NCBI RefSeq assembly: GCF_000003815.2
Contig: NC_049987.1
Span: forward strand, 24,965,846 to 25,029,845
Origin: Branchiostoma floridae
Lineage: Eukaryota > Chordata > Leptocardii > Amphioxiformes > Branchiostomatidae
Direction: 5' to 3'
Length of the DNA: 64,000 nt
The position numbers and the translations under genes were made by a program. Positions within the stretch are counted from its first letter, which is position 1. Every line of letters begins with the position of its first letter. This document shows positions 1 to 64,000 of the stretch, piece by piece. The notes beneath the pieces were generated by a model. It had not been told where the DNA came from. It worked only from the letters and a program-made list of their open reading frames with translations, and made no database searches.

Positions 1-925
1 CTAACACCTTGGATCATCTTGGAGTAACCTCGGTGATAACAGGAAAGCTATCGGCTACTACGAACAGTCACTATCGATGAGAAAAACTATCTATGGAGAC
101 AACACGGCACATCCGGACATTGCCGCGTCACTAAACAACCTTGGATCATCTTGGGGTGAACTCGGTGATAACAAGAAAGCTATCGGCTACTACGAACAGT
201 CACTATCGATGAGGAAAACTATCTATGGAGACAACACGGCACATCCGGACATTGCCGCGTCACTAAACAACCTTGGATCATCTTGGGGTAAACTCGGTGA
301 TCACAAGAAAGCTATCAGCTTCTGCCAACAGTCACTATCGATGAGGAAAACTATCTATGGAGACAGCACGGTGCATCCGGACATTGCCGCGTCACTACAG
401 AATCTTGGATTGGCTTGGGGTAAACTCGGTGATCACAAGAAAGCTATCAGCTTCTGCCAACAGTCACTATCGATGATGAAAACTATCTATGGAGACAACA
501 CGGCACATCCGGACATTGCCGGGTCACTATACAACCTTGGATCATCTTGGAGTAACCTCGGTGATAACAGGAAAGCTATCGGCTACTACGAACAGTCACT
601 ATCGATGAGAAAAACTATCTATGGAGACAACACGGCACATCCGGACATTGCCGCGTCACTAAACAACCTTGGATCATCTTGGGGTAAACTCGGTGATCAC
701 AAGAAAGCTATCAGCTTCTGCCAACAGTCACTATCGATGCAGAAAACTATCTATGGAGACAGCACGGTGCATCCGGACATTGCCGCGTCACTACAGAATC
801 TTGGATTGGCTTGGGGTAAACTCGGTGATCACAAGAAAGCTATCGGCTACTTCGAGCTGTCACTATCGATGATGAAAACTATCTATGGAGACAACACGGC
901 ACATCCGGACATTGCTAGGGCACTT
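1..925 (+). repeat. 132-bp coding tandem repeat with a 528-bp higher-order unit
   Basis: Units of 132 bp follow one another without gaps. Sequence at position 13 recurs almost exactly at 541, 528 bp (four units) later. Unit types run A-B-C-D then A-C-D, so a block of units was duplicated recently and unit B was lost or not copied. Confidence 0.85.
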
Positions 926-991
926 TACAACCTCCAGTTAGCATGGACTAACATTGGTGTTTATCAGAGAGCAATGGTGACAATAAAATAA
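1..991 (+). pseudogene. 3' fragment of an NTase-TPR gene (copy 1), probably damaged
   Basis: The 132-bp units encode about seven and a half 44-residue TPRs of the type (LNNLGSSW..LGD..KAI..Y..QSLSM.KTIYGDNTAHPDIA) that end the four complete genes downstream. The fragment runs off the left edge. In its first bases the TPR frame is interrupted relative to the repeat consensus (a 2-nt deficit gives an in-frame TAA at 2-4). At the 3' end the usual tail (EYRQQLQNMQRAFEV) is missing. The sequence jumps from the last TPR straight into what is 3' UTR in the other copies and stops after VTIK at 991. The join falls on a shared GCRATGG, which suggests a microhomology deletion of about 120 bp. Its distal 3' flank matches the genes at 22833 and 43546. 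It may be a pseudogene or a mis-assembled end; the rest lies outside the window. Confidence 0.75.
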
Positions 992-1763
992 AATGTGACA
1001 ACATATTTCTTATATGTGAACACTCAAAATCAAACACGTTTTCTCCTTACGCAGAACCAAATCACTGCAGTAACTCGGCAGGTTAAGTTTCGATTAGAAA
1101 ATTGTACCATTTAAGAATCTTCTGCTTCACACAGTTTAGGCTAGTAACTTATAGCTAAAGAGAATGTATGCAAGATAAAGTAAAATTTTGGGACTTAGTA
1201 AAGCATCAACTTGTAAAATGTTGGATACACTACGCATCATGCAATCAAAATGTCCTTGGAATGACCTAGAACTTGGGCGATCTTCATTTGTATTCATGTC
1301 TTTTTTTTCTGCATATACATGTAGCAGAAACAGGCCATGTACGGTGGATATGAGTTATTTGCCTCAACCTCAATCAAATTGTAACATTTTGTTCTAACCA
1401 ACATATCTCTACCCTGGGGCCATCCGGGGTCGGGCAGCTTGCACAGTTTATTCGGTAGCCCAAGACAGTCAGGCCCGCCGAGCTCCTATTAGCGCCCGGG
1501 AGCGCTAATGTGAGGTCGGCGGGCTGACTGCCTACACTATCCGAACAAAACTCGCTAGCTACCCGGTCCTGTCGGGCTCCTAGGGTAACATATCCCTGTC
1601 TCTCAAATAATGTGTCAAAAAGCACACAAGGTACAGGTAGTTTAATCAATCTTATGTACAAGATCAATGATATAACACACGTGTACAGTAAAGGATTCCA
1701 TAAAAACCTGACTGCATTCAAAAGCAAGAAATCACTTTATACATGTACATGTATGTACCAAAC
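992..1763 (+). other. 3' flank of copy 1, no gene seen
   Basis: AATAAA occurs at 982-987 and 987-992. The sequence then matches the 3' flanks of the genes at 22833 (about 28800-29390) and 43546 (about 49970-50400), after an internal deletion near position 1017. A palindromic element interrupts it at 1408-1586. Short ORFs here show no coding character. Confidence 0.6.
1408..1586. mobile_element. Palindromic MITE, about 179 bp
   Basis: Nearly the whole insert folds back on itself: the arms match imperfectly over about 87 nt and meet in a GC-rich centre. It interrupts flank sequence that is continuous at the matching sites near 29205 and 50375. AACATATC lies on both sides (1400-1407 and 1587-1594); the duplication may extend to 11 bp with one mismatch. 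The ends begin ACCCTRGG. An 8-bp duplication would suggest hAT; the superfamily is not certain. Confidence 0.75.
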
Positions 1764-1875
1764 NNNNNNNNNNNNNNNNNNNNNNNNNNNNNNNNNNNNN
1801 NNNNNNNNNNNNNNNNNNNNNNNNNNNNNNNNNNNNNNNNNNNNNNNNNNNNNNNNNNNNNNNNNNNNNNNNNNN
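1764..1875. other. Assembly gap (112 N)
   Basis: Run of N. The flank shared with the TPR genes stops here and different sequence starts on the far side, so the gap also marks a possible misjoin or insertion boundary. Confidence 0.95.
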
Positions 1876-2108
1876 TACATTTTGTACACACTATACATCA
1901 TGACCAGTCTAAATCATGTAAAAGAACATACATTGGGCCCTCTTAAGTATAACAAAATACACTTGCATACTACAATACAAGACAATGTTTTTAAGAAAAC
2001 ATGGAATGGCACTGAAATGTTAAGATAGGCATGATGGACAAGTCTCTTCAATGTTGTAAAAGAAAACTGTATCTGAGACACTTGACATGCTGTTGGGTGT
2101 CTTGGGTG

Positions 2109-5100
2109 CTACAGTTTCTTCTCCATGTTGTACCAGTCCTATAAGTACAAGCAAAATAGGGACGGACAAAAGTAGGAGTTGGCAAATCGTTTGCTCAGGC
2201 AAATTTATACATCCACATCCACACATTACAGATCTAAATTTTTAGATGCACACATTCACACACACGTAAGTGCTCACACAAACACATGCATTCACACATA
2301 AACACAACCATACACGAAAACACACATGCACATAACTGAAAAAGACGAAAATCATGGCACTGATAATGTATGGTAAATGCTGCATTGACTAATATATATA
2401 CATATATATATATCACTTATGTTTATGACTAGTCAGCTCAGTCAGATAAACTACATGTCAACTTGGCTTAAGATGTTATAATTGTCATTATGTCATACCT
2501 GTGACGCAAAAACGTTCGATACGGGTGTTCCGGAACGGGTGATAACTTTCCGTATCAAACAGGTTCTAAAGTTGTATCACACAGGCTTCCTTCGAGTAAA
2601 TCGAACTATTTCGAACGGGCTTAATACGGCACGGTTGACAATTCGAATACCGGATTCGGGCGTTAGAATTGTTGTTGTTACAATCTTTTGTTCGAGGACA
2701 CAACATTTTCTCAACTTCTGGTGCATTTCGCATCTAAATATGTGTTTTCTCAGGTAAGTATGACATAAATAAAATACAACACGGTGTATTCCGCATCACC
2801 CTCGGTCCCAGCCCTCCCGCGGGTCGGATCACCCTCCGGCCTTCGGTAATAAATAATTTCATGGAGACTCAAAGATGGAAAACAACGGGACTCACTCTGC
2901 AGCCAGTGGCCCACCCCGTGAACCAGCCGCCGAACCCGTGGGTGATGACGTAACCCTGACGCTCGTACAGGCGGACAGCACGGTTATTCTGCTTCACCCA
3001 CAGGAACATCGTCTGTAGGTGCGGGGGTGGGGCAACAAATGGTCGAAGAAAAAAAAGAGTAGAATGGATGAATCATTGAACGACAATTGTACACGGTACA
3101 AGTATGGAAGCAACTATTACACAAAGTAACTATTACACATCTAATTACATGTACTATAACAATAAAGGCTAGGTGTAAATTTTGATATAATGTTTCAATC
3201 GAGTGGGGCTAATCACGAGTGCCGGTATTTTTTCTAATATCAATAGCCTTTTATATATTTGCTTGTTTTTGCATTGTGGCAATTGTTGCAATTGAAGATA
3301 TGTTTAAATCTGTCTGTAGGATCTAGTCTCTTAAAATCTGATGAGTGATGTACTTGATTCGAGAAGATCAGGTCAAGATTCAGATGTAGAACGTGCAGAT
3401 TCAAAAATAGCATCTTACCTTTTAGTGAATTTTAACTACTGTTTAAGAAATGTCTCATAACACTTTACAGCCATGTAAGCATACAACGGCATTTACATGT
3501 GTGCGCACGTGTTTACAACGGCATGTACATGTGTGTGCGCACGTGTTTACAACGGCATGTACATGTGTGTGCGCACGTGTTTACAACGGCATGTACATGT
3601 GTGTGCGCACGTGTTTACAACGGCATGTACATGTGTGTGCGCACGTGTTTACAACGGCATGTACATGTGTGTGCGCACGTGTTTACATCGGCATGTACAT
3701 GTGTGTGCGCACGTGTTTACAACGGCATGTACATGTGTGTGCGCACGTGTTTACAACGGCATGTACATGTGTGTGCGCACGTGTTTACAACGGCATGTAC
3801 ATGTGTGTGCGCACGTGTTTACAACGGCATGTACATGTGTGTGCGCACGTGTTTACAACGGCATGTACATGTGTGTGCGCACGTGTTTACATCGGCATGT
3901 ACATGTGTGTGCGCACGTGTTTACAACGGCATGTACACGTGTGTGCGCACGTGTTTACAACGGCATGTACATGTGTGTGCGCACGTGTTTACATCGGCAT
4001 GTACATGTGTGTGCGCACGTGTTTACAACGGCATGTACATGTGTGTGCGCACGTGTTTATTGCGAATGAACCAGTCAGTTATTCATTCAACAGGCCCTCA
4101 GTGGTGCCTATTAGAGCATTCGCACGAATTTCATGAAACGCATACGCATATTATGAAAAACATTCGAATCACACGTCATGGAGGCTAGACCTCCAGGTAA
4201 CCAAATAGCAATTTCTCAAGCAACTGGAACCGAACAGACGTTTCAGAGAACATTCCGACCGGGCCCCGGCCGTTTGGACATGTGATGATGACGTAAGCCT
4301 TAAAGGGAAACGAACTTCATCTTTATCTACACAAATGGACCTTAGCAAAAGCAACTTGTACCAAGTAGGTTCTATTGGAAGAAGCTCCCTGCTTGTACAT
4401 CTAGCACATCCTGCCTACCGTGCATCCGCGTCGTCTCGCCTCGGAATCGGCCCTCTCCATGAGCGCCTTGCCGATGCCCTTCCCGCGGTACTCCGCATCC
4501 ACCCCCACCGTGTCCACAAAGCACTCCGTAGCGGCGATTCGGGGGTTTCCAAAGGCAAACAGCATACACATGACCCTGCAAGAAACGGGACGACTTACTT
4601 CAGAACGAAAAGTATAGCTATATCTACTCTCCAAGCAGAGGTTAGGCTCAGGCTGTTTTTTAACGGTTTTTTTAGTCGTTTTTATCGGGCTTTCTATTTT
4701 GTATTGTATCTTGCTGTGTCAAAACGGCCGGACACAGCGAAAAAAATGACAATATAGAAAGCCCGATGAAAACGACTAAAAAAAACGTTAAAAAACAGCC
4801 GGAGCCTAACCTCTGCCTTGGAGAGTAAGCTATATCCCCTCCGCGGATATCCTGGACCCTCTTCCCCGGTCCTTGTTCTGCACGTGTCTGCTCTTGCTTC
4901 CCTTCCTTATACCCCCCCCCCCCCTACATTCCTAGACACCACCTGTCTTGTTTCACCAGTATTTAAATAGATTAATCTGTTTACGCTTTCTCCAATCACG
5001 TGAGGGACTACTTGATCAAAATATGACATGAAACGCACCAAACTACATAAGACGTAGAATAGAAGAGAATAGAATAGTTGTGGCCATTATTTGTGCATAA

Positions 5101-6858
5101 TTTTTCGTATACATTTCTATTTTTCGTTCCCACAAACAGCCCGACCGGGCCCCGGTTTGGAAATGTGACGTTACACGTTAGCCTAAGCAGGAACCCATGA
5201 TGTAATAAAGTTTCCTACCCAAAAGTGCCCCCACATCCAATATGTGACAAGGTCTCGCAACATCTGAAATCCTCCATCTCTCTGTAGCAGGGCAAAGCGA
5301 AAGAAACATGTACAGTGGTTTACATGGTGCCAAATAAATCTTATTACAGTTCGACGACATCATACCTTTGCCAAACGATGTAAGCCTTTTTGAGTAACGT
5401 ATTAAACAGCTGTTTTTTTTAATCCAATAAGGTCCTCACTTGCATATAACAGCAACTCTCAATTCCGCCGGGTGCCATAATACCGCCAGATGAGAAACAT
5501 TACACGAATGTAAAGTGATGGTGGAAGGGGGTCATACACAGAGAAATGTACCAATGCAGCAGCACGAATCCTCAGGTACAATTTTCAGAAGGCCTCTTTA
5601 ATGTTTTCTTGATGTGGTCGGGTTATAGCACACGGCGAAATTGTGAGAGTTGATATTATTTGAAATTGTCTACAGTATGAAACCCTCTGCATAGTAAATT
5701 AGTCCGTTGTAGGATTGTTTTATATGATTTGTATCTGAAAATGTTTATTTTTACTCCTTAACGTGATAATTCTGCAAAATAATGTGAAAATAACAGGGCT
5801 ATTTTGAAAATATTGCCTTGATATTCCTAAATTACTCTCCAAATAGAGATTCGGCTTCGGATCCTTTTGACCTGTTTTAGGCGTTTTTGTCGGGCTTTCT
5901 ACTCTGTACAGTTTTCTTTATCTTCCCGCCAAACAAGACACAAAGAAAACAGTACAATGTAGAAAGCCCAAGTATCCCTAAATACCCTGTTTTTAAAGAC
6001 AACGGATATACGTTATCCCGCGGATAAAGGTGAACTAGCGTGAGAGGAAACTGACTTGTCGTCATGGAACTTGATGACCATCGCTCCCGCCAGCTTGCCG
6101 TGGTACAGGGCCACGTAGTATCTGTGCCAGAGCTGCGGGGATCGGTCCAGTATACTGGTGGTCAGCTCAATGGCGGCTTCCATTCTACAGCATGAAATAC
6201 ATATTATATGACAATGAAGTTTATTGCATATTCATGCCCTCCTAGGGCTAAATGCAGTAAGTCGCATATAAAGAGTCTGATAAATAAGCTATTCTATGTT
6301 CTACTTACTACTATATTTCTACATGTTTCCTCCCTCTTCTTAAAACATGTGAAGACGAACTTACAGAGTTCTTCTATCAAATCATAGTTAACTGATGACA
6401 TTATATATTTGAAAAAGTCTTCTTTTGTTAGTTGTGCATATTTCTGTTTTGCAAGCGTAGTACTATTAACAAAGGTATTGCGTATATCTTTGTACAGTGA
6501 GCATTCTAGAAGAAAGTGCACTTCATCTTCTATATACCTATAGTTCTTATCACAAAACATACATAATCTATCATTTGGAGGAGTTCGGGTGTATCTACCA
6601 GCTTAAAACCAGAAAGGTAAAATTCTCAGGAAAATGTTTACCTTCACATGGTCTAGTCTAACAAACTATTGCTCTGTTCATTTTTAAAAACACATTCATA
6701 CATTTATGGCGACCAGCCCTCCGGCCCTCTCCTAGCTGCCAGCTAATTGCTACATAATGTAATAGAACACCACAGAGTGTCTGCTGTGCCTACAGTGACC
6801 ATGACCAGCTCACTTCGTCAATATGAAACCCCGAGTCATTTTCACCTTGCTAAAAATT

Positions 6859-6897
<39 letters not shown>

Positions 6898-7076
6898 TAA
6901 CGGTTAACCGGTTATGCGATGCAAACGTACGAACAACCGTCGTAAGTCTTACCGACTCTTTCTGACCGCGTATTTCACTTTATCGTGAAAGGCCTCCATA
7001 ACAACCCGATTAGCGAACTCGACGTCCTGCGCTTCCATCCTCCTGATGTGTATGGGGCCTTGCTCAGCCCCTGGTG
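2109..7076 (-). CDS. GNAT-family N-acetyltransferase, five visible exons
   Basis: Exons on the minus strand are 7076-6953, 6184-6056, 4575-4419, 3012-2896 and 2138-2109 (stop). All have GT-AG borders and the phases join without a break (2, 2, 0, 0), giving about 184 residues, normal for a single GNAT domain. The first exon has the beta-1/alpha-1 start (IHIRRMEAQDVEFANRVV), the second ALYHGKLAGAMVIKF, and the third the acetyl-CoA-binding motif A (VDAEYRGKGIGKALMERAD, with R-G-K-G-I-G contacting the pyrophosphate). The fourth has motif B (LWVKQNNRAVRLYERQGY); the last 30-nt exon encodes DWYNMEKKL. GNATs move an acetyl group from acetyl-CoA to an amine; the substrate cannot be read from sequence. 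The initiator exon upstream of 7076 was not found; an internal Met (RRMEAQD) is a fallback start. The 3' UTR falls in low-complexity sequence and the N run. Confidence 0.85.
2497..2850 (-). mobile_element. Truncated copy of a palindrome-ended MITE
   Basis: Reverse-complement relative of the element at 24183-24597: both contain the AACACGGTGTATTCCG palindrome arm and, at the other end, a GTCACAGGTA-type terminus. Here only one arm of the palindrome is present. It lies in the last GNAT intron. Confidence 0.65.
3478..4060. repeat. 34-bp minisatellite, about 17 units
   Basis: Near-perfect tandem copies of a 34-bp unit built from ACAACGGCATGTACATG followed by TGTGTGCGCACGTGTTT. Each unit is mostly alternating purine/pyrimidine and carries CACGTG (E-box-like), GCGC and ACATGT palindromes. 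A few units read ACATCGG instead of ACAACGG. It sits in an intron of the GNAT gene. Because 34 is not a multiple of three, all three forward frames stay open across it. Confidence 0.95.
4624..4827. mobile_element. Palindromic MITE of the CTCCAAGCAGAGGTT family
   Basis: A 204-bp inverted repeat whose ends read CTACTCTCCAAGCAGAGG and its complement, with a T-rich stem. It is flanked by the 8-bp duplication AGCTATAT (4616-4623, 4828-4835). An 8-bp duplication is typical of hAT elements. Related ends occur in intron 3 of all four NTase-TPR genes and at 62480-62663; single ends or fragments lie near 5832, 8270, 37780 and 37890. Confidence 0.85.
5974..6047. mobile_element. Partial MITE arm, same family as 51773-51981
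   Basis: The stretch from the CCCTGTTTTTAAAGACAACG side to GGATAAAGGTGAACTAG matches one arm of the full palindromic element at 51773-51981. It ends just before GNAT exon 6056-6184, and a broken CTCCAAATAGAG element precedes it at about 5832. Confidence 0.6.
6230..6660 (-). mobile_element. LINE 3' fragment (zinc-knuckle tail)
   Basis: Minus-strand translation gives RTPPNDRLCMFCDK, then EDEVHFLLECSLYKDIR. This C-x-x-C...H...C arrangement is found after the reverse transcriptase domain of many non-LTR retrotransposons. No reverse transcriptase core is present, so it is a 5'-truncated copy in a GNAT intron. The clade is not determined. Confidence 0.65.
6861..6896. repeat. (TG)18 microsatellite
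   Basis: Uninterrupted TG dinucleotides just downstream, in the minus-strand sense, of GNAT exon 7076-6953. Confidence 0.95.
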
Positions 7077-7194
7077 CTGAGAACAGGAAAATAAACATGA
7101 CAATGAAATCATAGTTGATCTCATCTATAGCTGGCTAGTCTAATAGGCATGTAGGCTTGCACAGCCGAATTGATGTAACACGATTAGGGATATA

Positions 7195-7670
7195 CAGTCA
7201 AAACTGCCCAAGACGACCATCCGGGGGACCGGACAAAAGCGGTCGATTTTGACAGGTGGTCGGTTAGAAGAGTATCGACTCACAACATGCCCGATGCATA
7301 CTTTAAATGGTTTCCGTTGTGTTTAACGGCAAATAGCAAGCACACGCACGTGCATCCGCCGCTATCTTTATTTTGAACATAACATCTTAATGGTAGTCAA
7401 AATCCGACGCAAACTGGCCGAATTCGGCACAAAATCGCGCTAGTTTATATCATTGAAAATCGATGACACCTCTAGATTTGAAAATGAGGCGGTCGTTATG
7501 GGCAGGGATTTGGTCCCAACTTTTTTTGGCGGTCGCGTTGGCCAGGTGGTCGTTGTGAAGAGGTTGCTGAATGCTTACGTCAATGGGGAAAATTTTCGGG
7601 ACCAATAACAAGCGGTCGTATTAGCCGGGTGTTTGCTAAGAAGAGGTGGTCGCTTGGGCAGGTTTGACTG
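7195..7670. mobile_element. TA-flanked non-autonomous DNA transposon, 476 bp
   Basis: Terminal inverted repeats CAGTCAAAACTGCCCAAG and CTTGGGCAGGTTTGACTG bound the element and TA lies directly on each side (7193-7194, 7671-7672). A TA target and CAGTCAAA-type ends fit the Tc1/mariner superfamily. There is no transposase ORF, so it is a MITE-like derivative. It lies upstream of the visible GNAT exons. Confidence 0.85.
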
Positions 7671-9030
7671 TAGTCGGCGAGCTAGTTACGTTTCGTTGGG
7701 GCATTCCTCACCCCAGAAGAGAGTGTTATTGTCATAGATTTTGTATCAATGAATTCATACTCCAGCCGCAATCTGCCGACCATTTTGTTGAATTCCAATT
7801 TCGGTGAATTACGCGATGTGTGTTTTTTTACAACAGCATGACACTAACCCCGTAAAGACCCCATTTATGCATTCCCTATACATGTACATGTAACTGAGTT
7901 TAAAGAGTAATCTTCGTCTTGAAGTCACAATATCAAGTATTTCTGGTTGTCAGTGCCAGATAACGAAGTACAAACCTGTTTGAAAGCGTGACCGAGTTGT
8001 CCCGGGCTGCAGTGTCACAGCGCTGGCCGCAACAGTCTCTGTGGGGTCCATATCTCAAAGTCTTTCTGATGTGATATACCTTTATCTGTGCGGTAAACGA
8101 CATATGTACAGCAAGTTTGCAGTTTGAACCCACCGTCCGTCAACTGGATTTGACATATTTCAGGCGTCTTTCTATTTTGTCCGTTGGCTAGTGGACCTGA
8201 CAAATTAAAAATCCCAACCAAAACGCATAAAAAGATGTTTAAAATAACCTCCTTGTTACAACCAACCGAGTCTAACATCTGCTTGGAGAGTATTACATTC
8301 GCCCGACGGGTCGTTCGCTATCCATTGTCACACAAGCATTACGTCACTGCCCGACTAGGCCAAGCTTCGGAAGGGATATACATTGGTATTCTCTACCAGG
8401 CTATTTACGCTATTATAGGAAAAATAATTTACCAGGGGAGTTTTGCTACCAGAGGGTTTGGCCGGCCGCGCAACCTTAGCGTGGACTGACTCCCCTGGCC
8501 AATTTCCCGTTCAGTTCTTTGCCGAATTCTGCGATCCCCGTACCCCGCCTGGTTGAATCTAGGTCATCTAGGATATTATCACTGGCTGTATAACGTTACT
8601 CACTGACCTTTAAGTAATAGTTTACGTGGTCCCAGTACTTCAGCTGGTCTTTATGCAGATTATTTGCAAACTGTGACGCTTCTAGATCCGAATCCCTGCG
8701 ACGTACGCGGAAAATGAAACGTACCGTAGTCTGACGGTCTGCCTCGGAGCTTCCCCTCAGTATGTGACAAGTACTTTACTTCCGGCTTTGCGCAATGCGA
8801 CATATGCCGTCCTAGCGGTCGACCCAGGGTCAAACAGGGGGCAAGTTGTTGTATAGCTGTAAGTGCATAAACATTTAGTGATCGCGGATTTCACGGTGAT
8901 CGCGGATTTCACGGTGAACGCTTCACTGCGAAAATTTTCTGACCACCGACCCCCTTGTCTTCTGAGTTAAGTACTACAGGTACGTAGTACCAAAGGAAAG
9001 GACAGAAGAAGAAGACAGGTACGTACTATA
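7671..9030. other. Spacer between GNAT and the first complete NTase-TPR gene
   Basis: No convincing gene. A single CTCCAAGCAGATGTT-type end occurs at about 8265-8290. An open minus-strand stretch ending near 8612 at a possible donor (TTAAAG|gtcagt) could be an untranslated or partial 5' exon of the GNAT gene, but it has no ATG. An 18-bp unit (GTGATCGCGGATTTCACG) is repeated twice near 8878-8915. Confidence 0.5.
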
Positions 9031-9031
9031 G

Positions 9032-9126
9032 ATCAAACAGGTCCGCAGTTTCACAGCGGTGATGTGTGAGTGTGTGTCAATGTGTACTTAGCGAGGTCTC
9101 CAATGTACAACTCCCAAGTACCCAAA
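9032..9126 (+). promoter_or_regulatory. Class A 5' flank of NTase-TPR gene 1
   Basis: ATCAAACAGGTC, then GTTTCACAGCGGTGAT and a CCCAAGyAyCCAAAATG start context, are shared with the gene at 30591 (30488-30590) but not with the genes at 22833 and 43546. It is presumably 5' UTR and proximal promoter. No TATA box is evident. Confidence 0.55.
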
Positions 9127-11522
9127 ATGTTGCGAGTCTGTCAGAAACTTCGTGCGGCTGACGCCAAGAGTAAGAGACTCGGACTGGTGCGTACGGAGAC
9201 AGACTACCTCCGTGCCCTGCTGGACGCCATGGCGGACATGGACAGGTATGCGGAAGTGGAGGTGCTCAAAACTCTGGGCGACGTGAACTTGGAAAAGGGA
9301 AGACTCGAGAAGAACCCGGAGAAGTTTGACAGAGCCATGGTGCTGTACAGGACCGCACTGCTCCGGGGTAAAGACGCAGGTGTGGGAGACAGTCTAGAAT
9401 ACCGTTACCACTATGCAGAAAAACTAAGGTTAGGAAAGGAGTCAACCGCTACAAGTAGTTACGAGCCCCTTTCTAACGCTAAGAGAATGCCTTCGCTCGC
9501 TAAAGTAGCAGAGAAGTTCCAACACCTGGACAGAAGATTGACTGCTGGTGGCAACAACGAGTGTTTACTGATTCAGGAATATACCAAGTTAGTGGTAGAA
9601 GGGATCGTGAACGACGACAACACGTTAGAGGTGGAAGCGATCAAGAGTCTCGGTGACGTGTACCTGAAAAGAGGAACAGAAACTAGAGACGCGCCATGTT
9701 TGACTAAAGCCACCGCTCTGTACAACACTGCGCTGTCAAGGTGTGAGGGGGTACAGGGTACAGCGTCACTCATTCATCGCTTACTGTACACAGCAAAAAT
9801 CAGAGAAGAAACCATGAGGAATGGGAATAAGGTAATAATCATTCATTCCCATTTCATTCTGCACAATCATGAAAGCTCCTAGATTCAACCCACAATGAAA
9901 TTAAAAATTCATCTTTGTCGGACTTAAGAATGTGTTGCATGAAATCGTTAGATCTCATTAGTCTCTCGTCATGTTGTTTGCTAATAATGATAGATTGTAA
10001 TGTTTTTTTGTGTCATTGTCGCTACTGAAGAGTCGTAGGCACAGAGTACAACAACAGGGTCACGTGCGGTCACGGGACTTTCCAGTGACGTCACCCAACA
10101 CTGATGTCATCGGTGACTCAAAAGGTCAACGGTCTGATAGGTAAGCACAGCAGTGGTCATGTTTGCTTTGTCGCTAGCACTACAAGTAACAAACGAGAGT
10201 AGTTGCTGTTTACATCCATGCTGGATATTAAAGAAAGGATTAATTTTAAAACCGATTTCTTGTATGTGTTGTTGTGTATTCAAGTCTTGTTACCTTCGCC
10301 AAGAAGATTAAATTTTGGGTAGCGTTTGTATGTCTGTATGTCTGTAGAAGACCAGCATAACTCGAGAACGCCTGAATGGATTGTGTTGACATTTGGTATG
10401 TGGGTAGGTCTTGAGAAGACCTGGAAACGATTAGATTTTGGGGCCCCTAGCGGCCTGTTACGGTACTGCAGTGGAACTTTCTGGTTTGATATCTTAAGTT
10501 CTGAACATGCTGTGGCTATGATTTTTGAGTGGTAGATAGCTCTTGCTCTTGATGCCGAGAGTAAGTGGTGTAGGTTTTGGCCTCCTAGTGACTTGTTTTG
10601 GAACTGCAGGGCAGGTTTAGAGTCAGACTTTAAAAGGGAATAACTCAAGAAGGGGTTAAATGATTGTTATGATTTTTGGTATGTAGATAGCTTAAGTGAT
10701 GCTTCATATAATGATTTTGCAAATTGGTATCTAATTTGCATAATTAATTAGGAAATTTTGTGAACACGTCAGTTCCATTATGGGACCATTGTAATATGTG
10801 ACATTTGTAACTGAGAAGGAGAAGAATATTGATTGATATATATTTAGCAAAATAAAGACCTAATTTGCATAATGGATGAGAAAATGCTATAATTTCATTT
10901 TGGTAAATGACAGGAACTTGTTACTTGTAGCATTTGGAAGTTATGTACAGGTGAACATCGTTGAACATTAAGTATGCAAATGAGGATCTCATTTGCATAA
11001 ATTATCAGAAAATACGATAAAAGCCTTCTTTCTTAACATAGATTGTGTACTTCTGTTGTCTGGTGGAGGAGATGATCAACTGATATAATTTCTGCAAATG
11101 AGAACCTTATTTGCATAATCAATGGCAAACACAATTAATATAACAGCAGTTGTAGAGAAAGATTAGGATCATTTGGCGAAGGTATGGGGTCATGGAACTC
11201 TAGTTTATTACATTCTACTACGCATTTCCAGAAAGAAATTACCCCTTGACTTTGAATAACGGATGATGTATAGCCCTGATACTGTTATCGACACCTGTAC
11301 CATCCTCGTCCCTTCAGGTCTTACCAGGAGCACCTGGCTACAGGGGACCGCGCACTGGCTGATGGGAAGCTGGACGAGGCAGAACAGAACTTTGCGTCTG
11401 CTCTCAGACTGATTCACTGTGCGTCATTTCATTGTGACATAATCTCCAAGCAGAGGTTATGTCAATTAGGATTTTACCATGACCAATATTGACCGACGGA
11501 GGAGGGCATGGTTAATATTGAC

Positions 11523-11580
<58 letters not shown>

Positions 11581-14500
11581 CGCCTACTTTGGTCAATATT
11601 GACCATGGTAAAATCCCTACTGATATCAGCCCTACAGCGTCGACTGTGGCTAAACAGTCCCATACGAGAATGACAGTCTCTGCCACATAGGGCACATCTG
11701 TAAGCTGACTCAGGTCTGTTGCAGAGTTCTTTTCGTAAGATCCGCTTTTCTTCAGCCATGCGCATCAGTCTGGTTTCTCCTGGCAGGCTTCTCCTGATTT
11801 TCTCCTAATGTTAGCTGCCTGGACAGTGTGGACAGGGGATAGTAGTGACCGGAATTAGGTACCCTCAGGGGAGCGGCATTTAAGGAATTCCGACCCAACC
11901 TCTGCTTGGAGAAATTCCATACCCAGCTTTCTTTTCGACTTTGTCCATGGGCAAGACGATTATTTTAATTCAAGAAAATTGACAATGGTATGCTCACAGA
12001 AATTCAGGCCATTCCATTCCACTTATAGCTGCATTAGCAAAGTGAACATTTTCAACCGTAGACTGAAATACTCATCATATAAGCAATGCAATTTCAGCGT
12101 TTCTTTATTCAAGAAATCTTCGTCATAGGTTAGATATTTGCTTGTGAAAAAACTTTTTACTTTCAAGAACTAAGAAGGTTGGTTCATGTAATCATTGCAA
12201 GAAAAGTTCGGATTGCCCACTTGACAAACTAATGAATATCTACTGTCCATACAGATCCTAATAAACCCGATCGGTGTAAAGAGGCCGACTGTCTGTGCAG
12301 ACTGGGTGACGTCTACGTCCGGCGAGGCAAAACAACAAAAGAAGGTAGGAAATTCACACAGGCGGCAGCTCTGTACAACGCAGCCATGGCAAGAACAGAC
12401 GAAATTAAAGACAGTGTGACAAGACGACTGCAGGAGATAGAGACATGGTTTCTCCATTACACGGCAAATGTGGAAACAAAATCTGTTCCTTCTGATTCGA
12501 CCACACGTCAAAAGAAGCAGTTAGAAGAGATGCGCACGCGTGCTAAGTCAGAACTAGACGCCATCAGTCAGCAGCACAATCCGTACCAATACGACGAGGA
12601 TGACCCAGTCATGTTAACAGTCGAGGCTGAGAGAGCCGAAGCAGTCAAGGCTTTATTCAAGAACATCGCCAAGGATAGACAGATGTTCATTGTGGACCTT
12701 GTTGATGAATGTATCGCCACACTCGGTCCTCCTCCGTGTAAGTACGCTTTCATCGGGTTAGGCTCACAGGCTACAGAACTGGTCACGCCCTACTCTGACC
12801 TGGAGTTCGCCATTCTGATTGAGGAAGGGAAGGACAATGACGACACACGGCGGTACTTCATCAACCTCACACACTACCTACACCTGAAAGTCATCAACCT
12901 CGGAGAGACCATCCTCCCAGCCATGGTCATCCCCTCATTGAACGATTTTCCAGAGAATGACTGGTTCTTTGACTCTGTCACACCGCGTGGGTTTGCCTTC
13001 GACGGCTTCATGCCATGGGCTAGTAAGACTCCGTTTGGAAGAGACCAGACCAAGACCAAGCCTCCCATCAGCCTTATCCAGACCCCTGCCGAAATGGCGA
13101 AGTTTCAGCGGCTAGACGTTTCTGTGGCAGAAGGGTATCACCTGTCCGACATCCTCAGACGAGTTGTTCTCTTAGCAGGAGAAGAGGCACTCGTGACCGA
13201 TTACATGACAAAACTCAGGGAAATCACTACGGGTGATCTACTCTCGCGTTTCCAGTCCCGTCTGTCTGCAGTACAGATTTTGTTGGATAACAGGAAGCAG
13301 CTTGACACCCTCGAGCCAACCGGACAACTGATAAATGTCAAGAAAGACATCTATCGTTTTCCGGGCGTAGCCATTGAAGTACTAGCTTTGTGCTGTCAGA
13401 TCACCCTCGCTAGCACGTGGAGTGTGATAGATGAATTAAAAGAAATGGGAAAGATCCATGAAGAGAATGCCGCCCACATTAGAGTTCTGACCAGCATCTC
13501 GGCAGAGCTCCGGTTAAGAACATATTTGAATAACGGGGGACAACAAGACAGTATGTCCCCTCTTACCCAGATGAAATACCAGTCAAAACCACAGGAGGTA
13601 TCTTACACCCTGACTTCCGTCTTCCAAATTCCAGACATACAGGTTCTTTTTAGATACTACTGCAGGGCAATCCCTTTGAAGAAATGTATACCACACAGTT
13701 TGGAGGGTAAACCGAAAAGTGTACTGAAAGCGACAATCTTAGATACCTCCCATGAATGTAGAGGTCGAATATCTAGAAACCTATATCTGTATGGTAGAGC
13801 CAAACACCATCTGGAAGCAGCATTAGCGGACGCCGGCAGCGACATGATCAAACGTTCGGCAATACTTGACGAATTGGGGTCTCTCTGGGCGTTCTTTGAT
13901 GATAGTAAAACAGGATCTGTGGTTAGGATCTATGAAGAGTCACTAAGGGTGCGTAAATCTATCTATGGAGACAACACGGCACATCCGGATATTGCCGGGT
14001 CACTAAACAACCTTGGAACGTCTTGGGTTGGACTTGGTGGCAGCAATAAAGCTATCGGCTACTACCAACAGTCACTATCGATGCTGAAAACTATCTATGG
14101 AGGCGGCACGGCACATCCGGACATTGCCATGACACTAAACAACCTTGGATCGGCATGGAGTAAACTCGGTGATAACAAGAATGCTATCAGCTACTACCAA
14201 CAGTCACTATCGATGCTGAAAACCATCTATGGAGGCGGCACGGCACATCCGGACTTTGCCAGGACACTAAACAACCTTGGATGGTCTTGGAGTAAACTCG
14301 GTGATAACAAGAAAGCTATCAGTTACTACGAACAGTCACTATCGATGCAGAAAACTATCTATGGATACAACACGGCACATCCGGACATTGCCGCGTCACT
14401 AAACAACATTGGATCGTCTTTGGGGAAACTCGGTGATGACAAGAAAGCTATTAGTTACCACATACAGTCATTAATGATGAGAAAAACTATCTATGGAGAC

Positions 14501-16480
14501 AACACGGTACATTCGCACATTGCCGCGTCACTACACAACCTTGGATCGTCTTGGAGTGAACTCGGTAATTACAAGAAAGCTATCAGTTACTACGAACAGT
14601 CACTATCGATGCAGAAAATTATCTATGGAGACAACACGGCACATCCGGACATTGCCCAGTCACTAAACAACCTTGGATCGTCTTGGAGTGAACTTGGTGA
14701 TAACAGGAAAGCTATCGGATACTATAAACAGTCACTATCGATGAGGAAAATCATTTATGGACACAACACGGCACATCCGGACATTGCCGCGTCACTAAGC
14801 AACGTTGGATCGTCTAGGAGTGAACTTGGTGATTACAAGAAAGCTAACAGCTACTACGAACAGTCATTATCGATGATGAAAACTATATATGGAGACGACA
14901 CGGTACATCCGGACATTGCTAAGTTACTAAGCAACCTTGGATCGTCTTGGCATAAAGTCGGCGATTACAAGAAAGCTATCAGCTACTTCCAACAGTCACT
15001 ATCGATGATGAAAACTATCTATGGAGACAACACGGCACATCCGGATATTGCCGCGTCACTAAACGGCCTTGGTTCGTATTGGAGTAACCTCGGTGATTAC
15101 AAAAAAGCTATCGGCTACTACCAACAGTCACTATCGATGCAGAAAACTATCTATGGAGGCGGCACGGTACATCCGGCCATTGCCCAATCACTAAGCTACC
15201 TTGGATTGTTTTGGAGTGCACTCGGTGATAACAAGAAAGCTATGAGCTACTTCGAACAGTCATTGTCGATGCAAAAAACTATCTATGGAAACAACACGAC
15301 ACATGCGGACATTGCCCATTCATTAAGCTACCTTGGATTGTCTTGGAGTAACCTCGGTGATTACAAAAAAGCTATCAGCTACTACCAACAGTCACTATCG
15401 ATGCAGAAAACTATCTATGGAGGTGGCACGGTACATCCGGACATTGCCTCGTCACTAAACAACCTTGGATTGTCTTGGGGGAAACTCGGTGATCACAGGA
15501 AAGCTATCAGCTACAACCAACAGTCACTATCGATGAAGAAAACTATCTATGGAGACGACACGGCACATCCGGACATTGCCGCGTCACTAAACAACATTGG
15601 ATCATCTTGGACTCAACTCGGTGATCACAAGAAAGCTATCAGCTTCTACCAACAGTCACTATCGATGATGAAAACTATCTATGTAGACAACACGGCACAT
15701 CCGGACATTGCCGCGTCATTAAACAACCTTGGAATGTCTTTAAGTAACCTCGGTGATTACAAGAAAGCTATCATCTACTGCGAACAGTCACTATCGATGT
15801 TGAAAACTTTGTATGGAGATAACACGGCACATCCGGACATTGCCGCGTCACTAATCAACATTGGATCATCTTGGACTCAACTCGGTGATCACAAGAAAGC
15901 TATCAGCTTCTACCAACAGTCACTATCGATGTTGAAAACTATCTATCGAGACAACACGGCACATCCGACCCTTGCCTCGTCACTACACAACCTTGGATCG
16001 TCCTTTAGTAGGCTTGGTGATGACAAGAAAGCTATCAGCTACTACCAACAGGCACTATCGATGATGAAAACCATCTATGGAGGCGGCACGGCACATCCGG
16101 ACATTGTCACGTCACTAAGAAACCTTGGATCGTCTTGGAGTAAACTCGGTGATCACAAGAAAGCTGTTAACTACATAGAACAGTCACTATCGATGCAGAA
16201 AACTATCTATGGAGACAACCCGGCACATCCGGACATTGCCTCGTCACTACACAACCTTGGATTGTCTTGGAGTAACCTCGGTGATAACAAGAAAGCTATC
16301 GGCTACTACGAACAGTCACTATCGATGAGGAAAACTACCTATGGAGACAACACGGCGCATCCGGACATTGCCAGGACACTTTACTGCCTGCAATTAGCAT
16401 GGACTAACATTGGTGATCACCAGAGAGCGATGGAGTACTGGCAACAATTGCAGAATATGCAGAGAGCTTTTGATGTGTGA
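9127..16480 (+). CDS. NTase-TPR gene 1 (four exons, 19 C-terminal TPRs)
   Basis: Exons 9127-9831, 10031-10140, 11318-11418 and 12255-16480 join in frame with GT-AG borders to give 1713 residues. The ATG at 9127 (MLRVCQKLRAADAK) is chosen because all four paralogues share it; an upstream in-frame ATG at 9070 is not conserved. Order: TPR-like modules in exon 1 (LKTLGDVNLEKG, IKSLGDVYLKRG), a Q/R-rich linker (exon 2), one TPR (exon 3, GDRALADGKLDEAEQNF), another module (CRLGDVYVRRG), then at about residues 475-490 the nucleotidyltransferase signature GSQATELVTPYSDLE. That G-S plus D-x-E pattern resembles GlnD/DUF294 enzymes. A helical domain (IEVLALCCQITLASTW, ISAELRLRTYL) follows, then 19 TPRs of 44 residues from about residue 863. 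The nucleotide substrate and target are unknown. There is no signal peptide or membrane segment, so it is probably cytosolic. Confidence 0.85.
10293..11182. mobile_element. TA-flanked DNA element, 890 bp, in intron 2 of gene 1
   Basis: The ends CCTTCGCCAA and TTGGCGAAGG are inverted, with TA on both sides (10291-10292, 11183-11184). It is absent at the matching intron site in the other three paralogues, so it inserted after duplication. The interior is AT-rich, with repeated AATTTGCATAA-like words and no transposase ORF. Confidence 0.8.
11442..11914. mobile_element. CTCCAAGCAGAGGTT element in intron 3 of gene 1
   Basis: The ends CTCCAAGCAGAGGTT and AACCTCTGCTTGGAG are inverted. The same element is at the same intron position in all four genes, with sizes of about 473, 300, 333 and 119 bp. 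This copy carries a nested palindrome (11471-11614) centred on a TA tract. Confidence 0.8.
11471..11614. mobile_element. Nested small palindrome with (TA)n centre
   Basis: ATTTTACCATGACCAATATT at the left pairs with AATATTGACCATGGTAAAAT at the right with about one mismatch. An uninterrupted TA run of about 26 units (11526-11579) fills the middle. It is present only in gene 1. Confidence 0.75.
13925..16440 (+). repeat. 132-bp TPR coding array, 19 units
   Basis: In-frame 132-bp units each encode one 44-residue TPR. Most positions are nearly fixed. The residues that change are mainly TPR positions 2, 5, 9, 12, 13, 17, 25 and 31 (counting A in DIA as 1, with L7, G8, W11, G15, A20). Some units carry GGGT in place of GDNT. 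Confidence 0.9.
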
Positions 16481-16494
16481 AGCTCGTTATGGAT

Positions 16495-17659
16495 CTAAAG
16501 CAATCGGCTGTGAATGAGATTTTTTCTACAATGGTGAAATAAAATGTGACAAGACAACATATTCCATATATGTTGATTATGTATGACGATCAGGTATTTA
16601 ATTAAACAATACAATGGAATAACTGTATATTCTATACCCCAGATATTGTTTGTGCTGCTTGACGGTTTTACTGAAATCTTCCCTCTACAGTTTACACCAA
16701 ACGTCAAAACGATTTTAATGCAGACTTTTGGTAATGTAACGTTATAGTGATTTTTTTGTCAGTTGACGAATGAATTTTTTTGGAGTGGTTCGATTTCTAA
16801 GTGCACGAAAAATGCTTCCCACACATAATGAAACTGTCCAACATGTCTGAGCAGAACCCGAAAGTGACCTCACAGGTGGCATGGCAAGTAAAGGCACGAG
16901 GTGGGCGTGGCAGGTCGTGAACATTCTTCATCAGGTCACTTTGTTTAGACAATAATTCTTTACAACAGAGACCTCCTAGAAGTTGGGTCAATCTGAATAT
17001 TTACATATCATATACTTTGAACATATATCCATAAAATATCATGGTAAATTTCTTAATCTTTATTTCTATGTAACGTTAGAACCTACGTGCTTGTTTCAAA
17101 CTTTCTTAGTGTGATTACAAGTTCTATTATTGACGTTGAGGCAGCAGGGGTTTTGTGTTAACGCTGATGAACTCAGAATTTAAAATAGAATAAAAACATC
17201 TGTAAATCTGTCTTCTACTATATGTAGTGTTTTGCCTCCTTTTTGATCTGTATTTTAGAATCACAAACTTCCACTGTTCTTATAGGAAACGAAACCCCAC
17301 CAACTAATAGGCAACTGAAATGATGCAACTATACACTTCATGTATTTCTTTCTGCATATGCAAGTAGTAGTAACAGGCCATGTATAATAAATATTTGTCT
17401 GTGCAACTGTCATTCGTCTTCCCTCAAGCAAATTGTAGCATCTTGTTCTATTCTTATCAACACACTCCTATCTCTCAAATAACGTGTCAAAAACACACCA
17501 CACATTAATACACAAAAGAACAATACAATTAGTTTAATCAATCTTATGTACAAGAAGAATAGTACAACACACGTGTACAGTAAAGGATTCCATAAAAACT
17601 TGACTGCATTCAAAAGCAAGAAATCACTTTATACATGTACATGTATGTACCAAACTTAA
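16495..17659 (+). other. 3' flank of gene 1, no gene seen
   Basis: The proximal part matches the flank of the gene at 30591 (35800-36690). The distal part from about 17400 matches flanks of the fragment at 1 and of the genes at 22833 and 43546. The shared flank is interrupted at TTAA (17656) by a 3.6-kb element and resumes at 21291. Confidence 0.65.
16538..16543 (+). promoter_or_regulatory. Polyadenylation signal, gene 1
   Basis: AATAAA 58 bp after the stop, conserved at the same relative site in the genes at 22833 (28288-28293) and 30591 (35868-35873). Confidence 0.7.
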
Positions 17660-20600
17660 GAGGCTCTGTCTGTAAAAACCAAGCATAGGGTGGCCAAACT
17701 CAAAAAATCGATTTTCCTTAAATTTTGTGTGGTGGTAGGGCCTTGGTCCAAACCTACAAAAATGGCAAAGTTTTAGATCTGCGGTCACCGGTTGCCATGG
17801 CAACGGCCATTTTTAAAAATGGCGGATTTTCACCAAGGGAAGGCATGGTCGCGTCCAAAATAGACCTTCTTTGGACTCCTTTAGCCCCCACAAATTAACA
17901 GATGTTTTATTGATTCTCGCATATGTTATTACCCATATTCTAATGAACAAAATGATATATAGTGATGCTCAAAATGTTTTTGTAGTCAGGTGCAGCAGAT
18001 GTTTGAAAATGATGTGTTTTCGAGAATTTCCAAAATTGGCAAAAATCCATTTTTTGACCATTTTTATTGACCATTAGCTCATTAGCAGGCAAATCAATTT
18101 GCTTCATTTTCGGCACAGTTATAGTTTGAACCTTTGTATACATCATATGTAAAAATAAATTTGGGCCTTTTACGTATCGGACCGTGGTGGCCCCCAGAGT
18201 AAACCAATATTTCCATTTCAAGAAAATCGTAACCATAGAATTATTCCTGGAAAAACAGTCATAGCTTACCAGAAATGAATCTCATTATCATTGTATGTAA
18301 CAGAGGAACTTACCTATCACTTATAAAAGCAGGGTTGTTTTAGATTTTTTTATAATTGCCTTTAAAATGATTTTATTGAGTTTTTTGGTCGTTTTTAGAC
18401 CACAAAATGTATCTTTTGGCCCCAGCACCCTGGTATTACAACCAAATGACCTGAAATTTGGTATGGGAATGTCCTGGACACGTACACACATGGGTTGTTA
18501 ACTGGTTTGCCATATGATAGAACAAAATGCTGAATTTTGTGACTTTTATGGGGCATTTTTGGCCCAAAAACTACATTTTTGGCCCCAGTACCCTGGTTTT
18601 ACAACCAAATGACCTGAAATTTGGTAAAGGAATGCCCTGGACACATACGCACATGGATTCAATAACAATTTTGGCATACTGTTCAATAAAATGCAAAAGT
18701 TTGTGATTTTTGGTTTATTTTTTCCCAAAAAAAGTACATTTTTGGCTCCCCTACCCTGGTTTTACAACTGAATGACCTGGAATTCGGTATAGCAATGCCC
18801 TGAACATATGCACACATGGATTCAATAACATGTTTTACATACAGTACAACAAAATGCTTAATTTTGAGATTTATTTTACAAAAAAGTCATTTTTTTGCTC
18901 CTGTTCCTTGGTTTTCCAAGTAAATAACCGGTAAAAAATCGGTATACAAATGTAGAATCGCCTTTGAAATGGCTTTTATAACCCGTTTTTGCATACAGTG
19001 CAACAAAACGCTTAATGTTGTAATTTTTGGTCATTGTTTTACCCAAAGTACATTTCTGGCTCCTTTTTGTAATTTTTGGCCCCAAAAGTACATTTTTGGC
19101 CCATTAAACCCTGGTTTTACAAGTAAATGAAATTCGGTATAAAAATGCCCTGGACACATGTACACATAGAGTCAATAATAATTTTGGCATACTGTGCAAC
19201 AAAATGCTTAATTTTGGTCATTTTTTTTACTAAAAAAAAGGTACATTTTTGGCTCTTGTACCCTGGCTTTACCATTGAATGACCTGCATTCGGTATTGGA
19301 ATGCCCTGGACATATGCACTGATGGATCCAATAACAACACGTTTGGCATACAATACAACAAAATGTTTAATTTGTTATTTTGGGCCATTTTTTTAAAACA
19401 AAAAAGTGCATTTTTGGCTCTTGTAGCCTGGTTTCACAACTAAAAAAATTTAGACTTGAACTTTGGTATAGGAATGCCCTGGACATATGCGCACATATGT
19501 CCAGGGCATGCTTGTCATACAGTACAGCGAAATGCTGAATTTTGTGTGTGTTTTTTGCCATTTTTTTTACAAAAAAAAATATTTTGGCTCCTGTAAAATA
19601 ACCTGTTTCTCCAATTAAATAATCTGAAATTCGGTATGGGAGTGCCCTGGACACTTTAATAACACTTTTTGGCAATTTACAATTTACAAAGACACGTCAT
19701 CTTTTAACATCTGCTGCACCTCACTACAAAAACATTTCGAGGATAACTTAGTATCACTTTTCTTATTAGAATATGGGTAATAACATATACGGGAATCAAT
19801 AGAATATCTCTTACTTTGTGGGGGTTTTTGGAGTCCAGGAGGTAATTTGCCTGTAATGCCTAATACGGAACAGGAGCTAGAAATGTACTTTGGGTAAAGC
19901 AATGACCAAAAATTACAACATTAAGCGTTTTGTTGCACTGTATGCAAAAACGGGTTATAAAAGCCATTTCCAATGCGCTCCTATACCAATTTTTTTACCG
20001 GTTATTTACTGGTTATTTACCAGGGAACAGGAGCAAGAAAATGACTTTTTTTGGTAAAAAAAATGGCAAAAATCTCAAAATTAAGCATTTTGTTGTACTG
20101 TATGTAAAACATGTTATTGAATCCATGTGTGCATATGTTCAGGGCATTGCTATACCGAATTCCAGGTCATTCAGTTGTAAAACTAGGGTAGGGGAGCCAA
20201 AAACGTACTTTTTTGGGAAAAAAATAAACCAAAAATCACAAACTTTTGCATTTTATTGAACAGTATGCCAAAAGTGTTATTGAATCCATGTGCGCATGTG
20301 TCCAGGGCATTCCTATACCAAATTTCAGGTCATTTGGTTGTAAAACCAGGGTGCTGGGGCCAAAAATGTAGTTTTTGGGCCGAAAATGCCCCAAATAAGT
20401 CACAAAATTCAGCATTTTGTTCTATCATATGGCAAACCAGTTATCAACCCATGTGTGTACATGTCCAGGACATTCCCATACCAAATTTCAGGTCATTTGG
20501 TTGTAATACCAGAGTGCTGGGGCCAAAAGATACATTTTGTGGTCTAAAAACGACCAAAAAAACTCAATAAAATTATTTTAAAGGCAATTATAAAAAAATC

Positions 20601-21290
20601 TAAAACAACCCTGCTTTTATAAGTGATAGGTAAGTTCCTCTGTTACATACAATGATAATGAGATTCATTTCTGGTAAGCTATGACTGTTTTTCCAGGAAT
20701 AATTCTATGGTTACGATTTTCTTGAAATGGAAATATTGGTTTACTCTGGTACACCACGGTCCGATACGTAAAAGGCCCAAATTTATTTTTACATATGATG
20801 TATACAAAGGTTCAAACTATAACTGTGCCGAAAATGAAGCAAATTGATTTGCCTGCTAATGAGCTAATGGTCAATAAAAATGGTCAAAAAATGGATTTTT
20901 GCCAATTTTGGAAATTCACGAAAACACATCATTTTTAAAAATCTACTGCACCTGACCACAAAAACATTTTGAGCATCACTATATATCATTTTGTTCATTA
21001 GAATATGGGTAATAACATATGCGAGAATCGATAAAATATCTGTTAATTTGTGGGGGCTACAGGAGTCCAAAGGAGGCCTATTTTGGACGCGACCAAGGCC
21101 GTCCCTTGGTGAAAATCCGCCATTTTGAAAATGGCCGTTGCCATGGCAACCGGTGACCGCAGATCTAAAACTTTGCCATTTTTGTAGGTTTGGACCAAGG
21201 CCCTACCACCACACAAAATTTAAGGAAAATCGATTTTTTGAGTTTGGCCAACTTTTTCTGATTTTGCTTGGTTTTTACAGACATCAGCTC
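17660..21290. mobile_element. 3.6-kb foldback DNA element with TTAA target site
   Basis: Two inverted arms of more than 1.3 kb each; the outer ends (CTGTAAAAACCAAGC, and GCTTGGTTTTTACAG as its complement) lie a few bases inside TTAA on both sides (17656-17659, 21291-21294). The empty site is visible in homologous flanks near 29393. TTAA duplication is used by piggyBac and Kolobok elements; the GAG-type ends favour Kolobok. Each arm contains several diverged copies of a unit of roughly 165 bp (recurring words GACCTGAAATTTGGTA, GCCCTGGACA, ACAAAATGCTTAATTTTG). No transposase ORF is present, so it is non-autonomous. A further diverged copy of the outer sequence sits in the centre (about 19690-19850). 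Confidence 0.85.
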
Positions 21291-22832
21291 TTAAAATACT
21301 TTGGTCAACCACATAAGAAAAACACACACTGCAATAAAAAATACTTGTTTTTGATGTTAAATTTTGAAATGAGACTGATATGCTAAAATACTGTATACGT
21401 ACAAAAAGTAGAACACTTGATCAATATTAATTACCCAAGAAGTAGTGGTAAAAGGTCACGGGACTAGGTAGTAGGTAGGTAGTGGTAAAAAAAGGTAAAG
21501 TTGACCCCATAGCCTTATTAAGACCGTAGGGGCAATGGGTTGTTATCCACTGTGTCTAGGGTACGGTATTGGAAGGTGGAGCCCATCCCTCTCCTTACAC
21601 TGCTTTTTACCTCCCCAACCAAAGTCAGGTGCCCATTTTACCCCTGGGTGGAGTCAGGATAGTTGTGTGTTACAAACTACTCATTATATTCAGACGGCTG
21701 ACACGTCATATAACTACCACGTGCATTTATCACCTGTGGGCATGTACATGTAATACAAAAGGCTCTGCTGGCCCAACCCAAAGTCTAAAATCAACCTGAA
21801 GCTGTCCAACCACCTCATGAGCTCAGCACTGAGTTGAAGGGCACACTGAAAGACACTGCGACAGTCAAGACAGAATCAGTGAGACATTAAGGAGTTTGTA
21901 GCCTGAAGAATGTAGCCTGGAGACATCTTCCTTCCATACTGAGGTAAGACAGTCAACTTCTCTATAACCCTACATGTATTTCTTGTTATTGAGGGGTAGG
22001 AATTGGGAACGATTGTGAGATCAAATGTTCGGTTCATACGTCATAACAAAATGGCGACGAGGAAAAATCAAACAGGAACATGTTAGACGGCACTTGGTTG
22101 ACAAACAGATCAGACACATTCTGATACTAATTATTACATAACTTGTTTTTACTCAAGTCAAAGACCTCACTTTCCAAGTTTTTACTTCTAAAAGAAACCC
22201 GTACAAGGATATTAGGAGGGAGATTTCAAGATTTAAAGTTATAGTACTTGTGTGAACATAAGAAGTAGCAAACAGTTTGTATATCAATAACTGTGACCTC
22301 TATTTGGATACTTGCATATGCACGCCCTTTAAGAAATCTTAAACCCATGATTGCGAAACATTTTAACTGTAAACTTAAAGTGTGCCGCCACAAGTAATTA
22401 TGTTCAGATGACATGCACATGGAACTACCACAGGTATCACCAGCGGGCATGTCAAGACAATAAGCCGTGTTGACTGAGCCCAGCGTCTATATTTAACCTC
22501 CTAGGTAATTCAAGTCACCACCTCAGCGTAGAGTTGAAGGACACATTTAAGACAGATATTCTGAGACGTCAAGGATTTCTCAGACTGAAAACAAGTATAC
22601 TGGGATATCATTTTTCAGAACATTATATCCAATGTGAAGTCAAACCTAAACCCTCTGAACCCTTTCGACTACTTTTTACCGTGCACTACCCGCTGTCGTG
22701 GAACAATGTGGAACTGCCGGAGGGTGCATCGTTAACAGAACCGCGGGCTCAGTTTCTCAGCGGCGACGCGTGAGTGTATGAGTGTATACGTACTGTGTAG
22801 TTAAACGATCTTGGGGAGCTTCGTAAGACAAA
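21291..22832 (+). promoter_or_regulatory. Distal 3' flank of gene 1 and class B 5' region of gene 2
   Basis: 21291-21640 continues the shared 3' flank, including a GTAGGTAGG tract. From about 21665 to the ATG at 22833 the sequence is nearly the same as 42406-43545 upstream of gene 4. This class B region differs from the class A flanks. An open frame at 22534-22773 is broken by a stop in the gene 4 copy, so it is probably leader sequence. A TATATTTAA word at about 22488 is conserved (about 43206), but no start site can be assigned. Confidence 0.6.
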
Positions 22833-25800
22833 ATGTTGCGAGTCTGCCAGAAACTTCGCGCGGCGGACGCCAAGAGTAAGAGACTGGGACTGGCGCGTAC
22901 CGAGACAGACTACCTCCGTGCCCTGCAGGACGCCATGGCGGACATGGACAGGTGTGCGGAAGTGGAGGTGCTCAAAACTCTGGGCGACGTGAACTTGGAA
23001 AAGGGAAGACTCGAGAAGAACCCGGAGATGTTTGACAGAGCCATGGTGTTGTACAGGACCGCACTGCTCCGGTGTAAAGACGCAGATGTGGGAGACAGTC
23101 TAGAATACCGTTACCACTATGCAGAAAAACTAAGGTTAGGAAAGGGATCAACCGTTACAAGTAGTTACGAGCCCCTTACTAACGCTAACAGAATGTCTTC
23201 GCTCGCTAAAGTAGCCGAGAAGTTCCTACACCTGGACAGAAAATTGACTGTTGGTGGCAACAAGGAGTCGTTACTGATTGAATATACCAAGTTAGTGGTA
23301 GAAGGGATCGCGAACGACGACAACATGTTAGAGGTGGAAGCGATCAAGAGTCTCGGTGACGTGTACCTGAAAAGAGGAACAGAAACTAGAGACGCGCCAT
23401 GTTTGACTAAGGCCACCGCTCTGTACAACACTGCACTGGCACGGTGTGAGGGGGTACAGGGCACAGTGGCACTCATTCACCGCTTACTATACACAGCAAA
23501 AATCAGACAAGGGACCATGAGGAGTGGAAATAAGGTAATCATTTCCATTTCATCTTGTACAAACTCATCATGAAAGCTCATTAATTCAACCCACAGTGAA
23601 AGTAGAAATTTATCCTCGTCTGACTTACTTAAGCATGTGTTACATGGAATCGTTACCCTCTCATCATGTTGTTTGCCGACAAAGATAGATTTTAATGTTT
23701 TTTTTTGTGTCATTGTTGCTGCTGAAGAGTCGTAGGCACAGAGTACAACAACAACAGGGTCGCGTGCGGTCACGGGACTTCCCAGTGACGTCACCCAGCA
23801 CTGATGTCATCGGTGACCCAAAAGGTCGACGGTCTGATAAGTAAGCACAGCAGTGGTAATGTTTGCTTTGTCGCTAGCGCTACAAGTAACAAAAGAGACT
23901 TGCTGTTTACATAAATACTGGCTAAGAAAGGATTAATTTTGACACCGATCTCTTGTATATGTTGTTGTGCATTCAGTCTTGTTCACTATATTCTACTCCG
24001 CATTTCCAGAAGGAAATTACCTCAGACTTTGAATAACGGGTGAATCTGATTGGATTAGCTACTAAATCACTTGTGGTTTAGATGTGAATTAAGACTACAT
24101 AATCTTTAGTGCAAATCATCAAGGAAATTTGATGAAAGCTCCTTGATATCGTTTTCTATCCACTGTATAAGATAAATATAGAATACAACACGGTGTATTC
24201 CGTATCACCCAAGGTATCAGCCCGACCGCGGGTCGGATCGCATGGCGGCCGAAGGCCCGAGTGTGATCCGACCCGCGGGAGGGCTGGGACCGAGGGTGAT
24301 GCGGAATACACCGTGTTGTATTTTATTAAGGTCATACCCACATGAGAAAACCCATGTTTTGATGCGATATGCGCCAGAAGTTGAACAAATTTGGTGCCCT
24401 CGAACAACTTAGTATTGCAACAGTAATGTTCCAACGTCCGAATCAGGTATTCGAAGTTTCGATGGTGCCGCACTCGGCCCACTCGAAACAGTTTGATTTA
24501 TTCGAATGGAGCCCGTGTGATAAGCCCGGGCCGTACGGAAAGTTATCACCCGGCCCGGAACACCCGTATCGAACGTTTTCGCGTCACAGGTACCACGTTA
24601 AGTTATGTATCAATGGCCCAGTATAGGGGTATAGCCGGGGGTATAGCAAGGATATCAACTTGAAAGTTCATCTGTGTTGGTAAAAGTCATTCTTGAACTA
24701 GTTAAACTGTAATATCCCAAATTTTGTTGAGTCCAATTTTTGTGTTGGATATTACAGTCTAACTATAAGTTCAAGTAGCCCTGATACTGTTATCGACACC
24801 TGTACCATCCTCGCCCCTTCAGATCTTACCAGGAGCACCTGACTACAGGGGACCGCGCACTGGCTGATGGGAAGCTGGACGTGGCAGAACAGAACTTTGC
24901 ATCTGCGCTCAGACTGATTCACGGTGCGTCATTTCATTGTGACTCCATAACTATTCTCCAAGCAGAGGTTGGGTCGGGGGATATATATATCAGGATAACA
25001 GTCCTATATGAGAATGACAGTCTCTGCCACATACATACATGTAGGGCATATCTGTAAGCTGACTCAGGTGTGTTGCAGAGTTCTTTTCGCAGGATCCGAT
25101 TTTCTTCTGCCATGCGCATCAGTCTGGTTTCTCCTGACAGTCTGGTTTCTCCTGAGTTTAGCTGCCTGGACAGTGTGGACAGGGGACAGTAGTGACCGGA
25201 ATTTGGTACCCTCAGGGGAGCGTGATTCCGACCCAACATCTGCTTGGAGAATGTCCTTACCCAGCTTTCTCTCTGACTTTGTCCATGGACGATTATTCTA
25301 ATTCAAGAAACTTTGACAATGGCTTGCTTACAGAAAACTCGGGAAATTCCATTCCACTGATAGCGGCATTAGCAAAGTGCACATTTTCAACCGTAGACTG
25401 AAATTCTCATCATATAAGCAATGCAATTTCAGCGTTTCTTCATTCAGAAAATCTTCGTCATAGCTTATATATTTGCTTGTGAAAAAAAGTTTTACTTTTC
25501 AAAACTAAGAATGTTGGTTCATGGAATCATTGAAAGAAAAGTTCGGAATGCCCACTTGACAAACTAATGAATATTGACTGTCCATACAGATCCTAATAAA
25601 CCCGATCGGTGTAGAGAAGCCGACTGTCTGTGCAGACTGGGTGACGTCTACGTCCAGCGAGGCAAGAGAACAAAAGAAGGTAGGAAATTCACACAAGCAG
25701 CAGCTCTGTACAACGCAGCCATGGCAAGAACAGGCAAAATTAAACACAGTGTGACAAGAAGACTGCAGGAGATAGAGACATGGTTTCTCCTTTACACGGC

Positions 25801-28228
25801 AAATGTGGAAACAAAACCTGCTCCCTCTGATTTGGCCACACGCCATAAGAAGCAGTTAGATGAGATGCGCACGCGTGCAAAGTCAGAACTGGACGCCATT
25901 GACCAGCAACACAATCCGTACCAACACGACGAGGACGATCCAGTCATGATAACAGTCGAGGCTGAGAGAGCTGAAGCAGTCAAGGCTTTATTCAAGAACA
26001 TCGCCAAGGATAGACAGATGCTTATCGAGGACCTTGTTGATGAATGTATTGCCACACTCGGCCCACCTCCGTGTAAGTACGCTTTCATCGGGTTAGGCTC
26101 ACAGGCAACAGAACTGGTCACGCCCTACTCCGACCTGGAGTTCGCCATCCTGATTGAGGATGGGAAGGACAATGACGTCACAAGGCGGTACTTCCTCAAC
26201 CTCACACACTACCTACACCTGAAAGTCATCAACCTCGGAGAGACCATCCTCCCAACAATGGCCATCCCTTCCTTGAACGATTTTTCAGCGAAAGACTGGT
26301 TCTTTGACTCCGTCACACCGCGTGGATTTGCCTTTGACGGCTTCATGCCATGGGCTAGTAAGACTCCATTTGGAAGAGACCAGACCGAGACCAAGCCTCC
26401 CGTTAGCCTTATCCAGACCCCTGCCGAAATGGCAAAGTTTCAGCGGCGAGACGTTTCTGTGGCAGAAGGGTATCACCTGTCCGACATCCTCAGACGAGTT
26501 GTTTTCCTGACAGGAGAACAAGCCCTCGTGACCGATTACATGAAAAAACTCAGGGAAGTCACTACGGGTGATCTACGCTCGCTTTTCCAATCCCGTCTGT
26601 CTGCAGCGCAAATCTTGAAGGATAACAGGGAGCAGTTTGACACCCTCGAGCCAACCGGACAACTGATAAATGTCAAGAAAGACATCTATCGTTTTCCGGG
26701 TGTAGCCATTGAAGTACTAGCTTTGTGCTGTCAGATCACCCTTGCTAGCACGTGGAGCGTGATAGATCAATTAAAAGAAATGCGACAGATCCATGAAGAG
26801 AATGCCGCCCACCTTAGAGTTCTTACCAGCATTTCGGCAGAGCTCCGGTTAAGAACATATTTGAATAACAAGGGACAACAAGACAGTATGTCCCCTCTTA
26901 CCCAGATGAAATACCAGTCAAAACCGCAAGAGGTATCTGATACTACACTGAGTTCAGTATTCCAAATTCTAGACGTACAAGTTATTTTTAGATACTACTG
27001 TAGGGCAATCCCTTTGAAGAAATGTATGCCAGAAAGTTTGCAGGGTAAACCGAAAAGTGTGCTGAAAACGACAATCTTTGACACCTCCCATGAATGTAGA
27101 GGCAGAATATCTAGAAAACTATGTCTGTATGGTAGAGCCAAACACCATCTGGAAGCAGCATTAGCGGACGCCGGAAGCGACATGATCAAACGTTCGGCAA
27201 TACTTGAAGAATTGGGGACTCTCTGGGCGTTCTTTGATGATTGTAAAACAGGAGTTAGTGTCTTTGAAGAGTCACTTAGGGTGCGTAAAAGTATCTATGG
27301 AGACAACACGGCACATCCGCACATTGCCACGTCACTAAACAACCTAGGATTATCTTGGGGTGAACTTGGTGATCACAAGAAAGCTATCAGTTACTTCGTA
27401 CAGTCATTAACGATGAAGAAAACAATCTATGGAGACAACACGGCACATCCGGACATTGCCAGGTCACTAAACAACCTTGGATTGGTTTGGAGTAAACTCG
27501 GTGATAACAAGAAAGCTATCAGCTTAAACCAACAGTCACTATCGATGCAGAAAACTATCTATGGAGACAACACGGCACATCCGGACATTGCCATGTCACT
27601 ACACAACCTTGGATGGTCTTGGTGCAAAATCGGTGATTCCAAAAAAGCTATCGGCTACTACAAACAGTCACTATCGATGACGAAAACTATCTATGGAGAC
27701 AACACGGCACATCCGGACATTGCCGTGTTACTAGACACCCTTGGATTGTCTTGGAGTGAACTTGGTGATTACAAAAAAGCTATCGGCTACTTCCAACAGT
27801 CACTATCGATGAGGAAAACTATCTACGGAGACAACACAGCACATCCGGACATTGCCGGGTCACTACACAACCTTGGATCATCTTGTTGTAAACTCGGTGA
27901 TAACAAGAAAGCTATCGGCTACTTCCAACAGTCACTATCGATGCAGAAAACTATCTATGGAGACAACACGGCACATCCGGACATTGCCACGTCACTTAAC
28001 AACCTTGGATCGTCTTGGAGTGAACTCGGTGATAACAAGAAAGCTATCGGCTACTACCAACAGTCACTATCGATGCAGAAAACTATCTATGGAGACAACA
28101 CGGCACATCCGGACATTGCCAAGACACTTTACAACCTGCAATTATCATGGACTAACATAGGTGATCACCAGACAGCGATGGAGTACAGGCAACAATTACA
28201 GAATATGCAGAGGGCTTTTGAAGTGTGA
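22833..28228 (+). CDS. NTase-TPR gene 2 (four exons, 7 C-terminal TPRs)
   Basis: Exons 22833-23534, 23728-23840, 24823-24923 and 25590-28228 give 1184 residues with the same intron phases (0, 2, 1) as gene 1. Exon 1 holds two TPR-like modules (LKTLGDVNLEKG, IKSLGDVYLKRG). Exon 4 starts with a third (CRLGDVYVQRG), then GSQATELVTPYSDLE at about residue 475, the helical domain (IEVLALCCQITLASTW) and seven 44-residue TPRs from about 863, the shortest array of the four. The tail QRAFEV precedes TGA. The NTase signature G-S and D-x-E are intact. Two parts group with gene 3 rather than with its flank partner gene 4: the exon 1 end (ALIHRLLYTAKIRQGT) and exon 4 up to about residue 640 (FLTGEQALV, LREVTTGDLRS). 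Role as for gene 1: predicted nucleotidyl transfer plus TPR binding, substrate unknown. Confidence 0.85.
24183..24597. mobile_element. Palindrome-ended MITE in intron 2 of gene 2
   Basis: 24183-24330 forms a GC-rich inverted repeat starting ATACAACACGGTGTATTCCG; the element then runs to GCGTCACAGGTA near 24592. Gene 4 lacks it at the matching site (AGATAAAGTTATG near 44875), so it is a gene-specific insertion. A shorter reverse copy lies at 2497-2850. Confidence 0.75.
24953..25252. mobile_element. CTCCAAGCAGAGGTT element in intron 3 of gene 2
   Basis: Same position and ends as in gene 1 but about 300 bp long, without the TA-centred insert. The ends extend to AGGTTGGGTCGG and its complement. 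Confidence 0.8.
27260..28185 (+). repeat. 132-bp TPR coding array, 7 units
   Basis: Seven in-frame units; the last carries the divergent cap LQLSWTNIGDHQTAMEY that ends every array in the cluster. Confidence 0.9.
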
Positions 28229-30487
28229 AGCTCGTTATGGATCTAAAGTAATCGGCTATGAGAATTTTTCTGCAATGGTGACAATGAAATAAAATGTGAC
28301 AACATATATCTTATATGTTAATTATGTATGGCGATCTGTTATTTGATTAAACAATACCATGGAATCACTGTATATTCTATACCCCAGATATTGTTTGTGC
28401 TGCTTAAAGAAAGTTTTACTGAAATCTTCCCTCTACAGCTTACCTTCGTCTTACACCAAGCGTCAAAACAATATCAATGCAGAATTTTGGTAATGTAACG
28501 TTATAGTGATTTTTTTCTGTCAGTTGGCAAATAAATGAATTTGGAGTGGTTCGATATCTTAGTACGCAAAAAATGCTACCTACACATAATGAAACTGTCC
28601 AAATGTCGAGTAGAACCTGGAAGGGACGTCACAAGTGGCATGGCAAGTAAAGGCACGAGGTGGGCGTGGCACTTTATGAACTTTGTTCATTATGTGTTTG
28701 ACTGTTCTTGACGGATGACTGTAGCACTTCTGCTATTAGTTGTTTTGTCACTAGGGGTCCATTACTGAAGAAATATGTGACTATCACCAACTCAAAAACA
28801 TCGTGAACACTCGAACACGTTTTCTCCTTAAGCAGAACCAAATCACTGCAGTAATTGGGCAGGTTAAGTTTCGAAATGTTATTAGAAAATTGTACCATTT
28901 AAGAATCTTCTGGTTCACTCGGTTCAGATCCAACACTAGTAACTTATAGTTAAAGAGAATGCATGCAGGGTAAAGTAAAATTTTGGGACTTAGTAAAGCA
29001 TTAATTTGTGAAATGTTTGATGCTCTACATATCATGCAATTAAAATGTCATCGGAATGGCCTATAACTTCAATGAATTTTGGGCGATCTTCATTTGTATT
29101 CACGCCTTTTTATCTCCATATACATGTAGTAGAAACAGGCCATGTACGGTGGATATGAGTTATTTGCCTCGCCCTCAATCAAATTGTAACATTTTGTTCT
29201 AACCAACATATCCCTGTCTCTCAACTAATGTGTCAAAAACACACCACACACAAGGTACAAGTAGTTTAATCAATCTTATGTACAAGACCAATGATATAAC
29301 ACACGTGTACAGCAAGGATTCCATAAAAACCTGACTGCATTCAAAAGCAAGAAATCACTTTATACATGTACATGTATGCACCAAACTTAAAATACTTAGG
29401 TCCACCACATATATAAGAAAAACACACACTGCAATAAAAAATACTTTTGATGTTAAATTTTGAAATGAGACCGATATGCTAAAAATGCTGTATACGTACA
29501 AAAAGTAGAAGACTTGATCAATATCAATTACCCAAGAAGTAGTGGTAAAATGTCAAGGGACTAGGTAGGTAGGTAGGTAGGTAGTGGTAAAAAGGGTAAA
29601 GTTGCCCCCATAGCCGTTTTGAGCCTGTAGGGGTAGTGTGTTGTTATCCACTGTGTCTAGGGCACGGTGCTGGAAGTCGAAGTCCATCCCTCTCCTTCCA
29701 CTGCCTTTTACCTCCCCAACCGAAGTCAGGAACCCATTTTTTACACCTGGGTGAAGTGAGGAAAGTCATGTCAAGTGCCTTTCCCAACATCTGTGGCATG
29801 TCAGGGGATTCAAACCAAAGCCTTTGGGTTCTGGGCCGAACACCCTAACCATTACGCCAACCTGACGCCACATAAAGTAGTGGTAAAGTTTATAACACAA
29901 CTGGTAAGATCACCAACTGGTAAAAGTGTACTATCTAAAAGAAGTACAAATATTAAAAATCATTAACACATACATTGTACAAAACCGCTTATCTTAGCCA
30001 TTTAGCCTATAGTGAAGTTGTCTTCTTCACACAATACTTTGTGCCTGATTCTTCAACGCCAGTGACTGCAGTGTAGTGCAGAGGCGGCGGTACTATTTTT
30101 CAGTTGTGTGGGCGAAAATTTTGCATATTGCCTAATCGAGTGCCGAATGCACGAAGCGTCGCGCCTGTAAATTTTTAAAATCTTGCCAAAACTGTTGTGA
30201 TCGATATATATGCTCATATGACCTTTCTCATGATTTGACCTGTAATCGACCTCCATCATGATTCGACCTCCATAGTGGACTGATCCATTAGGACAGGGGG
30301 TGAAATCCTGACTGTAGCTCGTTAAAATGCCGGAGTTGAACTCGGGCCTTTTTAACCAAACAAACCTGACAAATCCAGCTTTGCACTGGGGGTAAAACCT
30401 TGAGATTGAAATGTAGGTAAATGTGTTTTTAAGTGATTGTTTTGCATGGCTTAACCATTCCATTTAGGAGCCCCTCCCCTATAATAA
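28229..30487 (+). other. 3' flank of gene 2 and spacer, no gene seen
   Basis: AATAAA lies at 28288-28293. The sequence to about 29990 matches the flank of gene 4 (49210-50880) and is the uninterrupted reference for the elements at 1408 and 17660. A GTAGG tandem tract occurs near 29562-29583. From about 30000 to 30480 I recognise nothing; a 136-codon minus-strand ORF there has no recognisable domain. Confidence 0.55.
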
Positions 30488-30590
30488 ATCAAACAGGTCT
30501 GGTTTCACAGCGGTGATTTGTCAGTGAGCGAGTGCTGTCTTGTGTAACGGTCTTAGTGAGGTCTTATTGTAGAACTCCCAAGCATCCAAA
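30488..30590 (+). promoter_or_regulatory. Class A 5' flank of NTase-TPR gene 3
   Basis: Matches 9032-9126 of gene 1 (ATCAAACAGGTC, GTTTCACAGCGGTGAT, and AGAACTCCCAAGCA against ACAACTCCCAAGTA) and ends in CCAAAATGTTGCG. Confidence 0.55.
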
Positions 30591-33500
30591 ATGTTGCGAG
30601 TCTGCCAGAAACTTCGCGCTGCGGACGCCAGGAGTAAGAGACACGGACTAGTGCGTGCCGAGACAGACTACCTCCGTGCCCTGCAGGACGCCATGGCGGA
30701 CATGGACAGGTGTGCGGAAGTGGAGGTGCTCAAAACTCTGGGCGACGTGAACTTGGAAAAGGGAAGACTCGAGAAGAACCCAGAGATATTTGACCGAGCC
30801 ATGGTGCTGTACAGGACCGCACTGCTTCGGTGTAAAGACGCAGGTGTGGGAGACAGTCTAGAACACCGTTACCACTATGCAGAAAAACTAAGGTTAGGGA
30901 AGGGATCAACCGCTACAAGTAGTTACGAGCCCCTTTCTAACGCTAAGAGAATGTCTTCTCTCGCTAAAGTAGCCGAGAAGTTCCAACACCTGGACAGAAG
31001 ATTGACTGTTGGTGGCAACGAAAAGTCTTTACTGATAGAATATACCAAGTTAGTAATAGAAGGGATCGTAAACGACGACAACACGTTAGAGGTGGAAGCG
31101 ATCAAGAGTGTCGGTGACGTGTACCTGAAAAGAGGAACAGAAACTAGAGACGCGCCATGTTTGACTAAGGCCACTGCTCTGTACAACACTGCACTGGCGC
31201 GGTGTGAGAGGGTCCAGGGTAAAGTGGTACTCATTCACCGCTTACTGTACACAGCAAAAACCAGGCAAGGAACCAAGAGGAGTAGAAATAAGGTAACCAT
31301 TCCCATTTCATGCTGCACAATTCGCCGCTCCTTGATTCAAACCACAATGAAATTGAGAATTCATCTTTGTCTGACTTACTTAAGCATGTGTTACATGGAA
31401 TCGTTAGTCTCTCGTCATGTTGTTTGCTGACAAGGTTAGATTTTAATGTTGTTTCTATGTCGTTGTTGCTGCTGAAGAGTCGTAGGTACAGAGTACAACA
31501 ACAACAGGGTCACGTGCGGCCACGGGACTTCCCAGGGACGTCACCCAACGCTGATGTCATCGGTGACTCAAAAGGTCGACGGTCTGATAAGTAAGCACAG
31601 CAGTGGTAATGTTTGCTTTGTCGCTAGTGCTACATGTAACACGAGATTTGCTGTTTCATAAATGCTTGCTATTTGAAAGAAGGATTCATATAAGTTTGAC
31701 ACCGATTTCTTGTATATGTGGTTGCGTATTCAAGTCTTGTTCATTATATTCTACTACGCATTTCCAGAAAGACATTACCCCTTGACATTGAATAACGGTG
31801 ATTCCGATTAGATTAGCTACTAAACCACTAATGTTTTAGATGTGAATTAAGACTTTAATCTGTAGTGTATATCATCATACATGATGAAAGCTCCTTGATA
31901 TCGTTATCTATCCACTGTAGAAGATAAAGTTATGTATCAATGACGTAGTATATAAAGTTCATTTGTGTTGGTAGAAGCCATTCTTAAACTAGTTAAAATG
32001 TGATATCCAGTCCAATTTTTGTGTTGGATATTACAGTCTAACTACTTCAAGTAGCCTTGATTATCGACACCTGTACCATTCTCGCCCCTTCAGGTCTTAC
32101 CAGGAGCACCTGACTACAGGGGACCGCGCACTGGCTGATGGGAAGCTGGACGTGGCAGAACAGAACTTTGCATCTGCGCTCAGACTGATACATGGTGCGT
32201 AACTTATTGTGACTCCATACCTATTCTCCAAGCACAGGTTGGGTCGGGGATATAGTAAGTGTGCTGCGCAGAAAAGTAAGTGTCTCACGCAGAAAAAAGT
32301 AAGTGTCATGAGCAGAAAAGTGAGTGTCTTGAGCAGAAAAAAAGTAGGTGTCTTGAGCAGAAAAAAAGTGTGTTTTGCAAAATAAGTAAGTGTCTTGAGC
32401 AGAAAAGTAAGTGTCTTGCAAATTGTTCCTATCGGCCACGGTACTGCCGATTTTAGCTGCCTGGACAGTGAGGACAGGGATAGTAGTGACCGGAATTTGG
32501 TACCCTCAGGGGAGCAGTATTTAAGGAATTCCGACCCAACCTCTGCGTGGAGAATATTCATACCCAGATTTCTGTTCAACTCTGTCCATGGGCAAGACGA
32601 TTATTTTAATTCAAGAAACTTTGACAATGACAAGATTACAGAAAACTCTGGCCATTCCATTTATAGCGACATTAGCAAAGTGCACATTGTCAACCGTAGC
32701 AAATTCTCATCATATAAGCAATGCAATTTTGCGTTTCTTCATTCAAGAAATCTTCGTCATAGCTTATATATTTGCTTGTGAAAAAAAGTTTTACTCTTCA
32801 AAACTAAGAAGTTTGGTTCATGTAATCATTGAAAGAAAAGTTCGGAATGCCCACTTGACGAACTAATGAATATCTACTGTCCATACAGATCCTAATAAAC
32901 CCGATCGGTGTAGAGAGGCCGACTGCCTGTGCAGACTGGGGGACGTCTACGTCCAGCGAGGCAAAACAACAAAAGAAGGTAGGAAATTCACACAGGCAGC
33001 AGCTCTGTACAACGCAGCCATGGCAAGGACAGACGATAATAAACAAAGTGTGACGAGAAGACTGCAGGAGATAGAGACATGGTTTCTCCATTACACGGCA
33101 AATGTGGAAGCAAAACCCGTTTCTCCTGATTCGACCATACGTCATAAGAAGCAGTTAGAACAGATGCGCACGCGTGCTAAGTCAGAGCTAGAAGCCATTG
33201 ACCAGCAACACAATCCGTACCAATACGACGAAGATGATCCAGTCATGATAACAGTCGAGGCTGAGAGAGCTGAAGCAGTCAAGGCTTTATTCAAGAACAT
33301 CGCCAAAGATAGACAGATGTTTATTGAGGACCTTGTTGATGAATGTATTGCCACACTCGGTCCTCCTCCGTGTAAGTACGCTTTCATCGGGTTGGGGTCA
33401 CAGGCCACAGAACTGGTCACACCCTACTCTGACCTGGAGTTCGCCATTCTGATTGAGGACGGGAAGGACAATGACAACACAAGGCGGTACTTCATCAACC

Positions 33501-35791
33501 TCACACACTACCTACACCTGAAAGTCATCAACCTCGGAGAGACCATTCTCCCATCGATGGCCATCCCCTCCTTGAACGATTTTCCAGAGAAAAACTGGTT
33601 CTTTGACTCTGTCACACCGCGTGGGTTTGCCTTCGACGGCTTCATGCCATGGGCTAGTAAGACTCCGTTTGGAAGAGACCAGACCAAGACCAAGCCTCCC
33701 GTCAGCCTTATCCAGACCCCTGCCGAAATGGCAAAGTTTCAGCGGCTAGACGTTTCTGTGGCAGAAGGGTATCACCTGTCCGACATCCTCAGACGAGTTG
33801 TTTTCTTGACAGGAGAAGAGGCCCTCGTGACTGATTACATGACAAAACTCAGGGAAGTCACTACGGGTGATCTACGCTCGCGTTCCCAGTCCCGTCTGTC
33901 TGCAGCGCAACTCTTGGAGGATAACTTAGAGCATTTTGCCACCCTCGAGCCAACCGGACAACTGTTAAACATCAAGAAAGACATCTATCGTTTCCCGGGC
34001 GTAGCCATTGAAGTACTAGCTTTGTGCTGTCAGATCACCCTCGCCAGTACGTGGAGTGTGATAGATGAATTAGAAGAAATGGGAAATATCCGTGAAGAGA
34101 ATGCCGCCCACCTTCGAGTTCTGACCAGCATCTCGGCAGAGCTCCGGTTAAGAACGTACTTGAATAACAGGGGACAACAAGACAGTATGTCCCCTCTTAC
34201 CCAGATGAAATACCAGTCAAAACCACAAGAGGTCTCCGACACTACCCTGAGTTCAGTATTCCAAATTCCTAACATACAAGTTATCTTTAGATACTACTGC
34301 AGGGCAATCCCTTTGAAGAAATGTATACCACACAGTTTGCAGGGTAAACCGAAAAGTGTACTGAAAGCGACAATCTTAGATACCTCCCATGAATGTAGAG
34401 GTCGAATATCTAGAAACCTATGTCTGTATGGTAGAGCCAAACACCATCTGGAAACAGCATTAGCGGACGCCGGAAGTGACATGATCAAACGTTCGGAAAT
34501 ACTTGAAGAACTGGGGACTCTCTGGGCGTTCTTTGATGATAGTAAAACTGGAGTTAGTGTCTATGAAGAGTCACTTAGGGTGCGTAAAACTATCTATGGA
34601 GACAACACGGCACATCCGGATATTGCCGCGTCACTACACAACCTTGGATTGTCTTGGTTTGAACTCGGTGATAACAAAAAAGCTATCAGTTACTTCGAAC
34701 AATCATTATCGAAGATGAAAACTTTGTATGGAGACAACACGGCACATCCGGGCATTGCCATATCACTACACAGCCTTGGATCGGCTTGGAGTAAACTCGG
34801 TGATTACAGGAAAGCTATCGGCTACTTCAAACAGTCACTATCGATGCAGAAAACTTTCTATGGTCACAACACGGCACATCCGGACATTGCCGCGTCATTA
34901 AACAACCTTGGAACGTCTTTGAGTGAACTCGATGACAACAGGAAAGCTATCGGCTACTTCAAACAGTCACTATCGATGATGAACACTACCTATGGAGACA
35001 ACACGGCACATCCGCACATTGCCGCGTCACTAAACAACCTTGGATTGTCTTTGAGTAAACTCGGTGATCACAAGAAAGCTATCGACTACTACCGACAGTC
35101 ACTATCGATGAGGAAAACTATCTATGGAGACAACACGGCACATCCGGACATTGCCGGGTCACTAAGCAACCTTGGATCGTCTTGGTTTGAAGTCGGTGAT
35201 AACAGGAAAGCTATCAGCTACTACCAACAGTCACTATCGATGAGGAAAACTATCTATGGTCACAACACGGCACATCCGGACATTGCCGCGTCACTAAAGA
35301 ACCTTGGATCGTCTTGGAGTAACCTCGGTGATAACAGGAAAGCTATCGGCTACTACGAACAGTCACTATCGATGAGGATAACTATCTATGGAGACAACAC
35401 GGCACATCCTGGAATTGCTATGTTACTAAATAACATTGGATCGACTTGGCATAAATTCGGTGATTACAAGAAAGCTATCAGCTACTACCAACAGTCATTA
35501 TCGATGCAGAAAACTATTCATGTAGACAACACTGCACATCCGGACATTGCCGCGTCACTAAACAACCTCGGATCATCTTGGGGTAACCTGAGGGATTACA
35601 AGAAAGCTATCAGCTACTTCCAACAGTCACTATCGATGCAGAAAACTATTCATGGAGACAACACGGCACATCCGGACATTGCCAAGACACTTAACTGCCT
35701 GCAATTAGCATGGACCGAGATTGGTGATCATCAGAGAGCGATGGAGTACAGGCAACAATTAGAGAATATGCAGCGTGCGTTTGATATGTGA
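30591..35791 (+). CDS. NTase-TPR gene 3 (four exons, 9 C-terminal TPRs)
   Basis: Exons 30591-31292, 31478-31590, 32094-32194 and 32889-35791 give 1272 residues with phases 0, 2, 1. Layout as in the sister genes: TPR-like modules, NTase signature GSQATELVTPYSDLE at about 475, helical domain (IEVLALCCQITLASTW), nine 44-residue TPRs from about 863, and the end QRAFDM. Flanks and the later part of the helical domain (KCIPHSLQGKPKSVLKATIL) match gene 1. Exon 1 and the first half of exon 4 (FLTGEEALV, REVTTGDLRS, EAIDQQ) match gene 2. One TPR has LDDNRKAI for LGDNRKAI and another LRDYKKAI, both losing the usual TPR glycine 15. The sequence is intact throughout. Confidence 0.85.
32223..32555. mobile_element. 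CTCCAAGCAGAGGTT element in intron 3 of gene 3, with a tandem core
   Basis: Same site as in the sister genes, about 333 bp. Its core (about 32265-32415) is a run of imperfect units of roughly 20-22 bp, AAGTAAGTGTCTTGAGCAGA, not seen in the other three copies. Confidence 0.8.
34560..35750 (+). repeat. 132-bp TPR coding array, 9 units
   Basis: Nine in-frame 132-bp units ending in the LQLAWTEIGDHQRAMEY cap. The last two full units share KTIH in place of KTIY, suggesting one was copied from the other. Confidence 0.9.
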
Positions 35792-36693
35792 CGCTCGTTA
35801 TGGATCTAAATCAAATTGTAAGCAATCGGCTGTAAATGAGAATTTTTTTCTGCAATGGTGAAAATTAAATAAAGTGTGACAACATATTCCATATGTGTTA
35901 ATTATGTATAACGATCAGGTATTTAATCAAACAATATCATGGAATCAATGTTTACTCTATACCTTAGGTATTGTTTGTGCTGCTTGAACAATGTTTTACT
36001 GAAATCTTCCCTCTACAGTTTACCTTCATCTAACACCAAACGTCAAAACTATTTCAAAGCAAACTTTTGATAATGAATAATGATATTTGCACAGTTTCAA
36101 GAAAGTTTACGAGTCAATCCATTTTGATTGGTCGGATATTGTTAACGAAACGTTCGAATTCCACCATTTCTGAGTAGAAGCCGGAAGTGACGTCACAGGT
36201 GGCCTGGCAAGTAAAGGCACGAGGTGGGCGTGGTACTTTATGAACTTTGTTTTGCCTCGCCTTATTGTTTGGACAACAATTCTTTACCAAAGAGGGCTCG
36301 TATACAGTAGGAGTCATTTCAATCTGAATATCATCATTCCTGCTTTGAACACCTTTGTTATACATATAATATAATGGTAAATTTCTTCATCTTGCTTTGT
36401 ATGTAAAACTAACCTTGTTTCAGACTTGCTAATAAATGTGCAAGATCAAGTTGTAAGATTGACGTTGGAGAAGAAAGGGCTTTGTGCATAGCTGGACTTT
36501 GAATTTCCTCTGTCAAACTCAGGATTAAAAACATCTATACATGTACACCTACATGTTTCTTCAACTATACCTAGTGTCAGTTTGTCTTTTTTAAATGTGT
36601 TTAATGATCTAACAATCTTCCTCAGTCTGTTCTAATGCGAAAACAAAACCTCATTGACTGTTCAGACAACTGAAATGATGCAACTGTACACTT
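35792..36693 (+). other. 3' flank of gene 3
   Basis: AATAAA at 35868-35873. Homologous to 16490-17340 after gene 1; the match breaks at about 36693, where a LINE fragment begins. Confidence 0.6.
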
Positions 36694-37230
36694 CACTGAT
36701 GGTTTAACCACTTTTTATTCACACATACATTCACCAAACAACATATTAATATATATTGGCATTTACAATGGCAAAAGGCTAGTACGTAGTACATTAAAAT
36801 GGTTGTCCAGATTCTTAGTGAACCTTGATCACGGCGGTCTTGAAAAAGTGTGTTTGATTTCTTTTGCAGTACCTTTTCCTGAATGCACTTGAGCACTTGA
36901 ACTGTATACAGTCTTCTTCTTCGTCGTGTCATCACTACACTGTTCCACTCCAATAATCCACACACTGCCTTCCTCTGGGGGTCAAAGCTTCCAGGTCTTC
37001 CTTGGTGCATGGTTCGGACAGGAGGGGGCAGACAAGAAGATGTTTCATAGTCTGCTCCTGTCCGCAGTCACAAGCAGTCTGTCCACCAGGGCTGAGACCC
37101 CACTTTGCCATGAGGGTCTTGCATCTACCTGTGCCTGTTCTAAGGCGGTTGAGACATGACCAGGTTGGCCATGTCTCCTCTGCTCCTGGAGGAAGAGATT
37201 CCTTTGGGGATCACTGTATACAGTGATTTA
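36694..37230 (-). mobile_element. LINE 3' fragment (post-RT zinc motif)
   Basis: Minus-strand reading gives LNRLRTGTGRCKTLMAKWGL, then CDCGQEQTMKHLLVCPLL. This C-x-C...H...C tail follows the reverse transcriptase of Jockey/CR1/I-type non-LTR elements. Only the end is present. The plus-strand left border abuts the broken homology with gene 1's flank at about 36693, so it inserted after that duplication. Confidence 0.75.
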
Positions 37231-38040
37231 AATGGTTGATTTTTTTAGATACACCATACATAAAAATAAACATATATTGTATACTAGTAATGCCTGCAAA
37301 TGACGTATTTTATATTATATAAGACTCTAAGTTTTCATGGCCCTTGAGGTGCGTGATGTATTGAAAAATGCGTACTAAAAGAACTTCAGATGTCTTAAAA
37401 CAACACTGAAGTTACTACCAAGTTGTGAACAGTAACATACGATACCAATTTCTATACAACAAAACAACCAAGCTAGATGATATAATAGAAGGTGCTTCTT
37501 GGTTTACAGGAAAACCTGCTGACAAGAAAAGACACCATATGGTATTATGTACATGTAAACAACATCTAATTCCAGTGCGTGATCTATCAACATTATGTAT
37601 ACATATCAAACATAGCATGCATGTCCAGTATTTCATCTATTTTGTCTAACCAATGACATTGTTATCACAAAAACAAAGCTTTACTTGGAATGCACTGCGT
37701 TAACTACACTTTCTTCACTTCAACACGTTAGTACTGCGTGCCAACATATTGTTGTTTCTTCCAGAATTCAGTCAGGCACTATTATCTCCAAGCAAATGTT
37801 ATTAGGAGGAAAAATTGCAATGTTTCTTGGCTGCTCCGTTTTGTGACAGTCAACGTTATGATTCTCCATCCGAACATCTACTTGTAATCTCCAAGCAGAC
37901 TATCGGTGACAATGCAGTATCCAAACCGTCAACCAATATTCAACAGGAGATGGCCTGTCACAGTGGATACTGGTTGGCTCTTTGAATACTGCCTTTCCAC
38001 TGATAGATCTGGATGGAGATCAACATGTCTCAGTTCAGAG
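37231..38040. other. Spacer, no gene seen
   Basis: Unrecognised sequence with two diverged CTCCAAGCA element ends (about 37782 and 37890). Short ORFs lack coding character. Confidence 0.5.
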
Positions 38041-38856
38041 TTACAGAGGTGTTCTCTCGATCTCTGGCGTTATCTTAGACATTGACGTCATGGTGATGAA
38101 ACTGCCCTTCTTGACGTACAACGACTGCGTCATGTGACGCCACATCACCAGGGCGACGCGCGTCACTAGCAACAGGGCGGTCACGCCTAGTAACACGCAG
38201 ACGTAGATGACGTTCCTCTTGGCGGGGTCCCAGTTCTTGGTCAGGTTTCCGGAAAGCGCGGCCACCACCACCACGTACGGCACCAGGGTGTAGCGGCAGT
38301 ACCGATCCAAGACGCAAGATCTCCGCAAGAAGGACCGCGAACATCCCGGTTGAGACGTCCTCGTCGCTGAAGCCTCCGACGTAGATGAGGACGATGTCGA
38401 GGTTGAGGAGGGTAGCGATGGAGGTCCAGGTGGCGTAGATGGCCAGCCCGATGTGAACGAGCCCGTGCGTGAGCCAGAGGTCGACGGGAGAGTTCTCAGG
38501 CAACCAGGGCCCGTTCTGGTCCAGCCGGCGGTAGGAGATGAAGAGGAGACTGTAGAGGGTGNNNNNNNNNNNNNNNNNNNNNNNNNNNNNNNNNNNNNNN
38601 NNNNNNNNNNNNNNNNNNNNNNNNNNNNNNNNNNNNNNNNNNNNNNNNNNNNNNNNNNNNNGATGACGTAAAAGGCGGGGAAGGGAAGAGCTCGGGAGTG
38701 ATGTAGAAGTACCCCCCGGAGTGTTTCCGGAAGAGGCAGAAAGTGACGTAGATGAGCCAGGCGAGGTTCCAGACGTAGATGAAGCCCCAGATGGAGAAGA
38801 CCCAGCCCGACGGCACCACCTCGTTGCCGTACTTGTCGGAGATTTTCCCGATGGTG
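38041..38856 (-). CDS. 3' exon of a multipass membrane protein, TspO/MBR-like features
   Basis: A strong acceptor (tttcctcag) opens the exon at 38856 in phase 2 and TAA closes it at 38041-38043; 100 N (38562-38661) interrupt it. The translation starts TIGKISDKYGNEVVPSGWVF and continues with tryptophan-rich hydrophobic segments: SIWGFIYVWNLAWLIYVTFC, THGLVHIGLAIYATWTSIAT, LLNLDIVLIYVGG, YTLVPYVVVVAALSG and VIYVCVLLGVTALLLVTRVA. The PSGWVFSIWG element recalls TspO/MBR proteins, but the protein is longer and I do not recognise a named gene. The frame changes once at about 38310-38345, between MFAVLLAEIL and DRYCRYTLVPY, by one base. This could be an assembly error near the gap or a real lesion. 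Upstream exons lie to the right and were not found. Confidence 0.65.
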   Translation of the reverse strand, partial: HHRENLRQVRQRGGAVGLGLLHLGLHLRLEPRLAHLRHFLPLPETLRGVLLHHSRALPFPAFYVIXXXXXXXXXXXXXXXXXXXXXXXXXXXXXXXXXXPSTVSSSSPTAGWTRTGPGCLRTLPSTSGSRTGSFTSGWPSTPPGPPSLPSSTSTSSSSTSEASATRTSQPGCSRSFLRRSCVLDRYCRYTLVPYVVVVAALSGNLTKNWDPAKRNVIYVCVLLGVTALLLVTRVALVMWRHMTQSLYVKKGSFITMTSMSKITPEIERTPL

Positions 38857-40180
38857 CTGAGGAAACAAATAAAATCGGTAATGTAATCAGGTAATGTTAA
38901 CCTAACGTATAAAGCTGGGAGTTTATATGAAAAAAAAGTAGCCACCATGGAAAATATTTTGGGTGAGAGATGTTGGCCACGTGTTTATATAATTATTCTG
39001 AGGGCAGTAATTCGTTACTCGTTAAGCTCCATTTTAAAGTGCCTTACGAAAGAATTTCACCATCTCGACTCGTTCACTAGACGAAAGACCGATATGTAGA
39101 CGGATGCTGACGGATTCCAATTTGCAACACCTGACGGATGCTGACGTATGCTGACAAGTGCTGACGGATCCCAAAAACCATCACAGATCCCAAAAAATGA
39201 CGGATCCCACTTGCATCCGCAACGCATTCGTAGGTATCCGTAACTCTCATCGGTGGATACAAACACAGAACCCGTATACTCAGTACTTCGTGACGGATGC
39301 TAACACTGCATTCGTATGGATACTTACTTATAATCACGGATTCGTTAGTATCTGTAAGCCACTAACTGATTCAAACATTGTATTCGTATGGATACTTAGT
39401 TTTAACGCAAACGAAAGAATACGTGGTCAGGATTCTTGTTTATCAGCGAAAAGTCTTCAGATGCAGACGAATACCAAGGATACGAATTTGCAACATCCTG
39501 ACGGATGCTGACGGATACCAAAGATTACCAAAAATCACGGATCCCATACACATCCGTAACGCATTCGTTGGTATCCGAAACTCGCGGTGGATGCAAACAC
39601 GGAATTCGTTTGCTTACTTACTTCGTGGCGGATGCTAACACAGCTTCCGTAAGAATACTTACTTTTTATGTATGCGTGGCTAGCACTCTTGTTTTTGAGC
39701 ATATATTTTATTTTTTAGATTGGTCATATCTTTCCCCCTTTTTGTACCTCGGACACCACAGTTTGTAACGTCAATACAAGTGAGACAATCCACGTTACGC
39801 TAGATACCAGGATACTCGGATTCGTAAGGATGCGAAATGGTTTTTTTCTGCATTCGTGGCAAGATTACCAACAATGCACTGCTCCAGTGGATTGCTCCAG
39901 TGGAGGGGATTCCATTGGAGCAGTGCATTGTTGGTAATCTTGGGATATCTTAAATATGCGACTCTGTATTTTTTTGCATCCGTACATTGGGGCGGTGTAT
40001 TGTGGGTAATACAATCGTTGTCTCTCTGACCAATCAGACTGCACATCAGTCAGTTTAAAAATAAAGCGGAGATAGTCAGCGTTGTCCGTGAGGACCGCAA
40101 TCTTTTTGTACCTCAAACTCAGTTGAGTTTTGAAACGTTGAACTCGGGATATGGATTTGTACACACGTGTGTGAACTTCT
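38857..40180. other. Spacer with degenerate repeats
   Basis: 39070-39680 is filled with imperfect repeats of GACGGATGCTGACGGAT, CACGGATCCCA and CATCCGTAACGCATTCG, giving shadow ORFs. It contains the perfect 26-bp inverted repeat at 39861-39941. No gene seen. Confidence 0.6.
39861..39941. repeat. Perfect 26-bp inverted repeat with 29-nt loop
   Basis: AAGATTACCAACAATGCAC... (39861-39886) pairs exactly with 39916-39941. The loop holds a CTCCAGTGGA word also found at the top of the left stem. A related word (GTATTGTGGGTAATAC) follows at about 39994. It may be a small MITE or a stable hairpin. Confidence 0.8.
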
Positions 40181-40189
40181 GTAGTAGGG

Positions 40190-41100
40190 TGATGTTGAGG
40201 CGGTGACCAAACTCAAGTGGTAGTCGACGGACGGGACGGCGATCGAGGGACTGAAACAGCCAGCCCTGTTTTGTAGTTCGGCGTCCTGGAGCTACTAGTA
40301 TTTTACATCACTGTCCCGCGGATCTCACGGCGAGGTATGTTTTATACAATGATTGTTTCCAAACAATACCCGCTTTGAATTCGTCTTTGTGACTACATTC
40401 CTTGTTGGCTAGTAGTTAGTAGCGCTTTTGGTATGCTTGGGCTGAACAGAAACTTATCAGAAAACGACATAACGGAGCCTTACAAAACACAAGTCACAAG
40501 CATGATACTTGCTGAGTAACTGTTGACTTATTTGGGAAAAATTTGAATCATCATCAAAACAGTACTTGTATACACATATATTTGTCTCAAGCCTGGTTCG
40601 CATAGGAACATTCTGTTCCAACGGTGTTTACGTGTTTGTTTATATGCGACGTCTCGTACACAATGCAAAGTCCGGCCGGGGAAGCAGATCACACCTTGTC
40701 ACTAATTATGCAACGCTAGACTGTTTCTGCCGCGCCCTCCCGGGGGACTTTTTTTGGTATGATAATGCGGAATGTAACGGTGATAATGGCGATACCACAA
40801 TCAGATGCATTTGTTAATGTTCCTGTTGTATAACAAGCCAATCACCATTTCTTTTCATATACATCCTAATTACTTTGACGGACGCATCCATCAAACATGG
40901 ATGCTTTAGCTATCTCAAAATTTGATGGGATTATTCTTTCTCTTTTTCAGAAGGCGGGTCGACATTCTCTGGCCGTGTCAACAGCTGGGAGAACACTGGA
41001 CTACAGGAAGGGCACAGAAGGAATTGAGCTGGGAGGGATCAGGGCGTAACTAGCCTGAAAAGAAGCGAAGCACTGTCACTAGTAGAAAGGAGACTTTGTG
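40190..41100 (+). other. Candidate two-exon transcript (weak)
   Basis: A GC-richer stretch ends at a good donor (CACGGCGAG|gtatgt, exon end 40335). A matching acceptor (tctttttcag) opens sequence at 40952 that reads HSLAVSTAGRTLDYRKGTEG before a stop at about 41050. No in-frame ATG was found in the first block, so this could be a UTR, a non-coding RNA or chance. Confidence 0.25.
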
Positions 41101-41639
41101 CTGTTGCGAGAAGCTGTACATACTGATACTATAAGTCATGTTAGTTGTACTTTACACGCTGGATTCACTATCTGTATCCTGTAGCCGGATGTGGAAATTC
41201 CTTAGAGTTGGACATCGCGAAGACTTTGATTTGTAATAGAAACAGATATTCGTAGAAGCAAGATTAGCCACAGACTCCCATGTCAGTTTTACATAAAAGT
41301 CAAATTGCATTCACGTTTGATCCTATATTCTATTTGGAAGTATCATCGAGAAGTCATGTGATATTTGCGGTTAAAGGATTCAACTTTCCCTTAACATAAT
41401 TAGATAACAGGGACTCTCTGTACATACCTGGTATAACCCATTCTTGTTGCAATATTGTATCTGTATACATATCATGTGGCAGACAGGATTCGGCCTCGAT
41501 GACATTACGTCGCCTTTAGTTCTTCTCAGGACTGGTTTAGAATAAGATAATTCTGTGCATTCTTTTCTATTTCAAATCGTGTTAGCCCTTTATAAGAAAG
41601 TAATTGGGCACACATGATATTGTGATTTGTCAAATGTGC

Positions 41640-42120
41640 GGAAAATTCATTAAAGTGACTTTGTATCTGCAGAAAATCCCGTTTTGGATTCTTTATGATC
41701 TGATCATACAAAGAAATCCCTAAAAAACGACTTCGCATCCGCGGCAAATGCCGCATTGGGACTTCTTAGGATCCGACATGCCAAATATACGAGGAAAATC
41801 CTATAAAAACGACTTCGCATCCACGGCAAATTCCGTATTGGGATTCTTTAGGATCCGACCATGACAAATATACGAGGAAAATCCTATAAAAACGACTTCG
41901 CATCCGCGGCAAAGGCCGTTTTGGGACCTGTTCATTCCAGGTATTCGAAGAAGTCCTTTGAAAAACGACTTCGCATCCGAGGGAAATACCGTTTGGGGAT
42001 TCTTTGCGATCCAATCATTCCAGGTATTCAAAGAAATCCCTAAAAAAACGACTTCGCATCCGTGGAAAATCCCATTTTGGGATATGTTTGAGTCTTTTCA
42101 TTCCGGATCCCAAAAATCCA
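41640..42120. repeat. About five diverged units of roughly 80 bp
   Basis: ACGACTTCGCATCCGCGG-type words recur near 41728, 41808, 41893, 41966 and 42049, each followed by a CCGTTTTGGGA-like stretch. Spacing varies from 73 to 85 bp. Confidence 0.75.
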
Positions 42121-42405
42121 AATTTCGGATATTTTAGGGATCCAACTCGAATCCGTTTGCATTCGCTAGCATTTGTTACAAATACGCAAATATCCCTGCT
42201 CGGATATGGCTACATCCGATACCCTTTCCCCCAGTGGTTCCTAAATGATTAGGCTTGCTTTTCTGGAGTTTGCATATCAATAAACAATTTACCTCTTTTA
42301 GAGTATCTGTCCTTATAAAATGTGCACAGTCAAGGGTAGTTTGCATCGCCCTTTAACAAATTTTAAACCTCGTACCTGCAAGTCATTTTAAAAGTAAACT
42401 TACAG

Positions 42406-43545
42406 TGTGTTACAAACTACTCATTATATTCAGACGGCCGACACGTCATATAACTACCACGTGCATTTATCACCTGTGGGCATGTACATGTAATACAAAA
42501 GACTCAGTGCTGGCCCAACCCAAAGTCTAAAATTAACCTGAAGCTGTCCAACCACCTCATGAGCTCAGCACTGAGTTGAAAGACACTGCGACAGTTAAGA
42601 CAGAATCAGTAAGACTTTAAGGAGTTTGTAGCCTGAAGAATGTAGCCTGAAGACATCTTCCTTCCATACTGAGGTAAGACAGTCAACTTCTCTATAACCC
42701 TACATGTATTTCTTGTTATTGGAATTGGGAACGATTGTGAGATCAAATGTTTGGTTCATACGTCATAACAAAATGGCGACAAGGAAAAATCAAACAGGAA
42801 CATGTTAGACGGCACTTGGTTGACAAACAGATCAGAGACATTCTGATACTAATTATTACATAACTTGTTTTTAAGTCAATATTTCACTTTCCAAGTTTTC
42901 ACTTCTAAAAGAAACCCATACAAGGATATTAGGAGGGAGATTTCAAGATTTTAAATTATAGTATTTGTGTGAACATAAGAAGTAGCAAACAGTTTGTATC
43001 TCAATAATTGTGACCTCTATTTGGATACTTGCATATGCACGCCCTTTAAGAAATCTTAAACGCATGATTGCGAAACATTTTAACTGTAAACTTAAAGTGT
43101 GCCACAAACAAGTGATTATGTTCAGATGACATGCACATGTAACTACCACTGGTATCACCAGCGGGCATGTCAAGACAATAAGCCGTGTTGACTGAACTCA
43201 GCGTCTATATTTAACCTCCTAGGTAATCCAAGTCACCACCTCAGCGTAGAGTTGAAGGACACATTTAAGACAGACATTCTGAGACGTTAAGGAGTTTGCA
43301 GACTGAAAACAAGTATACCGGGATATCATTTTTCAGAACATTATATGCAATGTGTCAAACCTGAACCCTGAACCCCTTCGACTACTTTTTGCCGTGCACT
43401 ACCCGCTGTCGTGGAACAATGTGGAACTGCCGGAGGGTGCATCGTTAACAGAACCGCGGGCCCAGTTTCTCAGCGGCGACGCGTGAGTGTATGAGTGTAT
43501 ACGTACTGTGTAGTTTAACGATCTTGGGGAGCTCCGTAACCCAAA
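42406..43545 (+). promoter_or_regulatory. Class B 5' region of NTase-TPR gene 4
   Basis: Nearly collinear with 21665-22832 upstream of gene 2, down to the CCGTGCACTACCCGCTGTCG leader block and the ATG. The match starts abruptly after unrelated sequence, giving the left edge of the duplicated unit. Confidence 0.6.
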
Positions 43546-46500
43546 ATGTTGCGAGTCTGCCAGAAACTTCGCGCGGCGGACGCCAAGAGTAAGAGACTCG
43601 GACTGGTGCGTACCGAGACAGACTACCTCCGTGCACTGCAGGACGCCATGGCGGACATGGACAGGTGCGCGGAAGTGGAGGTGCTCAAAACTCTGGGCGA
43701 CGTGAACTTGGAAAAGGGAAGACTCGAGAAGAACCCAGAGATGTTTGACAGAGCCATGGTGTTGTACAGGACCGCACTGCTCCGGTGTAAGGACGCAGGT
43801 GTGGGGGACAGTCTAGAATACCGTTACCACTATGCAGAAAAACTAAGGTTAGGGAAGGGGTCAACCGCTACAAGTAGTTACGAGCCCCTTACTAACGCTA
43901 AGAGAATGTCTTCGCTCACAAAAATAGCTGAGAAGTTCCTACACCTGGACCGAAGATTGACTGTTGGTGGCAACAAGGAGTCTTTACTGATTGAATATAC
44001 CAAGTTAGTGGTGGAAGGGATCGTGAACGACGACAACACGTTAGAGGTGGAAGCGATCAAGAGTCTCGGTGACGTGTACCTGAAAAGAGGAACAGAAACT
44101 AGAGACGCGCCATGTTTGACTAAGGCCACTGCTCTGTACAACACTGCGCTGTCAAGGTGTGAGGGGGTCCAGGGTACAGCGTCACTTATTCACCGCTTAC
44201 TGTACACAGCAAAAATCAGAGAAGGGACCATGAGGAGCAGAAATAAGGTAATCATTCCCATTTCATGCTGCACAATCCACCACTTCTTGATTCAACCCAC
44301 AATGAAATTAAAAGTTTATCTTCGTCTGACTTAATTATAACGTTAATGAAGTGTTGCATGAAATCGTTAGTCTCTCGTCATGTTGTTTGTTAACAAGGAT
44401 AGATTTTAATGTTTTTCCGTGCCATTGTCGTTACTGAAGAGTCGTAGGCACAGAGTACAACAACAAGGTCACGTGCGGTCACGGGACTTCCCAGTGATGT
44501 CACCACACGCTGATGTCATCGCTGACTCAAAAGGTCAACGGTAAGCACAGCAGTGGTAATGTTTGCTTTGTCGCTAGTATAACAGACGAGAGTTGCTGTT
44601 TACATAAATGCTGGATAAGAAAGAATTTGGATTTAGATTAATTTTGACATCGATTTCTTGCATATGTTGATGTGTATTCAAGTCTTCTTCGCTATATATT
44701 CTACTACGCATTTCCAGAATGAAATTACCTCAGACTTTGAATAACGGGTGAATCTGATTGGATTAGCTACTAAACCACTGGTGTTTAAGTTGTGAATTAA
44801 GACTTTAATCTGTAGTGTATATCAACACTATGATGAAAACTCCTTGATATCGTTATCTATCCATTGTATAAGATAAAGTTATGTATCAATGGCACAGTAT
44901 AGGGGTATAGCCTTGATATCAACTTGACAGTTCATCTGTGTTGGTAGAAGTCATTCTTGAACTAGTTAAACTGTAATATCCAAAAAATTGGGTGAATCCA
45001 CTGTTTGTGTTTTGGATATTTAATTAAGGGCTAATGACCCGCCCGAGGTGTATATGGTGTCATAACTAGACTTTGCTATAACCACCGAATAAAACCACCG
45101 AGTGAGAAAAGCAAAGGACAAGGCGTTATGACACCATATATACCGAGGAACAGGCGGGTCATTAACGTTATTATCATACAGCCTACCCAAACTGACCCAT
45201 TTAAGCGACAAATTCCTTTATAATGCATACATCCTTTATTCAGTACATTTAATCAATTTGAACAGTGAATTTGAAAATATACAACTTGTATTTGAAATGT
45301 CTTGCAAACGATTTGCATCGACACCGGTGTCGATTCATTCTAACCAATCAGAAGGATCGATACACACCGGGCTGGCCGGAATCTATGTGCTACGGCGCCA
45401 TAACCAACATGGAATGGGCCCTTCTGATAGGTCCGCGGCGCCTGTCTACATGATAATACAGTTAAACTAGTTCAAGTAGCCTTAATATTGTTATCGACAC
45501 CTGTAACATCCTCGCCCCTTCAGGTCTTACCAGGAGCACCTGGCTACAGGGGACCGCGCACTGGCTGATGGGAAGCTGGACGTGGCAGAACAGAACTTTG
45601 CATCTGCGCTCAGACTGATTCACGGTGCGTTATTTCACTGTCACTTTCCCGTACCTATTCTCCAAGCAGAGGTTGGGTCGGTGGATAGTAGTGACCGGAA
45701 TTTGTTACCAGCCTCCCCCCACCCCCACTCAGGGGAGCGGTAAGGAATTCCGACCCAACCTCTGCTTGGAAAATATCCATACCCAGCTTTCTCTTCGACT
45801 TTGCTCACAGAAAGCTAGGCCATTCTACTGATAGCGGCATTAGCAAAGTGAACATCTTCAACCGTAGAAAATAATATAAATCATATAAATCCTCATAGCC
45901 TATATACTTGGTTGTGAAAAAATGTTTTACTTTTCAAAACTAAGACGGTTGATTCATGTAGTCATTGAAAGAGAAGTTCGGAATACCCACTTGACAAACT
46001 AATGAATATGTACTGTCCTTATAGATCCTAATAAACCCGATCGGTGTAAAGAGGCGGACTGCCTGTGCAGACTAGGAGACGTCTACGTCCAGCGAGGCAA
46101 GAGAACAAAAGAAGGTAGGAAATTCACACAGGCAGCAGCTCTGTACAACGCAGCCATGGCAAGAACAGACGAAATAAAACACAGTGTGACAAGAAAACTG
46201 AAGGAAATAGAGACATGGTTTCTCCATTACACAGCAAATGTGGAAACCAAATCTGTTCCTTCTGATTCGGCCACGCGTCATAAGAAGCGGTTAGAAGAGA
46301 TGCGTACGCGTGCTAAGTCAGAACTAGACGCCATCAGTCAGCAACACAATCCGTACCAATATGACGAGGATGATCCAGTTATGATTACGGTCGAGGCTGA
46401 GAGAGCTGAAGCAGTCAAGGCTCTATTCAAGAACATCGCCAAGGATAGACAGCTGTTTATCCAGGACCTTGTTGATGAGTGTATTGCCACACTCGGTCCT

Positions 46501-49209
46501 CCTCCATGTAAGTACGCTTTCATCGGGTTGGGCTCACAGGCCACAGAACTGGTCACGCCGTACTCCGACCTGGAGTTCGCCATTCTGATTGAGGATGGGA
46601 AGGACAATGACGTCACCAGGCGGTACTTCATCAACCTCACACACTTCCTACACCTGAAAGTCATCAACCTCGGAGAGACAATTCTCCCATCAATGGCAAT
46701 CCCCTCATTGAACGATTTTCCAGAGAAAGACTGGTTCTTTGACTCCGTCACCCCGCGTGGGTTTGCCTTAGACGGCTTCATGCCATGGGCTAGTAAGACT
46801 CCGTTTGGAAGAGACCAGACCAAGACCAAGCCTCCCGTCAGCCTTATCCAGACCCCTGCGGAAATGGCAAAGTTTCAGCGGCGAGACGTTTCTGTGGCAG
46901 AAGGGTATCACCTGTCCGACATCCTCAGACGAGTTGTTCTCTTAGCAGGAGAAGAGGCACTCGTGACCGATTACATGACAAAAATCAGGGAAATCACTAC
47001 GGGTGATCTACTCTCGCGTCTCCAGTCCCGTCTGTCTGCTGTACAGATTTTGCAGGATCACAGGGAGCAGCTTTCTACCCTCGAGCCAACCGGACAACTG
47101 ATAAATGTCAAGAAAGACATCTATCGTTTTCCGGGTGTAGCCATTGAAGTACTGGCCTTGTGCTGTCAGATCACCCTCGCTAGCACGTGGAGTGTGATAG
47201 ATGAATTAAAAGAAACGGGGAAGATCCATGAAGAGAATGCCGCCCACCTTAGAGTACTGACCAGCATCTCGGCAGAGCTCCGGTTAAGAACTTACTTGAA
47301 TAACAGGGGACAACAAGACAGTATGTCCCCTCTTACCCAGATGAAATACCAGTCAAAACCGCAAGAGGTCTCTGACACTACCCTGAGTTCAGTACTCCAA
47401 ATTCCAAACATACAAGTTCTTTTTAGATACTATTGCAGGGCAATCCCTTTGAAGAAATGTATGCCAGACAGTTTGCAGGGTAAACCGGAAAGTGTGCTGA
47501 AAACGACAATCTTCGACATCTCCCATGAATGTAGAGGTCGAATATCTAATAACCTGTGTCTTTTCTGGAGAGCCAAACACCATCTGGAAACAGCATTAGC
47601 GGACGCCGGCAGCGACATGATCAAGCGTTCGGCAATACTTGAAGAACTGGGGACTCTCTGGGCCTTTTTTGATGATATCAAAACAGGAGTTAGTGTCTTT
47701 GAAGAGTCACTTAGGGTGCGTAAAACTATCTATGGAGACAACACGGCACATCCGGATATTGCCGCGTCACTACACAACCTTGGATGGTCTTGGAGTGAAC
47801 TCGGTGATAGCAAGAAAGCTATAAGCTACTTCGAACAGTCACTGTCGATGCAGAAAACTATCTATGGAGACAACACGGTACATCCGGACATTGCCGCGTC
47901 ACTAAACAACCTTGGATCGTCTTGGGGTGAACTTGGTGAAAACAGGAAAGCTATCGGCTACTTCAAACAGTCACTATCGATGAGGAAAACTATCTATGGA
48001 GACAGCACGGCACATCCGGACATTGCCGGCTTACTAAACAACATTGGATCGTCTTGGACCAAACTCGTGGATTACAGGAAAGCTATCGGCTACTTCAAAC
48101 AGTCACTATCGATGCAGAAAACTATCTATGGAGACAACACGGCACATCCGGACATTGCCGGGTCACTAAACAACCTTGGATTGTCTTGGCGTAACCTCGG
48201 TGATAACAGGAAAGCTATCGGCTACTACCAACAGTCACTATCGATGAGGAAAACTATCTATGGAGACAACACGGTACATCCGGACATTGCCGCGTCACTA
48301 CACAACCTTGGGTCATCTTGGGGTGAACTTGGTGATAACAAGAAAGCTATCGGCTACTACCAACAGTCACTATCGATGAAGAAAACTATCTATGGAGACA
48401 ACACGGCACATCCGGACATTGCCGAGTCACTAAACAACCTTGGATCGTCTTTGAGCAAACTCGGTGATCACAAGAAAGCTATCGGCTACTTCCAACAGTC
48501 ACTATCGACGAGGAAAACTATCTATGGTCACAACACGGCACATCCGGACATTGCCCAGTCACTAAACAACCTTGGATTGTCTTGGACACAACTCGGTGAT
48601 CACAGGAAAGCTATCAGCTACTACCAACAGTCACTATCGATGAAGAAAACTATCTATGGAGACAACACGGCACATCCGGACATTGCAGCCTCACTAAACA
48701 ACATTGGATCGTCTTGGTTTGAACTTGGTGATAGCAAGAAAGCTATCAGTTACTTCGAAAAGTCACTATCGATGAGGAAAATTATCTACGGAGACAACAC
48801 GGCACATTCGGATATTGCCGCGTCACTAAACAACATTGGATTGTCTTGGTGTGAACTTGGTGATAGCAAGAAAGCTATCAGTTACTTCGAACAGTCACTA
48901 TCGATGATGAAAACTATCTATGGAGACAACACGGCACATCCGGACATTGCCGCGTCACTACACAACATTGGATTGTCTTGGAGTAACCTCGGTGATCACA
49001 AGAAAGCTATCAACTACTTCATGCAGTCACTATCGATGATGAAAACCATTTATGGAGACAACGCGGCACATCCACACATTGCCTCGTCACTAAACAACCT
49101 GCAATTAGCATGGACTAACATTGGTGATCACCAGAGAGCGATGGAGTACTGGCAACAATTACAGAATATGCAGAGGGCTTTTGATATGCGAAGCTCGTTA
49201 TGGATCTAA
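43546..49209 (+). CDS. NTase-TPR gene 4 (four exons, 11 C-terminal TPRs)
   Basis: Exons 43546-44247, 44440-44540, 45524-45624 and 46025-49209 give 1362 residues. Exon 2 is 12 nt shorter than in gene 2 (9 nt of it at the donor, which is rebuilt as CAACG|gtaagc), keeping the phase. The NTase signature GSQATELVTPYSDLE lies at about residue 471; eleven 44-residue TPRs follow from about 859. The usual stop after QRAFDM is changed from TGA to CGA, so the protein runs on for RSSLWI. The usual AATAAA is AATAGA (49266-49271). Exon 1 and the first half of exon 4 group with gene 1 (AISQQHNPYQ, LLAGEEALV, REITTGDLLS), whereas the flanks and KCMPDSLQGK...LKTTIFD group with gene 2. Predicted role as for gene 1. 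Confidence 0.85.
45024..45175. mobile_element. Palindromic MITE in intron 2 of gene 4
   Basis: AATGACCCGCCCGAGGTGTA, then ATATGGTGTCATAAC, is inverted as GTTATGACACCATATATACC...GGCGGGTCATTAAC. It is part of a larger gene-4-only insertion reaching about 45455. Confidence 0.7.
45656..45774. mobile_element. CTCCAAGCAGAGGTT element in intron 3 of gene 4
   Basis: The shortest of the four orthologous-position copies (about 119 bp), consisting of little more than the two inverted ends. Confidence 0.8.
47700..49150 (+). repeat. 132-bp TPR coding array, 11 units
   Basis: Eleven in-frame units. Units with LGDSKKAISYFE occur at the start and again near the end, suggesting copying of blocks inside the array. 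Confidence 0.9.
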
Positions 49210-51772
49210 ACCAAATTGTAAGCAATCGGGCGTGAATGAGAATTTTTTTGTAATTGTAAAAATGAAATAGAATGTGACAACATACCCCTTATATGTTAAT
49301 CATGTATAACGATCAAGTATTTAATTAAACAATACCATGGAATCACGGTATATTCTATACCCCAGATATTGTTTTGTGCTGCTTGAAGAATGTTTTACTG
49401 AAATCTTCCCTCCACAGTTTATCTTCGTCTTTCACCAAACGTCCAAAAGATTTTAATGCAGTTCGTCTTACACAAAACGTCAAAACAATTTTAATGCAGA
49501 CTTTTGGTAATGTAACGTTATAGTGATTTTTCTGTCAGTTGACGAATAAATTCATTTGGAGTGGTTCGATATTTCAGTACGCGAAAAATGCTACCTACAC
49601 ATAAGGGACCTGTCCAACATGTCTGAGTAGAACCCGAAAGTGACGTCACAGGGCATGGCAAGTAAAGGCACAAGGTGGGCGTGGCACTTTATGAACTTTC
49701 TGGATAGTTTCAAAGAACGCTTGCAGATGTGCAAAAGTTAGGTGTTACGGGTCTTTCAGTGTAATATAAACAGCTGCTGCCGCGCCGCGTGCCTGCGAAG
49801 CTGGTGTGTTAGGCCGAAGGGCGGTTATACCGGCTATATAGATATAGATAGATATGTGTTTGACTGTTCTTGACGGATGTCTGTAGCACTTTTGCTACTA
49901 GGTGGTTTCTGACTAGCGGTCCATTACTGAAGAAATATGTGACTATCACCAACTCAAAACCATCGTGAACACTCAAAATCAAACACGTTTTCTCCTTACG
50001 CAGAACCAAATCACTGCAGTAATTTGGCAGGTTAAGTTTCGATATGTTATTAGAAAATTGCACCATTTAAGAATGTTCTGCTTCACTCGGTTTAGATCCA
50101 ACACCAGTGACTTATAGTTAAAGAAAATGCATGCAGGATAAAGTAAAATTTTGGGACTTAGTAAAGCATCAACTTGTAAAATGTTTGATACACTACGCAT
50201 CATGTAATTAAAATGTCCTTCGGATGACCTATAACTTGAAAGAATTTGGGGCGATCTTCATTTGTATTCACGTCTTTTTTCTCTCCATATACATGTAGCA
50301 GAAACAGGCCATGTACGGTGGATACGAGCCATCTGCCTCACCCTCAATTAAACTAACATTTTGTTGTAACCAACATATTCCTGTCTCTCAAAAACGAGTA
50401 TTTTTTTATTGCAGTGTGTACCAAACTTAAAATACTGAGGTTCACCACATATACAAGAAAAACACACACTGCAATAAAAAAATACTCGTTTTTGATGTTA
50501 AATTTTGAAATGAGACTGATATGCTTAAAAGCAGTATACATACAAAAAGTAGTGGTGAAAAAGGTTAAGTTGCCCCCATAGCCGTTCTGAGACCGTAGAG
50601 ACCGTAGAGGCAGTGTAAAGTGCCTTTCCCAACGGCACAACATCAGTGCATGTCAGGGGATTCAAACCAAAGCCTTTCAGTTCTGGGCCAAACACCCTTC
50701 CCATTACGCCGACCTGACGCCAGATAAAGTAGTTGTATAGTTTATAACACAACTGGAAAGATCCTCAACTGGTAAAAGTGAACTATTTAAAAGAAGTATT
50801 AAAAATCATCAACGCATACAATGTAAGGAACATTTATCTTAGCCATTTAGCCTATAGTGAAGTCTTCTTCACACAACAAGTTGTGTCTGATTCTTCAACA
50901 CTGTAAGGCCACGTTTGGAATTATCTAAGGACTCCTATTGTAGTTAGCCTGGGTACCATCCGGGTAGTAGTTTGTTCCTATGTTCGCTTCTACTAACCCT
51001 CTTGAGACCTACACATTCAAACCTTTTGGTGGTGACGCCAGTCAATGAGCGAATTAAGGAATGGGTTCTAGAGCACTCGTTCGAAGACAATAGGCCCACC
51101 CGGAGGGCGTTTTGGGTGTTGGAACGCCTGTTAGAGTGAGTGCTGGAACCCATTCCTTGATTCGCTGAGGTGTAAGGACCAATCAGCACCCTCGTCCAAA
51201 ATTTGGACGATTCCAGACATTAGAATTTAGAGATGTCAAAGTTCCCAGACGAAACAGCAGAGAAGCGACTGTATACAGTGCATAATAAACGTCAGAGCAA
51301 ACTGCTATCCAGATAGTTCCCAGGCTAAAATGTAGTAGAACGCATATACAGATATGATATACAATCATCACATCATTATAGACATTGACTTCCGAAAATG
51401 CTAAAATCTTAGGGAATCTTCTCTCATTTACAATTTAAGTATCGTATCAGTATTTTCTGTATAACCATCAAACATTGTAAGATTTTTTTTCATATTTGTA
51501 ACATTAATGACTAGAACTACCTACGCAAGAAAACAGCTACTCAAGCAACTGGACAGAATTAGTAAACTTTTGTACATTTTATGAATTTCATCCAGTTGCT
51601 ATAGTAACTGCTTACTTGTGTATCTTATTATCTTAACATTCATTGATATACATGTGTGTAACTGGAAATGCAATTTTTGTTGCAATTGTTTAAACTCCTA
51701 CAAGACTTGATAGTGACAATACCTTTGTCAACGATTATTAGATATGGCTCAATGTTGGAACATATGATAATG
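49210..51772 (+). other. 3' flank of gene 4 and spacer, no gene seen
   Basis: Homology with gene 2's flank extends to about 50880. A partial palindrome of about 120 bp (51053-51170; GAATTAAGGAATGGGTTCTA and its complement) lies in the spacer. 51200-51770 shows nothing I can name. Confidence 0.55.
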
Positions 51773-51981
51773 CTAGTTCACCTTTATCCGTTGGGTAACC
51801 TACATCCGTTGCTTTTAAAAACAGGATATTTGGGGATATAACGTTGACGGACGTTGGTTTCAAATTGCAATGTTTTCAGGATATTGCAGTTTAAAACTAC
51901 CACCCGTCGATTTGATGCGTCTAAATACCCGGTTTTTAAAAGCAACGGATATAGGTTACCCAACGGATAAAGGTGAACTAG
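51773..51981. mobile_element. Palindromic MITE at the 3' end of CEP43
   Basis: CTAGTTCACCTTTATCCGTT at the left is inverted as AACGGATAAAGGTGAACTAG at the right (minor mismatches inside). It ends about 34 bp beyond the CEP43 stop, so it is probably part of that gene's 3' UTR or directly after it. CTAG may be the target site or the tip of the repeat. Confidence 0.8.
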
Positions 51982-52014
51982 CGTTAACTGTACCACTGGT
52001 CCGATAAACCATTA

Positions 52015-55000
52015 CTAAGGTGTTAATGACAGTTGGACGTCCTCAGCATAGTCAAACCCGCCAACGCTGGCCTGCGATACTGTTCTGTCCTCTGTCAAGT
52101 CATCAAACTAGAAAAGAAGAAATACAATGTTCACTGCATAAATGAAGATGGGTGCTAATTTCTGAAATAGAATATTGGAAGACTTGCCACTTAGTAAAAT
52201 AAAAATTACTAGCCAGTGCTCATTACTGGTTTAAGTCCATTTTGCTAACGAACTAAAGCCAAGCTACAATACTGCAACCTAAACCTATATCTCTAAAAAA
52301 TTTGTATCAGTGACAAGAAAAAGTTTCCCCAACTTTTCCTGGCTATTCAAACTTGTGACCTCTTGATGTAGTGTCCCCTACGTTAGTCACTCTGCAATTC
52401 GACACCACATAACTTTCTAACCAATGTTTACAAACTATGACCATTCTATAAATAATACTGCAACTTAAACCTATCTTCGATATTATCCGTGATAAAAAAT
52501 ACCCCACCTTTTCCTGGCTATCGTTGAGTAAGTCGTCTGCCTCGATGGAGATTTCCTCTTCTATCTCCTCACTCACAGAGTGGGCGCCGCTCTGACTCTG
52601 GCTTTGGCTAGGGAAGCAAACGTTTGTTTGTTTGTTTGAACCTTTATTTATTCATGAGAAGCTCAAATTGGCCTGCAGGCTGCTTTTCATTGATGTCATG
52701 GGGGAGGTAAAGGTATATAACTGAGATACAGATTACATCAAGTCCTAATAAATCTATCAACAAAAATCACTACATATACATTGTACAAAACATTAGTACA
52801 ATGCTAAACTTTCTTCCATCACAAAGGTATGTACGGATCAAATTTTCAACAACCTCTGTTGCCTTCTTCAGGATCAATACTGATGAAAATTTGATGCTTC
52901 TATGCGGCCCGCTCTCAATTGCCATGAGACAGGGCGAAATCCCACGGAAAACTCCTTCATTGGCAAACCCTCTTTCCCGGCACAAGAGAACATAGCCAAC
53001 ATTGAAAATCGTGAATATAGGGGCCAACTTAGCCCAGGACAGCGGTGTTTGTATTACACAGACTAAACTTCTCACCTCGCAAAGTCGTCTTCGTAGTCAT
53101 CATCGTCATTTGGCACTTCTGGGAACAAAACATGAAAGATCATCATGACAACCGCATGATTCATGCAACGTGGAGCGNNNNNNNNNNNNNNNNNNNNNNN
53201 NNNNNNNNNNNNNNNNNNNNNNNNNNNNNNNNNNNNNNNNNNNNNNNNNNNNNNNNNNNNNNNNNNNNNNNNNNNNNTGTCTTTCCTGTCACTGTCAAAT
53301 CCAACAGTATATTAATGGGAAGGTCCCTGTAGATCAACTGGTAGCAGCCTCACAATTGCTGGACAAAAACAGCAGGGAAACGTGCTGCCCTATTTATTAA
53401 TAGGCGCTACATGTCTGAATTACTCTACATCTTTCAGTCAGTTGCGGTATGGTTCACACTTGTAGACAGGGAACCTTTCAAATATTGCAGCACCAGCATT
53501 AGTTGATAGGTGGTGCTGTTATCAAGGTAAAAAATGGATACATCATTGGTTCAGGTTGGGGCCCACAAAAAGGGGATGCAATGAACTTACAAGTTGAGTT
53601 ATAACAATTGAGTAAAGGTTTGTTTGTTTGTTTGTTTATACCATGTTGGTTACCAACCCATGGAAAAGCTATTAAACATTCATAAAGATATACAGCATAT
53701 CTTTTACAAGTAAATGTACATTTCATTTAGTTGATTGAAATGATAATTTCTGGCTAGGTACAGTGGACACCAACTAATTGCATCACTGCTATTGGCATAA
53801 GTCTGGGATTTGCATAGAATTCTGAAAACCCAAACCATTTGCCATTCACTCCATTGTAAATACAATGGTATAATCGCATCATCTATTATGGCATAAATCG
53901 GACATTCGGGTAAAATATCGTCAGGTCAATCGCATACTGGCCCGTAAATATGTGATAGAAAACAAGAAAAAAAGTCGAAAATGAACTATCAGCGGCCTTT
54001 ACAAATGCATTCGATCGGCAAAACCGTCAAAATTGCCGCTGAAATGGACAAATAACGCTGGTACGCCGCGCCGGCGGCACCCGGGGGTTACGCAATACAA
54101 AAGCGCAAAGGCTGACGGGATAGCATCGGCGCCATTTTTATTTTGTCTAATACGCGCTGATGTTTGTGAATTTTCGAGCTAAAATTCCCACTGATTTTGT
54201 GAACATCGTCTACCCAAAACCAGCCATTATGAAGCTGAAATGTTTGTAAGTTAGATAAGTTCGGGCATTTAGCCCAGTTTGTTCCGAGTTTGTAAATATG
54301 GCTGGAAGACGAGCGACAGTTTTGGCGTCATTCACCACGGCATCGGCATGCTTGTTTGTTTAGCGCTACACTACATTGCTCACAAAATCGTCAATTTTCA
54401 GCAAAGTTTCCGTACCTTCCGCTTAAAAGTTGTAATCAAACTAATGCTTCTCGGTAAATATGTTATGTTTAACCTTACGATGATCGGACTGTGCGATTAC
54501 ACGTCGATAAATGTAGTCTGTACAGCGGTATCTAAAGCTGAGAGAACTACAATTTTCTGTGGATCGGAGCATAATTTTTTTTTACAGTTCAACGTTACCA
54601 CATGATGTTAACGTTACATTAAAATGTTGATGATGTGTCGGATATGTATAAACGTGTGTGTGATATCATTCTGCACTGAAATGTGATTGAATCGAGACGC
54701 AGCGGATGTTGTATTTTGTTTTATATTTATTTCTTCTCGTTACGTATGACGGACACGTGCCTGTAAAGGAAAAAAAGAAACTTGGATAAATATTAACTAC
54801 AATGTTACTTCTGCATATGAAACATGCATGTTCATGAATAAAATTTAGTATATAATACCAGTTTTGACATGTGTGTGTATGGTTATTTCAACCCTGAGTC
54901 CGTAACCAGCACCCCCCTCCCCCGCCGATCGTTTGGACTCTCCTAGGGTTATTGGACTAAGTCGGGTAAACGGGTAAAATTCGCTGACAAATCGATGATG

Positions 55001-55731
55001 CCAATAGCCGACTTCTACTGTACATTACAATTTGGAATTAATTCATGCCATATCAGAGACTGGAATATCCAAGATTGCCTCACCTTGAAAACTTGAACTT
55101 GTTCTCGGAGGGGACGGGTTTGTCGAAGAAATCATCATCATCAAAGTCGTCCCCCCTGAAGTCAGTGGACCGTCCCGAGGCCTGCTTCACTTCCTGGTTC
55201 TTCCTGTTCTTGGCCTCAACTGCATTTTTGTCCACCTGGGGAAATAAGAGTTTTGAAATAAATCAGAAAGAAAAGATCTGCTTTCTCCAGAGTACAACAC
55301 TGCTTGTTTCAGTTATAGTTTTACCGGTACCTCATGTGAGACTGAGTAAAATCTAATGAAAATGACTTAAAATGGAATAGGAAAAAGGTACTGAAATGGT
55401 CTGTTCAATGATATTTCACAAACAATTCTGCCTCCTTTTCTATGAGACCACTCAAATACTAATATGGTCTTAAACCAGGGGGCCCAAAATCAACCTTCCC
55501 AAGACAAACCCACATACCACGTATCATGATAATTCATCCAGACGTTATGCTCAAGTTATGCTGACTATCTAGACACAGACAGATGTACCTAGAACAAAAC
55601 CTCCATTTCTCATGGAGGTAACAGTACAACATCCAGTGTACCCACGTTTGTATACAGGCTATAATGCATACAACAGCAGCCACTCCAGACAATGGTACAA
55701 CACCACAGCTGTCACATACACCAGTCCGCTG

Positions 55732-55762
<31 letters not shown>

Positions 55763-58700
55763 GCATGCATGCCTCACACACATACACCAGTCCACTATAT
55801 ACATATGCATACACGCACGCACACATACATACACAAAACAATTCCTCCATTTGTTATGGCGGTAACAATACAACAGCTGATGTACCCACGTTTGCATACA
55901 GGCTACAGTGCATACAACAGCAGCCATTCCAGACAATGGTACAGTACTACAGCTGTCACATACACCAGTCCGCTGTATACACACGCATGCACACATGCAC
56001 ACACACGCATAAACATGCACGCATGCACACACACACAAACACAAAATACCTCCACGATAAACAATACAACATCCAGTGTACCCACGTTTGCACACAGGCT
56101 ATAGTGCATACAATAGCAGCCATTCCAGACAATGGTACAGTACTACAGCTGTCACATACACCAGTCCGCTGTACATCAGTATAAAGGAGGTGGTAACAGA
56201 AGGGTACAGGAGTTTCAGGGCAAGGCCCAGGGCAAGGACTGCCATGAGGGCCACCCTCAGGACCAGAATCATCGCTCAGGTCTGTCTTGGAATGTGTCAC
56301 GGCAGAAAAATGGCAGATTGGGCCATACCAAGTGGGGTGTAGCATGGGGGTGAATCCCGGGTGATGGCTTGGAATATGACTTTTCAAGATTGCGGTCCTA
56401 GCTTTCAGGAGTTTCAGGGCAAGGCCCAGGGCAAGCACTGCCATAAGGGCAACCCTCAGGACCAGAATCATCGCTCCGGTCTGTCTTGGAATGTCTTAGG
56501 GCAGAAAAAAATGGCAGATTGGGCTATACCAAGTGGGGTGTAACATGGGGGAGATGGCTCGGGATATGAATTTTCAAGATAACGGAGGTAGCAGTTAAAG
56601 GCAAGGATACATGAGTTTCAGCGGAAGGACTGCCATAAGGGCAACCCTCAGGACGAGAATCATCGCTCAGGTCTGTCTTGGAATGTCTCGACAAAAAAAA
56701 ATGGCAGATTGGGCTATACCAAGTGGGTTATAGTATGGGGGTTATGGCTTGGAATATGAATTTTTGATATAAAGGAAGTTGTGGTCCAAGATACAGGAGT
56801 TTCATGGCACAAGACATTTACAAAAGCAAGGATTGCCATAAGCCACCCTGAGGACCAAAATCATGCCTAGGTTTGTCTTGGAATGTCTCAGGATGTCTGG
56901 GGACAAAATAAGGGCAGACTGGGCCATACCAAGTTGGGTGTAGCACGAGGGAGGTGGCTTGGAATATGAATTTTGCATGTCATGCTCATTTATAACTAAC
57001 GTTATAAATAAATTAATAATTACCATATGCAGGTGGTATTTCAAGCCCTGCAATAGATGCTATTGATTATTTGCACGCCTATATTAGGGTGACCTATTTC
57101 TCTCCATTTATAGACTAAATTAATGGTTTGTAGTTTTATAAAATCAATAGACTGTCATCACATTACAGGGCTTGCATCATTACACTGTCGGGATGTCCCT
57201 GTAGCTCAACTGGTAGCAGCCTCACACTCACAACTGAGCTCCTGGTTCCTATTACATGTAGTTTGTAACTGGGAGACCACGGTTCAATCCTGAAAAGGGT
57301 ATTTCAGTTGGGGCTGCACCCATCTTTATACCCCCCTCACATTAGGCGCGATTCGATCGGACGAGTCTGCGAGCTCTAAATTACGAGGAAACATGACTCT
57401 GACGGGAAGGGGAAACTCTGCCATTTCTTCGTCGGCATCAGGGTCATGCCTCCTCGTAAATTAGAGCTTGCAGACTCGTCGTCCGATCGAATCGCGCCTA
57501 ATGTGATGGGGGTATAAGGAAGGATGCAGAAATTGTGGTCCTGCATTCAAGGAGGTGCCTCCAGCACATTAAAAAGGAAGGGCTAGCAACCCCTTCCTGT
57601 AAAAAAATATACCCTGATGATGAAACAGCAAGACCCATGTGTACTACAAGGTAGAACACAACAGCTGTGAGATGTACCTTGGTGAAGCTGCTCTTGTTGT
57701 CTGGGGAAGAGACCCTGGGGGAGGACAGGGTGATGTCTGACACGTCAGAGGCTACCTGTAAAAGCACAGAAACATCAGCATCACTGGCCAAACAAATAAT
57801 GGCAATTCAGTCAGTCATAGTCATACAGTGTATTGCAGCACCGTTGGGGTTACACCGCCCCTTACGGGGTGGCATACCCTTTCTTCTAGCTGAATATGAG
57901 ACGGGTATGCACCAGGTCTCCCTTAGTATAAATTGAATACTGTAATTGTTGAATCGTTAACAGTATTTTAATTTTAGTGACTTAAGATATTCAACTGCTA
58001 AAATTTTATCATCACAATTATCTATTCAATCTGAGGCCAGCAATATTAGATGCAATATTAGATGGATTTACAGTTCAGAATGGGATATTTTGATATAAGA
58101 AAGACATGTACAAGAGCACACAACTCACCACACTCCTGCACAGCACAAATAATCTCTTGTACATTCCCAGAAACTCATCAAAGTCTATGGCTGGAAAGAC
58201 AAAACATAGACAGGAATAAACTGTGCTATATATACTACAGACTTGGCAAAAAAACAATCAAAATATTTCTACTGCTGCAGGGTTGGACAAGTTTTCTAAA
58301 ATTCACTTGTCCTATCGGGCAAGCGCATAAAAAACGTACTTGCCCGAACCAACTTTTCACTTGCCCAAAATTCAAATGTCTGTCACTTTTGTATACATTT
58401 TCACTTCCAGCAATGGAATTCTTATAATTGCCTCTATTTTTCAATGTTGACCATGCTTGATGTCATGACTGTAAACGGTAGTAACTATAAAACCTCACTC
58501 AATGAAAAAATCTTACTTGCCCGATCGGACAAGTGGGGTAGGTCATGCACTTGCCCGAACAGCACTTTCACTTGCCCGGGACAACAGGGCTAGTGGACTT
58601 GTCCAACCATGTGCTGTAGTTTTCAAACGTATCTTCATGCACTTACAGACGTTGTAGAACAAACGATACAAATAACAGCAGACCCTGTTCACAATCATGT

Positions 58701-61700
58701 ATAAGATACTATTATTGCCCAATCTGTCCGCAAAATAGAAAATACAGAGACACTTTTCTAACTCACTGTTGCTGAAGTCCTTGTCCTGTGCTCTGAACTC
58801 ATCATTGACATATCTGTCCAACATGTTCCTGTGGAAATACAACAACACTGGTGTTAACTTATATTTCAAACATGTGTAATACTTATCAAGTAATAAAAAT
58901 TGAATCATCTTTAAATATATACATGTAGTTAACCTGGATGTGCAACCTTCATAAACAAGTAATGTACTTGTTACCAAACTAAGTAAAGTTTAGACAGCAG
59001 GAACCCACCTGTTAAAGTGGGGAAACATGTCCAGAAACAGTTGTCTCATCTCATCCTTGTCTATGTAACCATTCTTGTCCTGGGTGGGCAAAAACACAAA
59101 CATTCAATACAGTTTCAATCCCTGCACTAACACACATACATTTATCAACAGACCCAACTGGTCCATTCTGCTACAATGGTATAGTTTCCAACATCCCGCT
59201 AAAGTTTGGAAATCCTTTTTACATGTCAGGGTTGGACATGTCCACTAGCCCTATTGTCCAGGGCAAGTGAAAATGCCAATTGGGCAAGTGTTTGTCCTAC
59301 CCCACTTGCCCGATTGGGCAAGTTAGATTTTTTTTCCATTGAGTGATATTTTGATATACTTGCTACTTTTCACAGTCATGGCATCAAGCATAGGTCAACA
59401 CAGAAAATAGAGCCAATAACAAGAACTCCATTGATGGCCATGAAAATACGTAGAAGAATGTCATTTAAATTTCGGGCAAGTGAAAAGTTGTTTCGGGCAA
59501 GTAGACTTTTTATGTACTTGCCCGATAGGACAAGTCAATTTTAGAAAACTTGTCCAACCCTGCATGTAACTATTTCTGTGTCATATGTTAGGAAAAAACA
59601 GCAAAGGGAGTCCTTTGCATCATGATATTCTTATCTATATTAGCAATCAAATAGAACCATGTACTTATTAGCAATCTATTAGAATCATGTAATGACAGAG
59701 AAGACACTCTTACCGCATCATATTTGTTGAATTTCTTTCTCGCATCCTCTACTTGCTTAGCTGTCAGGTCCTGAAAATGGATACACAAAACCAAAATTCA
59801 CAAAAATCATGTGATATATAGTTGCTCATTCAAAAAGGTCGGTATGGTTGAATAACAAAGTTCTATATTCAAAACCACATATTTTCTAGAGCCAACGTTT
59901 TGGTGACTGTCATCCTCTTCAAAGCAATACCTGGTCCACTTTGCACTGCAACTAGTTGTTGCTACTAAAAATGTAGTCCCAAACGTAAAGTCTTGTCAAA
60001 TATATGTACATATATGCAGTGCAAACTAAACCAGTTGGTATTGCTTTGAGAGTGGTGACAAACAGTCACAAAATGTGAGCTATTGTAAACATGTGATTGT
60101 GAATAAGAGCTTTGTTCCTGAAAAAAAACATTCAGGTGGTCTGTATATGGTGTTTTGAATTTGGTAATAATGAATTGAGATCTGCAACATACAAAAAATA
60201 ACATCCATAGATATATTTACTTCACAAAACAACATAGATACAGAATGATAATACTGAACGTTTTCCTGCAGCAGTCAAGAGTACACAAGAACATATACAT
60301 GCATCAAATGCACAGAAAGGCATTTAATAGTACTTGTTTTACCACTATGGAAGTGAGTTAGTCTAGACATTGGAAACGTGTGTTATAAGAGGCAGTTATG
60401 ACATATGAGCTGGACGTTTGACTTACAACATGCCACTTTTACATGACCATTCTTTAAAGAAAACCTCATTTGTATGAAAGTTTTCAGGCTAATATATTAC
60501 AATGTTTTCATTTTTTTCCCTTTTTCTTGCTTGAAAAAATCTGAACGATTCATATAAGATAGTTTTAAGACTTGCTAAAATTGCTAAATTGCTTCACACA
60601 CATTTTCCTTTTTTTCTCCTAAGTGGTAAAGATATAAAAACCCATTTTTAGGACCAAATTGAGCCGAATTTCATCAAAACATGTCTCCAGTGGCATATCT
60701 GAGGTCAAACTTGTACAATTTCATTTTCAATGCAAAGCTGTTAAGTTTGATGGTAGCAATAGAACAGGAAAAGGTGTGAAGTGTTGTAACCGATACCTTA
60801 GGAACCATGTAGCGAACATCTCCCGCCTTGGTGTCGTGATTGGTGATGCGAGAGAGAGCGGTGACCCCGTGATGTCACAGGTGACAGGTCATAGGTGAAA
60901 GGTCACAGAAGGGTGAAAAATCATGAACACCCAAGGTGTGAAAGCACCAACTTTTATTTCAAGATTCAGCAACTTTCTTAAAGAAAGGTACAAAATCTCA
61001 AAATAAAATGATATATTGATTAATGATGTGGCTATCAAACTAAATGTGCATTTGAATTTCAAAGGTGAATTCAAAATGAAAGATTATGACATGTAATTTT
61101 CTAAATCTTAGGATAGACAAGTTATACATGGGGTTAGAGTAAGATCACCAACGGAATAGGCATGCAAACATGTGTGTTCTGGAAACAAATTCTATCGACT
61201 TGTGAAAGTTACATTTCTTCAATAAAAAATGGCACTAAATCATGCGGTTAACACTTCTATAGTAAACCAAGAAGGAACAGAGAAAACGCACCTCTGCACT
61301 TGCTAGCGACCGACCCTTGGCCCCACTGCTGCTCATGCGCTTCACCACTTCTGCCAGCAGGGGGAGCCGCGAGGAGTCGTCTGACTCCAGAATGTTCAGC
61401 TCTCTTGCAAGGGCATCGCGACCTTCGTACTTCTCTCCCTGGCAAAATAAAAATATTAGCATATCAACATTTTATAGCCACACACAGAATGTGTTCCATG
61501 CAAACACATCCATGCCTTGTACTAGCATGCTTGAGAAACAGCCCACAAACCCGAAGGAACCAAACACTAGTACCATATCCAAAACCAGCCGCAAGTCCAA
61601 AGTGAAATGTGCGATACACATAAGTCATACAAATAAAATTATGTATTCTAAAATGTGACACCACATAACACTGAAAATCACACCAACAAATCAACACAGC

Positions 61701-63979
61701 ACAACAATTGCAGGGCTCGAAATATTGGGTGCATGTGCACCCAGGTGCACCCAAAAATAGAGATGTGCACCCAATTTTCTGTGGGTGCACCCAAATATTT
61801 TGTTAGGTTTATGTATGTAAAGATATCAAAGTATACTAATATACATCATATTCTTGACATCTAAGTGTTAGAAAGATAACAGAAATGTCTGTCATGGTAC
61901 TTGTTTGAGAATTTGATAGCTTGTAACTAAGATGTATTATTAGGTTATTACCTAAATTTAAGTGGTGCACCCAAATATTTTTTGGTGCACCCAATTCTTT
62001 AACCTGGGTGCACCAGTGCACCAAATCCCAAAAATGAATTTCGAGCCCTGAATTGCCACCTTAAACTATGCACCACTAACTACTGTCTGTCAGAGATAGT
62101 CTCTTATCCATCCTAGCCTAGCTCCAGCCCCTTCCTTGTTACTTCTCTGTAGAATATTCTGGCACCTGCTCCATTTAAATGTTTGGCCTGATGTCCTTAC
62201 TTAGCATGAGTACCATCAACCGTAGTGACCGCTGGCTCAGTCCTTTTGGTTGCTAGCTCCGTAGTCAGCCAGCCTTTCGCTTGCAGCAAGTTGCTAGCTC
62301 TGATCTTGTATCTGCTACCATAGCTACTCGGCCATTTGATGCCACCTATTTATGGGTGCCAGACAACTTTGCAGGGAAGTTATTAGAAAAGCAGGCCGGA
62401 GCTAAAACAGGACGGACAGTTTGTGTTCTATCTCTGACCATCCATGAAACAAGCAGGAACCCCAGGCAACAGTCTATCCAGTCTCCAAGTAGAGGTTAGG
62501 ATCAGGGTGGTTTTGGATCTCGTGTGGGTGTTTTCATAAAAATTTCTACTTAACCAGTTTTTGAACAAAAAGAAAACTTTCAGGACTAATTCGAAAACCC
62601 AATAAAAGCGCGTAAAATATCTATTCAATGCCAGCCAGAGTCTAACCTCTGCTTGGAGAGTATAGTCCACCTTTCCCCTCATGCGTACACACAGAGCTAC
62701 ATGTACTGTACATCACACTGTGATACTCTATTCACCTGGACACAACTGTCCTGTGTTCCGCACACAGACGGTGGGAGAGAAAGGTGAGGTCAGTGGTGAG
62801 TGCTAGCTGCTACGAATGTGACAACTTCATTGGTGAATACCAAGTTACATCTTGTCATCCTAAGGTATATACCACTCAGCAACAAAATGATACACAGAGC
62901 AAAACTGTACCAAAGGCATGGTGACTGTGTGTAAGCAAACTAGCTACAGCAGGACTTCATAGAAAAATACATATAGTAGAATGGGAGAGGTGAAGTACAT
63001 TTGTAGCAACTCAATCTTCTGTTTCTTTTCCTGACTGGTATTGCCTTCATATTCAAAATGCATGTACCAGAAAGCCTCTTCCAATTGCTAACATTAATGA
63101 TTTACCCTTCCATTTGCTTCCTGTAAAAAAAACACTAAATTCTCAGGGGACAAAGGCTTAGTGTAAGCATAGATATAAACACAATACTGATGATGTACTG
63201 CTCTTCTGAAAAAAAGGTGCAAACACCCAGTTAAAAAGATAAGATGGCAACAGGGTATGAAAACTCCACTTTAATAATAATCAACAATGACATCTCTGTC
63301 ACTCTGTAGTGAAAGCAGACTCTATTCAAAATCAAACAACGAGTACTAGTATGGTACAGGAGTAAATAGTCTTACAATATTTGTTTCTGGGTCGAAGACT
63401 GCCAGCGAATAGTCCAGGTTGAAGTGGATGAGGAACTCTCGCACCAGCGCCGCAACCATACGACCTGGGGAGGTCAAGGGGCAAAGTTCAAAAGCCAGTT
63501 AACTGACAAGAAAGACTTCACACTAGTTAAAGGTCAAAATATGACCTTGCGGCCCTGTCCAGCAGGTTCATCCTAGTTAGTACCAGCAAAACTTTATAAT
63601 ATAAGAGACGTCAAAGAGACCAGAGACACATACTTGAAGAAATATACTGTATCCTTGAATTTTTACGACATCCTATCCTATATTCTTAGCCACAAACCTT
63701 CCTTGGTGTTGAGAAACTTCTTCAGGTCTTGGTTGACCAACTGAGACTTGCTCTGCAAAGAAGTAGAATCACAAGAACTTGATACAATTTTCTACACATT
63801 TTTTTTACAGATGTACATGTACATGTAATTACTTTTAACGATATTGGTAAAAGTCATCACAAATGCAAAATATCTTCAAGCAACATTCGGCCAACTAATT
63901 ACAAAAAAAAAAAAAAAACACCAACCTCTAAGGCCCCCTGCTCTTCTAAGGCAAGAAAAACACTTGCTCTCAGCTGAGC
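52015..63979 (-). CDS. CEP43: CEP43 (FGFR1OP/FOP) centrosomal protein with two EF-hands
   Basis: Minus-strand exons: 63979-63926, 63752-63698, 63464-63376, 61438-61292, 60826-60797, 59770-59714, 59079-59009, 58828-58767, 58190-58129, 57755-57678, 55235-55084, 53118-53076, 52607-52508 and 52107-52015 (stop). Known CEP43 features: AQLRASVFLALEEQ and DLKKFLNTKEGRMV (N-terminal TOF/LisH dimerisation region), FLIHFNLDYSLAVFDPETN, GRDALARELNI, DDDDFFDKPVP, EEIEEEISIEADDLL and the C-terminal FDDLTEDRTVSQ. CEP43 anchors microtubules at centrosomes and acts in ciliogenesis. Phases agree except between 55235-55084 and 53118-53076, where an exon must be missing, probably in the N run. Exons 59770-58129 add two canonical EF-hand loops (DADKNGYIDKDE and DKDFSNTIDFDE), which I do not know from the human protein. 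The first exon lies beyond the right edge. The 30-nt exon 60826-60797 rests on a weak acceptor. Confidence 0.9.
52619..53040 (-). mobile_element. Retroposon 3' end with (CAAA)n tail
   Basis: On the minus strand the segment ends in an AATAAATAAAGG stretch followed by a CAAACAAACAAACAAAC tail. Such tails mark non-LTR retrotransposons and SINEs. It lies in the CEP43 intron between exons 53118-53076 and 52607-52508. A second minus-strand tail of the same kind is at about 53618-53640. Confidence 0.5.
53317..53380 (+). mobile_element. tRNA-like SINE fragment
   Basis: GGTCCCTGTAGATCAACTGG, then TAGCAGCCTCACA, matches the head of the SINE at 57190 and is then interrupted. Only the A-box part remains. 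Confidence 0.5.
53640..55083. other. CEP43 intron, no gene seen
   Basis: Contains a GC-rich CpG-bearing patch near 54055-54095 and otherwise unremarkable sequence. The expected missing CEP43 exon was not seen here, leaving the N run as its likely place. Confidence 0.4.
55610..56175. repeat. Three tandem copies of a 195-245-bp unit with (CA)n spacers
   Basis: GCATACAACAGCAGCCAYTC, then CAGACAATGGTAC and CATACACCAGTCCGCTGTA, occur three times (about 55620, 55864 and 56064), separated by CA-rich tracts of different length. It lies in the CEP43 intron between exons 57755-57678 and 55235-55084. Confidence 0.85.
56195..56985. repeat. Four diverged tandem copies of a unit of about 195 bp
   Basis: GGAGTTTCAGGGCAAGGCCC, CAGGACCAGAATCATCGCTC and GGCAGATTGGGCYATACCAAG recur with starts near 56207, 56405, 56607 and 56793. 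Identity falls toward the right. It directly follows the previous array. Confidence 0.85.
57190..57320 (+). mobile_element. tRNA-derived SINE head
   Basis: An A box (TAGCTCAACTGG, 57202-57213) and a B box (GGTTCAATCC, 57291-57300) lie in a tRNA-like order but about 80 nt apart, with a broken cloverleaf. It is a SINE or tRNA relic rather than a working tRNA gene. Confidence 0.65.
57326..57517. mobile_element. Palindromic MITE, 192 bp
   Basis: TTATACCCCCCTCACATTAG is inverted as CTAATGTGATGGGGGTATAA; the arms extend inward for about 65 nt through GGCGCGATTCGATCGGACGA-type sequence. It directly abuts the SINE head in a CEP43 intron. Confidence 0.85.
58278..58611. mobile_element. CAGGG-ended MITE with 5-bp TSD (copy 1)
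   Basis: It starts CAGGGTTGGACAAGT and ends ACTTGTCCAACCATG, flanked by TGCTG on both sides (58273-58277, 58612-58616). The interior repeats an ACTTGCCCGA-like word. A second copy of the family, in the opposite orientation, is at 59227-59562. Confidence 0.85.
59227..59562. mobile_element. CAGGG-ended MITE with 5-bp TSD (copy 2, inverted)
   Basis: It runs from CAGGGTTGGACATGTCC to AACTTGTCCAACCCTG, flanked by CATGT (59222-59226, 59563-59567). Relative to copy 1 it lies in the opposite direction; the two bracket EF-hand exons 59079-59009 and 58828-58767. Confidence 0.85.
61711..62050. mobile_element. CAGGG-ended MITE with 5-bp TSD (TGCACCC type)
   Basis: It runs from CAGGGCTCGAAATATT to AATTTCGAGCCCTG, flanked by AATTG (61706-61710, 62051-62055). 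The interior carries about eight copies of GGTGCACCCAA-like words in both orientations. Confidence 0.85.
62480..62663. mobile_element. CTCCAAG-family MITE
   Basis: TCTCCAAGTAGAGGTTAGG and TCTAACCTCTGCTTGGAGA are inverted ends around a core of about 145 bp. Related to 4624-4827 and the intron 3 elements. It lies in a CEP43 intron. Confidence 0.75.
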
Positions 63980-64000
63980 CTGAAACCAACATAAAACAAT

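Follow-up and report, generated by a model that had tools for sequence, protein, structure and literature searches.

A very large amphioxus gene family joining a DUF294-type nucleotidyltransferase domain to diversified TPR arrays

Four genes in a 64,000-nucleotide stretch of the Branchiostoma floridae genome (NC_049987.1, positions 24,965,846 to 25,029,845; hereafter the window) are members of a very large animal family in which a nucleotidyltransferase (NTase) enzyme domain is joined to a diversified TPR array. The product of each gene is probably an enzyme that transfers NMP to proteins and contains its own target-reading part, a reading to which a probability of about 0.58 is assigned.

Gene models in the window

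All four intact copies contain GSQATELVTPYSDLE (at 12761, 26096, 33395 and 46531), and all lie on the + strand. Conserved splice signals predict three exons in each of them, and the predicted proteins of copies 1 to 4 comprise 1673, 1143, 1231 and 1325 aa, each with a single terminal stop. Exon 1 of copy 1 (9127..9831) encodes a helical N-terminal part that starts with MLRVCQKL and closes at the donor AATAAG/GTAATA, the splice-signal model places a short TPR-like exon 2 at 11328..11418, and exon 3 (12255..16480) carries the NTase (aligned stretch 12422-13945) followed by an array with 19 repeat anchors (13955-16372). For copies 2, 3 and 4, exon 1 is modelled from splice signals at 22833..23534, 30591..31292 and 43546..44247, and exon 2 from splice signals at 24833..24923, 32104..32194 and 45534..45624, respectively. 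Their third exons again join the NTase to a TPR array, with seven anchors in copy 2 (25590..28228, array 27287-28137), nine in copy 3 (32889..35791, array 34586-35683) and 11 in copy 4 (46025..49209, array 47722-49100). The arrays, delimited by TRF, are built of 132-nt (44-aa) units, and their anchor numbers bear out the variable TPR number noted in a preliminary description of this DNA. The same description counted four intact paralogues plus a fragment within 9127..49209; the four copies stand, but the fragment lies outside that span, at 1..991 on the + strand, and is the 3' end (TPR array; TRF array 6-915) of a fifth paralogue cut by the window edge. Exon 1 and the NTase start of this fifth copy are found about 4 kb upstream, in locus L009, its middle is a run of N, and the codon at 2-4, adjoining that run, is a stop in the TPR frame.

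Size and spread of the family

The tandem family seen in the window is real, but it extends far beyond the window, to on the order of 250 loci in the genome. PF03445 scored above the Pfam cut-off at all 150 genome places scored, from 262 candidates, and the motif has 257 exact genome matches as opposed to seven for the reversed pattern, so that the family is not due to chance; the same PF03445 search gave matches in 4 of 14 control genomes. Scored members are distributed over 17 of the contigs C1-C19 and seven smaller contigs, and family loci occur in clusters. Contamination was ruled out by the predicted introns, the large contigs and the many loci. Stops are present in some of the genome matches.

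The nucleotidyltransferase domain: family models, fold and catalytic residues

DUF294 (PF03445, Pfam gathering cut-off 21 bits) matches copies 2-4 with 29.7, 28.1 and 27.3 bits and the place of copy 1 with 29 bits (C9:24978483, window position 12638, from the genome profile search), in agreement with the earlier proposal of a pol-beta-type NTase close to GlnD/DUF294. DUF294_C (PF10335, cut-off 22.5) stays below its cut-off in copies 2-4 (15.3, 17.6 and 16.9 bits) and in L027 (21.5), and lies above it in the bacterial loci L036 (26.5) and L037 (28.0). Likewise below the cut-off (27) is SidM_N (PF20879), with 14.7 bits in copy 2, 11.9 among the 25 matches listed for copy 4, and 26.1 in the divergent member L014. 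The complete Pfam list of copy 2 (21 families, E<=1) contains neither GlnE (PF03710), which reaches 15.8 bits in bacterial L030 (cut-off 24), nor HD, ACT, CBS, OAS1_C, Mab-21, Fic or SelO domains, and no F-box is found in the complete Pfam lists of exon 1 of copies 1 and 4 (P0001, P0007) and exon 3 of copy 2 (P0004). PADLOC gives no family for the window NTase, with weak matches only for L010 and L036 (at most 24.7 bits), and the NCBIfam matches of copy 4 are to TPR-type and other models, all under cut-off except the TPR_END_plus domain (41.1, cut-off 32).

A structure model of the NTase and helical domain of copy 4 (46192-47712, 507 residues) finds its best solved-fold matches in the protein adenylyltransferases DrrA/SidM and GlnE, with which it has the NTase and helical domain fold in common over about 310-320 residues at 12-13% sequence identity. 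Superposition by Foldseek is loose over the whole 507 residues, with a TM-score by query of 0.39-0.45 and an rmsd of 7.6-15.4, and the shared fold does not establish the reaction. The helical follow-on domain described earlier is present as a helical (HEPN-like) part of the module, and of the two activities that had been considered, synthesis of a signalling nucleotide or protein modification, the latter becomes the likelier since the best matches of the model are DrrA/SidM and GlnE. When the window NTase sequence was compared with solved structures, nothing meaningful was returned (one capsid match, E 1.7); profiles made solely from amphioxus sequences reach DrrA weakly (E 0.025-0.43), and three sequence searches, two of them with these profiles, listed no GlnE sequence.

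The motif G-X11-[D/E]-X-[D/E] is present in all four window copies and in 24 of 25 aligned family rows, and the divergent copies L010, L011 and L015 read GSxAREExTPYSDFE. Its second acidic position is E in place of D (N in one of the 25 rows, L013), which gives D-X-E in the window as compared with D-X-D in DrrA and GlnE. In the numbering of the model the pair is D126/E128, corresponding to D446/E448 in copies 2-4 and 447/449 in copy 1. Together with the bacterial homologues, D126 is missing in one of 48 rows, a bacterial one, and E162, a candidate third carboxylate judging from the alignment, is kept in 48 of 48.

A pseudoenzyme or scaffold, whose NTase fold would persist for structural reasons or to bind a nucleotide while the function lies with the TPRs, much like TTC28- or nephrocystin-3-like proteins, would fit the dominance of TPR matches and the TPR_NPHP3 scores, which summed over repeats exceed the 100-bit cut-off for copies 1, 3 and 4 (213.7, 106.5 and 133.6) and fall just below it in copy 2 (96.1). 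This is nevertheless unlikely, as the catalytic residues are kept in 24-25 of 25 family rows and nearly all bacterial rows, as the preliminary description had expected of the acidic residues, and the NTase part is under purifying selection, with dN/dS well under 1.

Quite unlikely is a second-messenger synthase, whose NTase would make a cyclic or linear nucleotide upon ligand binding by the TPRs, in the manner of OAS and cGAS, which respond to other ligands. Membership of the same pol-beta superfamily and the sensor-type diversification of the repeats speak for it, but the Pfam assignment is DUF294, with OAS and Mab-21 absent from the copy 2 list, and the best solved folds among the matches listed are protein adenylyltransferases. 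OAS or cGAS folds were not seen among the best 50 matches of each of three structure searches, which, for the matches listed, amounts to no exclusion.

Variation and selection in the TPR repeats

The repeats are diversified, as had been proposed, with amino-acid variation concentrated at groove positions both among the window repeats and among 59 repeats from 13 other loci. While this excess in amino-acid changes is firmly established, the same does not hold for formal positive selection, since 936 of 5000 random five-sets equal or surpass the groove pN/pS of 1.49. The nearest repeat lies in the same gene for 14 of 49 repeats, against a share of 0.23 expected by numbers, and mean identity is 0.842 within genes and 0.848 between genes, which rules out within-gene homogenisation.

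The absence of greater likeness within genes, the clustering of loci and the stops in some genome matches would also suit an expansion by drift or repeat-driven recombination with no adaptive role, a birth-and-death process of the kind considered for the chlamydial families by the authors of PMC4209131. Such a history alone is very unlikely given the low dN/dS of the NTase part and the focusing of amino-acid variation on the groove.

Bacterial homologues

Homologues are present in bacteria of intracellular type. In the phylum of a Parachlamydiaceae MAG, 34 of 232 genomes match, down to E 5.4e-85, with a best E <1e-28 in 11 of them, and in the order of genome G002 there are 15 matching genomes out of 261, again with 11 at best E <1e-28. 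The phylum of G002 gives matches at E<=1e-10 in 3 of 398 genomes; one of these is G002, and the other two score about 1e-12 to 1e-11. Locus L036, from the phylum of the Parachlamydiaceae MAG, combines an F-box-like domain, DUF294 and TPRs. The genome collection was scanned by a short peptide pattern (at least four loci), and the scan of viral contigs yielded 38 pattern stretches, without any relative among them.

A tree was computed from 25 of the approximately 250 amphioxus loci and 23 bacterial rows, leaving out amphioxus L011, L012 and L015 (split or short), L009, and the window duplicates L001 and L004-L006 as well as bacterial L033, L035, L046, L047, L049, L052 and L058. All amphioxus rows fall on one side of a branch (support 97/92), four Rickettsia-order rows adjoin them (98/95) and the other two lie just outside (87/85), with long branches on six rows; as a tree without other eukaryotes, it gives no direction of gene transfer.

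Relation to known systems

The closest architecture is that of the Neochlamydia NEX2 family, which according to the available text comprises 50 proteins with DUF294 in mid-protein followed by C-terminal TPRs, an N-terminal F-box in most members and sometimes OTU, a dN/dS of 0.29, and a type III secretion signal in one tested member, only two members being predicted to be secreted (PMC4209131). The window genes resemble NEX2 in the order of DUF294 and multiple C-terminal TPRs (Pfam), and differ from it in having introns and no F-box match. With DrrA/SidM and GlnE (GS-ATase) they have the NTase and helical fold and the motif in common, but carry TPR arrays in place of the other parts of those enzymes. 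TPR arrays with one partner domain, CHAT rather than NTase, are known from coral TPR-CHAT proteins, of which two corals have 276 and 304 with TPR tracts of varying length (PMC12314368), and from the 27 Protochlamydia PEX2 proteins (PMC4209131). Fic/HYPE and SelO would be alike in the presumed chemistry, and HYPE also carries TPRs (PMC12409994, available text), but their folds are different, and most metazoans have one Fic gene (PMC8097203, available text). PF03445 links the window NTase to GlnD/DUF294 enzymes, which it does not resemble in further domains, HD, ACT and CBS being absent from the copy 2 list. A UMP-transferase acting on a small regulator in metabolism, like GlnD on PII proteins, is highly improbable, as about 250 diversified copies are ill-suited to a metabolic regulator and the HD and ACT domains are lacking in that list, even though DUF294 is grouped with GlnD and L014 weakly matches two PII uridylyltransferase models, its scores of 18.3 and 18 bits lying far under the cut-offs.

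Proposed mechanism and significance

The following mechanism is proposed for such a target-reading protein NMP-transferase. A GlnE/DrrA-type NTase and helical module would be flanked by the helical part on its N-terminal side and by the TPR superhelix on its C-terminal side; in this module G-S would contact the nucleotide triphosphate, and metals would be held by D126, E128 and probably E162. An NMP, most likely AMP, would then be moved onto a hydroxyl of a protein bound in the groove of the TPRs. Duplication, repeat exchange between genes and amino-acid change in the groove would have built the repertoire, in which about 250 loci combine a single conserved catalytic output with many putative binding surfaces. 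The proteins may act against intruders or against effectors of intruders, and the 'possibly immune' function suggested earlier would be compatible with this picture.

The animal AMPylases named in the available text of PMC8097203 and PMC12409994 are only Fic and SelO, and the former speculates on further ones. Tentatively, the family might represent a third animal class with the GlnE/DrrA fold, about 250 TPR-guided enzymes that would use AMP to tag intruder proteins, effector proteins or else targets of the host, the module having been exchanged by gene transfer between animals and intracellular bacteria, which would use it as injected effectors. If active, these proteins would add a new kind of protein-modifying enzyme to those of animals, and a GlnE/DrrA-fold family with a complete motif, about 250 loci and groove-focused diversity makes the question of pol-beta protein nucleotidylation in an animal, and of a possible immune use, directly testable. 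The architecture, held in common with amoebal chlamydiae and Rickettsia-order bacteria, would be a rare case of one protein family providing both the receptor-like repertoire of a host and effectors of bacteria.

Predicted gene structure and candidate catalytic residues

The window (G000:C9:24965846-25029845, in a genome of 513,431,437 bases and 431 contigs) contains four open frames with the motif GSQATELVTPYSDLE on the + strand, each followed by 132-nt tandem units. These are the four paralogues with TPR tracts of different length proposed in the preliminary description, with 19, 7, 9 and 11 repeat anchors in copies 1-4, always spaced by 44 residues. Conserved splice signals in 4/4 copies predict a gene consisting of exon 1 (starting MLRVCQKL), a 91-nt exon 2 and one large exon 3, which would encode both the NTase and the TPRs in every copy, and the predicted spliced proteins of 1673, 1143, 1231 and 1325 residues have no internal stops. 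The additional fragment (1-991) forms the 3' end of a fifth copy, whose exon 1 and start of the NTase exon lie upstream, at a distance of about 4 kb and less. A run of N breaks this NTase exon, and the codon beside it (2-4) reads as a stop.

The GS-ATase and DrrA adenylylating enzymes share the motif G-X11-[D/E]-X-[D/E], and DrrA employs three metal-binding Asp and a base, as described in PMC8097203. In the amphioxus family, G114-X11-D126-X-E128 (numbering of the copy 4 structure model) fits this motif. Among 25 aligned family rows, which comprise the four window copies and 21 members chosen by search rank and are hence biased to well-scoring members, G and D are present in 25/25, E128 in 24/25 (N in L013) and E162, a candidate third metal-binding carboxylate, in 25/25, so that the acidic residues suspected at the outset are kept in the rows examined. 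Including the bacterial rows (n=48), the counts are 48, 47, 45 (D in two others) and 48, respectively. The amphioxus loci L011, L012 and L015, which are outside the alignment, likewise read S-D-F-E.

Besides the NTase-TPR genes, the window contains a 3.6-kb inverted repeat between copies 1 and 2 (17682-21259), whose arms (about 17682-18872 and 20070-21259) are 94-99% complementary and partly made of 163-nt tandem units; it looks like a fold-back element. Hydrophobic ORFs between copies 3 and 4 (38041-38948, - strand) are broken by a run of N, and the two pieces scanned gave no Pfam match at E<=0.01. Two long ORFs cross 17 repeats of a 34-nt unit with 97% matches (3482-4059). An ORF on the - strand (61235-61462) matches the FOP N-terminal dimerisation domain with 28.9 bits, just short of the 29.4 required, and may be an exon of a gene like FGFR1OP/CEP43 that does not belong to the array.

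A conserved NTase part and variable repeats

For the NTase part (562-563 codons), dN/dS is 0.21-0.32 in 6/6 pairs of window copies, and for exon 1 it ranges from 0.19 to 0.48. Among the 49 window repeats, a set restricted to the 44-residue spacing, the most variable of the 44 positions are 6, 16, 35, 17, 21, 9, 28, 29, 26 and 13. Positions 6, 9, 13, 16 and 17 correspond to TPR positions 2, 5, 9, 12 and 13, the residues that face the concave groove and contact ligands in known TPRs. Their mean entropy is matched or exceeded by 1/100000 random five-sets in the window and by 2/100000 in 59 repeats of 13 further loci, filtered for anchor and spacing just as strictly. At these five positions pN/pS is 1.49 (bootstrap 1.18-1.97), at positions 21, 26, 28, 29 and 35 it is 1.36 (1.03-1.99), and at the remaining 34 it is 0.64 (0.54-0.78). 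The value of 1.49 is matched or exceeded by 936/5000 random five-sets, because small sets catch few silent changes. Since TPRs generally vary at groove positions, the repeat sequences show a predicted binding groove that is diversified, with positive selection not formally established. Window repeats from one gene resemble each other no more than they resemble those of the other copies, which suggests exchange of repeats between copies.

Size and spread of the family

PF03445 (DUF294) has 262 candidate places in the B. floridae genome, and 150/150 of those scored lie above the Pfam cut-off. They are spread over 24 contigs, 17 of these among C1-C19, and are clustered, with 73 of the 150 located <=50 kb from another, where the mean at random would be 4.4. 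Exact matches to the back-translated motif P-[YF]-[ST]-D-[LF]-E-[FY] number 257, versus 7 for the reversed pattern, a count that will include some pseudogenes or unplaced duplicates, misses members in which D and E flank a different residue (e.g. L016, D-I-E) and, through degenerate codons, allows a few other letters at S. Several rows of the genome search contain stops. The loci L011 and L015 are paired members whose frames are split by introns and which share the conserved motif GSLAREETTPYSDFE, possibly an older, slower subfamily that gave rise to the single-exon copies.

Bacterial relatives

A pattern-based scan of 84,980 bacterial and archaeal species returned two Parachlamydiaceae loci with 39% identity over ~300 residues, one locus with 33% in a MAG labelled, perhaps wrongly, Rickettsia typhi, and a short match in Corynebacterium. 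Whole-genome searches gave matches in 34/232 genomes from the phylum to which the Parachlamydiaceae MAG belongs and in 15/261 from the order of the Rickettsia-labelled MAG, with a best E <1e-28 in 11 genomes each; we infer these groups to be Chlamydiota and Rickettsiales. Within the phylum of the Rickettsia-labelled MAG (398 genomes), the only strong match is in that MAG itself, and two others match at E ~1e-12 and ~1e-11. Candidates are numerous in several bacterial genomes, reaching 40 in G090, 9 of which were scored. G359, a genome from the order of the Rickettsia-labelled MAG, has a family match (G359:C17:32000-32578) inside one uninterrupted reading frame of 11442 residues.

Of the bacterial proteins scanned, 5/6 have TPRs downstream of a DUF294 domain that exceeds the cut-off (L030, L036, L037, L055, L056), with DUF294 below the cut-off in the sixth, L032; L036 additionally has an F-box-like domain and L030 a methyltransferase domain. 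This order is the architecture named NEX2 in Neochlamydia, where 50 proteins carry an F-box, in some cases an OTU domain, then DUF294 and TPRs at the C terminus, with a family dN/dS of 0.29; the type III secretion signal of one member proved functional when tested, and only two are predicted to be secreted (PMC4209131). In a tree of amphioxus and bacterial rows, which holds no other eukaryote and gives no direction of transfer, the amphioxus rows are set apart (97/92) and adjoined by four Rickettsia-order rows (98/95).

Putative activity and role

The domain itself (in Pfam) and the DUF294-TPR order (noted in Neochlamydia) are already known. A literature search, with subscription journals and preprints mostly outside its coverage, gave no description of this animal family in the titles, abstract openings and passages it returned. 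The animal AMPylases named in the accessible text are Fic and SelO only (PMC8097203, PMC12409994), and among the expanded immune-type families of Branchiostoma in the part seen of PMC8195603 the NTase-TPR family does not appear. A close parallel in design is the TPR-CHAT expansion in two corals, with 276 and 304 genes (PMC12314368). Just as corals share the expanded TPR-CHAT design with Protochlamydia (PEX2), amphioxus shares expanded DUF294-TPR with Neochlamydia, which makes two enzyme-TPR families common to amoebal chlamydiae and invertebrate expansions (PMC4209131, PMC12314368).

The close solved folds are enzymes moving AMP onto (or off) a protein tyrosine. The most economical reading is a putative protein nucleotidyltransferase whose TPR groove would pick the acceptor; the fold hints at AMP, and not UMP, as the donated moiety, which is a guess. 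Together, the variable groove, the constant predicted catalyst, the clusters and the ~250 loci make up the pattern expected of a recognition system, with which an immune role would be compatible, and this reading gains weight from the bacterial kin, which presumably work within host cells.
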